From NCBI GenBank assembly GCA_028702315.1, contig JAQVPA010000005.1, positions 1-50,006 on the forward strand: a stretch of DNA of 50,006 nt, read 5' to 3'. The position numbers and the translations under genes were made by a program. Origin of the DNA: Candidatus Margulisiibacteriota bacterium (GTDB lineage: Bacteria; Margulisbacteria; WOR-1; O2-12-FULL-45-9; XYB2-FULL-48-7). The notes below the pieces were generated by a model. It had not been told where the DNA came from, searched no databases, and saw only the letters and a list, made by a program, of their open reading frames with translations. Below, piece by piece: positions 1-50,006 of the stretch. The stretch's first letter is position 1. Every line of letters begins with the position of its first letter.

Positions 1-568
1 CGATCGAGACTTTGCTGGCGTAGCGGGTCAAAAAGAGCGCTTCCTCGACCGCGGCATTGCCGCCGCCGACCACAAGAATGTTCTTGTCTTTATAGAAAGG
101 GCCGTCGCAGGTGGCGCAGTAGGAGACACCGCGGCCGCGGAACTTCTCCTCGCCGGGGATGCCAAGCTTGGCCGCTTCGGTCCCGGTCGCGATGATCAGT
201 GTTTTGGCGGACAAAGTTTTGCCGTCTATTTCCACTTCGCAGTGTTCTTTCTTTTTCTTGGCCCGGATCACATTGCCCCAGATAACGTTCAAGCCGAGTT
301 TTTTGGCCTGGTCGGACATTTTTTCCGTCAGGGCGAGGCCGCCGATCGCGTCGGGGAAACCGGGATAGTTCTCGATCGAATAAGTGGTGGACGCGGCGCC
401 GCCCAGGATCATTTTTTCGATCAGCACGACGTTGAGCCTGGCGCGCAGGCAATAGATGGCGGCGGTCAGGCCGGCTGGCCCGCCGCCGATAATGATCGTA
501 TCGAGATCGTGCCGCTCTTCAATAATGATTTCTTTTTCCTGCGGCTTGACCGCCAATTGCAGTGCCAT
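1..568 (-). CDS. trxB: Thioredoxin reductase, C-terminus cut by window edge
   Basis: Minus-strand reading from ATG at 568: [43 protein letters not shown]...[32 protein letters not shown] GxGxxG, CATC redox motif, NADPH-binding GGGNAA motif. Open at left edge so absent from ORF track. Confidence 0.93.
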
Positions 569-573
569 GTTGT

Positions 574-1578
574 TTATTCCGAGATTACGACCCGGCCCTT
601 GCCGCTCAGCGAAATCTTCTTGTCTTTCAGTGAAACGATCAGTTTATCGCCGCTCAGTTTATTCTCGCCCTGCTGGGCGTTGGCCCGGCCGGTGACAATG
701 ACTTTTTGCTCCTTGGTCAGGTAACTGGCGGCATCGCCAAATGCGGTAATGTCTTTATAATAGATTTTAACGTCGCCGTTGAAATCGATCCGGGCGTCAT
801 CTTGGTGGTAACTGGCGTCCCGGGCAAAGATCTGGGCGTCGCGCCAGGTCGTTTTGGGCTCGCCGCGGGCGATAAAAAGTCCTTGCTTGCTTTTGACTTC
901 GAAGATCACGGCTTCCAGGGTAATGGGGGCGGAGGTGGTCGTCAGCACCAGGAGCGGTTTGCCTTCAAGCCTAATATTTTCCAGCCCGACATCGCTTAAA
1001 AGTTTTTCGGCGCGGCCGGTCACTTCTCCCTTGGTCAGGATAATGCCGCCGGTACAGATGAGGAGCTGGTCGGCCAGGCGCCAGCTTAAGTTGCTTGACT
1101 GGAACCAATAGCCGGCATTATGGTCGTAAGTTTGGGGTAAATTAAAAACCGAAGTATGGTTGTTTTTGTTCCCTTGAGCGAGCGCGGCGATTTTCTTTTC
1201 CAGGGAAATATCGTAACCCAATGGTTTATCCAGGAAGATCTCCTTTTTCTTCATGTCCCAGAGGGCGGCGGGGGAGCGGAACTTGAGGACCGGGCGGCCG
1301 GCCTTAAAGAACGTCCCGTCGGCTTTTTGCAGGGTGGCGACGCCGGTGTCTTTGTTGATAAAAGCGGTAGCGGCGGAAAGTTGCCAGTACTTTTGGCCGG
1401 CGTTGATCTCCTCAAAATCGACCCGATTGAAGGCCAGGTCGGCCCGTTTTTCCTGTTCTTTTATTGTTTGATAGATCCGCTGGGAAAGATCTTCTTTTGG
1501 CGCGTAGATCGCCCAGCAAAAAAATCCGGCGATGATCAGCAAGAGAATGACCGGGACTAAAGTTTTGCTGTTTTTCAT
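574..1578 (-). CDS. LptC/LptA (OstA)-like LPS export protein
   Basis: 334 aa, N-terminal TM anchor, LptC-like N-terminal half and OstA-like C-terminal repeats ([47 protein letters not shown]-type segment). Adjacent to heptose genes. Confidence 0.7.
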
Positions 1579-2256
1579 TTAATACCCCAGGGCTTTTAAA
1601 CGGATCGTTTCCATCATTTCCCGGATCGAGCCCCATTTATCACCTTTGCGGTTATAACCTTCGGCCAGGAGAAGGTGGAGGGCGGCGACGTTGCTGTCAA
1701 TTTTCAACCCTTTTCTGGTGTAAACCAGGGCGGTATCGGTTTCGCCCATTTCGCCGTAGATCAGGGCGATGTAGCCATACGCCCAAACATTGTACGGGTC
1801 GATTATAAGGACATTATCGAGCTGTTCGATCGCTTCTTTCTTTTTATCGTTAAAATAGTAAGCGAACGCGAGCCGGAAGCGGAGCCGCCAGTCGCTGGGA
1901 GAGGCGTTCACTTTGTTGATGTAATCTGTCAGCCCTTTTTTTCGGTAATCAGGATCAAGCTCGACGACCTTTTTTAGATTTGTCCAGCCGTCCTGGATAT
2001 TGTTGGTATAAGCCATGGTGATGGCGAGGTCAAAGCGGGCGTCGGGACTTTTTGGATTAGCCCTGACGGCGGCCTGCTTTTCGCTCAGCTCTTTCTGGAG
2101 CTCAGGGGTGATCCGCCAGGCTTCAGCGGAGGAAATCACAAGAAACAAATTACAAAAAACAAACAATATCAAAATAACAAACTTTAAATTGTTTTGGGTG
2201 TTATTGGTTTTTGATGCTTTGGTATTGTTTGTCATTTGATGCTTGTGATTTGTCAT
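1579..2256 (-). CDS. Secreted TPR-repeat protein; N-terminus encoded by a palindromic repeat
   Basis: 225 aa; TPR-like helices (DARFDLAITMAYTNNIQDGWTNLKKVVELDP; VWAYGYIALIYGEMGETDTALVYTRKGLKID); hydrophobic segment FVILILFVFCNLFLVISSAEA resembles a signal peptide. Confidence 0.75.
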   Translation of the reverse strand: MTNHKHQMTNNTKASKTNNTQNNLKFVILILFVFCNLFLVISSAEAWRITPELQKELSEKQAAVRANPKSPDARFDLAITMAYTNNIQDGWTNLKKVVELDPDYRKKGLTDYINKVNASPSDWRLRFRLAFAYYFNDKKKEAIEQLDNVLIIDPYNVWAYGYIALIYGEMGETDTALVYTRKGLKIDSNVAALHLLLAEGYNRKGDKWGSIREMMETIRLKALGY

Positions 2257-3704
2257 TTTTTTCCTAATATTTTATCGACAATATTGGTGGTCGACCGTCC
2301 CTTGATTGGCGGAATAACGATGACCTTGCCGCCGAGGGATTCGACCAGTTTGCGTTCCGGTAGTTCAGTTACTTTATAATCCCCGCCCTTAACGTGGACA
2401 TCGGGACGAATCAGCTTGATCAGTTCGTCGGGGCGCAGTTCATCGAACAGCGTTACGTAATCGACACATTCCATGGAAGCCAATATCTCGGCCCGCTCCA
2501 TTTCCGAAACATAGGGGCGGGTCGGGCCCTTAAGCGAAGTGACCGAGCGGTCGGTGTTGAGGCCGATAATCAGGACATCGCCCAGTTTTTTCGCTTCCCG
2601 CAGATACCGGACGTGGCCGAGGTGGAGGAGGTCGAAGCAGCCATTGGTAAAGACGATCCTGGCCCCTTCATTTTTAAGGTTGCGGGCGATCGCGGCGATC
2701 TCGTTCCGGAGCTTGATCTTTTTAGCGATCGGTTCGCGCCCTTCGATCGAAACCTCGAGCTCTTCGAGGGTGCAGGTAGCGGTCCCGATCTTGCCGACGA
2801 CGATCGAGCCGGCGTAATTGGCGACAATGGCGGCTTCCCGCATTTTCGCGCCGGCGGAGAGCGCCAGGCTTAAGGTGGCGATGACGGCGTCGCCGGCGCC
2901 GGTGATATCAAAGACTTCGCGGGCGACAGCCGGGATATGAGTAGAACCTTTTTTATCGAACAGGGTCATGCCGTCACGGCCGCGGGTGATCAGGACATAT
3001 TGCGGCTTAATCGAACCGAGCAAGGTCTTGCCCGCTTTTTCCAGGCTTTTTTCTTCGGTGATCGGCGTGCGGGAGGCGAGGGCGGCCTCTTTTAAATTGG
3101 GGGTGATGATCGTTGCTCCCCGGTACTTGGAATAATCGGTCCCCTTGGGATCGACGGCGACCGGTTTTTTATATTTACGCGCCAGCTTGATGATCTGCTG
3201 GCAGAGTTCCCCGGCGACCAAGCCTTTTTCATAATCGGAAATTATGACCGCGTCAACCTTATTGATCATTTCCTTGACGCGGGCCAGGATTTTACGCCCT
3301 AGTTGAGTCGGGATGACGGTGCGGTCTTCGCGGTCGACCCTGATCAGGTGTTGCGAAGCGGCGATGATCCGCGATTTGAGGATCGTCGGGCGGTTCGGGT
3401 CTTTGATCAGGTAATTGATCGGAATATTCCGTTTTTCGAGGGCGGTAAGGAGTTTTTCGCCGGTCGAGTCGTTGCCGATGAGGCCGATCAGGATCGGGGT
3501 ACCGCCTAAGGCGGCGATATTAGCGGCGACGTTGCCGCAGCCGCCGGGGACGTGGGTTATTTTGACGACGTCGGCGATCGGGACGGGGGCTTCGGGCGAG
3601 ATCCGGTTGACCCGGCTCCAGACATGTTCGTCGAGCATCAGGTCGCCGAAAACCAGGATCTTTTTGCCGTGGAAGGCGGGGAGATATTTTTTAGTATTTT
3701 CCAT
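2253..3704 (-). CDS. hldE: Bifunctional D-glycero-beta-D-manno-heptose-7-phosphate kinase / heptose-1-phosphate adenylyltransferase
   Basis: 483 aa; PfkB kinase domain (DITGAGDAVIATLSLAL) plus nucleotidyltransferase domain (VFTNGCFDLLHLGHVRYLREAKKLGD). Confidence 0.95.
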   Translation of the reverse strand: MENTKKYLPAFHGKKILVFGDLMLDEHVWSRVNRISPEAPVPIADVVKITHVPGGCGNVAANIAALGGTPILIGLIGNDSTGEKLLTALEKRNIPINYLIKDPNRPTILKSRIIAASQHLIRVDREDRTVIPTQLGRKILARVKEMINKVDAVIISDYEKGLVAGELCQQIIKLARKYKKPVAVDPKGTDYSKYRGATIITPNLKEAALASRTPITEEKSLEKAGKTLLGSIKPQYVLITRGRDGMTLFDKKGSTHIPAVAREVFDITGAGDAVIATLSLALSAGAKMREAAIVANYAGSIVVGKIGTATCTLEELEVSIEGREPIAKKIKLRNEIAAIARNLKNEGARIVFTNGCFDLLHLGHVRYLREAKKLGDVLIIGLNTDRSVTSLKGPTRPYVSEMERAEILASMECVDYVTLFDELRPDELIKLIRPDVHVKGGDYKVTELPERKLVESLGGKVIVIPPIKGRSTTNIVDKILGKK

Positions 3705-3721
3705 TGCTTGGCTCCTTTAAG

Positions 3722-4285
3722 CTACTGTGCCAGCAGCCACTTTACCGCTTCGAGCAAATTCTTCGCGGTATGGATCGGTTTATGTTTTACTTTACTCTGT
3801 TCTTTTTCGCCGTGGCCGGTCAGTAAAAATAGTGTTTTGAGCCCGGCATTGGCGCCGGCTTCCATGTCGCACGAGTGGTCGCCGATCATGAACGATTGCG
3901 CGATATCAACGTTATGTTCTTTGACCGCTTTTTTAATTAGTCCTGTCTGCGGTTTACGGCAGTCGCATTCTTGCTTATAAGGATAAACGCCATGTTCAGG
4001 GTGATGGGGGCAGTAGTAGATGCCATCGAGGTGAGTGCCGCCGTTCAGGATATGCCGGTGCATCACTTTATCGATGGTTTGGAGCATATCTTCGCTAAAG
4101 TAGCCGCGGGCGACGCCGGACTGGTTAGTGATGACAAAGACCTTGAAGCCGGCCTCTTTGAGCAATTTTATCGCTTCGATCGAGCCGGGGATGAACTTGA
4201 TCTGGTCGGGGCGGCTGATGTAGCCGCTGTCCTCGATAATTGTCCCGTCGCGGTCAAGGAAAATCGCCTTGTGTTTATCGGACAT
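3722..4285 (-). CDS. gmhB: D-glycero-beta-D-manno-heptose 1,7-bisphosphate 7-phosphatase (HAD family)
   Basis: 187 aa; FLDRDGTIIEDSGYI, VITNQSGVARGYF, YYCPHHPEHG...ECDCRKPQTGL, MIGDHSCDMEAG. Confidence 0.92.
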   Translation of the reverse strand: MSDKHKAIFLDRDGTIIEDSGYISRPDQIKFIPGSIEAIKLLKEAGFKVFVITNQSGVARGYFSEDMLQTIDKVMHRHILNGGTHLDGIYYCPHHPEHGVYPYKQECDCRKPQTGLIKKAVKEHNVDIAQSFMIGDHSCDMEAGANAGLKTLFLLTGHGEKEQSKVKHKPIHTAKNLLEAVKWLLAQ

Positions 4286-4324
4286 GATTGAGAAATTATA
4301 TCATAAAACCAAAAACGTTGGAAG

Positions 4325-4460
4325 TTCGTCACCGAGTGGCGGGATCTCGTCGCTTTGGGAGAGAATAGAGTAACGCGTAACGGGTAACGCGTACATTGAA
4401 TATTATTAGAATAGCAACAAAAAACGCGTTACTCGCTACTCTATTCGCGTTACTTCCCTA
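4325..4460. repeat. Dispersed palindromic element copy A (GTAACGCGTAACGGGTAACGCGTAC family), upstream of ORF6N gene 1
   Basis: gagaatagagtaacgcg(...)acgcgttactcgctactctattcgcgttactt imperfect inverted repeat; flanking sequence recurs at 7033-7115 (+) and 16751-16819 (-). Confidence 0.8.
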
Positions 4461-4505
4461 TGTTGGCAACAACCGTGCTACTTCTTTTATTAAGGAGGGC
4501 GAACA

Positions 4506-5051
4506 ATGGACAAATTGATACCGATCGAGCGGGTGGAAAGTAAGATATATATGATCCGAGGCCAAAAAGTGATGATTGACAGGGATTTAGCGGAGTTATA
4601 TGGGGTAGAAACATTTTACTTAAATAAGGCAGTAAAGAGGAATATTACACGATTCCCGGCTGATTTTATGTTTCAAATTACTAAGGAAGAAGACAAAAAC
4701 TTGACATTCCAATTTGGAATATCAAGTTTGAAATCGCAATCTGCGATATCAAGATGGGGTGGGAGAAGAAAACTTCCTTATGTATTCACCGAACAAGGTG
4801 TAGCGATGCTATCGAGTGTTCTCCACAGCGAACAGGCGATCCAGGTTAATATTCTAATAATGCGGGCTTTTGTGAAGATCAAGCAGGCGTTAGCGACCCA
4901 TGTTGAGGTTTCCCGCAAATTAAGGGAACTTGAGGGCCGATTAGACAAGAATGATCGCCAGATCACTAACATCCTGGAGGCGATCCGGAAGATGGTTGAG
5001 CCGGATCCGGAGCCTGAGCGGAGAATAGGGTTTTTAAGGGAAAGAGACTAG
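4506..5051 (+). CDS. ORF6N domain-containing DNA-binding protein (copy 1)
   Basis: 181 aa; IYMIRGQKVMIDRDLAELYGVETFYLNKAVKRNITRFPADFMFQITKEE, RKLPYVFTEQGVAMLSSVLHSEQAI: canonical ORF6N. Confidence 0.9.
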   Translation: MDKLIPIERVESKIYMIRGQKVMIDRDLAELYGVETFYLNKAVKRNITRFPADFMFQITKEEDKNLTFQFGISSLKSQSAISRWGGRRKLPYVFTEQGVAMLSSVLHSEQAIQVNILIMRAFVKIKQALATHVEVSRKLRELEGRLDKNDRQITNILEAIRKMVEPDPEPERRIGFLRERD

Positions 5052-5080
5052 GGACTGGGGATTAAGGGAAGGAGGATAAA

Positions 5081-5506
5081 ATGGGATTGGAATCAAATAA
5101 CAAATATCAAGCAACAAATGACAAGCAATACCAAAATAACAATGACCAAAATACAAAACGGTATGATCTGGAAGAGAGAACATTAAAATATGCCAGGGGA
5201 GTAAGTATTTATGTTAGTAGAATGCCGCGAACGATTGTGAACATTGAAAACGGCAAGCAATTAGTCCGGGCGGCTGGGTCAGTTGGCGCTAATTATATCG
5301 AGGCAAACGAAGCATTAAGTAAGAAGGACTTCATAATGAGGGTCAAGATCTCCCGCAAGGAAGCCAAAGAGAGCCGCTACTGGCTTAACCTAACCGAACC
5401 CGATCAGGCCAACAATCAAACAAAAGAGATGTTGATCAATGAAGCGACCCAATTGATTAAAATACTCAGTTCGATCTTGGTTAAGTGTGGAGTTGTGAAG
5501 TACTAA
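5081..5506 (+). CDS. Four-helix bundle protein (S23/IVP family, TIGR02436-type), copy 1
   Basis: 141 aa; LVRAAGSVGANYIEANEALSKKDFIMRVKISRKEAKESRYWL. N-terminal Asn/Gln-rich leader lies in repeat-like sequence. Confidence 0.88.
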   Translation: MGLESNNKYQATNDKQYQNNNDQNTKRYDLEERTLKYARGVSIYVSRMPRTIVNIENGKQLVRAAGSVGANYIEANEALSKKDFIMRVKISRKEAKESRYWLNLTEPDQANNQTKEMLINEATQLIKILSSILVKCGVVKY

Positions 5507-5509
5507 CCA

Positions 5510-5806
5510 ATGTAAATTACAAAAAACAAAATACAAATAACAAACAAATTAAAACATCCAAATTACAATCTTAAAACGTTTAAAGAATTGATGCTTGCGA
5601 TTTTGGTATTGTTTGTTTTTTGATATTTGGTGCTTGTTATTTCGGGTTCTGTTTGCTTTTGGGATATTAATGTAAATTACAAAAAACAAAATACAAATAA
5701 CAAACAAATTAAAACATCCAAATTACAATCTTAAAACGTTTAAAGAATTGATGCTTGCGATTTTGGTATTGTTTGTTTTTTGATATTTGGCGCTTGTTAT
5801 TTCGGG
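5510..5806. repeat. Two near-identical direct copies (5510-5646, 5670-5806; period 160 bp) of an imperfect palindrome
   Basis: atgtaaattacaaaaaacaaaatac...ttttggtattgtttgttttttgatatttgg[t/c]gcttgttatttcggg repeated; one substitution seen (5631 T vs 5791 C). Confidence 0.95.
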
Positions 5807-5860
5807 CTAAATCCCTTGTTCTTCTATAAACATAATAGTAAAATACAACTGGAGTTGATC

Positions 5861-6295
5861 ATGAATAAAGTAGAAATGTTCGACCTAATGCGTTCCAACC
5901 CCGCCTTCCATCTGGCTACAGCAGAAGGCGACCAGCCGCGCTGTCGGGGGATGCTTCTCTACCGCGCTGATGAGAACGGCATTATTTTTCACAGCGGCAC
6001 GATGAAGAGTCTTCATCAGCAGATCGTAGCCAATCCTAAAGTTGAGCTCTGTTTTAATGATTATAAAAATGGGGTTCAGGTGAGGGTTACGGGGAAGCTG
6101 GAGATTGTGGAAGATAAAGCGTTAAAAGATGAAATATACAATTCTCCTTCGCGCGGCTTCTTGAGGCAGATGCGGGAATCAGGGGCTTTTAAGGATTTTG
6201 ACGGCAGTTTTAAGGTTTACCGTTTAAAAGGGGGCAAAGCTGTTTGGTGGACATTCGCGACCAATTTTGCACCCAAAGTGGAAGTGGTATTATAA
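5861..6295 (+). CDS. Pyridoxamine 5'-phosphate oxidase-like FMN-binding protein
   Basis: Start taken at MNKVEMFDLMRSNPAFHLATAEGDQPRCRGMLLYRADENGIIFHSGTMKSLHQQIVANPKVELCFND; split-barrel PPOX family. ORF track begins at 5780, inside/adjacent to the repeat. Confidence 0.82.
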   Translation: MNKVEMFDLMRSNPAFHLATAEGDQPRCRGMLLYRADENGIIFHSGTMKSLHQQIVANPKVELCFNDYKNGVQVRVTGKLEIVEDKALKDEIYNSPSRGFLRQMRESGAFKDFDGSFKVYRLKGGKAVWWTFATNFAPKVEVVL

Positions 6296-6364
6296 TAATC
6301 TCCACGTTTAATCCCATTCATGATAAGCTTGTTTGGGAGATTAGAAGGGAGTATAATTAATCAT

Positions 6365-6589
6365 ATGGTTCCAGATGAAAAAAGGTTAAAAGATGATTTT
6401 CAATGGCTGATCAGTAATTCCTCGATCTTACAGCAAAAGAACGCTGGAAAATTTGTTGCTATTGTTAACAGAAATGTAGCTGGCCTTGGTGAAACAGCTA
6501 AAGAAGCTTATGATCAGGCGAAAAAAGCCTATCCTGACAAAGAACCTCTCTTGGATATCATCCCGGAAAAAGAATTTCTACTTCTATGA
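6365..6589 (+). CDS. Small DUF5678-like protein
   Basis: MVPDEKRLKDDFQWLISNSSILQQKNAGKFVAIVNRNVAGLGETAKEAYDQAKKAYPDKEPLLDIIPEKEFLLL; overlaps the start of the downstream protease-like gene (6586). Confidence 0.6.
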   Translation: MVPDEKRLKDDFQWLISNSSILQQKNAGKFVAIVNRNVAGLGETAKEAYDQAKKAYPDKEPLLDIIPEKEFLLL

Positions 6590-6987
6590 TCGATTTCTCC
6601 TGGCGGGAAGATCTTTCCGAATCGTTTGGAAAAGTTAAAAGGCCGGTCGCTGAAATATTTGTCAAGGATAAGGCTGGGAATTGGCGCGCTTTGACAATGA
6701 TTGTCGACTCGGGAGCAGATGCTTCGGTTATAAATCGGAGTTTTGGTGAACTTTTTGGCCATGATTTAGAAAAAGGCAGGCCAATTAAGATCAAAGGGTT
6801 TGGGGAACAGGAAATCGCCGCTTATGTCCATAATATGAGACTTAAAATAGGCGAAGATGAACTTGATGCTAAAGTTGTTATCGCTGATATAGAAAAAGGG
6901 CCGAATGTTTTAGGTCGCAAGGATATATTTAATGTTTTCGAGATCCAATTTAAAAATATTGCCGAATGCACCCGCTTTATAAAATAG
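6586..6987 (+). CDS. Retropepsin-like (clan AA) aspartyl protease domain protein
   Basis: MIVDSGADASVINRSFGELFG (DSGA motif) and later IADIEKGPNVLGRKDIFNVFEIQF (LGRD/LGRK-type second motif). Confidence 0.75.
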   Translation: MIDFSWREDLSESFGKVKRPVAEIFVKDKAGNWRALTMIVDSGADASVINRSFGELFGHDLEKGRPIKIKGFGEQEIAAYVHNMRLKIGEDELDAKVVIADIEKGPNVLGRKDIFNVFEIQFKNIAECTRFIK

Positions 6988-7032
6988 TCCCATAGCCCCT
7001 TAGCCCCATTCCCCAAGTCCCTCCCCTCAATT

Positions 7033-7115
7033 CTTCGCCGCTAACTGGCGGGATCTCGTCGCTTTGGGAGAGAATAGAGTAACGCGTTACTCGCTACTCT
7101 ATTCGCGTTACTTCC
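7033..7115. repeat. Dispersed palindromic element copy B, upstream of ORF6N gene 2
   Basis: ggcgggatctcgtcgctttgggagagaatagagtaacgcgttactcgctactctattcgcgttacttcc; same flanks as copy A but lacks the internal ~50-bp segment. Confidence 0.85.
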
Positions 7116-7163
7116 CCATATTGGCAATAACCTTGCTACTCCTGTTATTAAGGAGGAAAAACA

Positions 7164-7676
7164 ATGGACAAACTAATCCCAATCGAAAGGATTGAGAACC
7201 AGATATTTCAGATCAGAGGCCAAAGAGTGATGTTGGACAGGGATTTGGCCGACCTTTACGGGGTGGAAACCAAATATTTAAACAGGCAAGTCAAACGCAA
7301 TATCGCCCGTTTCCCTAAAGAGTATATGTTTCAACTAACGCCTCTGGAGAAAACCGAACTGGTGACAAATTGGCACCGGTTCGAACTGTTAAAGCATTCA
7401 ACTTCTCTACCCAATGCATTTACAGAACATGGTATAGCCATGTTATCAGCTGTCTTGAATAGTACCCGAGCTGTAAAAGTGAGTATCATGATAATCAATG
7501 CCTTTATTCGGCTCAGGAGGTCATTTGCCAGCCATAAAGAATTGGCTGTCCAGATTGCAGAGTTGAAAAAGATCGCCGGTAAGCATGATCTTGAGATCAA
7601 CGGCATTATCAAGCTCCTCCGCAAGCTGATGGAGCCGGTTAAGACGGAGGCGATTGGGTTTCGGGTGGGGAAGTAG
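7164..7676 (+). CDS. ORF6N domain-containing DNA-binding protein (copy 2)
   Basis: 170 aa; IFQIRGQRVMLDRDLADLYGVETKYLNRQVKRNIARFPKEYMFQLTPLEKTELV...AFTEHGIAMLSAVLNSTRAV. Confidence 0.92.
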   Translation: MDKLIPIERIENQIFQIRGQRVMLDRDLADLYGVETKYLNRQVKRNIARFPKEYMFQLTPLEKTELVTNWHRFELLKHSTSLPNAFTEHGIAMLSAVLNSTRAVKVSIMIINAFIRLRRSFASHKELAVQIAELKKIAGKHDLEINGIIKLLRKLMEPVKTEAIGFRVGK

Positions 7677-8160
7677 GGGCCAGGGACTGGGGACTAAGGG
7701 GCTAGGGGGCTACGGATTATGAAAGAGTTTACGGAATTAAGAGTTTGGCAGGAGGGGAAGTCGATAACGGTTAGTATTTACAAATTAACCGAAAAATTTC
7801 CTGGGCAGGAGAGGTTTGGCCTGACCGATCAATTACGTCGCGCGGCGAATTCGGTTTGCGCCAATATTGCCGAGGGTTTTGAGCGTTACCATACTAAGGA
7901 CAAGATACGGTTCTATTATCTGGCGCGAGGTTCGGCGGCGGAATGTAAAAGTCATCTTCTTATAAGTAAGGAACTCGGTTATTTATCGGAAGAAACGACA
8001 AAAAATTTGATAGAACAATGTTCCGAGATAGGCAGAATGATCAATGCGATGATCACGGCGATTAGGGAGTAAATTGGGATTGGGTGCTGGGTATCGGGTG
8101 CCGGGTATCAGGTGCCTATTGCTCCCCGATACCCGGCCCCTAGTCCCCAGTCCCTTCCCC
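7677..8160. repeat. Inverted-repeat arms flanking four-helix bundle gene 2
   Basis: Left arm agggactggggacta at 7682-7696; right arm tagtccccagtccct at 8141-8155 is its exact reverse complement; further (ct/cc)gggtatc words at 8085-8135. Confidence 0.85.
7719..8072 (+). CDS. Four-helix bundle protein, copy 2
   Basis: 117 aa; LRVWQEGKSITVSIYKLTEKFPGQERFGLTDQLRRAANSVCANIAEGFERYHTKDKIRFYYLARGSAAECKSHL: diagnostic family signature. Confidence 0.95.
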   Translation: MKEFTELRVWQEGKSITVSIYKLTEKFPGQERFGLTDQLRRAANSVCANIAEGFERYHTKDKIRFYYLARGSAAECKSHLLISKELGYLSEETTKNLIEQCSEIGRMINAMITAIRE

Positions 8161-8208
8161 AAAGCATTCCCCATTGCCCCCTCTCAATAAAAGGGGTAAA
8201 ATTTAACT

Positions 8209-11097
8209 ATGCCTGCCCCAAAATCAGTAATTGAGCTTGTCGAACGTTTTGACCGCAATATTGAAGAATATAAGTCTGGCAAATACAACGAAACCCAACT
8301 CCGCCGTGAATTTATTGATCCGTTTTTTGAAGCGTTAGGTTGGGATCTTTATAACAAGCAAGGCTTGGCGGAAGCCTACAAAGATGTTATCCATGAAGAC
8401 AGCATCAAGATCGGGACGGGGACCAAGGCTCCCGATTACTGTTTTCGGGTTGGCGGCACGCGCAAGTTCTTCCTGGAGGCAAAAAAACCGTCGGTTTATG
8501 TGAAAGAAGAGATCCCGCCGGCTTACCAGATCAGGCGTTACGCTTGGTCGTCCAAGCTGCCTCTCTCCATTCTTTCCGATTTCGAGGAATTTGCTGTCTA
8601 TGATTGCCGGATCAGGCCGAAAAAAAACGATAAAGCCAAAGTTGCCCGACTCTTTTATTATACATATAAGGATTACATCGACCATTGGGATGAAATTGCG
8701 GCTATCTTTTCCAAGGAGGCGGTGCTTAAGGGCTCTTTTGACAAGTTTGCCGTATCAGGCAGAAGAAGGCGGGGGACGGCCGAGGTCGATGATGCTTTCC
8801 TTGAAGAGATAGAATCGTGGCGGTCGGAACTGGCGAAAAATCTGGCAACAAACAATCCCAAACTTGAACAAAGGGAATTGAACTTTTCTGTCCAGCGAAT
8901 CATTGACCGGATCATCTTTTTGCGGATCTGCGAAGATCGGGGAATAGAGGATTATGGCCGGCTGATGGCGTTGCCAAACGGCAGCCAAATTTATTCCCAT
9001 TTATGTGAAATGTTCCAGCAGGCGGATGCCCGTTACAATTCGGGCTTATTTCATTTTAAGCCGGAGCCGGGGAGACCGGAACATCCTGACGAGCTGACGC
9101 TCAAGCTGAAGATCGACGATGATGTTCTAAAAGATATAATCAAGCGTCTTTATTATCCCGACAGTCCATATGAATTTTCTGTCTTACCGGCCGATATTCT
9201 CGGCCAAGTTTACGAGCAATTTTTGGGTAAAGTTATCCGGCTGACGGATGGGCATCGGGCGGTGGTGGAAGAGAAGCCCGAGGTGAGGAAAGCGGGCGGA
9301 ATCTATTACACACCGACGTATATTGTCGAATATATCGTCAAAAACACGGTTGGGAAGCTTTTGGAGGGGAAGACGCCGAAGCAAGCGGAGAAGTTGCGGA
9401 TACTTGATCCGGCGTGCGGCTCTGGCTCATTCCTGATCGGGGCTTATCAATATTTGATCGACTGGCACCGTGATTGGTATGTTAAAGATGGGGCGAAGGT
9501 TTGGGCGACCAAGAAATCACCGGCGATCTATCAGGATACTAAAGGGGAGTGGAAACTGACGACGGCCGAGAAGAAGCGGATATTATTGAATAATATCTAT
9601 GGTGTTGATATCGATAACCAGGCGGTTGAAGTAACGAAGCTCTCACTTTTACTCAAGGTACTTGAGGGGGAGACCGAGCAGACGATTAATAGTACCCTGC
9701 GTCTCTTCCACGAACGCGCGCTTCCCGACCTCGGCAATAACATTAAATGCGGTAATTCTCTAATCGGGCCAGATTTTTATAACAATCAGCAGACGAGTTT
9801 TTTAGATGAAGAGGAGAAATACCGGATCAATGTTTTTGATTGGAACAAAGAGTTTGCCGAAATTATGAAATCAGGTGGTTTTGATACGGTAATAGGGAAT
9901 CCCCCATATGGGGCGAATCTTGATTCCCAAGAGAAAAGCTATTTGAATGCTGTTTATCCGTTTGTTGCTGATTTTGAAACTTCTCAGTATTTCTTGGCAA
10001 AATCAAAAGAAACAGCCAATAAATATGGATTAATTAGCTTTATTGTTCCAAATACATTATTACTAAATATGTTTGCTAAAGAATTTCGATCTTTTATATT
10101 GAAGTATTTTAGTTTAAAAGAAATTGTAAACTTATCAGATGTAAATGTTTTTGAGGGTGCAACAATAAGGACAATAATACCTTTTATGCAAAAATCAAGA
10201 GAGCCAAATTCCGTTGTCAGATTTGTTATATTGAAAGACAATAATAATGCGGAAGTCATTAATTCAGTCGATCAAGAAGCACTATTAGAAAATGATAGCA
10301 AATGGGTTGAAGCGCTTTCAACTCCTAGGATGAATACTCTTCAAGGTAAAATATCAAAAGTTAGCATTCCTCTAGATGATATCTTGGAAGTGTCGCAGGG
10401 GCTAATCCCTTATGATAAATATCGAGGGCACGATGAAGAGACAATAAAAAATAGGATATGGAATGCCGATTATAAAAAAGATAAAACATACAAAAAGGAA
10501 TTAAGCGGGGGTGATGTTAAACGGTATTCTGTTGATTGGAATGGGCGGAAATGGATTAGCTATGGCGAATGGCTGGCCGCTCCGCGGAAACCAAAATATT
10601 TCAAGGAGCCTCGTTTGTTATTCCGAGAAATCACGGATCCCAAATATGGGTTATTAAATGTTGCTTATACAGATGAGGAATACTACAACAATCCGAGTAT
10701 TATTAACTGCATATTAAGAAAAAATAAATATTCGTTATTTTATATTTTGGGGATAGCTAATTCAAAATTAATTGCTTTTTGGCACTTTAGTTTTTCTCCG
10801 AAAGCGAATAAAGGTGTTTTTCCAAAGATTTTGGTTAATGATGTGAGAAATCTACCGATTCGTAAGATTAAATTTTCGGATTCAAAGGATAAGCTTTATC
10901 ACGATGATATAGCAAAGATGGCAGAAGATATGTTGGGGCTTAATAAGCAATTAGTGAATGTTAAGTTATCGCATGAGAAGGAATCTCTTCAGCGCCAAAT
11001 TGATGCTACAGATGAACGAATCAATCAGCTTGTCTATAAACTTTACGGGTTGACGAGGGAGGAGATAGGGGTTGTGGAGGAGGGGGCAAGGGAATAA
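8209..11097 (+). CDS. Type IIG-like restriction enzyme / N6-adenine DNA methyltransferase (Eco57I-type)
   Basis: 962 aa; N-terminal PD-(D/E)xK-like segment (APDYCFRVGGTRKFFLEAKKPS), MTase motif I ILDPACGSGSFLIGAY and motif IV VIGNPPYGA, C-terminal specificity region. Confidence 0.9.
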   Translation: MPAPKSVIELVERFDRNIEEYKSGKYNETQLRREFIDPFFEALGWDLYNKQGLAEAYKDVIHEDSIKIGTGTKAPDYCFRVGGTRKFFLEAKKPSVYVKEEIPPAYQIRRYAWSSKLPLSILSDFEEFAVYDCRIRPKKNDKAKVARLFYYTYKDYIDHWDEIAAIFSKEAVLKGSFDKFAVSGRRRRGTAEVDDAFLEEIESWRSELAKNLATNNPKLEQRELNFSVQRIIDRIIFLRICEDRGIEDYGRLMALPNGSQIYSHLCEMFQQADARYNSGLFHFKPEPGRPEHPDELTLKLKIDDDVLKDIIKRLYYPDSPYEFSVLPADILGQVYEQFLGKVIRLTDGHRAVVEEKPEVRKAGGIYYTPTYIVEYIVKNTVGKLLEGKTPKQAEKLRILDPACGSGSFLIGAYQYLIDWHRDWYVKDGAKVWATKKSPAIYQDTKGEWKLTTAEKKRILLNNIYGVDIDNQAVEVTKLSLLLKVLEGETEQTINSTLRLFHERALPDLGNNIKCGNSLIGPDFYNNQQTSFLDEEEKYRINVFDWNKEFAEIMKSGGFDTVIGNPPYGANLDSQEKSYLNAVYPFVADFETSQYFLAKSKETANKYGLISFIVPNTLLLNMFAKEFRSFILKYFSLKEIVNLSDVNVFEGATIRTIIPFMQKSREPNSVVRFVILKDNNNAEVINSVDQEALLENDSKWVEALSTPRMNTLQGKISKVSIPLDDILEVSQGLIPYDKYRGHDEETIKNRIWNADYKKDKTYKKELSGGDVKRYSVDWNGRKWISYGEWLAAPRKPKYFKEPRLLFREITDPKYGLLNVAYTDEEYYNNPSIINCILRKNKYSLFYILGIANSKLIAFWHFSFSPKANKGVFPKILVNDVRNLPIRKIKFSDSKDKLYHDDIAKMAEDMLGLNKQLVNVKLSHEKESLQRQIDATDERINQLVYKLYGLTREEIGVVEEGARE

Positions 11098-11134
11098 GCA
11101 GTATCTGCTGAAGGATATTGTTGGAATATTAGAT

Positions 11135-11548
11135 ATGGTAGATAAATTCGACAAGAAAACACGAAGTAGAATAATGGCGGCTATTCGGTCGACAAATACT
11201 TCTCCGGAGAGGGCGGTGTTTAAGGCAATAAAAAAACAAAATATCCACTTCCAACGGCACTATAAAAAAAACGCATTAGGGACTCCTGATCTTGCCGTGC
11301 CATCTCGTAAAATCGCTGTTTATATTGATGGCGATTTTTGGCATGGGTTTCGGTTTCCTATATGGAAAAGGCGGCTAACAAATAGCTTTTGGAGGAAAAA
11401 AATGGAAAGGAATCGTAAACGGGATAACCTCTATCATGGAAGATTGCGAAATATTGAATGGAAAGTGTTGAGGGAATGGGAACACCAGTTAAAAAATGAT
11501 TTTAGGGGAACGATTGATAAAATAATCTTTTTCCTGGACCAGCAATAG
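11135..11548 (+). CDS. vsr: Very short patch repair (Vsr) endonuclease
   Basis: MVDKFDKKTRSRIMAAIRSTNTSPERAVFKAIKKQ...GTPDLAVPSRKIAVYIDGDFWHGFRFP; start chosen at internal Met (ORF track starts at 11072, overlapping upstream gene). Confidence 0.92.
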   Translation: MVDKFDKKTRSRIMAAIRSTNTSPERAVFKAIKKQNIHFQRHYKKNALGTPDLAVPSRKIAVYIDGDFWHGFRFPIWKRRLTNSFWRKKMERNRKRDNLYHGRLRNIEWKVLREWEHQLKNDFRGTIDKIIFFLDQQ

Positions 11549-11570
11549 AATTTAGTGTATATTATAAGGC

Positions 11571-12734
11571 ATGAAAAATAAAAGCAGGAAATATCCGTCG
11601 ATTTCCCTCTTTACTGGGGCTTTTGGCCTCGACTTAGGCCTTGAAAAAGCAGGGTTTGATGTCATGGCTTGCGTTGAAAAAGATTCAACAGCCGTCCAAA
11701 CCATCCTCCAAAACAAACCCGAATTAAAAAACCATATTATTGAAGAAGATATTAACTATGTTTCTCCTAAGCAAATCTTAAAAATTGCTGGTTTTAAAAG
11801 AGGTGAGGTTGCTCTTGTCTCGGGTGGCCCTCCTTGTCAACCATTTAGCACAGTTGGTAGGAGGCATTCAATTTCGTCAACCGAAGGCTTATTATTTAAA
11901 AAGTTTCTAGATGTTGTATGGGGGGTATATCCAAAATTCTTTATATTTGAGAATGTTAAGGGAATATTATCTGCGGCGATACAGCATAGACCCATATCAA
12001 AACGGACGTCAAAAGTGAATCTTTGCAAGGAGGAGGTTTTAGGCTCGGCATGGCATTTTATAAAAAAAGAATTCGATTTTAAATTGAGAAGAGGGAAGAC
12101 AAATGGCTACGAAATTTATACTTGGGAATTAAATGCCGCAGATTACGGAGTTGCTCAAAAAAGAAGGAGAGTATTCGTGATTGGTGTACGAGGTGCTCGT
12201 ACAGTACGCAAACCTCGGGCGCGATTTAAAAATAGCCATATTCCTATTAAGAAAGTTATTGCATATTTGGAAAATACTCATGAAATAAAGGGGGTTGATT
12301 ATAGCCCTTACGATGAGGCCCGTTATGCTATTTTTTCAGAAGGACTAATCAAGGCTGGCCAAAATTGGAAAGATTTGCCGATCCATCTGCAAAAGAAAAT
12401 AATGGGCAAAGGATGGTACGCTACTGGAGGGAAAGTAGGTTTTTGTCGCAGACTATCATGGGACAAGCCCTCCCCAACGATCACTACAAATCCAAAAGGA
12501 AGGGCAACAAACATATGTCATCCCAGCAAGCCGAGGCCGTTAACATATCGTGAATGCGCGTTAATTCAAGGCTTTCCTGAAACATGGAAGTTTTCAGGTA
12601 GTCTTTCAAGTAAATATCGACAAATTGGCAATGCAGTGCCTATCCAGCTTGGGGCCACAATTGGCAAAGCCCTAATAAGATCCCTCAAGAATGACAATGA
12701 CCCGTCAGATAACATTAAAGGAGATTCAATATGA
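11571..12734 (+). CDS. C5-cytosine DNA methyltransferase (Dcm-like)
   Basis: 387 aa; SLFTGAFGLDLGLEKAGFDV, SGGPPCQPFSTVGRR, FIFENVKG, RPLTYRECALIQGFPETW, YRQIGNAVP. Confidence 0.95.
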   Translation: MKNKSRKYPSISLFTGAFGLDLGLEKAGFDVMACVEKDSTAVQTILQNKPELKNHIIEEDINYVSPKQILKIAGFKRGEVALVSGGPPCQPFSTVGRRHSISSTEGLLFKKFLDVVWGVYPKFFIFENVKGILSAAIQHRPISKRTSKVNLCKEEVLGSAWHFIKKEFDFKLRRGKTNGYEIYTWELNAADYGVAQKRRRVFVIGVRGARTVRKPRARFKNSHIPIKKVIAYLENTHEIKGVDYSPYDEARYAIFSEGLIKAGQNWKDLPIHLQKKIMGKGWYATGGKVGFCRRLSWDKPSPTITTNPKGRATNICHPSKPRPLTYRECALIQGFPETWKFSGSLSSKYRQIGNAVPIQLGATIGKALIRSLKNDNDPSDNIKGDSI

Positions 12735-13831
12735 AAATGATTACAAGCAGATCGAGACCGGAAAAAAAGATATTTCATAATGAAAAAGTAGATGTTTATC
12801 CAACAAAAGTTAAATTTGAAAATATAAGCTTTTGGAAAGAAAACTTAAGGACCATGCTATCATTCGAATTAATGGCAAAGGAATATAAGAAGCCTTTGGC
12901 TGAAACGTCTCTAGAAGATATTACATCATATTTGTCTCGCAAAAGATCATTGGAGCTTGTGCCTTTAGCAAAATCAATTAAACAAAATGGTGTTCGCATA
13001 CCTCTTATAATCCTAGAAGACGGCACTTTGCTTGATGGGAATAGGAGGTATTTTGCTTGCAGTTATCTTCTCTCAAAATCAAAAGAAGAAAAGGGGGAAA
13101 GACCCGACATTCTGGATAATATTCCAGTATGGATAATAAAGAAAAAGGATTTGACTGGTAAAATACGGGAGAAAATTCTCGCGGAGGCCAATTTCGTCCC
13201 TGAATATAAGGTTCCTTGGCCGCTAGATGTTAAGGCAAAAGTGATAAGCGATTATTTCAGCCTCTGCATAAAAAATAAGATGACGAAAGAAGCTGCATAT
13301 GAAGAAATCTTTGATGTTTATGGCGTTGAGAAGAAAACAGTTGATGACTATTATGACACAATGAGGCTTACGCAGGAATTTATTGATTCCGCCGACAAAA
13401 TCAAGGCCGACCCTCTTAAAAAAGATAAATTCCGGGAGATTGTTCAGGAACAATTCGTCTATTTCTGGGAATTTAAGAATAAATCCTCTGTGTCAACACT
13501 GGCGTTAAACGCAGAGACAGAACTTCCCGAGCTGAAGAAAATGTTCTTTAGTATGATGTCCAATGATCGATTCAAGAATATCAAGCAAATAGAGCCGATG
13601 ATAAGATCATTTCGAGATAAATATTTATGGAATTTACTTATTGAATCGAATGGGAGCAAAATTGACCAAGTTGAGGCCTTATACAAAGAAAAAAAGGCAA
13701 TTCGGTCTGCTGAGGATAAAATACGAAGGTTTATTCAATGGTTACAAGAAGAATCAATAAATGTTTTATCTAAGGGGGCAATAAAGGGTTTAAATGAATT
13801 GTCTGATTTGTGCAAAAAAATTCTCAAATAA
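12731..13831 (+). CDS. ParB/Srx-fold-like protein of unknown function in RM operon
   Basis: 366 aa; LELVPLAKSIKQNGVRIPLIILEDGTLLDGNRRYFACSYLL resembles ParB N-terminal domain; ATGA overlap with methyltransferase stop. Confidence 0.7.
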   Translation: MKMITSRSRPEKKIFHNEKVDVYPTKVKFENISFWKENLRTMLSFELMAKEYKKPLAETSLEDITSYLSRKRSLELVPLAKSIKQNGVRIPLIILEDGTLLDGNRRYFACSYLLSKSKEEKGERPDILDNIPVWIIKKKDLTGKIREKILAEANFVPEYKVPWPLDVKAKVISDYFSLCIKNKMTKEAAYEEIFDVYGVEKKTVDDYYDTMRLTQEFIDSADKIKADPLKKDKFREIVQEQFVYFWEFKNKSSVSTLALNAETELPELKKMFFSMMSNDRFKNIKQIEPMIRSFRDKYLWNLLIESNGSKIDQVEALYKEKKAIRSAEDKIRRFIQWLQEESINVLSKGAIKGLNELSDLCKKILK

Positions 13832-13833
13832 AT

Positions 13834-14979
13834 ATGGGACTTGAGCAAATAATTGCTTTTGGCGAGAAGCATTCTCAAACAGGAAATGCCTTTATAAGAA
13901 AGTTTCCCGATGTCCCTTTTAGGGGGAATGAATCATTTGACGATATACATAGGATTCTAATTTCAACGCGTTCTCTGGCGACTTTGCCAATGTGGAATTC
14001 ATATCAGGGCGAAATAGCGCAAGCAAAAATTCTTGAAAATGTATTTAGTTCTAAAATAAAGATACATGAGCTATGGGTAAAAAAAATACAATTTGAGCTG
14101 ATTACACGGAATCCTGTTCCCATTGATAGCATTAAGACTGTCGCCTCTGTAGGGGTGGCTAGTACGCAATGTAGCGCTTTTTTAAAGGGGCGTGATTTGA
14201 AGCGCTTTGATTCAACAACCAGTGCACTTGCAGAGTTTAAAAGGAACAGTAGTTTCGATTGTGTGCTTTGTGCCCCAGGAGCATGTGCTGAATATTTTAA
14301 GGCTGCGGATAACGTTTCAAATCCCTTCAATTTCACTTCTTTTGTTTTAGTTGGAAATATCGAGGATTCAGACTTGGCCGATGCTAAATGGGAGAAGCTA
14401 AGAGCTTCGATTTTTCCTAAAAACAATCATATTTATGGGGTTGAAATGCCAAAAGCTTCCCCAACACTAACAGAAGAGCAACAATCATTCTTTGAGGAGT
14501 TAACAAATGAAGCTGATTCGATAAATGATATACCTAGGATCATTTTTGTCTATGAGCAAAATCCAACAAAATGTGGGGTTCTCATTGAGACAAAAGGGGA
14601 TATGCCTTCCCCTTCATTAAATGAAGATGGAACCACCAAAATAACTATGAAAGAGAATTTAGGTAGGACTAAAAATTCTTACAGTGATACTGCTATCGCT
14701 TTCTTGAAGGAAACCTTCCAGGGGGCGACGGCTAATGATTTTTATAAGCATATCGGTGCAAAAGGATATTTGTATTGTTGTCCATCCCTAAATATAATTA
14801 TACATGGTTTTGAGGAGGCTTTTACTGAAGCAATCTCTCGAAATATTATCAGCAAATATTTTGAATTAATGGACAATGGCCTTCAGTGCACAGAGGCACA
14901 AAAAGAATTATTTCAGAAATATAAAAGAGACTTTTATTTCGATAAAATTGGATTTATTGAATTTATCCCGGTTACATAG
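13834..14979 (+). CDS. Uncharacterised protein with prephenate-dehydratase-like segment, last gene of RM operon
   Basis: Start chosen at MGLEQIIAFGEKHSQTGNAF, directly after the ParB-like stop. Segment VASVGVASTQCSAFLKGRDLKRFDSTTSALAEFKRNSSFDCVLCAPGACAEYFKAADNVSNPFNFTSFVLVG. Confidence 0.6.
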   Translation: MGLEQIIAFGEKHSQTGNAFIRKFPDVPFRGNESFDDIHRILISTRSLATLPMWNSYQGEIAQAKILENVFSSKIKIHELWVKKIQFELITRNPVPIDSIKTVASVGVASTQCSAFLKGRDLKRFDSTTSALAEFKRNSSFDCVLCAPGACAEYFKAADNVSNPFNFTSFVLVGNIEDSDLADAKWEKLRASIFPKNNHIYGVEMPKASPTLTEEQQSFFEELTNEADSINDIPRIIFVYEQNPTKCGVLIETKGDMPSPSLNEDGTTKITMKENLGRTKNSYSDTAIAFLKETFQGATANDFYKHIGAKGYLYCCPSLNIIIHGFEEAFTEAISRNIISKYFELMDNGLQCTEAQKELFQKYKRDFYFDKIGFIEFIPVT

Positions 14980-15012
14980 AAAAAGGGGGGTATTATCGAG
15001 AAGGTGAAGGAA

Positions 15013-15171
15013 ATGAATAATAAACTCCTCGGCTCCCTTCTTCTCGCCCTCGCACTCGCCGTTTTGGCCGGCTTCCTGGTCAAGCATTGGCTCTACTGGG
15101 AGATCGTGGATGTTTTGGTCATTATTATTTGCGGCGCCGCGGGGATTTATTTGATACGCAAAACTAGATAA
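15013..15171 (+). CDS. Small membrane protein (52 aa)
   Basis: MNNKLLGSLLLALALAVLAGFLVKHWLYWEIVDVLVIIICGAAGIYLIRKTR; two hydrophobic segments; below the track's length cutoff. Confidence 0.5.
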   Translation: MNNKLLGSLLLALALAVLAGFLVKHWLYWEIVDVLVIIICGAAGIYLIRKTR

Positions 15172-15312
15172 AAAATCTAAAATCGAAAAAAGAAAATCTA
15201 AAAAAATCCCAAATTACAAAATCGAAAGACGAAAAGAAGTTATTTGGAATTTAGTATTTTAGGTTTTCGAATTTGTTTAGACTTTCGATTTTAGTTTTTC
15301 GATTTTATTTAG
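15172..15312. repeat. Imperfect palindrome of AAAATCGAAA / TTTCGATTTT words
   Basis: aaaaaatctaaaatcgaaaaaagaaaatc... opposed by ...gactttcgattttagtttttcgattttattt. Confidence 0.8.
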
Positions 15313-15328
15313 TGGCTGAAAGGAGGAA

Positions 15329-15745
15329 TTGATGAAAACCTATACCGACTACCTCTGGATGAATACGAAACAGGAAAAAGAGATCGTTAATATTACCGAG
15401 CAGGTCAGGGAGGTTGTGAAGGCATCCGGCGTTAAGGAAGGATTGGTGTTGGTCAATGCCATGCATATCACCTCTTCGGTCTTCATCAACGACGAGGAGC
15501 CGGGACTTAAGCAGGATTTCTTAGCCTGGTTGGAGGAGTTAGCTCCCGAAAGGCCGGATTATAAGCACCATAGGACAGGGGAAACTAACGGAGATGCCCA
15601 TCTTAAACGGACCATTATGGGGAGAGAAGTCGTCGTCGCGATCACCAAAGGAGAACTCGACTTCGGCCCATGGGAACAGATATTTTACGGAGAGTTTGAT
15701 GGGCAACGGAGGAAACGGGTTTTGGTTAAGGTTATTGGAGAGTAA
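15329..15745 (+). CDS. YjbQ/UPF0047 family protein
   Basis: 138 aa; [23 protein letters not shown]...[58 protein letters not shown]. Confidence 0.92.
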
Positions 15746-16008
15746 TCCTGAAGCCGGAAGTTAGGATTAAGGAGTAGAAACCGGTATAGAAGCCAGAAAT
15801 TAGAAGTGGAAGTTGGACTGGCATCTGGTTTCTACTTCTAATATCTATACTGGCATCTATGCCTTAATCCTTACTTCCATTCCCCCCCGAGGCCAGAAGC
15901 CAGGATAAAGGAGTAGAAACCGGTATAGAAGCCGGAAGTTGGAAGTGGAAGTTGGACTAATTTCTGGCATCTATTTCTAACATCCATACTGGCATCTAAT
16001 CCTTAATC
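15746..16008. repeat. Tandemly duplicated imperfect palindrome (period about 139 bp)
   Basis: ggagtagaaaccggtatagaagcc at 15771 and again at 15910; each followed by reverse-complement-like actggcatct...ccttaatcctt words. Confidence 0.88.
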
Positions 16009-16629
16009 CTATTTTCTCCTCCTAAAATCTTGCCAAACCTCACGCAGTCGGTACAACTGCCGACCAGCTTGATCGTAGATGGCTAATAGTTTATTACATA
16101 ATATCGGATCAATGTAATTAGAATATGCATCGCGGCATTGTGAGAGACCAACTGATGTTTCATTAGTTTCAGCCATCGCGTCATCAAGATATTTGTGAAA
16201 TCCTTTATATTGATGTTTTTTAGCATATCCTTCGGCAATTAATCTTGGCACCGCTTTGCACGATCGCCGCAGTTGATCCGCTAAATCAAATTTTTCTTCT
16301 TTCGGCAGCTTTGGTAATAATTTGGTTAAAATTTCAATAGAAGCGGTGTAAGTTATCTGAAAAACCCTTAAGTCGTGATAACTTTTTATAGGTTCTTTCT
16401 TCTGGTTTTCATCCTTGCTTTTTATCTCATGAGGTTGGATGTTGGGTTTAAGGTTCGGATGCCAGTATGGACGTTTGATTTTGAAATTAGAGGTTAGATC
16501 TAATTTCTGGTTTCCATTCCCAGCTTCCATACCGGCATCTATGCCCAAATCCTTTATTCCAACTTCAACAATCCCATTTCCAGCTTCCATACTGGCTTCC
16601 ATGCCTAAATCCTTATTTCTTGCTTCCAT
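16009..16629 (-). CDS. Four-helix bundle protein, copy 3, with repeat-encoded N-terminal extension
   Basis: Core: YHDLRVFQITYTASIEILTKLLPKLPKEEKFDLADQLRRSCKAVPRLIAEGYAKKHQYKGFHKYLDDAMAETNETSVGLSQC. N-terminal ~70 aa is an internal duplication; true start may be downstream. Confidence 0.85.
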   Translation of the reverse strand: MEARNKDLGMEASMEAGNGIVEVGIKDLGIDAGMEAGNGNQKLDLTSNFKIKRPYWHPNLKPNIQPHEIKSKDENQKKEPIKSYHDLRVFQITYTASIEILTKLLPKLPKEEKFDLADQLRRSCKAVPRLIAEGYAKKHQYKGFHKYLDDAMAETNETSVGLSQCRDAYSNYIDPILCNKLLAIYDQAGRQLYRLREVWQDFRRRK

Positions 16630-16750
16630 ATTAATTCCTCCTCATTTAAAATAGCAGCAACTTTATTGCCACCTCGACTTCGTGGCTCGACAAGCTCGCC
16701 ACTTCGCTCGGTGCAGGCACTTTTTTGTTGTATTTATAATAAGATTCCTT

Positions 16751-16819
16751 GTACTCGTTACCCGTTACGCGTTACTCTATTCTTCCCCAAACGACGAGAT
16801 TTCGTCAGCCACCGGCGAA
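16751..16819 (-). repeat. Dispersed palindromic element copy C, upstream of recR
   Basis: Reverse complement gttcgccggtggctgacgaaatctcgtcgtttggggaagaatagagtaacgcgtaacgggtaacgagtac aligns along its length with 4325-4394. Confidence 0.8.
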
Positions 16820-16841
16820 CTATGTTATAATTTAACCAAGC

Positions 16842-17438
16842 ATGTACGCCGAATCATTGAATAAGTTGATCGAAGAACTAAAAAAGTTGCCCGGGATCGG
16901 CCCGAAGTCGGCCCAGCGGCTCGCTTTCTTTATCCTGGGGAGCTCCAGGAAGAATATCGAAGACCTTGTCGCCTCGATCATTGCCGCCAAGGACCGGCTT
17001 AAGTATTGCTCCGTCTGCTTTAACATTACCGATGTCGACCCGTGCAAGACTTGCTCCGACCTCTCACGCGACGAAAAGACGATCTGCGTCGTCGCCGAGC
17101 CGAAAGACCTGGTAGCGATCGAACGCTCCGGCGTGTATAATGGAAAATACCATGTCCTGGGCGGAGTGATCTCGCCGCTCGACGGCGTTGAGCCGGATAG
17201 CCTGCGGATCAAGGAACTGCTGGCCAGGCTGAGCAAAAATTCCGTTACCGAAGTGGTGCTCGCCGTCAGCCCGACAACCGAAGGGGAGGCGACCAGTATC
17301 TACCTGACCAGGCTCCTAAAACCGCTCGGGGTCAAGCTGACCAGGATCGCTTACGGCTTGCCGATCGGGGCTGACATGGACTACGCCGACCCGGCCACAC
17401 TGTCAAAAGCCCTCGAAGGGCGCAGGGAGGTAAGTTAA
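16842..17438 (+). CDS. recR: Recombination protein RecR
   Basis: 198 aa; LIEELKKLPGIGPKSAQRLAFFIL, C4 zinc finger CSVCFNITDVDPCKTC, Toprim ICVVAEPKDLVAIERSG. Confidence 0.97.
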   Translation: MYAESLNKLIEELKKLPGIGPKSAQRLAFFILGSSRKNIEDLVASIIAAKDRLKYCSVCFNITDVDPCKTCSDLSRDEKTICVVAEPKDLVAIERSGVYNGKYHVLGGVISPLDGVEPDSLRIKELLARLSKNSVTEVVLAVSPTTEGEATSIYLTRLLKPLGVKLTRIAYGLPIGADMDYADPATLSKALEGRREVS

Positions 17439-17440
17439 CG

Positions 17441-18142
17441 ATGAACAATGTGAAGAGTTACTTCGCGACCTGGTGGACGATCATGGCCCGGCCGATCTAC
17501 TTTTATACTAAATTAAAAGAGGAGAGCTGGAAAGAAAAATCCCTGACATTCCTTTTATATACCGCCTGGCTGATCGCCCTCGCGTTAACGCTGGCGATCT
17601 TCATTATCCAATACATCCCGATCGGTTCGACCCTGGTCGCCGGCATCACCGGGTTGAAAATGTTGATCGTCTCGCCGGTCCTGGTCACCCTTGCTTTTAT
17701 GTTCTTCCTGATCACTTTCTTGATCATGGCCGGCGTTATGACCGCCGCCCTCGGTATACTTTTTGGCCTGGTCGGCTGGCTGACGCATTACGTATATATT
17801 GTATTGGGCGGGAAAGGGAGCCTCAACCGGATGGTCCAGAGCGTACTGTATAGCTGCGCGGCGATGACGGCGATGATCTTGCCGGCGGCCTTTGCCGTTT
17901 TGACCCGTTATAACGCGCTTGATTTTTCACTGTTCCGCGTCGGTTACAATTTTATTTACTTCTTAACGTCACTTTATTTATACGGGCTTTGGGCGGTCGC
18001 CGGGCGCAAGAATTACGACGTGAACAAGACCCGGGCTTTTATCGGCGCGCTGGCCCCCGTAATTATATTATTGATTTTTGGTTTTATTTTTGATAAACTG
18101 GCTCTGTCGAAATTACAATCATGGATAGCACCGTTGAAATAA
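17441..18142 (+). CDS. Yip1-domain-like integral membrane protein
   Basis: 233 aa multi-TM, WWTIMARPIYFYTKL N-terminus, GLVGWLTHYVYIVLGGKGSLNRMVQSVLYS. Confidence 0.6.
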   Translation: MNNVKSYFATWWTIMARPIYFYTKLKEESWKEKSLTFLLYTAWLIALALTLAIFIIQYIPIGSTLVAGITGLKMLIVSPVLVTLAFMFFLITFLIMAGVMTAALGILFGLVGWLTHYVYIVLGGKGSLNRMVQSVLYSCAAMTAMILPAAFAVLTRYNALDFSLFRVGYNFIYFLTSLYLYGLWAVAGRKNYDVNKTRAFIGALAPVIILLIFGFIFDKLALSKLQSWIAPLK

Positions 18143-18699
18143 GATGGCACGGACGCGGCGGACAGGGGGCTAAAACAGCCGCTCTGCTCCTCGGCGAGGC
18201 GGCTCTGTCGCTCGGTAAGAATATTCAGGCCTTCCCTGAATACGGCCCCGAGCGGATGGGGGCGCCGGTCGCTTCTTTCAACCGGATCTCTTCGGAACCG
18301 ATCACCATCCATTGTTCGATCACCAATCCAAGCATCGTGATCGTCCTTGACCCGACCTTGATGGACTCGGTCGATGTCACGGCCGGTCTGCCGGATAACG
18401 GGGTCATCATCGTTAACACGAAACTTTGCCCTGCCGATGTGCGTAAGCAGTTGAAGCTCAAGGGAGGCAAAGTCTTTACTGTCGATGCTTCGGGTATTTC
18501 CAAAGAATTAATCGGGCGCGAAATCCCGAACACGCCGATGATGGGGGCGCTGGTCAAGGCGACCGGGCTGTTTGATATCGAATCGATGCTGAAAGATACG
18601 GAAGCGAAATTAAAAAAGAAATTTGCCGCCAAGCCGGAGATCGTCCAGGGTAACGTTGACGCGATCCGGCGGGCTTATAAAGAGGTAATAGGAGAATGA
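18121..18699 (+). CDS. porC: Pyruvate:ferredoxin oxidoreductase, gamma subunit
   Basis: VEIRWHGRGGQGAKTAALLLGEAALSLGKNIQAFPEYGPERMGAPVASFNRIS. Confidence 0.92.
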   Translation: MDSTVEIRWHGRGGQGAKTAALLLGEAALSLGKNIQAFPEYGPERMGAPVASFNRISSEPITIHCSITNPSIVIVLDPTLMDSVDVTAGLPDNGVIIVNTKLCPADVRKQLKLKGGKVFTVDASGISKELIGREIPNTPMMGALVKATGLFDIESMLKDTEAKLKKKFAAKPEIVQGNVDAIRRAYKEVIGE

Positions 18700-19004
18700 G
18701 CGAAAAGCCAGGTTGGAAAAGTTTGCCGGAAGGCGATGTCGTCAAAGCCGGGACTGCCGCGGAGTTCAAAACGGGTGACTGGCGGAGCGAACGGCCGGTT
18801 TGGTTCCCCGAACGCTGCATTCATTGTTTGTTCTGCTGGATCTCGTGCCCCGATTCATCCATTATCGTCAAGGACCAAAAGATGACCGGGATCGATTACG
18901 ACCACTGTAAAGGTTGCGGTATTTGCGCGAAAGAATGCCCGGTCAAACCGCAAAAAGCCCTGGAAATGAAACCGGAGAGAGGCGAGGAAACATGTCAAAA
19001 ATAG
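18696..19004 (+). CDS. porD: Pyruvate:ferredoxin oxidoreductase, delta (2x[4Fe-4S]) subunit
   Basis: FPERCIHCLFCWISCPDSSI...IDYDHCKGCGICAKECPVKPQKALEM. Confidence 0.92.
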   Translation: MSEKPGWKSLPEGDVVKAGTAAEFKTGDWRSERPVWFPERCIHCLFCWISCPDSSIIVKDQKMTGIDYDHCKGCGICAKECPVKPQKALEMKPERGEETCQK

Positions 19005-20164
19005 TCGCTAAGACCGGCAATGAAGCGATGGCCGAAGCGATGCGCCAGATCAACCCTGACGTTGTTGCCGCTTACCCGATCACGCCGGCGACCGAGATCG
19101 TCATGATCTTTGCTAAATATGTGGCCGACGGGCTGGTCGACACTAATTTTGTCGCGGTCGAGTCCGAGCATTCGGCGATGTCGGCCTGCGTCGGGGCTTC
19201 AGCCGCCGGCGTCCGCGTCATGACCGGGACCTCTTCCCAAGGCCTTTGTTTAATGTACGAAATATTGCCGATCGCGGCGGCCCTGCGGCTGCCGATCGTG
19301 ATGTGCGACGTTAACCGGGCGATCTCCGGCCCGATCAATATCCACTGCGACCATTCCGACACGATGGCGGCCAGGGATTTTGGCTGGCTGCAGATCTTTT
19401 CCGAAAATTCCCAAGAAGCGTATGACAGCTTGATCCAGGCGATCCGGATCGCCGAAGATCCGCGGGTTCACTTGCCGACGATGGTGACGACCGACGGCTT
19501 TATTATCAGCCATTGCCTCGATAAGATCGAGATACTGGATGATAAGGATGTGACCGCTTTTATCGGCCAGGACCGCAAAGCGAACAACCGCTTGCTCGAT
19601 CTTAAAAATCCGACTTCGGTCGGCCTGCTTGACCTGCAGGATTACTATTTTGAACACCGCGTCCCGGTCGCCCAGGCGATGAAAGATTCCAAAAAAGTCA
19701 TCCTCGAAGTGGCCGATGAGTTTGCCAAGAAGTTCGGCCGCAAATACGGTTTGATCGAAGAGTATAAATTGGCTGACGCGGAAGTGGCGATCGTGGCGCT
19801 CGGTTCGACCTGCGGCACCGCCAAAGTCGTGATCGATGAGCTGCGGGCCAAGGGAGTGAAAGCCGGGATGCTCAAGATCCGGGTTTTCCGTCCTTTCCCG
19901 GCCGAAGAGATCGTCAAAGCGCTGTCAAATGTCAAAGCACTGGCGGTCCTTGACCGGTCCGATACTTGGTCGGCGCAAGGCGGGCAAGTCTTTACCGAGA
20001 TCCGCTCGGCGTTCTACGAAGCGGCGAAAAAACCCAAAATAACTAACTTTATTTACGGCCTTGGTGGCCGCGAGATCGACCTGCCGCAATTGCACACTGT
20101 TTTTGAATCATTGAAGAATATTGATAAGCAGCCAGTCGTCCAGTATTTAGGAGTGAGAGAATAA
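18992..20164 (+). CDS. porA: Pyruvate:ferredoxin oxidoreductase, alpha subunit
   Basis: Start at MSKIVAKTGNEAMAEAMRQINPDVVAAYPITPATEIV; GPINIHCDHSDTMAARDFGWLQIF. ORF track start (18914) is upstream within porD. Confidence 0.93.
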   Translation: MSKIVAKTGNEAMAEAMRQINPDVVAAYPITPATEIVMIFAKYVADGLVDTNFVAVESEHSAMSACVGASAAGVRVMTGTSSQGLCLMYEILPIAAALRLPIVMCDVNRAISGPINIHCDHSDTMAARDFGWLQIFSENSQEAYDSLIQAIRIAEDPRVHLPTMVTTDGFIISHCLDKIEILDDKDVTAFIGQDRKANNRLLDLKNPTSVGLLDLQDYYFEHRVPVAQAMKDSKKVILEVADEFAKKFGRKYGLIEEYKLADAEVAIVALGSTCGTAKVVIDELRAKGVKAGMLKIRVFRPFPAEEIVKALSNVKALAVLDRSDTWSAQGGQVFTEIRSAFYEAAKKPKITNFIYGLGGREIDLPQLHTVFESLKNIDKQPVVQYLGVRE

Positions 20165-20165
20165 C

Positions 20166-21086
20166 ATGGCTAGTTTAAAGGAATTATCGACTCGTAAAGA
20201 CCCGCTGACCGGCGGGCATAGGATGTGTCCCGGTTGCGGCGCGCCGATCGTCGTCCGGCAGATCCTGATGGCGAGCAAAGACCCTGTAGTGGTCGTTTCG
20301 GCGACCGGTTGCCTTGAAGTCTCGACCACGATTTTCCCCTATAGCGCTTGGACCGTCCCATTTCTCCACAACGCGTTTGAAAATGCCGGCGCGACAATGT
20401 CTGGCGTGGAAGCCGCGTACCAGAACCTGAAAAAGAAGGGGAAGATGACTGAGCATGTCAATTTTGTCGCGTTTGGCGGCGACGGCGGCACTTATGACAT
20501 CGGCCTGCAGTCGCTCTCCGGCGCGATGGAACGCGGCCACGACATGCTCTATGTCTGTTACAACAACGAAGCTTATATGAATACCGGCGTCCAGCGCTCC
20601 GGCGCCACGCCGATGGGAGCCAACACGACGACCGAACCAGCCGGTAAAGTCCTGCAGGGAAAGCGCGAATGGCGTAAAGACTTGACGGAGATCATGGTCG
20701 CCCACAGTATCCCTTATGTTGCCCAGGGAATTATCGGTAATTGGTCTGACTTGACGAGAAAAGCGGAGAAAGCTTTCTCGATCCGCGGGCCAAAATTCAT
20801 TAATGTTTTGCAACCGTGCCGTTTGGGGTGGGGATATAAACCGGACAGCACACTGGAATTAGCCCGGCGGGCTTATGAAACTTGTGTCTGGCCGGTCTAC
20901 GAAGTCGAAAACGGGGTTTATAAGATTTCCAAGCCAAAAGAGAAAAAACCTGTGGTAGAATATCTTAAAGGGCAGGACCGGTTCCGGCACCTGTTCAAAC
21001 CAGGCAATGAAAAGTTGATCGCGGATATCCAGGCCGAAGTTGACCGGCGCTGGAACCTATTGTTAGCCAAGGAGGCGACGAAATAA
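20166..21086 (+). CDS. porB: Pyruvate:ferredoxin oxidoreductase, beta (TPP-binding) subunit
   Basis: GGHRMCPGCGAPIVVRQIL...FVAFGGDGGTYDIGLQSLSGAMERGHDMLYVCYNNEAYMNTGVQRS. Confidence 0.95.
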   Translation: MASLKELSTRKDPLTGGHRMCPGCGAPIVVRQILMASKDPVVVVSATGCLEVSTTIFPYSAWTVPFLHNAFENAGATMSGVEAAYQNLKKKGKMTEHVNFVAFGGDGGTYDIGLQSLSGAMERGHDMLYVCYNNEAYMNTGVQRSGATPMGANTTTEPAGKVLQGKREWRKDLTEIMVAHSIPYVAQGIIGNWSDLTRKAEKAFSIRGPKFINVLQPCRLGWGYKPDSTLELARRAYETCVWPVYEVENGVYKISKPKEKKPVVEYLKGQDRFRHLFKPGNEKLIADIQAEVDRRWNLLLAKEATK

Positions 21087-21385
21087 TGAATAAGAAACAA
21101 TTAGCTGGAAAAGTCGGGGACAAAATGGACCTTTCCAAGGCCGAGACCGAGCGGATAATCGACGCGATCCTGGACGAGATCTCCGCCACCTTGATCAAAG
21201 GTGAAAAAGTCCGGTTAGTCGGTTTCGGTAATTTTGTCGTCAGAAAAAGAAAAGGCCGCGTCGGCCGCAACCCCCAGACGGGCGAAAAGATCACCATCGG
21301 CGAATCAAAATCACCGGGTTTTGTGCCGGGGATCAACCTGAAAAAATCCGTTAAAGCCCTGCCTGCCGGCAGGCAGGGGAAATGA
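21086..21385 (+). CDS. HU/IHF family DNA-binding protein with palindrome-encoded C-terminus
   Basis: MNKKQLAGKVGDKMDLSKAETERIIDAILDEISATLIKGEKVRLVGFGNFVVRKRKGRVGRNPQTGEKITI...; ends ALPAGRQGK. Confidence 0.95.
   Translation: MNKKQLAGKVGDKMDLSKAETERIIDAILDEISATLIKGEKVRLVGFGNFVVRKRKGRVGRNPQTGEKITIGESKSPGFVPGINLKKSVKALPAGRQGK
21357..21378. repeat. 22-nt perfect palindrome CCCTGCCTGCCGGCAGGCAGGG inside HU gene end
   Basis: Sequence is its own reverse complement; core recurs at 31904-31923 and degenerate at about 46714-46733. Confidence 0.97.
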
Positions 21386-22905
21386 GCCCGACCGTCAATT
21401 CCCAGAACGAAGAGATATTAAAGCTCCTGACCGTTCTGCCGCTTGATATCCAAAAAGTTTTAAAAGATTCTCCCGACCTGCCTTCTATCGTTGAAGTCGT
21501 GCTTGACCTTGGCCGCCCGGCCGAAGCCCGTTTTGCCAAAAGAACGATGCTCCTGCACGGCACCGTCAACCAGGGCGATATCGATTATGTGACTGCCAGG
21601 ATCGGCTCTTTTTCGGCCGATAACCGCGCCGGGATCGAAGCGACTCTCCACCGCATTTCGGCCATGCGGAACCGGGTTGGCAAGATCATCGGACTAACCT
21701 GCCGCATCGGCCGCGCTATTTATGGGACCAACGATATTATCCAGGATGTCATTGAGTCGGGGAAGAACTTGCTTTTCATGGGGCCGCCGGGGATCGGGAA
21801 GACCACCAAGTTGCGGGAAGCGGCCCGCGTCCTCTCCGATAAATTTAACCGCCGGGTGATCGTCGTTGATACCAGTAATGAAATAGCCGGTGACGGTGAC
21901 ATTCCCCATCCCGGGATCGGCAAGGCGCGGCGGATGCAAGTCGCGGCGCCTGAACTTCAGCATCGGGTGATGATCGAAGCGGTCGAAAACCACATGCCGG
22001 AGGTCATCATTGTCGACGAGATCGGGACCGAAGCGGAGGCGCTGGCCTGCCGCACGATCGCCGAGCGCGGCGTCCAGTTGATCGGGACGGCGCATGGCAA
22101 TACCCTTGATAACATTATCAGCAATCCAACACTTTCTGATTTAGCCGGCGGAATTCAATCAGTGATCCTTGGCGATGAAGAAGCGAAACGGCGGCGGACG
22201 CAAAAGGCTGTCTTGGAACGGAAGGCGCCGCCGACTTTTGAGATCGCGATCGAGATCCGCGAACGGGATACTTTCGCGATCTACCAGGATGTGGCCAAAG
22301 CGGTCGATTCTTTGTTACGAGGGCGGGAGCCGCAACCCGAAGTTCGCGTTAGGACAGCTGGCGGCAAAATCGAGGTTGTGCAGAAGCCAAAAGAGGAGCA
22401 GCCGGAGCCGACGGATAAAGAAATAGCCAAGGCAGCCAAGGAAAAAGATAAAGGGCCGCTCCAGATCTATCCATTCGGAATTAATGCTGGAACGATAGAG
22501 CGGGCGCTTCGGGTCATGCAGCTGCCGGCGGTCGTGGCGAAAGAGATGGACGAGGCCGATGTCGTCCTGACGACCAAATCAAAAGCGCGGCCGGGGACAA
22601 AAGTGATGGTCATGGCCGACGCCCACAACCTGCCGGTTCATGTGATCAAGAAGAACGTTTCGACGCAGATCAACAAGTTCCTCCGCTACTATTTCCGCGC
22701 CGAAGAGAAGGGGACGGCGGAAGAGCAAGCGATGCGCGAAGTCGAAGACGCGATTAGCCAAGTCAGGAATATCAAAAAATCGGTCGATCTTAATCCCCAG
22801 AACGCTTATGTCCGCCGCCTCCAACACCAGAAAGTCGACGCGGCGAAGATGCATTCGGAGTCGGTGGGGGAAGAGCCGAAGCGCCGGTTAAGGATCTATC
22901 CCTAG
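21382..22905 (+). CDS. Ycf45/SpoIIIAA-like AAA ATPase with C-terminal R3H-type region
   Basis: 507 aa; NLLFMGPPGIGKTTKLREAARVLSDKFNRRVIVVDTSNEIAGDGDIPHPGIGKARRM...VIIVDEIGTEAEALACRTIAERGVQLIGTAHG. Confidence 0.88.
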   Translation: MSPTVNSQNEEILKLLTVLPLDIQKVLKDSPDLPSIVEVVLDLGRPAEARFAKRTMLLHGTVNQGDIDYVTARIGSFSADNRAGIEATLHRISAMRNRVGKIIGLTCRIGRAIYGTNDIIQDVIESGKNLLFMGPPGIGKTTKLREAARVLSDKFNRRVIVVDTSNEIAGDGDIPHPGIGKARRMQVAAPELQHRVMIEAVENHMPEVIIVDEIGTEAEALACRTIAERGVQLIGTAHGNTLDNIISNPTLSDLAGGIQSVILGDEEAKRRRTQKAVLERKAPPTFEIAIEIRERDTFAIYQDVAKAVDSLLRGREPQPEVRVRTAGGKIEVVQKPKEEQPEPTDKEIAKAAKEKDKGPLQIYPFGINAGTIERALRVMQLPAVVAKEMDEADVVLTTKSKARPGTKVMVMADAHNLPVHVIKKNVSTQINKFLRYYFRAEEKGTAEEQAMREVEDAISQVRNIKKSVDLNPQNAYVRRLQHQKVDAAKMHSESVGEEPKRRLRIYP

Positions 22906-22934
22906 TATCGATTGATCCTTTCGCACTGTCCGGA

Positions 22935-23516
22935 TCATATTTGATATTTGAATTTATTGCTCAGATCGTTCAAGCTTTTTATTATTCCACAAAACGGCGA
23001 CCTTGATAAATCGAGGTCTTTTCTCGATTTTAATTTTGTTACGCAATCAGCTAGCTTCCCTGAAAAAGACAAAAGAACTCCCTGAAATGTTTTTGTTTGA
23101 TGTCTGTCGCTTAAAATATCATGAGATTGGTCTAAATGAATAGAAAACAAATAATCAGCGATCATCTCTATCTTATCATTGGCCATGGTTACTTTATGGC
23201 TTTGTTCATTATCCGTCGGACTAACAGTGCTTATAACATTGAGCCATCGGCCGGTATGCCGTAAAAGAGTGGAAAGCGTCCCGGCTAGATTGTCTGGCTG
23301 TACGGCCTTAAAATATCTGACCGGATAAACGTCCGTGCTTGAAAATTCATGTGACAATAGCTCAAAAGGGTTGCCGCTAGCGATGATCCGTTGAACTTGA
23401 ACGCCGTGTTTCCCTCCGAGTCGAAGTGTCCCTTTAGGTGAGCGATACAGCCTAGCTCCAGTTTCAATGCTAAATATAGCGCCAGCGAAAATCATGTTTT
23501 CTCCTTCATTTATCAA
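22935..23516 (-). CDS. Hypothetical protein (193 aa)
   Basis: Long ORF with plausible start (MIFAGAIFSIETGARLYRSPKG or the upstream Met); no recognised domain. Confidence 0.5.
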   Translation of the reverse strand: MINEGENMIFAGAIFSIETGARLYRSPKGTLRLGGKHGVQVQRIIASGNPFELLSHEFSSTDVYPVRYFKAVQPDNLAGTLSTLLRHTGRWLNVISTVSPTDNEQSHKVTMANDKIEMIADYLFSIHLDQSHDILSDRHQTKTFQGVLLSFSGKLADCVTKLKSRKDLDLSRSPFCGIIKSLNDLSNKFKYQI

Positions 23517-23644
23517 TGCAAATTGAAGCGCCCCTTGGTGCCACGCTTGTTTCTCTAGTTAATTATCGTCACTTTCTGGCGGAAATTTCGGTTATTTTCT
23601 AGGAATAAATGATAATTAAAAGGGGGAAAAATGACTGCAAATCG

Positions 23645-25243
23645 TTAAAGGCCTGTTGTTCTATATACAAGACGCCTTCTCCAAACCACATCATCCTTGT
23701 TTGGATAATCGGTTCGATAGTGAGCGCCTCTAGATTCGGTCCGGTCGAGCGCTCCTCTGGTTATTAGTTTGGCGACCAGTAGCATGTTCTTGATTTCTAA
23801 TTCTTCAGCTGAAGAGGGGACAAAGTTCAGATGTTTTTCGAGTAGATCGAGCTTTTTCATTGCCGCTTCCAGGCTTTCCTTTGAGCGAACGATGCCAACG
23901 CCGTTCCACAGGGCGGTTTTGATCACGAGCTTATAACGCTGAACTTCGATGGCGCTAAGCCGGGGTGTTAGTAACGGGTAACGCGTAACGGGTAACGCGT
24001 ACGAGGAAGATGACATTAAAAATTTTGCGGCTAAAGCAGCCCGGTGGCCGAAAACAAGCCCTTCAAGTAGGGAATTCGAAGCCAATCGATTGGCGCCATG
24101 GACGCCGGTGGAAGCACATTCGCCGGCGGCGTAAAGTCCGGTGACGTTGGTTTTGCCGTCGATATCGGTCCTAATGCCGCCCATAAAGTAGTGGGCGGCG
24201 GGAGCGACCGGAATGTTATCTTTGGTGATATCGAGGCCGCGCTCCAGGCAGGTCCGATAGATCATTGGGAAACGTTGTTTTATTTTCTCCGGGTTCGACC
24301 CTTTTAATGAAAGAAAGACATGATCGTCATTGGTCTTCTTCATTTCCTCGAAGATCGCCCGGGAAACGATATCCCGCGGCGCGAGTTCGAGGAGATCATG
24401 GTATCTTTCCATGAAGCGTTCCCCGCGATTGTTGAGCAGGATGCCCCCTTCGCCGCGGACCGCTTCGGAGATGAGGAACTGGGGGAGGGCGACCAGGTCT
24501 TCGAATTGTTTGAACTGGACGAGCGAAGTGGGGTGGAACTGGACAAATTCCATGTCGATGACTTCGGCTCCGGCGCGGTAAGCCATGGCGACACCGTCGC
24601 CGGTGGCGAATGATGGATTGGTCGTATAAAGGTAGGTTTGGCAGACGCCGCCGGTCGCGAGCAGGGTCGCTTTGGCAAAATAATTGATCACCGCCCCGCT
24701 TTTAGAATCGAGAACCGTTGCTCCGCTACATCGTTCCTTGTCCATTATCAAGTCGATCCCGATCATCTGCTGGTGGACTTCGACTTTCCCTTCGCTGATA
24801 ACGCGGCGCCCAAGTGTTCGCTCGACCTCCGCCCCGGTCTCGTCGCCGGCGTGGAGTATTCTTCTCCGCTTATGCGCCCCTTCGAGGTTGAGGGCGAATT
24901 CTGTCCCGCCGGCTTCGGTCTCGGCTTTATCAAATTGGGCTCCCATTTCAATCAATTCTTTTACCCTGGGAACGCCTTCGGTGACCAGCACTTCGACCGC
25001 TTTTTCGTCGCAGAGTCCGGCGCCGGCGGCAATGGTGTCTTCAAAGTGGAAGCGGGTGGAGTCGGAGACTTTATCGATCGCGGCGGCGATACCGCCTTGG
25101 GCCTTTTCGGTCGCCGTCTCGCCGATCTTCCCCTTGGTCAAGACGATGACTTTACCGTATTTACTTGCTTCGAGCGCGGCGGAGAGCCCGGCGATGCCGC
25201 CGCCGATGATGAGGAGATCGCAGTTAATAGTTTGTTCGGGCAT
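23645..25243 (-). CDS. nadB: L-aspartate oxidase with repeat-derived linker
   Basis: 532 aa; DLLIIGGGIAGLSAALEASKYGKVIVLTKG, EKAQGGIAAAI, HRRRILHAGDETGAEVERTL-like, AAHYFMGGIRTDIDGKTNVTGLYAAGECASTGVHGANRLASNSLLEGLVFG. Confidence 0.95.
   Translation of the reverse strand: MPEQTINCDLLIIGGGIAGLSAALEASKYGKVIVLTKGKIGETATEKAQGGIAAAIDKVSDSTRFHFEDTIAAGAGLCDEKAVEVLVTEGVPRVKELIEMGAQFDKAETEAGGTEFALNLEGAHKRRRILHAGDETGAEVERTLGRRVISEGKVEVHQQMIGIDLIMDKERCSGATVLDSKSGAVINYFAKATLLATGGVCQTYLYTTNPSFATGDGVAMAYRAGAEVIDMEFVQFHPTSLVQFKQFEDLVALPQFLISEAVRGEGGILLNNRGERFMERYHDLLELAPRDIVSRAIFEEMKKTNDDHVFLSLKGSNPEKIKQRFPMIYRTCLERGLDITKDNIPVAPAAHYFMGGIRTDIDGKTNVTGLYAAGECASTGVHGANRLASNSLLEGLVFGHRAALAAKFLMSSSSYALPVTRYPLLTPRLSAIEVQRYKLVIKTALWNGVGIVRSKESLEAAMKKLDLLEKHLNFVPSSAEELEIKNMLLVAKLITRGALDRTESRGAHYRTDYPNKDDVVWRRRLVYRTTGL
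23971..24002. repeat. Fragment of GTAACGCGTAACGGGTAACGCGTAC repeat family inside nadB
   Basis: taacgcgtaacgggtaacgcgtac (24 nt, 23979-24002) is identical to 4371-4394. Confidence 0.95.
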
Positions 25244-25513
25244 AGGTCAATAGTAGCAAAAGGAGGGAGGGGAATACAAGGGAGGGGAAGTAATTTGTAT
25301 TAGGCAATAGTACTTAGTAGTTAGCGATGCCTTGAGCCCATCTCTAATAAGTTGTTTGCAAAACAGTATGAAATATTTGCTAATAAATAACGATATATAT
25401 AGAGAGAAAGCTCGATTTGCTCTCTGTAACGTTAAACATTAAGGGTGCGTGGCGCGGAGAGCACACTTTCTAATGATTTTGGAGAAATATAAGTATGCAA
25501 AGGAACAAAGATT

Positions 25514-26710
25514 ATGATTCCTAGACCTGCTCCTCTATCCAACGCAAATTACGCGTCTGCATTAATGAAAAGGCCTCCTCTAAGAGAACGAGCCCAAGCA
25601 AAACTGACAACAATGAGGGCGTGTGGCTTTCGATCGCCCTCTACCAGAGAAACGTCTGGATTAATGATTGAGAATGAATATTTAAAAGGGCCTTGTTTTA
25701 TGGTTGGTACAGATGGAGTTGTTAGCCATACCCACACAAGAGGGATTCCATTGTTAGAACTTGATTGGGATGAAAGCGTTCCAAATAAAAAGGGGCAGAT
25801 TCGAGCTTTTATTGAAAGCCTTGGCTATAAAGCTGAGCAGACTCTTATGAGGGCCATAAACAGCACGTTCTTGGATTATGTGTTTACATATGGCTCTGAT
25901 AGACATGGTATTGATCAACATGATTACAGAAATGGCATGAACTGTGATGTTTGGGAAAATGATAGGGCCCTACAAATTAGAGGCAAAAAGCTTGAAGATG
26001 GTTTTGCCGCCTTTCCTGGGGATTTCTTTATAGAAGACTTTATTGATGGTTTAATAGCTGGAGAAGGTTATGACCCACTTGGTTATGCGGCAAAAAGATC
26101 AGCAATAGTTATTTATGATTTAAGCGCCTTTGAAGAAGCTGGGGGAGAGCTGCAAATATTTAAAGATCCTCAAAATAAGAAAGAAGCATTGATAGGAGTA
26201 GTTGTATTTAGATGGGAGCCAAATTATATTGAAAGGGACTTTTACCGTTGCTCTTCGCATGTGGAAAGAATGAGGAATCTGCGTAAATGGTACCAAGACT
26301 GGGATGAAACATCAGAAGGCGGAAGGTATGCTACTTTAAATGACTTAGTTACTGCATATATGAAGCAGATATCACAAAAATCCATGGCAGAAGAAAAGCA
26401 GGGAGATGGATTAGAAAAAGAACGTCAAGAACTTGTTGAATATGAGAAGCTAATTGAAACGAAAGCTTGGGCTATAAATAGTCTGGATAATTTAAATTGC
26501 CAGCTTGATTCAACCCGGGCGGCTATCGATAATTATAATGAGGAGCACTTTGCTCGTGTTGGTTATCAATCTTGGCCGGATTTTGTCATTAGAATCGCCC
26601 GGGCAAACATGTCTGAATTGATTGAGCCATGGTTTATCCAGAGGATGGAATGGATAATTGAAATGGCTGAAAAAATAAAAACCGATAATCCACAAATAAA
26701 ATGGCGATAG
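25514..26710 (+). CDS. Hypothetical protein (398 aa), AT-rich gene
   Basis: Intact long ORF (STFLDYVFTYGSDRHGIDQHDYRNGMNCDVWENDRALQIRGKK...); no recognised family. Confidence 0.6.
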   Translation: MIPRPAPLSNANYASALMKRPPLRERAQAKLTTMRACGFRSPSTRETSGLMIENEYLKGPCFMVGTDGVVSHTHTRGIPLLELDWDESVPNKKGQIRAFIESLGYKAEQTLMRAINSTFLDYVFTYGSDRHGIDQHDYRNGMNCDVWENDRALQIRGKKLEDGFAAFPGDFFIEDFIDGLIAGEGYDPLGYAAKRSAIVIYDLSAFEEAGGELQIFKDPQNKKEALIGVVVFRWEPNYIERDFYRCSSHVERMRNLRKWYQDWDETSEGGRYATLNDLVTAYMKQISQKSMAEEKQGDGLEKERQELVEYEKLIETKAWAINSLDNLNCQLDSTRAAIDNYNEEHFARVGYQSWPDFVIRIARANMSELIEPWFIQRMEWIIEMAEKIKTDNPQIKWR

Positions 26711-26763
26711 TGTTTATTTCAAACATTACCTTGCGCCAGCTACAAGGCATAAGAGGCTTACTA

Positions 26764-27021
26764 CTACGTCTGGTCAGCTTCGCTTTTTATGAGTGCTAAC
26801 TTTTTAGCTCTTGGCCAGGTTTTGATCTGGTATTCCCTTTTAGCCGCCGCTGATCTTGAGCGATGTCTTTCGGAATATTTGAGCTTTACCGCAGGGTTAT
26901 AAGCAGTGAAATGCCCCCCTTTGCCGGTTTGGTGCTGTTTAAATCTTCTCTTGAGATCAAGGGTAATGCCGGTGTAGAGGGCTTTATTGGAACATTCGAT
27001 GATGTAGACGTAATAGGGCAT
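26764..27021 (-). CDS. GIY-YIG nuclease family protein
   Basis: MPYYVYIIECSNKALYTGITLDLKRRFKQHQTGKGGHFTAYNPAVKLKYSERHRSRSAAAKREYQIKTW. Confidence 0.95.
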   Translation of the reverse strand: MPYYVYIIECSNKALYTGITLDLKRRFKQHQTGKGGHFTAYNPAVKLKYSERHRSRSAAAKREYQIKTWPRAKKLALIKSEADQT

Positions 27022-27052
27022 GGTTTTTATTGTGCCTTATCTGTTGCAGAAA

Positions 27053-27165
27053 GATGAAGGATTAAGATGAAGAATTAAGGGTGAATTTTGCTGCGCTCTT
27101 GTCATTTAGATTCTGGATATTACCTCGCCTTAATTCTTCTCCTTAAATTTTGCTGCGCAAAATTT
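27053..27165 (-). repeat. tRNA-3'-adjacent palindromic element copy 1
   Basis: Reverse complement: aaattttgcgcagcaaaatttaaggagaagaattaaggcgaggtaa...gcgcagcaaaattcacccttaattcttcatcttaatcctt; resembles 46706-46859. Confidence 0.8.
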
Positions 27166-27166
27166 A

Positions 27167-27237
27167 CTGGGGGACAGGGATTTGAACCCCGATACGCAGC
27201 TCCAGAGGCTGCAGTCCTACCGTTAGACGATCCCCCA
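27167..27237 (-). tRNA. tRNA-Gln (anticodon CUG)
   Basis: Reverse complement TGGGGGATCGTCTAACGGTAGGACTGCAGCCTCTGGAGCTGCGTATCGGGGTTCAAATCCCTGTCCCCCAG: 7-bp acceptor, GCAGC-CUCUGGA-GCUGC anticodon arm, GGTTCAAAT T-loop; CCA not encoded. Confidence 0.93.
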
Positions 27238-27242
27238 ACATA

Positions 27243-27700
27243 AGAAATGACTAATTACTAATGACTAATGTCTAAGTAATGTATTTTATCATTAATTATT
27301 TTGATTTACGAATGATTGCTGCCAGGATCAGAATTATTTCCTTGCATTCAATGATTAATTGCTCCACTTCTTTTTTATTTTCTTCATTATGAAGAAATTC
27401 AGCCCCCTTGATAACCTCAAGCCAATATTCAGTCTCCTGAGCTTCTTTTTTTGAAATGAAGACTTTATTAATAAAATCTTTACGGGAACTGGCCGAATCC
27501 GCCTCTCGCATATTTGCTCCGATGGACGTGGCACTTCTTAATAGTTGCTTGCAAATGATTCTCAAGGAGAGATCCCTGGATATTTTCCTGACTAATTTAG
27601 CAGCTCTGATAGCGAAGTTTAACGTTCTGTCTTGGATTTCCATTTAATAATACCGAAGGATTCCTTAATTAGTCATTAGGAATTAGTCATTAGTCATTTT
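27243..27700. repeat. Inverted word-repeat arms flanking four-helix bundle gene 4
   Basis: Left aaatgactaattactaatgactaatg (from 27245); right ttaattagtcattaggaattagtcattagtcatttttt (27666-27703), reverse complement aaaaaatgactaatgactaattcctaatgactaattaa. Confidence 0.85.
27296..27643 (-). CDS. Four-helix bundle protein, copy 4
   Basis: 115 aa; IQDRTLNFAIRAAKLVRKISRDLSLRIICKQLLRSATSIGANMREADSASSRKDFINKVFISKKEAQETEYWLEVI. Confidence 0.95.
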   Translation of the reverse strand: MEIQDRTLNFAIRAAKLVRKISRDLSLRIICKQLLRSATSIGANMREADSASSRKDFINKVFISKKEAQETEYWLEVIKGAEFLHNEENKKEVEQLIIECKEIILILAAIIRKSK

Positions 27701-27937
27701 TTAGTACGGCAGCTTCCACCACTGTGGTTGAAAGACCAAGATAAATAATCCCCAAAACACTATAAAGATCGCTACCCCGATAAAAACTAGGAATCCACCC
27801 TTAAGCGGCTCCTTCCACCGGACATTCATGTAGAGCGCGAAGAGCAGGGCGGCCAGGCCGACCACCGCTGTCATGCCGCCTTTAAAAAGCGGGCTCATAT
27901 TCGTAAATTGAATGATCTTGATTCCCCATTCGCTCAT
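27701..27937 (-). CDS. Small membrane protein (about 78 aa)
   Basis: MSEWGIKIIQFTNMSPLFKGGMTAVVGLAALLFALYMNVRWKEPLKGGFLVFIGVAIFIVFWGLFILVFQPQWWKLPY; start moved to the internal Met. Confidence 0.55.
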   Translation of the reverse strand: MSEWGIKIIQFTNMSPLFKGGMTAVVGLAALLFALYMNVRWKEPLKGGFLVFIGVAIFIVFWGLFILVFQPQWWKLPY

Positions 27938-27975
27938 GAAATTATTATAGCCCAAAACATGATCTCTTTCCACTC

Positions 27976-28018
27976 TTGACAAAATATCCGGTTGAATTTA
28001 TAATGCGCATATGCGCAT
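27976..28018 (+). promoter_or_regulatory. Consensus sigma70-type promoter overlapped by a 16-nt palindromic operator candidate
   Basis: TTGACA at 27976-27981, 17-nt spacer, TATAAT at 27999-28004; ATGCGCATATGCGCAT palindrome at 28003-28018, followed by DUF134 gene. Confidence 0.75.
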
Positions 28019-28035
28019 AACAATGGTGAGGAAGA

Positions 28036-28323
28036 ATGGCTAGGCCCAAAAAAAATAGGCGAATAGGAGAGGCCTTAAAGGCCCGACTATTAAAACCGCA
28101 AAGGAAGCCGGACGGCTTGACCGATATCAAAGGCGACGAACTTGAAGCGATGCGGCTGTGCGATGTCAAAGCGCTCTTCCAGGAAAAGGCGGCCCGCAGC
28201 ATGGGCGTTTCGCGCCGAACGCTGGAGCGGATCCTCGATTCAGGACGGAAAAAGGTCGCCGAAGCGCTGATCAGCGGCAAAGCAATCAAGATCTCATTCC
28301 CGGAATATGTGACCTTTAAATAG
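28036..28323 (+). CDS. DUF134 family HTH DNA-binding protein
   Basis: MARPKKNRRIGEALKARLLKPQRKPDGLTDIKGDELEAMRLCDVKALFQEKAARSMGVSRRTLERILDSGRKKVAEALISGKAIKI. Confidence 0.88.
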   Translation: MARPKKNRRIGEALKARLLKPQRKPDGLTDIKGDELEAMRLCDVKALFQEKAARSMGVSRRTLERILDSGRKKVAEALISGKAIKISFPEYVTFK

Positions 28324-28339
28324 AAAGGCAGGTGAATAA

Positions 28340-28516
28340 ATGACGGTTGTGGAGATGAAATTGAGCGGCAATCATACCGCCAGCGATGCTTTAACTAGTT
28401 ATCGGCCGATCCTTTACGGCGCGATCAAGCAGCCCTGGCTCCGGAGTTTTCGATTAATTATTAAAAGCAGTTACTTGAGGCGGAATCTCTGGAAAATGAT
28501 TTTTAGCCGTTCCTGA
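28340..28516 (+). CDS. Possible 58-aa small ORF
   Basis: ATG after ggcaggtgaataa; MTVVEMKLSGNHTASDALTSYRPILYGAIKQPWLRSFRLIIKSSYLRRNLWKMIFSRS. No family recognised. Confidence 0.35.
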   Translation: MTVVEMKLSGNHTASDALTSYRPILYGAIKQPWLRSFRLIIKSSYLRRNLWKMIFSRS

Positions 28517-28535
28517 TCTGTTGTATAATTAACCG

Positions 28536-29501
28536 ATGCGCGCTATCGCCATCGGCCCATATACGCTTAAGACTAATGTTTTACTGGCCCCACTGTCGGG
28601 CTGCTCCGATCTTGCATTCCGCTTGATCTGCCGTGAACACGGCGCTAAATTCTGTTTTTATGAAATGATCGACGCTAATTCCCTGGTCCATCATTCGCGC
28701 GGCAGTGACGATCTGCTCAAAACAACAGCTAAAGATAAGCCGATCGCCGCGCAGTTGGTCGGGGGCGATGCGGATATCATGCTTAAAGCGGCGAAGATAT
28801 TGCTTGAGAAAGTAGATATTCCCTTCCTCGACATCAATGCCGCTTGTCCGGTCAAGAAGATGATCCAGAAGTTTTCGGGAGCGAACCTCCTGCGCGACCC
28901 GAAAGCTTTGTATAAGATCGTCAAAACCTTGGCCAGTAAATTAGACCTGCCGATCACGGTTAAACTTCGGATCGGCTACAACCACGTTGACCTGAAAGAA
29001 GTGACAACGATCGCAAAAAACTGCGAGAAGAACGGGGCAGCGGCGCTCTTTGTCCATGGCCGGACCCGCTCACAACTTTATGCCGGCGAGATTAATTATG
29101 AAGCGATCAAAGCGATAAAACATGCGGTCAAGGTCCCGGTTTTTGGGTCCGGGAATATCTTTTCACCGGAAATGGCGAAGAAGATGTTTGACCTGACCGA
29201 TTGCGACGGGATCACGGTCGCCCGCGGCGCTTTCGGCAACCCGTGGATATTCAAGCAGATAGAAAAAGGGGAAGCTTTCCCCGTTTCATTGGCGGAAAAA
29301 CTTAAAGTCCTGAAAAAGCATCTTTCTTATATTGAAAAATATAAAGTTACTCGGTCCGGTTACAAGGTTGGCTTCATGAGGAAAATCGCGATCTGGTACC
29401 TGAAAGGTTTTCCCGAAGCGGCAAAGATCCGGGCGGAAGTGACCCGGCTGGAGACGTATGAAAAAATTATTGCCCTTATTGATAGCATTATTATTGATTA
29501 G
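28536..29501 (+). CDS. dusB: tRNA-dihydrouridine synthase (Dus family)
   Basis: 321 aa; NVLLAPLSGCSDLAFRLICREHGA, FLDINAACPVKKMIQKFSGANLLRDP, VKLRIGYNH, FVHGRTRSQLYAG, GSGNIFSPE. Confidence 0.92.
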   Translation: MRAIAIGPYTLKTNVLLAPLSGCSDLAFRLICREHGAKFCFYEMIDANSLVHHSRGSDDLLKTTAKDKPIAAQLVGGDADIMLKAAKILLEKVDIPFLDINAACPVKKMIQKFSGANLLRDPKALYKIVKTLASKLDLPITVKLRIGYNHVDLKEVTTIAKNCEKNGAAALFVHGRTRSQLYAGEINYEAIKAIKHAVKVPVFGSGNIFSPEMAKKMFDLTDCDGITVARGAFGNPWIFKQIEKGEAFPVSLAEKLKVLKKHLSYIEKYKVTRSGYKVGFMRKIAIWYLKGFPEAAKIRAEVTRLETYEKIIALIDSIIID

Positions 29502-30222
29502 CAGCCGCGGGGAAGCGAATTTTCCCGTCCTTGAATACCATCTGATTGGGACGCCGGAAGGGCGATGGCAGAGGACGCCGGCTAATTTTCGCGGCGACCT
29601 CGAATGGCTTTATCAACATAACTACTATCCCTTCAACCTGCGCGACTTACTGGCAGGCTTTAATGGTTTACCGAAAGGAAAACAGCCGGTCGTCCTGACG
29701 TTTGATGACTCGACGATCGGGCAATTCAGATATTTACCTGACGGGAGGATCGATCCTGATTGCGCGGTTGGGATACTCAAGGCTTTCCATGATAAACATC
29801 GGCGCGATTGGCCGATGCGGGCGACCTTCTTTGTCTTATTTGAAACTAACGCTCCCGACCATAATTTATTCGGCCAGCCGGACTTGGCGGCGAAAAAACT
29901 GCGTCAGTTGACAGAGTGGGGGATGGAGATAGGCTGCCACACTTATTCCCATGACCGGCTCGATAAACTGGGCCCGGCGGCGCTGCGCCGGACGCTGGAG
30001 CGTTCGCAGAAGGGGCTCAAAAAGTTAACTGGGAATGAAGCGGTTTCACTCTCACTTCCCCAAGGAGCATATCCCAAAGACTTGACCTCGATCAGCGAAT
30101 TTAAATTAGTCGCGGAGGTTGCCGGCGGATTTAATGACGATAAATATGATCCGCTGCATGTAAAGAGGATCCAGGCGATCGATAGCGAATGGCGCCGTTT
30201 CTTTAAGCGATCGGCAGAGTGA
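29458..30222 (+). CDS. Secreted polysaccharide deacetylase-like protein
   Basis: Signal peptide MKKLLPLLIALLLISSRGEA; PVVLTFDDSTIGQF; ATFFVLFE; EIGCHTYSHDRLDKL. Confidence 0.88.
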   Translation: MKKLLPLLIALLLISSRGEANFPVLEYHLIGTPEGRWQRTPANFRGDLEWLYQHNYYPFNLRDLLAGFNGLPKGKQPVVLTFDDSTIGQFRYLPDGRIDPDCAVGILKAFHDKHRRDWPMRATFFVLFETNAPDHNLFGQPDLAAKKLRQLTEWGMEIGCHTYSHDRLDKLGPAALRRTLERSQKGLKKLTGNEAVSLSLPQGAYPKDLTSISEFKLVAEVAGGFNDDKYDPLHVKRIQAIDSEWRRFFKRSAE

Positions 30223-31711
30223 AACCGAACGTGCTTCCCTGGCCGAGCCCCGGGGATTCCGCTTTAACCGTTCCGCCGTGGGCTTCGACGATCTTCTTGG
30301 CGATCGCGAGGCCGAGCCCGAGCCCGCCGTGGGTCCGGGTCAGGTGGTCTTCGGTTTGGTAGAATTTTTCAAATAGGTTTATCATATTAGCCTGGTCGAT
30401 CCCCACGCCAAAATCCTTGATCTCCAGGTTGATCCCTTTGGGCGTGGCCGCTGTCTTAATGATTACCTTCCCTTTGTCCGGGCTAAATTTGATGGCATTG
30501 TCGAGTAAGATCTTAATGATGTGGAGGATCCGCTTTTTATCCGCGCTAACCGTCGGTAAAGTCTGGTCGTATTCGGTCTTTAGCTCAATATTCTTGGAGC
30601 CGAAAAGCGGCAGCCCGTCTTTATCGGTCCCGGATTGCATCTGGCCGATGATCTCATCAGCCAAAGAATTCAAGGCGATCGGCTCCTTATTTAACTTCAG
30701 GTCCTTGATCTCGAGCCAGGAGAAGTCAAGGACTTCGTCGACCAATCCCTGGAGCTTGGCGGCCTGGCGTTCGATCATGTCAACGATCGCTTTTAGGTCG
30801 TCAGAGAGGTTAGCCGTAAGCTTGAGCGTGGCGGCGCCGCCGCGGATCGGTGTGATCGGCGTGTAGAGTTCGTGGGAGATAACCGAAAGAAAATCGGCCT
30901 TGATCTTATCAACCTCGCTTAATTTTAGCGACATGTCGTTGAAAGTGTTGATCAGATCGCCAAGTTCGTCATTGCGCTTGATATTTATCTGGGTGCCGTA
31001 TTTCCGGTCTTTTATCTCCCGGACACCCTTGGCGATCGCGGCGATCGGCCCGATGATCGTCTGCGCGCTGATCCGCCCCAGAGCAAGGGCGGCGATAGAG
31101 CCGATCAGCAGGTAGATCAGGACGGAATCAAGGATGTCACGCTCCAGTTTTTCGATATCGGTGGCCTTCATATCGACGCCGAGGATCGCGACCGGGCGGG
31201 CTTCCTGGTCGTAGATCGGGGCGTAGCCGGAGAGCCAGCGTCCCCATTTATCTTCGGTCATTGTCTTGTCGGCGGTCGGCCCGCCAAACGCCAGTTTCAA
31301 CTCGGGAAAGCCGCTTACATCGTATTCTTCGTGCAAAACCGACATTTTGTCTTTGTCGTAGAGCTGGTTATCAGCGACAAATTCCCAGATATCTTTTTTC
31401 CTGGTCATCACTAAAATATATACTTCCGAGATCTTTCCGCCACCCATCACTTCGAGCCGGTTTAATTTTTTCTTCAGGTTCCAGTAAGCTTCCGAAGTCT
31501 CCGTCCCGGACAAGGCTTTATCGATCTCCTCGCTGGTGGTGAATAAGGTCATGTATGAGGCGACATCTTTCAGTTCAGCGCGGAGCGACTCAATCAGGGT
31601 CGCTTTTGTCCTTTGGTATGAATTGAAAGAGAAACCGGCGATGCAAAGCAGGATAATAGCGGCAATCAAAAGAGTAAGTTTGTCTTTTAAGCTGATCTTC
31701 AAGTCAATCAT
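30203..31711 (-). CDS. Sensor histidine kinase (extracytoplasmic sensor, HAMP, HisKA, HATPase_c)
   Basis: 502 aa; DFLSVISHELYTPITPIRGGAATL H-box, DNAIKFSPDKGKVII N-box, FGVGIDQ and HGGLGLGLAIAKKIVEAHGG G-boxes. Confidence 0.95.
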   Translation of the reverse strand: MIDLKISLKDKLTLLIAAIILLCIAGFSFNSYQRTKATLIESLRAELKDVASYMTLFTTSEEIDKALSGTETSEAYWNLKKKLNRLEVMGGGKISEVYILVMTRKKDIWEFVADNQLYDKDKMSVLHEEYDVSGFPELKLAFGGPTADKTMTEDKWGRWLSGYAPIYDQEARPVAILGVDMKATDIEKLERDILDSVLIYLLIGSIAALALGRISAQTIIGPIAAIAKGVREIKDRKYGTQINIKRNDELGDLINTFNDMSLKLSEVDKIKADFLSVISHELYTPITPIRGGAATLKLTANLSDDLKAIVDMIERQAAKLQGLVDEVLDFSWLEIKDLKLNKEPIALNSLADEIIGQMQSGTDKDGLPLFGSKNIELKTEYDQTLPTVSADKKRILHIIKILLDNAIKFSPDKGKVIIKTAATPKGINLEIKDFGVGIDQANMINLFEKFYQTEDHLTRTHGGLGLGLAIAKKIVEAHGGTVKAESPGLGQGSTFGFTLPIA

Positions 31712-31759
31712 TGGTGAAATGATACATTATTTGGTTGGGGAGGGCAAGTAACAAAAGTA

Positions 31760-31960
31760 AATGTTTCAAAAAAGGCGACAAAGGCATTTGAAGGCCTGGG
31801 AAGGCTATTAGCGGCTTATGGCTGAAAGGGCGATAAAGGGCTGATGGCTATAATGGCGGGAAAGAAGCCATCAAAGCCTTTTTTGCCCTAAGCCTTTTTT
31901 GCCCCTGCCTGCCGGCAGGCAGGTTCTCAGGCCCTCATGGGCCTTCATCGCCTTTTCCCA
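31760..31960. repeat. Word-palindrome island containing CCTGCCTGCCGGCAGGCAGG (31904-31923)
   Basis: aaaggcgacaaaggcatttgaaggcctgggaaggct... opposed by ...aagccttttttgccctaagccttttttgcc...aggccctcatgggccttcatcgcctttt. Confidence 0.75.
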
Positions 31961-32266
31961 TAAAGGATATACATCAAACGCCGGCTCCTCATACGGGTGA
32001 GCCTTTTTCAATGCAGCCATAACCTTTTTGAGGTCTTTACCGGCAACAATGGTTTCCAGTCGTACTTCCTTAACGCGGGCCAGTTTTCCGATCTTGCCAA
32101 TATGCGGTTTAGCGCCTTTAAGGGGACGGAATGTTCCTGTTCCAACGGAATAAAAGGTGCAACTATCGTATTTGCCGCCGATCTTGCCGGCGCCGGCGGC
32201 GCAAATCGCGGCGCGGACCTTTTCCAGATAGGAGAGAGGGATAAAGACAATTAGTTTAATAATCAC
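31871..32266 (-). CDS. NIF3/CutA-like fold protein; C-terminal tail repeat-encoded
   Basis: IIKLIVFIPLSYLEKVRAAICAAGAGKIGGKYDSCTFYSVGTGTFRPLKGAKPHIGKIGKLARVKEVRLETIV...KKAHPYEEPAFDVYPL; tail KAHEGLRTCLPAGRGKKGLGQKRL. Confidence 0.85.
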   Translation of the reverse strand: MIIKLIVFIPLSYLEKVRAAICAAGAGKIGGKYDSCTFYSVGTGTFRPLKGAKPHIGKIGKLARVKEVRLETIVAGKDLKKVMAALKKAHPYEEPAFDVYPLWEKAMKAHEGLRTCLPAGRGKKGLGQKRL

Positions 32267-35200
32267 TTAATGAGATTCTTTTCCAGACAGCGGTTCCAGC
32301 TGGCCCACCTGTAGTGCAAATATAAATGTAATTGGCGTCAGCGGCTATTTCCCATTGTGTCCCCGCGGTGGATGACTCGCCTGAACCGACTGGCGTCAAG
32401 TTCCGGATAACGACGTTACTTGAAGTCGCTGTGGAAGCGCTGGTCTGGATTGTCCCGTCAGGGAATTTAACGCCGCCCAGAGTGGTTTCGATCGTACCGG
32501 CGACGGTTAACAAGGAATTTGGTTCAGATGATCCAATTCCAAGTTTCCCATTTGGGACTAAAACATTTCCGGTTGTTGATGAGGTTGATATAATTTTAAG
32601 CATCGGTTTTGTTCCATCAATGCTTCCCCCATGCCAACCAGTTTGGAATACAATTTCGCCAACTTCAGACCCATCAGTAATAGTAGAAAGTGCTCCACCG
32701 AACAATCCAGCATATGTGGAGTTTCCAGCGGAGTCAGGTGCTTTAAAATAGAAAGCAGGACCGGTTCCGGCAGCAGGAGTAGTGTTTGTTACTTCAAGGT
32801 TGGCTGCTCCAACTTTAATATTAGGGGTACTATAACTAGTTAGACTTCTTGTTATTTGTAGTACAGGGAAAGTGGATTTAGTAATAGTTAATTGTCCGGT
32901 CATTGTATCACCGGCTTTTAGGACTTTAGTCGAGTCGGTGGCGGTGACATTGGTGAGGGCAGCGCCGTTGCCGGAGAAGGCGGCGGCGGTAACTGTGCCA
33001 GTGGTATTGATCTGGATGTTACTGGCCAGTTTTGCGCTGGTTACAGCCGCATCCTTGATCTTGGCTGTTTCAACCGCGTCAGTGGCTAATTGAGTTGCGG
33101 TGACTCCGCCAGCATCGATGGAGATTGTGCCGGTCCCCGTGATCGGGCCGCCGGTCAAACCGGTGCCGGTGGCGACGGAGGTGACGGTGCCGGTATTGCC
33201 GGTATAAGCAGTTGTTTGAATATTGCCGTCGGGAAATTTAACGCCGCCCAGGGTGGTTTCGATCGTGCCGGCAACTGTTAGTAATGATCCTGGTTCTGAC
33301 GAAGCAATGCCAATATTTCCAGTTGCCCTGATCCTCATTCTTTCGGTGGCAACTGAAGCGCCAGTGCCAGTATAATAAATTAGATCAGTTGGTGCGGCTG
33401 TAGAAGTAACAGTCCCGTTAATTTTCCCTAAAATAAATGCTGACATATACCCAGTCCAGCCAGAACTAACTCTGGGATAATAACCAATCCTATTTATTTC
33501 ATCGCCATTGTTTACTGTTGTTGGAGACGCATAAACTCCTCTGGCTTTTCTTAAATTAAGGAATGAACCTTGAGAAGTGTTCACGTAATCATCTAAATAC
33601 AATATATTTTGAGCCGCACTGCCATATATCTGAAAAGAATTAATATTACTAATAATGCTGCCAGTATAATTAATATTAGAGGAAAGTTTGTCACCGGTAA
33701 CCGCCTCATTACTAATCTTTGCAGTGGTGACGGCATTGTCAGCTAATTGCGTTTCGGTGACTCCGCCAGCATCGATGGAAATCGTGCCGGTCTCGGTGAT
33801 CGGCCCGCCGGTCAGGCCGGTACCGGTGGCTACGGAAGTGACTGTGCCTGAGCCGGAGGCAGCGGTTGTTTGGGTTGTCCCGTCAGGAAATTTAACGCCG
33901 CCCAGGGTGGTTTCGATCGTGCCGGCTACGGTCAGCTTGGAGGCGGGTTCAGTAGAGCCAATGCCCACATTACCAGTATTATTAATCGTCATTCGAATTG
34001 CGCCAGTTGCTGTGTTGACAGCGTAGCCAGTATAAAATCTGATATGCGTGGCGGAATCGTAACTTGCCGTTCCGCCGCCAAACTCAATTATATTTAGGCC
34101 AACTAGTGCCGAGCCCCTGATCAGCGACCAATATCCATTAGCGTTTGAATATTGTCTGCTAATTAATGGGGCATATTTCGCTGTTGCGTCAGCTGTCGTA
34201 GAAGAAATATCTAACCATCCTATCCTATCACCGGTCTTGAGGACTTTGGTGGAGTCGGTGGCGGTGACATTGGAAAGGGCAGAGCCGTCGCCGGAGAAGG
34301 CGGCAGCGGTGACGGTGCCGGTGGTCTCAATGTTGATATCGGTAGCAAGTTTGGCTCCGGTGACCGCCGCATCTTTAATCTTGGCAGTTTCAACTGCATC
34401 GGAGGCGAGCAGGGTGGCAGTAACGCCGCCGGCATCGATCGAAATAGTGCCAGTGCTAGTGATCGGGCCGCCGGTGAGGCCGGTGCCGGTGGAGACGGAG
34501 GTGACAGTGCCGGCGTTGCCGGTGTAAGCAGTTGTTTGAATATTGCCGTCGGGAAATTTAACGCCGCCCAGGGTGGTTTCGATCGTGCCGGAAACGGAAA
34601 TCGGGCCATAAACATTTGTTAAAGCCGTAGCAATCCTCATTTTCTCTGCCCAGCCGCTGGTGTAAAAACGGATGTCGGTACCAGCTTGGTCAGCAGCGAT
34701 GCCAATACCAGTTGATGTCCCACCGTAATCATCAAAGCCCATTAAAATTAGCCTGTTTCTTAAATAAGAGGCCGGGTGATTGTTGCCGAATACCGCCAAG
34801 GTTCCGTTTATTCCCGTACTGTTAGCGAAATTCAAGAAAGCGCCGTTAGTTGCACTGCTTCCATTATTTATGTTTTCGATCTCGATCCCCATCGGCCCAT
34901 CAACATTATCGTATACATGAAGCTTACCAGCTGGATCGTTGGTCCCAATGCCGACATTACCAGTAACCAGTAAATTGCTTTCTGCAGTCAGCGTTCCGGT
35001 CATCGTATCGCCGGCCTTGAGGACTTTTGTGCTGTCGGTGGCGGTGACATTGGAAAGGGCAGAGCCGTCGCCGGAGAAGGCCGCCGCAGTGACGGTCCCG
35101 GTGGTATTGATGCTGATGTCGCTGGCCAGTTTCGCGCTGGTTACAGCCGCATCCTTAATCTTGGCTGTTTCAACCGCGTCAGTGGCTAATTGAGTTGCGG

Positions 35201-38200
35201 TAACGCCTCCAGCATCGATGGAGATCGTGCCGGTCCCAGTGATCGGCCCGCCGGTGAGGCCGGTGCCGGTGGAGACGGAGGTGACAGTGCCGGCGTTGCC
35301 GGTGTAAGCGGTGGTTTGAATATTGCCGTCGGGGAATTTAACGCCGCCCAGAGTGGTTTCGATCGTGCCGGCGACGGTTAAGGTTGAGGCAGGTTCAGTT
35401 GTTCCAATACCAACCTCGCCGACTAATAATGTTCCCGTATAATTACCTTGAGTACCACTGCCGATAGCGAGTTTCCCTGCGGCATAACGCGAAATGCCAA
35501 TATCTTTAGTCCCATTATAAGCAGAAGTATTGCACCAGGAAATTAATCCTGATGTCCCATACTGTAACGAGTTAAAAGACATATACTGTCGGCTTAAACC
35601 AACATCAGGATTAAAGCCGGGCGCAGAAATCAATCCGTTGGAACTGACATAAGCCGACCCGCCATTTCCGATCCACCTTTGTAATTGAGCTGATTGCCCG
35701 CTTGCGCTTTGAACATATATGCCGACTGTTGTTGCGGTGGCTGGACTGACTTGCAATTGCGCGGCCGGTTCCATCGTTCCAATGCCGACATTGCCAGTAA
35801 CCAGTAAATTGCTTTCTGCAGTCAGCGTTCCGGTCATCGTATCGCCGGCTTTGAGAACTTTAGTGCTGTCGGTTGCTGTTACATTTTCTAAGGCAGAGCC
35901 GTCACCGGAAAAGGCCGCCGCAGTGACGGTGCCGGTAGTATTGATCTGGATGTCACTGGCCAGTTTCGCGCTGGTTACATTGGCATCCTTGATCTTGGCA
36001 GTTTCAACCGCGTCAGTGGCTAATTGAGTTGCGGTAACTCCGCCAGCATCGATGGAGATTGTGCCGGTTCCCGTGATCGGCCCGCCGGTAAGGCCGGTGC
36101 CGGTGGCGACGGAGGTGACGGTGCCGGTCCCAGAGGCGGCGGTGGTTTGAGTTGTTCCATCAGAGAATTTAATACCGCCGGTGCCGATAGTTTCAATCGT
36201 GCCGGTAACAGTCAGTTTTGCAGATGGTTCAGTTGTTCCAATACCGACTTTGCCATCAACCCATAACTCGCCCGCTGGCACATTATATGTTTCTCCTACT
36301 GGATTAGCGGCCCCACTATTAAAATAAACTCCAGTACCCCAGAAAAATTGACCATAATTTGAACCAGCAAAGTCTTGAGAAAATCCTCTTGTGCCCGAAC
36401 CCTGCCTAATAAAAGTTAAGCCATTCCCAATGCCCTCAAATTGAGCTCCTGAACTGCTTAATCTAACTCTTTCAGTTAAAACACTGCCATTAGTTCTAGT
36501 ATAAAAACCTAAACCAAAGGAATAATCACCAGAGGTAGCATTATCTTTGAGCATTTTTATTTTTGCTCCGATAGTGTTTGAGGTATCTGTATAATAACCA
36601 GTGAACGCCACGCTACCTCCGACACCCGCAGCCAATGGAGTGAAATCTTCCAGACTTACGCCTTCTTTCCCGTTTTGGCGAAGAATGGTATAAGCATTAG
36701 TATTCTTCATTAATAAGAATGTGTTGGCGGTAGAAGTTCTATTTAAGATAATTCCACCATCAGCGGATGAAATAGTTAATGGATAATTCTCATAACCGGA
36801 AACATCAGCACCAACTCTTAACTTAGTCCCTTTTACTGTGCCATTCACATCTAACTCTGTTTGCGGCTCCGCGGTTCCAATCCCTACTTTACCGTCTTTA
36901 ACTATCAAATCGGATGTATTTACGATCAATCCGCTGGCTGGCAGTTCCAGCGTGCCAGTCATCGTATCGCCGGCCTTGAGAACTTTGGTGGAATCGGTGC
37001 CGGTGACGTTGGTGAGGGCGGAGCCGTCGACCGCCGGAAGTTTTGCGTCCGTGTCAAGTTTAACGATTTTATTTGCTGTTGTCCCAGTATCGACGGCGAG
37101 GGCAGAGCCATTGCCGCCGGTTAACCCAGTTCCCGCGACGTCGCTGCCAAGCTTGGCGGCGGTGACGGAAGTGGCGGCTAATTGATCGGTGCCAACTCCG
37201 CCGGCGTCGATGGAGATCGTGCCGGTCCCAGTGATCGGGCCGCCGGTCAGGCCGGTGCCGGTGGCGACGGAGGTGACAGTGCCGCTGCCGCCAGCAGATG
37301 TTTGAATTGTTCCGTCAGTAAATTTAAGCCCGCCGCCGGAACCGGATGTTATTTCAATTGTCCCTGCTACTGATAGTTTTTGTGCCGGGCTTGTTGTGCC
37401 GATACCAACATTACCGTTAGCATTAATAGTGACATGGGCAGAAGAAGCTCCTCCTGCAGTCAGCAGTATTTTTCCAGCTGCAACATCGTTAAGGATGGAA
37501 ATGTTTCCAGCATTAGCATTATAAAAGCCTATATCATTAGCGGCCAGTGTTTTCCAGGTACCATAGCCGGAACCAATCTTAAACATTCTGGCCGAATAGC
37601 CCAAATTATTCTCCGCCCTAAACTCTGCAGATTGATTCCCCGTACTGCTTGTGTTTTTAATTCTAATTGCATGGGCGCCGTTCAGCCCTGTCCCGCTAAC
37701 GTCAATTATATAAGAAGGCTCGGAAGTTCCGACCCCAATCTTTCCATCTTTAACGATCAGGTCAGAAGCATTGACAATCAGTCCGTTGGCCGGGAGCTCC
37801 AGCGTTCCCGTCATCGTATCACCAGCCTTGAGGACTTTGGTGGAGTCGGTGGCGGTGACGTTGGAAAGGGCAGAGCCGTCACCGGAGAAGGCCGCCGCAG
37901 TGACGGTCCCGGTGGTATTGATATTGATGTCACTGGCCAGTTTCGCGCTGGTTACATTGGCATCCTTGATCTTGGCAGTTTCAACCGCGTCAGTGGCTAA
38001 TTGAGTTGCGGTAACGCCGCCGGCGTCGATGGAGATGGTGCCCGTCCCGGTGATCGGGCCGCCGGTGAGGCCGGTGCCGGTGGCGACGGAGGTGACAGTG
38101 CCGCTGCCGCCAGCAGATGTTTGAATTGTTCCGTCAGCAAATTTAAGCCCGCCGCCGGAGCCGGATGTTATTTCAATTGTCCCTGCTACTGATAGTTTTT

Positions 38201-40928
38201 GTGCTGGGCTTGTTGTTCCCACTCCGATATTACCGCTAGTTAAGAATGTCAATAATTCGGAAGAGTAAGAAGTGCCATTATAATTATATATTCCTAATCT
38301 ATTACTGCCGCTTGAGCCCCGATTAGAAAAATGCCAAAATTTAGTCCCTGAAAGCAAATCGAAAAAGCCAACCCTAGTGTTGTCGTCTGTGCCGAAGACA
38401 GAGCCGGCGTTTACGCCGTCGGAAACCACTTGAATTCCGTAATTTTCTCCGGACAACGCTAATTTCGTTCCGGAACCAAATAGGATGTTCCCATTATTTA
38501 GGATCGAGCCAGCTGTTGTTTCGCCGTTGTTACCGGTGAGAAATTGGATTGCGGCAGAGGTCGCGGTGCCATTGCCGGACGTCCCTTGCAGGCTTAGTGT
38601 GTTGGTAATTTCCGAACCACCAATTATTTTTAATCCAGTCGCGCTCCTATATAAATTTGTATCAGAACCGATATACAAACCGGTTGCGTCAAGTGTTAGC
38701 CGCCCTGTCATCGTATCGCCGGTCTTGAGGACTTTGGTGGAGTCGGTGGCGGTAATATTGGTCAAGGCCGAACCGTCGATGGCGGGGAGCTTAGCGTCGG
38801 CGTCGAGCTGAACGATCTTGTTGGCGGTGGTACCGACATCGACGGCGAGAGCGGAACCGTTACCGCCGGTGAGGCCGGTCCCGGCGACATCACTGCCAAG
38901 CTTGGCGGCGGTAACAGAAGTAGCTGCTAGTTGAGTTGTGCTGACGCCGCCGGCATCGATCGAAATAGTGCCAGTGCTAGTGATCGGCCCGCCGGTGAGG
39001 CCGGTGCCGGTGGCGACGGAGGTGACAGTGCCGCCAGTGCTGGTTGAAGAGACTTCGAGAGTTTGTCCGGTTTGAGTGATCGTCACGTTACTGCCGGGCT
39101 TCAGGTCGACATTGCCAGTCAGGCGGGCCGCTTCGGTAGAAGCGAAAGACAGCACCGCGGCGCCAGCGGCGACAGAAGATGCGGCGCCGCCTTTGCTGGC
39201 GGAAGCGGCGTAATTAAAATTGACTTTGGCGGAAGTGACAGCTTCGTCAGTTATTTTGGCGGTAGTAATTGCTCCGTCCGCAATAGTGGCGTTGATGTTG
39301 GTCAGCAAACTGCCGTCGACAGCTGGTATCTTCGCGTCGGCATCAAGCTTGAGTATTTTGTTTGCCGTGGTGCCGGAATCAACCGCTAAAGCTGATCCAT
39401 TGCCGCCGGTGAGGCCGGTCCCGGCAACGTCACTACCGAGCTTGGCGGCGGTAACGGAAGTAGCTGCTAGTTGAGTTGTGCCGACGCCGCCGGCATCGAT
39501 CGAAATAGTGCCAGTGCTAGTGATCGGGCCGCCGGTCAAGCCGGTGCCGGTGGCGATTTCAGTAACGGTGCCTGTTCCAGTTGCAGCGGTGGTTTGGATC
39601 GTCCCATCGGGGAATTTAACGCCGCCGGAAGTTGTTTCGATCGTGCCGGAAACGGAAATCGGGCCATAAACATTTGTTAAAGCCGTAGCAATCCTCATTT
39701 TCTCTGCCCAGCCGCTGGTGTAAAAACGGATGTCGGTACCAGCTTGGTCAGCAGCGATGCCAATACCAGTTGATGTCCCACCGTAATCATCAAAGCCCAT
39801 TAAAATTAGCCTGTTTCTTAAATAAGAGGCCGGGTGATTGTTGCCGAATACCGCCAAGGTCCCGTTTATTCCCGTACTGTTAGCAAAATTCAAGAAAGCG
39901 CCGTTAGTTGCACTGCTTCCATTATTTATGTTTTCGATCTCGATCCCCATCGGCCCATCGACATTATCGTATACATGAAGCTTACCAGCTGGATCGTTGG
40001 TCCCAATGCCGACATTACCAGTAACCAGTAAATTACTTTCTGCAGTCAGCGTTCCGGTCATCGTGTCGCCGGCCTTGAGGACTTTTGTGCTGTCGGTGGC
40101 GGTAATATTGGTTAAGGCGGAGCCGTCGACAGCGGGGAGTTTGGCATTAGCGTCAAGCTGGACGATCTTGTTGGCAGTAGTGCCTGTATCAACAGCGAGG
40201 GCGGAACCGTTGCCGCCGGTCAGACCGGTCCCGGCGACATCACTGCCAAGCTTGGCGGCGGTGACGGAGGTAGCGGCTAGTTTGGTGGTGGTAATGTTCA
40301 AATCCTTTATCTTGGCGGTTTCGACGGCGTCGGAAGCAAGTTTAGCGGCGGTGACCGCTTCATTCGAGATCATACCGGCTTCAACAGTGACGGGATCGGA
40401 GCCGCCGGTCATGTGGGAGGTAGAATGGGGGCCGGGGAGGATCGTGCCAATCACTTTACTGCCGGATACAGTGACGATTTTAGCATCAGTTACCGAGCTG
40501 TCGGCCAGCTTGGCGGTCGTGATGCTAGCATCGCCGACACTGTCGGCTGACGCCGCTTTAAAAGCGTAACCGACCGTGACGATCTGCGTGCGCGGCGTGA
40601 TGGTCTCGCCGCCGACGGTAATTTCAATATACCGCGCTGAAGAACTGAAGACCGATTCAGAAAGAGCGGTCGTTGAACCAAGCAGAACGCTAAAAACGCC
40701 CTGGCTGTCCGGGGTTATCTCGTGGCTTTCCGGTCCCCAGAGAAGGGTGCCGGCTGTGTCGGCATCGTAAATACTGAAGGTGACTGTTTTTGTCGAGGTG
40801 ACAGGGCTGCTGGCTGAATCGGTCAACCGGCCTTCATAAGCTATTTTTTCCGGTACGGCAGATAAGGCGGTGCCGGCAATTAATATTAATCCGCCCAGGA
40901 TCGCCAGGAACAGTTTCTTGTTTTTCAA
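32256..40928 (-). CDS. Giant secreted modular repeat protein (2,890 aa), fibre/tail-fibre-like
   Basis: N-terminal signal peptide; about nine GTVTSVATGTGLTGGPITGTGTISIDAGGVTATQLA...AKIKDANVTSAKLASD...DSTKVLKAGDTMTGTL modules interspersed with distinct NVGIGTTEP... inserts. Confidence 0.92.
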   Translation of the reverse strand: MKNKKLFLAILGGLILIAGTALSAVPEKIAYEGRLTDSASSPVTSTKTVTFSIYDADTAGTLLWGPESHEITPDSQGVFSVLLGSTTALSESVFSSSARYIEITVGGETITPRTQIVTVGYAFKAASADSVGDASITTAKLADSSVTDAKIVTVSGSKVIGTILPGPHSTSHMTGGSDPVTVEAGMISNEAVTAAKLASDAVETAKIKDLNITTTKLAATSVTAAKLGSDVAGTGLTGGNGSALAVDTGTTANKIVQLDANAKLPAVDGSALTNITATDSTKVLKAGDTMTGTLTAESNLLVTGNVGIGTNDPAGKLHVYDNVDGPMGIEIENINNGSSATNGAFLNFANSTGINGTLAVFGNNHPASYLRNRLILMGFDDYGGTSTGIGIAADQAGTDIRFYTSGWAEKMRIATALTNVYGPISVSGTIETTSGGVKFPDGTIQTTAATGTGTVTEIATGTGLTGGPITSTGTISIDAGGVGTTQLAATSVTAAKLGSDVAGTGLTGGNGSALAVDSGTTANKILKLDADAKIPAVDGSLLTNINATIADGAITTAKITDEAVTSAKVNFNYAASASKGGAASSVAAGAAVLSFASTEAARLTGNVDLKPGSNVTITQTGQTLEVSSTSTGGTVTSVATGTGLTGGPITSTGTISIDAGGVSTTQLAATSVTAAKLGSDVAGTGLTGGNGSALAVDVGTTANKIVQLDADAKLPAIDGSALTNITATDSTKVLKTGDTMTGRLTLDATGLYIGSDTNLYRSATGLKIIGGSEITNTLSLQGTSGNGTATSAAIQFLTGNNGETTAGSILNNGNILFGSGTKLALSGENYGIQVVSDGVNAGSVFGTDDNTRVGFFDLLSGTKFWHFSNRGSSGSNRLGIYNYNGTSYSSELLTFLTSGNIGVGTTSPAQKLSVAGTIEITSGSGGGLKFADGTIQTSAGGSGTVTSVATGTGLTGGPITGTGTISIDAGGVTATQLATDAVETAKIKDANVTSAKLASDININTTGTVTAAAFSGDGSALSNVTATDSTKVLKAGDTMTGTLELPANGLIVNASDLIVKDGKIGVGTSEPSYIIDVSGTGLNGAHAIRIKNTSSTGNQSAEFRAENNLGYSARMFKIGSGYGTWKTLAANDIGFYNANAGNISILNDVAAGKILLTAGGASSAHVTINANGNVGIGTTSPAQKLSVAGTIEITSGSGGGLKFTDGTIQTSAGGSGTVTSVATGTGLTGGPITGTGTISIDAGGVGTDQLAATSVTAAKLGSDVAGTGLTGGNGSALAVDTGTTANKIVKLDTDAKLPAVDGSALTNVTGTDSTKVLKAGDTMTGTLELPASGLIVNTSDLIVKDGKVGIGTAEPQTELDVNGTVKGTKLRVGADVSGYENYPLTISSADGGIILNRTSTANTFLLMKNTNAYTILRQNGKEGVSLEDFTPLAAGVGGSVAFTGYYTDTSNTIGAKIKMLKDNATSGDYSFGLGFYTRTNGSVLTERVRLSSSGAQFEGIGNGLTFIRQGSGTRGFSQDFAGSNYGQFFWGTGVYFNSGAANPVGETYNVPAGELWVDGKVGIGTTEPSAKLTVTGTIETIGTGGIKFSDGTTQTTAASGTGTVTSVATGTGLTGGPITGTGTISIDAGGVTATQLATDAVETAKIKDANVTSAKLASDIQINTTGTVTAAAFSGDGSALENVTATDSTKVLKAGDTMTGTLTAESNLLVTGNVGIGTMEPAAQLQVSPATATTVGIYVQSASGQSAQLQRWIGNGGSAYVSSNGLISAPGFNPDVGLSRQYMSFNSLQYGTSGLISWCNTSAYNGTKDIGISRYAAGKLAIGSGTQGNYTGTLLVGEVGIGTTEPASTLTVAGTIETTLGGVKFPDGNIQTTAYTGNAGTVTSVSTGTGLTGGPITGTGTISIDAGGVTATQLATDAVETAKIKDAAVTSAKLASDISINTTGTVTAAAFSGDGSALSNVTATDSTKVLKAGDTMTGTLTAESNLLVTGNVGIGTNDPAGKLHVYDNVDGPMGIEIENINNGSSATNGAFLNFANSTGINGTLAVFGNNHPASYLRNRLILMGFDDYGGTSTGIGIAADQAGTDIRFYTSGWAEKMRIATALTNVYGPISVSGTIETTLGGVKFPDGNIQTTAYTGNAGTVTSVSTGTGLTGGPITSTGTISIDAGGVTATLLASDAVETAKIKDAAVTGAKLATDINIETTGTVTAAAFSGDGSALSNVTATDSTKVLKTGDRIGWLDISSTTADATAKYAPLISRQYSNANGYWSLIRGSALVGLNIIEFGGGTASYDSATHIRFYTGYAVNTATGAIRMTINNTGNVGIGSTEPASKLTVAGTIETTLGGVKFPDGTTQTTAASGSGTVTSVATGTGLTGGPITETGTISIDAGGVTETQLADNAVTTAKISNEAVTGDKLSSNINYTGSIISNINSFQIYGSAAQNILYLDDYVNTSQGSFLNLRKARGVYASPTTVNNGDEINRIGYYPRVSSGWTGYMSAFILGKINGTVTSTAAPTDLIYYTGTGASVATERMRIRATGNIGIASSEPGSLLTVAGTIETTLGGVKFPDGNIQTTAYTGNTGTVTSVATGTGLTGGPITGTGTISIDAGGVTATQLATDAVETAKIKDAAVTSAKLASNIQINTTGTVTAAAFSGNGAALTNVTATDSTKVLKAGDTMTGQLTITKSTFPVLQITRSLTSYSTPNIKVGAANLEVTNTTPAAGTGPAFYFKAPDSAGNSTYAGLFGGALSTITDGSEVGEIVFQTGWHGGSIDGTKPMLKIISTSSTTGNVLVPNGKLGIGSSEPNSLLTVAGTIETTLGGVKFPDGTIQTSASTATSSNVVIRNLTPVGSGESSTAGTQWEIAADANYIYICTTGGPAGTAVWKRISLSDY

Positions 40929-42331
40929 GTTAACCGCACCCCCTTATCAAGGTGTTCCACTATTTCGGCGGAGATCGTGTCTTCACCGGTGTTGATTGCC
41001 CGGGTCACGGCCGCGTCGCAGAACTTGATCGCCGGGCGGGGAATGCCGCCCGATAGTTCCGCGATCTTTTGCAGCGCGGACTCGGTGAAAGGGTGGATCC
41101 CGCTGCCGCCGGCGTTTTCGATCCGGACCTTGACCAGCTCTTTCAGGTCTTCATAACTAAGGTGTTCGAGCGAGACGGTGAGTACCAGCCGTTCGTAGAG
41201 CGGGCGGATCTCATTTTTAAATTTGTCGATCGTTTCGGGCAGGCCAGCCATGACCAATTTTACTTCATCAAGATCGCCCAGCGTTCGGAGCGGCCGCTCG
41301 ATCTCAATGGTGAATTCGTGCGCTTCGTCGAGCATCAGGACCAGGCTTTTACCGAGCGAACGGCGCAATTTATCAAGATGGTAGATGTCGTATTCGTTCT
41401 GGTCATGGGGTTGGGTGCCGGTGTGTTCGTAGATGAGCTTGATGACCTGCTCGATCGATTGCAAAGGCCGGGGAACATAGACCGCAGTGCATTCGCTTTT
41501 CAAGTAATTAGCCAGCCAGCGGAGCAGGGTTGTCTTGCCGACGCCATACTGGCCGGTGATCAAGATATGGCCGCTGTGGGAGGCAACTTTTTCCAGGATC
41601 TGCTTGATCTCATTGCGGTAGCCGGTAAACAATTCAGGATGAATATCGAGCGTGAACGGATTTTTCCGCCAGCCGGTTTTTTTATACCAGAGCTGCTGTT
41701 CCTTAGAGATTGAAGCGCGGATCCGGCTGCCGATATAAGCGCCGCAATTAGGGCAGACATCGGTGTTTGGCGCGATCTTCTCATGACAGTTGAAGCACTC
41801 GGTCACTTTCCGCGGCGCCGCCGGCCGCAAACCGAGCCACTTGTTAACCAGAAAGATGACCTTGAACAGGAGCCAGAGCAGAGTGATGAATCCGACGGCA
41901 AAAAAGCCGGCCGCCTGGATAAAGATCAGCCGCTTTTCCGTTTCGATCTCTTTTAATCGCACCTGGATTTCGGCCAGGGAGCGCGTCGCCTCGGGATTAT
42001 TTGGCGCCAGGATCAGGACGCTATTAAAAACGTCGGCGGCCTTGGTATATTCCCCTTGGACCAGCAATTTCCTGCCGCTCGCGAGATTAGTCTTAAGCGT
42101 TTGGTTAAAACTGCTCTTTTCGCGCATGATGCTTCTTTTTAATTCTAAGGCGCCGGGATCGTTGGGCTTGAGTTTTAGGCTGGACTGCAGGTAATTAAAG
42201 GCCTTATCAAAATTCCCCAATAAATATTCGACCGAGGCCTTGTCGAAATAATCCTGTGCCGAGAGCGGCGCGCCAGGGACCAAACTCTGGAGAGAAACGA
42301 TCAGCATGATAACCAACACCAAAATTCTCAC
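40925..42331 (-). CDS. Membrane-anchored TPR - zinc ribbon - ExeA/GspA-like AAA ATPase
   Basis: 468 aa; TPR-like N-terminus, TM (FIQAAGFFAVGFITLLWLLFKVIFLV), CFNCHEKIAPNTDVCPNCGAYI, Walker A GQYGVGKTTLLRWL, Walker B LVLMLDEAHEF. Confidence 0.85.
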   Translation of the reverse strand: MRILVLVIMLIVSLQSLVPGAPLSAQDYFDKASVEYLLGNFDKAFNYLQSSLKLKPNDPGALELKRSIMREKSSFNQTLKTNLASGRKLLVQGEYTKAADVFNSVLILAPNNPEATRSLAEIQVRLKEIETEKRLIFIQAAGFFAVGFITLLWLLFKVIFLVNKWLGLRPAAPRKVTECFNCHEKIAPNTDVCPNCGAYIGSRIRASISKEQQLWYKKTGWRKNPFTLDIHPELFTGYRNEIKQILEKVASHSGHILITGQYGVGKTTLLRWLANYLKSECTAVYVPRPLQSIEQVIKLIYEHTGTQPHDQNEYDIYHLDKLRRSLGKSLVLMLDEAHEFTIEIERPLRTLGDLDEVKLVMAGLPETIDKFKNEIRPLYERLVLTVSLEHLSYEDLKELVKVRIENAGGSGIHPFTESALQKIAELSGGIPRPAIKFCDAAVTRAINTGEDTISAEIVEHLDKGVRLT

Positions 42332-43086
42332 TATTGCGCCTCCCGTGCTTTAATGATTGTATCGATTCGGCCGATCATTGTCTTGACCTCGTCGTTATTC
42401 GGATCGATCGTTAACATTGCTTTCAAGGTCAATTTAGTTTTGTAGTAATCTTGCTCGGCCAGGGACGATCGGGCGGCAGTGATCAGCTGAGCTTTGATGA
42501 GGCTGGTATTGGCCTTAAGCGGACGGGGTTTTAATCTCGGTTTTGGCCGGACCGCTGGTTTGGCCGGCTGCGCAGCCGGCTGTTTTTTTATCGCCGGCAG
42601 TTCTTCAGCTGGCGGGTTTTCCTCCATCTCCTCGCTGATCTCCTGTTCGATCGGTTTGACCCCGACCAGTTGTTTGGCCAGCGTTTCAGTTTCACCCTGG
42701 CGGGAAACTTTTTCCTGCTTTAGGCCGATCAGGGTTACCAGCGTCGGCTCCCCAATGTAAAATGAAGTTGTCATGCCTTCAAAAATTTTCCCTTCAACAT
42801 CAGTTGCGATAAGATTAGCATGATAAAGGCCTTTTTTGAAGCCGTAAGGGACTTCCCAGTAACCGTGCCAGATGTGGGCGCGTCTTTCAAAATCAAATAC
42901 GATCCGGCTGCCGTCGGGGAGGGTGGCAGTCATTTCCACGACATTCGACGGCGCCCCAACGACCAGATGGACAACGTCACCGGGGAGATAAGTCCTGGTC
43001 CCTGGCGCGAGTTTTTCTGTCGTGCCGGTGGCCGGAGAAATAATGGCCAAGATGAGCGCTAAACAGGCTAGGCTGCGAATGATCAT
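42331..43086 (-). CDS. Hypothetical secreted protein with C-terminal TPR-like helices
   Basis: 251 aa; signal peptide, GYWEVPYGFKKGLYHANLIATDVEGKIFEG Ig-like segment, Pro/Lys-rich linker. Confidence 0.6.
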   Translation of the reverse strand: MIIRSLACLALILAIISPATGTTEKLAPGTRTYLPGDVVHLVVGAPSNVVEMTATLPDGSRIVFDFERRAHIWHGYWEVPYGFKKGLYHANLIATDVEGKIFEGMTTSFYIGEPTLVTLIGLKQEKVSRQGETETLAKQLVGVKPIEQEISEEMEENPPAEELPAIKKQPAAQPAKPAVRPKPRLKPRPLKANTSLIKAQLITAARSSLAEQDYYKTKLTLKAMLTIDPNNDEVKTMIGRIDTIIKAREAQ

Positions 43087-43087
43087 T

Positions 43088-44077
43088 TTATTGCGCTTCC
43101 CCTTTCAGGGCGGACCAGGGTGCCCACTGGTAAGAGAGGGAAAGGTAACTGGTGGCCAAATTTGCATTATTGGAATAAGGATGGAAGGCGTAATCGAGCC
43201 TGAAGCCGGCACTGGCTAGCGAGAGGCCAAACGTCGGGTTCCAGCTGGTCAGAGACGCAGTCGAAGCGTCAACGCTCTGGTCGAGGCCGGTCCTGACCAT
43301 CAGATTGGGGGTCAATTTCCATTCCAGGCCGAGGTGGCCGGTAATTGGGCGGCTGCTTGAGGCCGGCAGGTCGAGATCCGCGGCGATCAGCAACTTACCG
43401 TTCAGCTGCATCGGCCTGATTGCGACCCCCGCTTTGTGAATGCTGGAGATCGCTTCTTCCGCGCCGCTTTCATACTTGATCACTCCGCCGAGGTCGACCG
43501 GTAAAAAGTTCTGGTTGTTATAACCGAAACTAAGGTAAGGTGAAACGATCAGCTTGAGGCCAAAGTCGCCGCTAAAACCAGACGCGGTCTTATAAATCCC
43601 TCCCGTCCAGCCGCGGTTGAAATATTTGGCGTTGAGGCCAACATAAATATTTTGCCCATAATCAAAAAATGCTGCTAGGGGTGTACTATAGGAGAAAACA
43701 AGCAGGTTGTCATGATAATCGGAGTACACAATAGAAGAACTGCCAGGGACCAAGACCTGGTTAACCCCAGTCGCTACGTAGCCAAAACCGAACGTCCCAA
43801 AATTTGAAGGGAACGCGCCGCAATACTCCGAGTAGTAAACCTCGCCAAGCAGGTTGGTGAACATGGTCATGACCTGGGGAGAGTGGAAACCGGCGCCGCC
43901 AGCTGGGTTAATGAGCGGCGCGTCGGCGTCTTCGACCACCGCGGCAAAGGCGCGCCCCATGCCGAGCGGCCGGGCGCCGCCGCCAATCACCATCGGATCG
44001 TCGGTCTCGCCGACCACTGTAGCCAAGACTGCGCTGCTTAACAGCAAGACGCCAAGCCAGGTTAAAAATATTTTCAT
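43088..44077 (-). CDS. PorV/UPF0164-like outer-membrane beta-barrel protein
   Basis: 329 aa; signal peptide, GGGARPLGMGRAFAAVVEDADAPLINPAGGAGFHSPQVMTMFTNLLGEVYYSEYCGAFP. Confidence 0.8.
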   Translation of the reverse strand: MKIFLTWLGVLLLSSAVLATVVGETDDPMVIGGGARPLGMGRAFAAVVEDADAPLINPAGGAGFHSPQVMTMFTNLLGEVYYSEYCGAFPSNFGTFGFGYVATGVNQVLVPGSSSIVYSDYHDNLLVFSYSTPLAAFFDYGQNIYVGLNAKYFNRGWTGGIYKTASGFSGDFGLKLIVSPYLSFGYNNQNFLPVDLGGVIKYESGAEEAISSIHKAGVAIRPMQLNGKLLIAADLDLPASSSRPITGHLGLEWKLTPNLMVRTGLDQSVDASTASLTSWNPTFGLSLASAGFRLDYAFHPYSNNANLATSYLSLSYQWAPWSALKGEAQ

Positions 44078-45288
44078 TTAACGATCCCAATCTTTTGCTT
44101 GCTTAGCAATTTGGTTTCCCCATTTACTTTGGCATTGATGAATATAATGTACACCCCGGCGCTGGCGACGCTCCGGAAAGCGGTGATCCCATTCCAGATC
44201 AGCTGGTTATCGCCGACCTGGCCGCCGGACTGTCCCTCCGGAATCACTTGGGTCCAGACTTTCTCGCCCCTGATATTATAGATATCAATCACAATCTCCG
44301 AGTCCCGGCTTAAATTGTACTTGATACTGGTCGCTTGTAAAGATGGATAATCAGGATTGGGGGGGAAAGAAATTTCCACCGGTTTGGTCAGCTCAACCGT
44401 GGGCGCTTCCAGTTTGAAGGCTTGGGCCAGTGTGCCGACTTGGCCGTCATCGTTTTTTACGTTGACGTCCCAGAGACCAGTCGTTTTGCCGGACAGGTCA
44501 AAGCGGCACTCGGCTTCGGTTGAAGAGAGAATATTGACCAGGTCGCCCGAAATGTTTGTTGCGCCGGTCATTGAAAGGTATATCTCTGCGCCTGACCGGA
44601 AATATTTCCCGGTTATTTTATATTTGGTATTGGCGTCGTTGTTGTTCCCTTTATTAGGATTGATCGAGCTGACGACCGGAGCGGTATAAGATATTTTGAA
44701 GGCCGAAGGGAGAGTGCCGGCGCCGCCGTCGCTGTTAGTCACAGTTACATCCCAGAGGCCGCCCGCCGTGCTGGGCAGGTCAAAGCGGCAGGTAATTTTG
44801 GCCGAGCTGACGACCGTGACATTGCTGCCAGTAATATCGGTTTGTCCCGATTTGGAGAGTTTTACCGATGCGCCCGCTTTAAAATTGGCGCCGGCCAGGT
44901 CGGTAATCTCAACCGCGCTGCCGCCCACTCCGGTAGCCGGCGTGATCGCGGTGACCAGCGGATTAAAGATCGGGCTGGAAAAATAAGCGGTCCGCAAAAA
45001 ACCTTCGCCGATGAAGAAACCGGAACTCGCCGGCTGGCGGGCGTAATAATCGCGGGCCAGACCGCGCAGGCCAAAAGAAGCGGAACTGCCGGCGGCGGCG
45101 CTGATATTCAATGATTGGGACGTTATTTTATAGCTGGCGGAATCGGCGGTATCAATGAACAAGCAACTAAAAGAAAAAGCCATTATGAAAGCAATTAATA
45201 AATATCGCTTAAGCAAGATGCGCAAATTATACCACAAAAACATTTGACAGTTATGATAGAATATATTCAATGAGTTTACTTGTCCCAA
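44074..45288 (-). CDS. IPT/TIG-domain secreted protein with FlgD-like C-terminal sorting-type domain
   Basis: Repeated ITPATGVGGSAVEITDLAGANFKAGASVKLSKSGQTDITGSNVTVVSSAKITCRFDL units; C-term LSRDSEIVIDIYNIRGEKVWTQVIPEGQSGGQVGDNQLIWNGIT. True start probably internal (MFLWYNLRILLKRYLL or later). Confidence 0.82.
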   Translation of the reverse strand: MGQVNSLNIFYHNCQMFLWYNLRILLKRYLLIAFIMAFSFSCLFIDTADSASYKITSQSLNISAAAGSSASFGLRGLARDYYARQPASSGFFIGEGFLRTAYFSSPIFNPLVTAITPATGVGGSAVEITDLAGANFKAGASVKLSKSGQTDITGSNVTVVSSAKITCRFDLPSTAGGLWDVTVTNSDGGAGTLPSAFKISYTAPVVSSINPNKGNNNDANTKYKITGKYFRSGAEIYLSMTGATNISGDLVNILSSTEAECRFDLSGKTTGLWDVNVKNDDGQVGTLAQAFKLEAPTVELTKPVEISFPPNPDYPSLQATSIKYNLSRDSEIVIDIYNIRGEKVWTQVIPEGQSGGQVGDNQLIWNGITAFRSVASAGVYIIFINAKVNGETKLLSKQKIGIVK

Positions 45289-45836
45289 ACAGATTGTTTT
45301 TGACTAAAGGAGTGGGGCGGCACAAGGAAAAATTAGCCAGTTTTGAGATGGCGCTGCGCGACGCCGGTATCCACGCGGTTAACTATGTCCATGTCTCCAG
45401 CATTTTTCCCCCCGGATGTAAAGTTGTTTCCAAAGAGCACGGGTTAAAGTCGATCAAGCCCGGTGAAATAACTTTTATCGTCATGGCCCGGAACGAGACC
45501 GAAGAATCGCACCGCTTGATCTCCGCTTCGGTCGGCATGGCGATCCCTTCCGACGTCAATTCTTACGGTTACTTAAGCGAGCATCACGGCCACGGGATGA
45601 CGGATGAAGAGTGCGGCGAATACGCCGAGGATATCGCGGCACAGATGTTGGCGACGACCTTGGGTATTCCGTTTGATGAAAATGGGAGCTGGGACGAACG
45701 GCAGGACCTTTGGAAATTATCCGATAAAATAGTTAAGACTACTCATATTACGCAGAGCGCGATTGGCCAGCGGGGTGTTTGGACGACGGTCCTCTCGGCG
45801 GCGGTCTTTATTTTTGACCGGGAAGAAAACGCTTAG
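45270..45836 (+). CDS. pdaD: Pyruvoyl-dependent arginine decarboxylase
   Basis: 188 aa; PNRLFLTKGVGRHKEKLASFEMALRDAGIHAVNYVHVSSIFPPGCKVV with S-S self-cleavage site context. Confidence 0.93.
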   Translation: MSLLVPNRLFLTKGVGRHKEKLASFEMALRDAGIHAVNYVHVSSIFPPGCKVVSKEHGLKSIKPGEITFIVMARNETEESHRLISASVGMAIPSDVNSYGYLSEHHGHGMTDEECGEYAEDIAAQMLATTLGIPFDENGSWDERQDLWKLSDKIVKTTHITQSAIGQRGVWTTVLSAAVFIFDREENA

Positions 45837-45852
45837 GCGGATCCCTGTTCGA

Positions 45853-46030
45853 ATCCTCATCCCAATTTGAAACCAACTGGATATCATCATTAAAGCCCTT
45901 CTCCATCAGAGATGGAGAAGGGTGAGTTTAGTGTTAAATAAAGCTGTAAATTCACCCCTCTCCATTGTAAATGGAGAGGGGCTTAAACAAAGAATTTTGA
46001 TTAAAAGAAAATGAGAATAATTGGGGTGAG
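45853..46030. repeat. Nested palindromic element: two strong hairpins inside outer inverted arms
   Basis: Hairpins cccttctccatc-aga-gatggagaaggg (45896-45922) and cccctctccat-tgtaa-atggagagggg (45955-45981); outer arms tcctcatcccaatt / aattggggtgagga. Confidence 0.85.
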
Positions 46031-46041
46031 GATTTCCGGGA

Positions 46042-46602
46042 TTAGGCGAAAACCTCCGCGCTCTTGAACCCGGGGCTTTTCTGGTCTTTTTCTGAAACAA
46101 TAACTTCTTTGATCCCTTCAATTGGCCACTTAATGTTTATATCAGGGTCATTCCATAGAATCGTCCGTTCATCTTTCGGGCTGTACATGCCGGTACACTT
46201 ATATAGTACTTCGGTTCCATCTTCGAGAGCGAGGAAGCCGTGGGCAAAGCCGGGCGGCAGGTAAAGCATTCTTTTGTTCTCGCCTGACAATGTCTCCCCA
46301 TACCACTTACCGAAAGTTGGGGAACCCTTGCGGAGATCGATGCCGACGTCAAATATTTTGCCGCTGATTACAGAGACCAGTTTGCCCATCGCAGCAGGGT
46401 TGAGCTGATAGTGCATTCCCCGGACGACCCCTTTTTGGGAGCGGCTCCGGTTATCCTGCACGAAAACTTCATTAAAGCCGCATTCGGCAAAACTGTTCTT
46501 ATTATAGGTTTCCATGAAGAAACCGCGGTCGTCAGCAAAAGCTTTTGGTTCGATGATTAAAAGACCTTTTAGCGGAGCTGCACTAAATTTAAAATTACCC
46601 AT
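46042..46602 (-). CDS. rfbC: dTDP-4-dehydrorhamnose 3,5-epimerase
   Basis: 186 aa; GLLIIEPKAFADDRGFFMETYNKNSFAECGFNEVFVQDNRSRSQKGVVRGMHYQLNP...LYLPPGFAHGFLAL. Confidence 0.96.
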   Translation of the reverse strand: MGNFKFSAAPLKGLLIIEPKAFADDRGFFMETYNKNSFAECGFNEVFVQDNRSRSQKGVVRGMHYQLNPAAMGKLVSVISGKIFDVGIDLRKGSPTFGKWYGETLSGENKRMLYLPPGFAHGFLALEDGTEVLYKCTGMYSPKDERTILWNDPDINIKWPIEGIKEVIVSEKDQKSPGFKSAEVFA

Positions 46603-46633
46603 GTGATATAATTATATCACAATTGGCGAATGT

Positions 46634-46705
46634 GGCCCCATTGTCTAACGGTTAGGACGCGGCCCTCTCAAGGCCGAGGCCGGGGTTCGATTCCCCGTGG
46701 GGCTA
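46634..46705 (+). tRNA. tRNA-Glu (anticodon CUC)
   Basis: GGCCCCATTGTCTAACGGTTAGGACGCGGCCCTCTCAAGGCCGAGGCCGGGGTTCGATTCCCCGTGGGGCTA; CGGCC-CUCUCAA-GGCCG anticodon arm; CCA not encoded. Confidence 0.95.
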
Positions 46706-46859
46706 AATTTTGCTGCCTGCCTGCCGGTAGGCACGGCGCAAAATTTAAGAAGAAGAATTAAGGGGAAGAATGAAGGCAAGGTAAAATTCGGAATTTGATC
46801 GTTTGGCCAGCAGCAAAATTTCCTTATTTCTTCTCCTTACTCCTTCTCCTTAAAATTAG
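46706..46859 (+). repeat. tRNA-3'-adjacent palindromic element copy 2 with nested CTGCCTGCCGGTAGGCA palindrome
   Basis: aattttgctgcctgcctgccggtaggcacggcgcaaaatttaagaagaagaattaagg...agcagcaaaatttccttatttcttctccttactccttctccttaaaa. Confidence 0.8.
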
Positions 46860-46868
46860 GGATATAAT

Positions 46869-47222
46869 ATGGCATTCGATTTCGAGAAATTTCCGGTTTA
46901 TAGGTTATCCCTGGAATATGTCAGGGAAGCGGAGGAATTGCTAATCCAACTTGATTTGCCTAAAAATTCCCGTATTGCCGATCAATTATCTCGCGCCTCA
47001 CTGTCAATCTCTTTGAATATTGCCGAAGGCGCCGGCCGCTATAGTAAAGCCGACAAGAAACACTTTTATATTACTGCGCGCGGCTCGGTTTTTGAGTGTG
47101 TGGCTATTTTGGATGTTTTGTTAACAAAAGGCAAAATTGACCAGTCGATTCACTCAAAACAATACGCAATATTGGAAGAATTATCCAAGATGCTTTCCGG
47201 ATTGATTAATAGTCAGAAATAA
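46869..47222 (+). CDS. Four-helix bundle protein, copy 5
   Basis: 117 aa; FEKFPVYRLSLEYVREAEELLIQLDLPKNSRIADQLSRASLSISLNIAEGAGRYSKADKKHFYITARGSVFECVAILDVL. Confidence 0.95.
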   Translation: MAFDFEKFPVYRLSLEYVREAEELLIQLDLPKNSRIADQLSRASLSISLNIAEGAGRYSKADKKHFYITARGSVFECVAILDVLLTKGKIDQSIHSKQYAILEELSKMLSGLINSQK

Positions 47223-47241
47223 ATAGGGCTACCAAATTCTA

Positions 47242-47811
47242 TTACTCGTTCCCCCAAATATTATTCAAGTCTTCAGAATGCCGGTAGAGCAGATTCCTTT
47301 TAAATACTCCAGTTGAAAGATCGTAAGCCAGTATTCTTACGTTGATGTCCGGCCTCCCGGCAAAAGCCGATGTTGATGTCGGTGGGTGGCTTGAAAAGCA
47401 CTTAACCAAAACCGAATATTTATCCGAAAGTTTCTCAATAGATACGCTGTAACCATAACCGGGATTGTCCCGGGTAGCAGGATTTTCGGTTTCAATCACA
47501 TAGTCAGTCAGAGTTTTAATCGGCATATCCGCGAACATCGTTAAAACTTTATGGGCCCGGTCGTGCACCTTTGATATGTCCCCATCAAGCGGAATCGATA
47601 TTGTCGTCGAATAGGTCCGATATTTTCTTTCAGTCTTCGTGTTTCCCTCATATATGGACCCGTCCTGTTCCCTGACCACCGGGATATTTTTGACGTTAGC
47701 AATATAGGCTTTTTCCTCGTCGCCTGTTTGGTCGGGCGCGGAGCCACCCATCGCATAACAAATCCCAAAACAACAAAAAAGAACAAATAAACCTAATAAT
47801 ATTTTTTTCAT
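47242..47811 (-). CDS. Hypothetical secreted protein / lipoprotein-like
   Basis: 189 aa; MKKILLGLFVLFCCFGICYAMGGSAPDQTGDEEKAYIANVKNIPVV; intact ORF. Confidence 0.7.
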   Translation of the reverse strand: MKKILLGLFVLFCCFGICYAMGGSAPDQTGDEEKAYIANVKNIPVVREQDGSIYEGNTKTERKYRTYSTTISIPLDGDISKVHDRAHKVLTMFADMPIKTLTDYVIETENPATRDNPGYGYSVSIEKLSDKYSVLVKCFSSHPPTSTSAFAGRPDINVRILAYDLSTGVFKRNLLYRHSEDLNNIWGNE

Positions 47812-48000
47812 ATTTGCGCCTCCTTATGAAGAAATTATACGCCTCAATAATAAACAGTCAACACAATTCGGGCATTCGTCTTTTGACATCCTTACATCAT
47901 TATAGTAATATATTTGCTGTTCCGGCCCAACTGCTTGTGGATGATCATTGTCTTAATGCATTATTTCCACAAATCTAAGTAAGAAAGGTAGAGATGTAAA

Positions 48001-50006
48001 ATGGTAAGTTTGATCGGTGCGAGTCTGTTCGAGGTTGTGGCTATCTGGAGTGTCTTGTTCGTTTCGTTCCTGGGATTGGGGTACGCGATCCTGTTGCGGC
48101 ATCAGATTATGTCGTATGACAAGGGGACGCCCAAGATGATTGAGATCTGGGACCATATCAGGGTTGGCGCCGATGCCTACCTGAAACGGCAGCTCAAAAC
48201 GATCCTGCCGCTGATCATTGTCTTTACCGTTATCCTTTTCTTCTCTGTTTACATTATTCCGCCGAGTGAAGAAGCAACCAAGCGTTTTGCCGGCCTTGCT
48301 CCGCACATAATTACTATGATTGTCGGGATTGGCCGCGCAGTCGCCTTTGTCATGGGCGCGCTCTTCTCCCTGATGGTCGGCCAATTTGGCATGCGGATGG
48401 CGGTCGAAGGGAACGTCCGCGTCGCTTCCGCCTCGCGCCGCAGCTTCTCCGAAGCGCTTAAGATCGCTTATCGCACCGGCACTATCACTGGTATGCTGAC
48501 CGACGGGCTTGGCCTTTTGGGCGGCACCGCGATTTTTATAATTTTCGGTATCGCTTCGCCTGATGTTTTGCTCGGCTTTGGTTTCGGTGGTACGCTCCTG
48601 GCGCTCTTCATGAGGGTTGGCGGCGGCATCTATACCAAGGCGGCTGATGTTGGGGCTGACCTGGTCGGTAAGGTTGAAAGGGATATTCCGGAAGACGATC
48701 CGCGCAACGCGGCGGTTATTGCCGATCTCGTCGGCGACAATGTTGGCGATTGCGCCGGTATGGCGGCCGATATATTTGAATCGTACGAAGTGACAATCGT
48801 TTCCGGCTTGATCCTTGGGCTTGCGCTTGTGGCGATTACCGGCGAGCTGAAATGGATTATTTTCCCGCTGATCGTCCGCGCCATCGGTGTCGTATCTTCA
48901 ATCATCGGCACTTACTTGGTCAGGGGATCGGACGATGAGAAAAAACGTGACGCATTCACCAGTATCAACCGCGGCTTCTTCTTCTCGGCCGCGATCTCTA
49001 TCGCCGCTTTTTTGCTGGTCGCCATTTTCTACATGCATGAATGGCGGGCATTCCTTTCCGTCGCGGTCGGTATTATGCTGGCGATCGCCATTGACGAAGT
49101 AACAAAATATTTTACGCATACTAAACATAGCCCGGTCAAAGGGATTGCCCATTCGTCCAAGACCGGTTCGGCGACCTTGATCTTAAAAGGGTTAGCGATC
49201 GGTTTTGAATCGTCCGCCTGGCAATTCATCATTATCGCGATCACGATCCTGGCTGCGATCTTCATTTACATGGGCCAGCCGGTCGTCTTTGTCCTTTACG
49301 GCGTGGCGATGACCGGTATTGGTATGTTGACCCTGACCGGCAATAACGTAGCGATGGATTCGTTCGGCCCGATCGCTGATAATGCCAACGGGATAGGGGA
49401 GATGGCGCATCTCGAACCCAAAGCACGCCAGATCATGACCGAGCTCGACGCGGTCGGCAACACGACCAAGGCGATCACCAAAGGGGTCGCGATCGGTTCC
49501 GCCGTTATCGCGGCTGTTTCCCTCTTTGGTTCCTTTATTACTGACGTGACCAAGGTCCAGGCCCAGATGGGCGTGCCGGAAGGTTTGCGCCTCCTGGCGA
49601 CCGGTATTCGCGTTTCCGATCCGACCGTCTTTATCGGCATGCTGATCGGTGGGGCGATACCCTGCTTGTTCTCCGCCTTGATCATTAACGCGGTGGCGAG
49701 AGCGGCCGCGCTGATCGTGGACGAAGTGCGGCGGCAATTTCGGATCCCCGGCCTGATGGAAGGGAAAGTAAAACCGGATTATAAACAAGCGGTCGATATC
49801 TGTACCGTGGCGGCGCAAAAAGAATTGGTAGGCTTAGCGCTGATCGCGGTTGTCAGCCCGATCTTTATTGGGATGGTCTTGAGGGTTGAAGCGCTTGGCG
49901 GTTTCCTGGCTGGCGTCATCCTTTCGGGCCAGTTGCTGGCAGTATTCATGTCGACAGCGGGCGGCGCCTGGGATAACGCGAAGAAGACGATCGAGGACGG
50001 CCTGCA
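48001..50006 (+). CDS. hppA: Membrane-bound proton-translocating pyrophosphatase, C-terminus cut by window edge
   Basis: MVSLIGASLFEVVAIWSVLFVSFLGLGYAILL...GGGIYTKAADVGADLVGKVERDIPEDDPRNAAVIADLVGDNVGDCAGMAADIFESYEVT...GNTTKAITKGVAIGSA. Confidence 0.97.
   Translation, partial: MVSLIGASLFEVVAIWSVLFVSFLGLGYAILLRHQIMSYDKGTPKMIEIWDHIRVGADAYLKRQLKTILPLIIVFTVILFFSVYIIPPSEEATKRFAGLAPHIITMIVGIGRAVAFVMGALFSLMVGQFGMRMAVEGNVRVASASRRSFSEALKIAYRTGTITGMLTDGLGLLGGTAIFIIFGIASPDVLLGFGFGGTLLALFMRVGGGIYTKAADVGADLVGKVERDIPEDDPRNAAVIADLVGDNVGDCAGMAADIFESYEVTIVSGLILGLALVAITGELKWIIFPLIVRAIGVVSSIIGTYLVRGSDDEKKRDAFTSINRGFFFSAAISIAAFLLVAIFYMHEWRAFLSVAVGIMLAIAIDEVTKYFTHTKHSPVKGIAHSSKTGSATLILKGLAIGFESSAWQFIIIAITILAAIFIYMGQPVVFVLYGVAMTGIGMLTLTGNNVAMDSFGPIADNANGIGEMAHLEPKARQIMTELDAVGNTTKAITKGVAIGSAVIAAVSLFGSFITDVTKVQAQMGVPEGLRLLATGIRVSDPTVFIGMLIGGAIPCLFSALIINAVARAAALIVDEVRRQFRIPGLMEGKVKPDYKQAVDICTVAAQKELVGLALIAVVSPIFIGMVLRVEALGGFLAGVILSGQLLAVFMSTAGGAWDNAKKTIEDGL

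Follow-up and report, generated by a model that had tools for sequence, protein, structure and literature searches.

Mirrored word arrays around small four-helix-bundle genes: candidate minimal cassettes in a Margulisiibacteriota genome and in other bacteria

Related systems

In the 23S rRNA intervening sequence (IVS) of Coxiella burnetii, tandem GACAGAT heptamers of variable copy number are located just upstream of the start codon of a four-helix-bundle (4HB) gene; the element has a 28-bp terminal stem, and its excision by RNase III is reported (PMC4990558). The same paper describes a Xanthomonas protein as a homopentameric torus and calls S23p a family of no known function. The literature searched gives no function for either PF05635 or GxxExxY proteins.

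The window, by which we mean the whole stretch of 50 006 nucleotides analysed here, contains five 4HB genes of this protein family. All five products match PF05635 (23S_rRNA_IVP) with 48.6–139.4 bits, above the cut-off of 33.8, and belong to PF05635/TIGR02436 (four helix bundle protein). As in the rRNA IVS, terminal inverted repeats enclose the gene in their loop (four of five genes in the window, nine of 15 in the genome), with tandem heptamers upstream. Unlike it, the cassettes stand between protein genes, their arms are degenerate word arrays and there is no sign of a selected sense-RNA stem. A cmscan of the window detected two tRNAs only and no rRNA, which places the five genes outside 23S rRNA.

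REP/RAYT and MITE/transposase pairs also combine a gene-bearing locus with gene-less palindromes of the same vocabulary in the same genome. Here, unlike in REP/RAYT, the arrays are periodic, the vocabulary belongs to the gene copy, mobilisation by the protein is putative, and there is no HUH transposase: the 4HB proteins of the window match PF05635 and no RAYT (HUH/Y1) transposase. The STRR of cyanobacteria are heptanucleotide repeats. Such repeats are, like the 4HB arrays, abundant tandem 7-nt words of intergenic DNA with few vocabularies, but they are not known to flank genes of any one family as inverted pairs. TAACTGA repeats occur in Beggiatoaceae, Cyanobacteria and Bacteroidetes (PMC4679880); a term search of that paper found helix-bundle and S23 proteins unmentioned. 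The protein Avd of DGRs is a four-helix-bundle relative with remote sequence similarity (30 bits here, against an equivalog cut-off of 80), but framing arms are absent from Avd genes beside a reverse transcriptase (RT; two relatives). TRAP is an RNA-binding ring and ToxIN an RNA–protein ring. They share with the present loci the concept of an oligomeric ring and tandem short repeats adjoining the gene; the protein folds differ, the arms here are inverted on both sides, and binding is predicted.

Framed genes in the window and in its genome

The preliminary description had placed five 4HB genes in the window, four of them with inverted arms or a palindromic island and the fifth with a palindromic element upstream only, and this arrangement is confirmed. 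The first gene (5081..5506, + strand) carries its upstream words within its own 5' coding end, which is made of CAAATAAC-type words (TRF arrays at 5099-5153). Its downstream arm region (5509..5806, +) consists of 1.9 tandem copies of a 160-bp unit which is in turn a word hairpin, and 5514-5615 pairs with 5701-5802 (score 34). The second gene (7719..8072, +) is the nearest to the family consensus (139.4 bits). Its downstream arm (8082..8165, +) is a GGGTGCCGGGTATC array followed by CCCTAGTCCCCAGTCCC; its upstream arm (GGGACTGGGGACTAAGGGGCTAG; 7670..7720, +) pairs also with 6984-7033, and an ORF6N gene (7164..7676, +) lies between these two word arms. In the third gene (16009..16629, - strand), the upstream arm encodes the N-terminal extension of the protein; the downstream arm region (15751..15998, -) consists of two tandem word hairpins (AAGGAGTAGAAACCGGTATAGAAGCC), and 15751-15879 pairs with 16436-16565 (score 41). 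The fourth gene, also a PF05635 match (27296..27643, -), is flanked downstream by AATGACT words (27241..27295, -), 4 bp from a tRNA gene, and upstream by ATTAGTC, the reverse complement words (27644..27703, -; score 30). U-versus-revcomp-D scores are 25, 22, 23 and 30 for these four genes, respectively, and 14 for the fifth (46869..47222, +). The latter has no matching downstream arm, only an upstream word hairpin (46741..46857, +) in which AAGAATTAAGGGGAAGAATGAAGG / CCTTATTTCTTCTCCTTACTCC occupy 46741-46779 / 46819-46857.

Word hairpins are also found away from the 4HB genes. One precedes another ORF6N gene (4506..5051, +; GTAACGC words, 4360-4455), and three are gene-less: 2133..2251, with the CAAATNACAAA vocabulary of the first 4HB gene; 15150..15321 (AAAATCGAAAAACTA); and 31770..31956, with the AAGGC vocabulary of a 4HB gene on another contig (C3, L025).

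The five 4HB genes outscore the 44 other ORFs of the window for inverted framing (p=6e-4). The genome carries 15 PF05635 4HB genes, and the background was an 821-kb sample of its 1.53 Mb that deliberately took in every contig known to have a 4HB gene, so that 4HB density exceeds the whole-genome value. A gene-framing inverted-repeat score of at least 22 was reached by nine of the 15 4HB genes and by three of 772 other genes (p=3.5e-15); the remaining six 4HB genes are below this score. The enrichment of word palindromes around 4HB genes, whose absence would have spoken against the preliminary description, is thus clear, and framing is specific relative to neighbouring genes. A de novo scan of the same 821 kb gave 40 inverted-arm clusters, against four in dinucleotide shuffles.

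Heptad arrays themselves are widespread: one count gives 135 in the 821 kb, 13 of them near a 4HB gene, and in another 124 of 139 are more than 800 nt from any such gene. An array lies nearby for eight of the 15 4HB genes, compared with a mean of three (maximum nine) per 15 random small genes. An inverted partner is found for 11 of the 15 arrays near 4HB genes and for 14 of the 124 free arrays. The 4HB-specific trait is inverted pairing, not the presence of heptad arrays. Eight of the genome's own 4HB genes yielded a query array, and each vocabulary was shared with zero to seven gene-less arrays elsewhere; this is an over-representation (2.9 versus 0.66 arrays per query, p=0.001). The analogy with REP/RAYT pairs therefore holds for the gene-less arrays, but not for the transposase. 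Spelling does differ between copies, as had been claimed, but the vocabularies are copy-specific only in part, since the words recur at loci without a 4HB gene; to some extent this is the finding that the preliminary description had named as speaking against it.

Recurrence, period and vocabulary

Framing is seen again in a set of 80 loci drawn from GTDB, which span many phyla. This set was found with a narrower alignment, the broader one being too divergent for scanning, and is biased towards the core subfamily. The framing scores of 77 4HB genes exceed those of 602 neighbouring ORFs (p=7e-27), and several top-scoring 'control' ORFs are themselves other 4HB genes; 52 of the 77 are at or under the 95% level of these controls (23), some of which are thus 4HB genes. 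In 79 upstream flanks, the 99% null level is exceeded by arrays of period 7 in 48, of period 8 in 21 and of period 14 in 39, and by those of every other tested period in at most four. The period test and the lag spectrum both give 7, 8 and 14 as the only clear periods. The word length of 8–15 nt proposed earlier has to be revised: the unit is 7–8 nt, and units of 14 and 15 nt are doublets of it.

GxxExxY genes (PD-(D/E)XK) are framed likewise with a period of about 9, and framing is not exclusive to 4HB genes. The period thus goes with the protein family (7/8 or about 9), which upholds the proposed link between protein family and structure; within a family the period is fixed and the vocabulary free, and the claim of one architecture with different sequences is supported.

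The more identical two proteins are, the more similar their vocabularies (0.20 rising to 0.73), in part by descent. The suggested covariance between 4HB phylogeny and flanking words is seen at close range, but is not significant across phyla (Mantel p=0.13). One genome (L373) carries two 4HB proteins that are 70% identical and have unlike words. With this pair and the cross-phylum result, a strict rule of one vocabulary per protein was rejected.

A 4HB gene occupies one orthologous site in 43 of 90 Flavobacterium species. Both arms are of the same word class in all 34 of 34 cases; arms of the same species pair better than arms of different species (22.3 versus 16.7; none of 10 000 permutations as high), and the joint word change of both arms is a single event on the tree. 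The site also hosts a second 4HB subfamily, which uses words of its own (self 27, cross 10–11). The 4HB gene, CCAAGA hairpins and CCTCTCC hairpins are mutually exclusive here (43, 15 and 5 species, respectively), so different cassettes and hairpins alternate at one site. This series of 90 species, with or without the gene and with two subfamilies, constitutes a ready natural experiment.

Possible explanations and mobility

4HB and unrelated nuclease-fold (GxxExxY) genes between mirrored word arrays seem to form a class of minimal cassettes that has received little recognition and is probably selfish. The framed 4HB genes are probably stand-alone relatives of the 23S rRNA intervening sequences, and their terminal arrays are probably the binding sites predicted for a pentameric 4HB protein. 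Such a framed gene is small and stands alone between two arrays in inverse orientation, each of about five 7–8-nt words. The 4HB protein, a homopentamer in crystals, would bind these arrays so that each word is taken by about one subunit; the period would stay constant because the protein sets it, and the letters could drift provided that both arrays follow. Slippage would lengthen and shorten the arrays. The pairs may mark the ends of the cassette and function in its spread, its excision or autoregulation; scattered single arrays may be relics or gene-less derivatives. The PDB relatives 2gsc and 2rld have five chains each. Arrays have about five words (medians 4.6 to 6.6), and the match with a pentamer is suggestive only, because the number varies (interquartile 4 to 11). 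Taken whole, with pentamer-bound arrays as the ends of a cassette, we give this explanation slightly less than an even chance. A wider class, whose small oligomeric proteins (4HB or GxxExxY) would read terminal inverted arrays through a ring-set spacing, with the period fixed per family, the spelling free and co-evolving per copy and the rRNA IVS as one niche, is a more doubtful extension.

The arms might instead act as RNA, pairing in the operon transcript into a stem whose cleavage by RNase III would take out the 4HB part, as in the 23S rRNA IVS. The known IVS, of the same protein family, has an RNase III-cleaved terminal stem and heptamers, and of 67 GTDB 4HB genes that could be assessed, 53 point the same way as both of their neighbours and lie close to them, several being inside apparent his, sdh and fad operons. 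If a sense RNA stem were selected, an excess of G-U-compatible mismatches would be expected; in three sets of arms, the sense strand shows no such excess when G-U-compatible types are counted against A-C types (32 versus 67, 60 versus 46, 135 versus 170). The RNA stem was rejected as the selected structure, and we regard this explanation as unlikely. The arrays may also be operators, the pentamer binding its own DNA or mRNA and the cassette being a self-limiting passenger, a TRAP-like or ToxIN-like concept. Regular spacing and about five words suit a ring protein, and the arrays extend as far as the start codon and in some cases run into the stop codon, but neither the downstream reverse-complement array nor the gene-less hairpins with the same words are explained, and such autoregulation seems rather improbable.

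That the genes are bystanders, inserting or surviving in hairpins of slippage-made, STRR-like heptad arrays because they are harmless there, agrees with the large number of arrays away from 4HB genes, with their occurrence near random small genes and with heptanucleotide repeats being a known abundant class (PMC4679880). It does not predict the specific inverted pairing near 4HB genes, the family-dependent period, which protein-independent slippage would not produce, or the agreement of arm words at one site across species, and we consider it quite improbable. The preliminary description had proposed slippage or template-directed growth, driven by the protein itself, as the origin of the repeats, and the results lend this no support. 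Templated or reverse-transcribed growth, an idea taken from Avd and its partner RT, could draw on a remote resemblance to Avd of DGRs (NCBIfam E 5e-7, under the cut-off). However, most arrays are remote from any 4HB gene, arms are absent around genuine Avd genes that adjoin an RT (self score 10), and no RT was detected in searches of the two genomes richest in 4HB genes (the window genome with 15 and G011 with 12). RT-dependent growth was rejected on the last two grounds, and repeat generation by the protein is extremely improbable.

The cassette explanation would connect the role of the IVS protein, the origin of copy-specific heptad arrays and the small orphan genes that recur in housekeeping operons. 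PF05635 and GxxExxY are common orphan genes to which framing with a family-specific period gives a shared biology, and the inverted word arrays lead to the physical hypothesis that a ring-shaped protein reads words at a fixed distance from one another, which is cheap to test.

A mobile element is recognised by the same unit with the same ends at two sites. This is the case for GxxExxY: two cassettes, 87% identical, occupy different intergenic sites, and their homology runs from arm edge to arm edge (L368). For 4HB, presence or absence is seen at one site, and homologies between different sites mostly end at the ORF and not at the arms; homologous 4HB units between unlike sites were therefore rejected. 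Many orthologous 4HB sites are vertically old, and the evidence for 4HB mobility is therefore indirect. ORF6N and GxxExxY genes share the framing habit of 4HB genes to differing degrees. ORF6N genes were rejected as a third framed family, only two of seven being above control; most ORF6N genes have a GTAACG hairpin upstream instead of framing.

4HB genes and their flanking arms in the source genome

The contig C16 (50,006 bases), all of which is contained in the window, belongs to a 1.53-Mb genome of 98 contigs that is 90% complete. All five four-helix-bundle (4HB) genes of the preliminary description (window 5081, 7719, 16009(-), 27296(-) and 46869) are present. They match PF05635 (23S rRNA-intervening sequence protein) at 48.6 to 139.4 bits, above the Pfam cut-off of 33.8; two, at 7719 and 16009(-), are also hits to TIGR02436 (four helix bundle protein), and Avd models match window proteins only under their cut-off. 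There are 15 PF05635 genes in the genome, and at least one in 18 of the 19 genomes of the same order. Two tRNA genes (window 27167-27237 and 46634-46705) lie 4 to about 40 bp from the start of two of the five cassettes, and the contig middle is dominated by a 2,890-aa ORF (window 32256-40928(-)).

Framing was scored for each gene as the best local alignment of the upstream flank with the reverse complement of the downstream flank, using ORFs called in 821 kb of the genome (the window and regions L023-L082). The median score is 11 and the 99th percentile 24. Of the twelve top-scoring genes, nine are 4HB genes; the other three are the ORF6N gene at window 7164, a GxxExxY gene and a gene next to a 4HB gene. 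The proposed enrichment of inverted arms at 4HB genes was confirmed: 9 of 15 score at least 22, compared with 3 of 772 other genes (p=3.5e-15), and 4HB genes also outscore other ORFs in the window alone (p=6e-4). De novo detection of inverted arms in the 821 kb gave 40 clusters, against 4 after dinucleotide shuffling. The arms of four window genes agree with the earlier account, and the gene at 46869 has, as claimed, an upstream hairpin only.

Word arrays also extend into the 5' coding end, giving low-complexity translated repeats (e.g. MEARNKDLGMEASMEAGNGIVEVG); such N-terminal extensions are found at window 5081-5170 and 16440-16629 and at loci L006, L012 and L093.

Framing in other genomes

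The framing is real and wider than initially stated. For 43 4HB loci of the order, arms from one locus score 21.5 on average and arms from two loci 12.6; the off-diagonal 95% level is passed at 27 of the loci. Scanning GTDB genomes yielded 80 4HB loci from many phyla, with a median framing score of 21 against 13 for 602 neighbouring ORFs (p=7e-27), several top-scoring 'control' ORFs being themselves other 4HB genes. Some arm pairs can be read by eye (GGTCGTAGGTCATAGG opposite CCTATGACCTACGACC; AGGGTCTTAGGGTCTTAG opposite CCCTAAGACCCT). In Bacteroidota other than Flavobacterium, and in Planctomycetes, housekeeping runs that read, from their translations, as his, sdh and fad contain 4HB genes; at each position framing is kept and the words are unlike between species. 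Among histidine-biosynthesis-like genes of these groups, the cassettes occupy several distinct junctions (L168, L200, L205, L213, L164, L173, L207, L177, L199). At L174, L179 and L147 the ORF end overlaps the downstream array, one of whose words contains the 4HB stop codon.

The same intergenic site was compared across 90 Flavobacterium species, 43 of which carry a 4HB gene there. For the main subfamily, own arms score 22.3, species-swapped arms 16.7 and shuffled arms 7.7; none of 10,000 permutations reaches the own-arm score. The word class (CTAAG or CAAAG) is the same in both arms in 34/34 cases. On the tree this agreement traces to a single joint switch, so it counts as one event, not 34. 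A second subfamily, about 30% identical, is found at this site too and uses GTTTAAA words (self 27, cross 10-11). Of the sites that lack a 4HB gene, 15 carry a CCAAGA hairpin and 5 a CCTCTCC hairpin; the others have different sequence, which includes word hairpins with no gene and solo arm remnants. Neither named hairpin accompanies a 4HB gene (0/43).

A non-heptad hairpin class, CCCTCACCC...CCCTCTCCC, is repeated in the source genome. Non-heptad or CCTCTCC hairpins are located at L078:5081, L070:7072, L044:8065, L071:2583 and L081:6580, and in L264, L283, L296, L303 and L310.

Period, pairing and vocabulary of the word arrays

Autocorrelation of 4HB flanks is elevated at lags of 7 and 8 nt and at multiples of these (z of 8 to 16 at 7 and 8). 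Among 79 GTDB upstream flanks, arrays exceed their own 99% null at period 7 in 48, period 8 in 21 and period 14 in 39; any other tested period does so in at most 4. Arrays contain about five words, and the spread around the medians (4.6 to 6.6) is wide. Only two relatives have solved structures, 2gsc and 2rld, each with five chains, and the Xanthomonas protein has been described as a homopentameric torus (PMC4990558). On this basis, each subunit of a 4HB pentamer may read one word.

Heptad arrays are pervasive in the 821 kb, with 135 at period 7/8 versus 0 to 7 at other periods, and only 13 of the 135 are near a 4HB gene. An array is nearby for 8 of 15 4HB genes, against a mean of 3 for 15 random small genes. 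Specific to 4HB genes is that the arrays pair in inverted orientation: of 15 arrays close to such genes, 11 have an inverted partner no more than 1.5 kb away, versus 14 of 124 others. Vocabularies of the genome's own 4HB genes recur in a mean of 2.9 free arrays and foreign 4HB vocabularies in 0.66 (p=0.001), as expected if the genes and scattered arrays belong together.

Covariation of protein and words is partly upheld. Vocabulary similarity rises from 0.20 below 30% identity to about 0.4 at 60-70% and 0.73 above 80%; the cross-phylum correlation is not significant (p=0.13), so descent may explain the rise.

A hairpin of GTAACG words is inserted in the leader of 5 of 7 ORF6N genes (L017, L019, L020, window 4360-4455 and 7075-7115), and these words recur elsewhere, among other places at window 23971-24001. 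Another leader hairpin, TGGYAATAANNTTGCT, is short and conserved and precedes 4HB, ORF6N and ssb-like genes (window 16671(-) and 7122(+); L069:2287, L071:7600, L072:17688, L025:5311, L024:574, L078:19442); a ribosome-binding site often follows it, it has no Rfam match in the window, and it is preceded by CGAGATTTCGTC in two loci.

Origin of the arrays and related cassettes

A conserved stem in sense RNA should tilt arm mismatches towards G-U over A-C types. G-U is not favoured (G-U:A-C 32:67, 60:46 and 135:170), which gives no sign of a maintained sense RNA stem; on these mismatches the arms appear to behave like DNA-level inverted repeats. The preliminary description suggested the protein as maker or maintainer of the repeats; the role of maker is not supported. 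Neither the window genome, with its 15 4HB genes, nor genome G011, with 12, yielded a reverse transcriptase, and genuine Avd genes adjoining such an enzyme gene have no framing arms; reverse transcription is therefore an unlikely source.

The nearest described system is the 23S rRNA intervening sequence (IVS). That of Coxiella has an S23p-family ORF, a 28-bp terminal stem and, 5' of the start codon, tandem GACAGAT heptamers whose copy number varies by strain (PMC4990558); CPR bacteria have rRNA insertions with PF05635-type ORFs (PMC11270868). Our search of the open-access literature found no paper connecting word arrays with 4HB or GxxExxY genes of the stand-alone type, which is weak evidence. 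The loci are best read as IVS-like minimal cassettes, a class whose ends are inverted word arrays and whose word spacing would be dictated by the encoded protein, putatively through binding of the arrays.

GxxExxY proteins (TIGR04256; Pfam PD-(D/E)XK superfamily) form a second framed family. For 46 genes the self score is 26.5, versus 12.5 off-diagonal, and 32 exceed the off-diagonal 95% level. Their upstream flanks have period 9 in 18, period 8 in 7 and period 7 in 1; the downstream peak is wider (14 at 9, 11 at 8, 9 at 10). Period 9 is unlike the 7/8 of 4HB genes, so the period depends on the protein family. Locus L368 contains two cassettes, 87% identical, at different intergenic sites; their homology ends at the outer arm edges, which defines the unit as arm-gene-arm. 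In another genome, GxxExxY paralogues 95-97% identical have common words and those 40% identical do not; words also differ between two 4HB genes, 70% identical, of one genome. L364 (G188:C1:785500-805400) and L365 contain tandem and dispersed GxxExxY copies, 95-97% identical, within about 8 kb, with CGCAGATT words in common.
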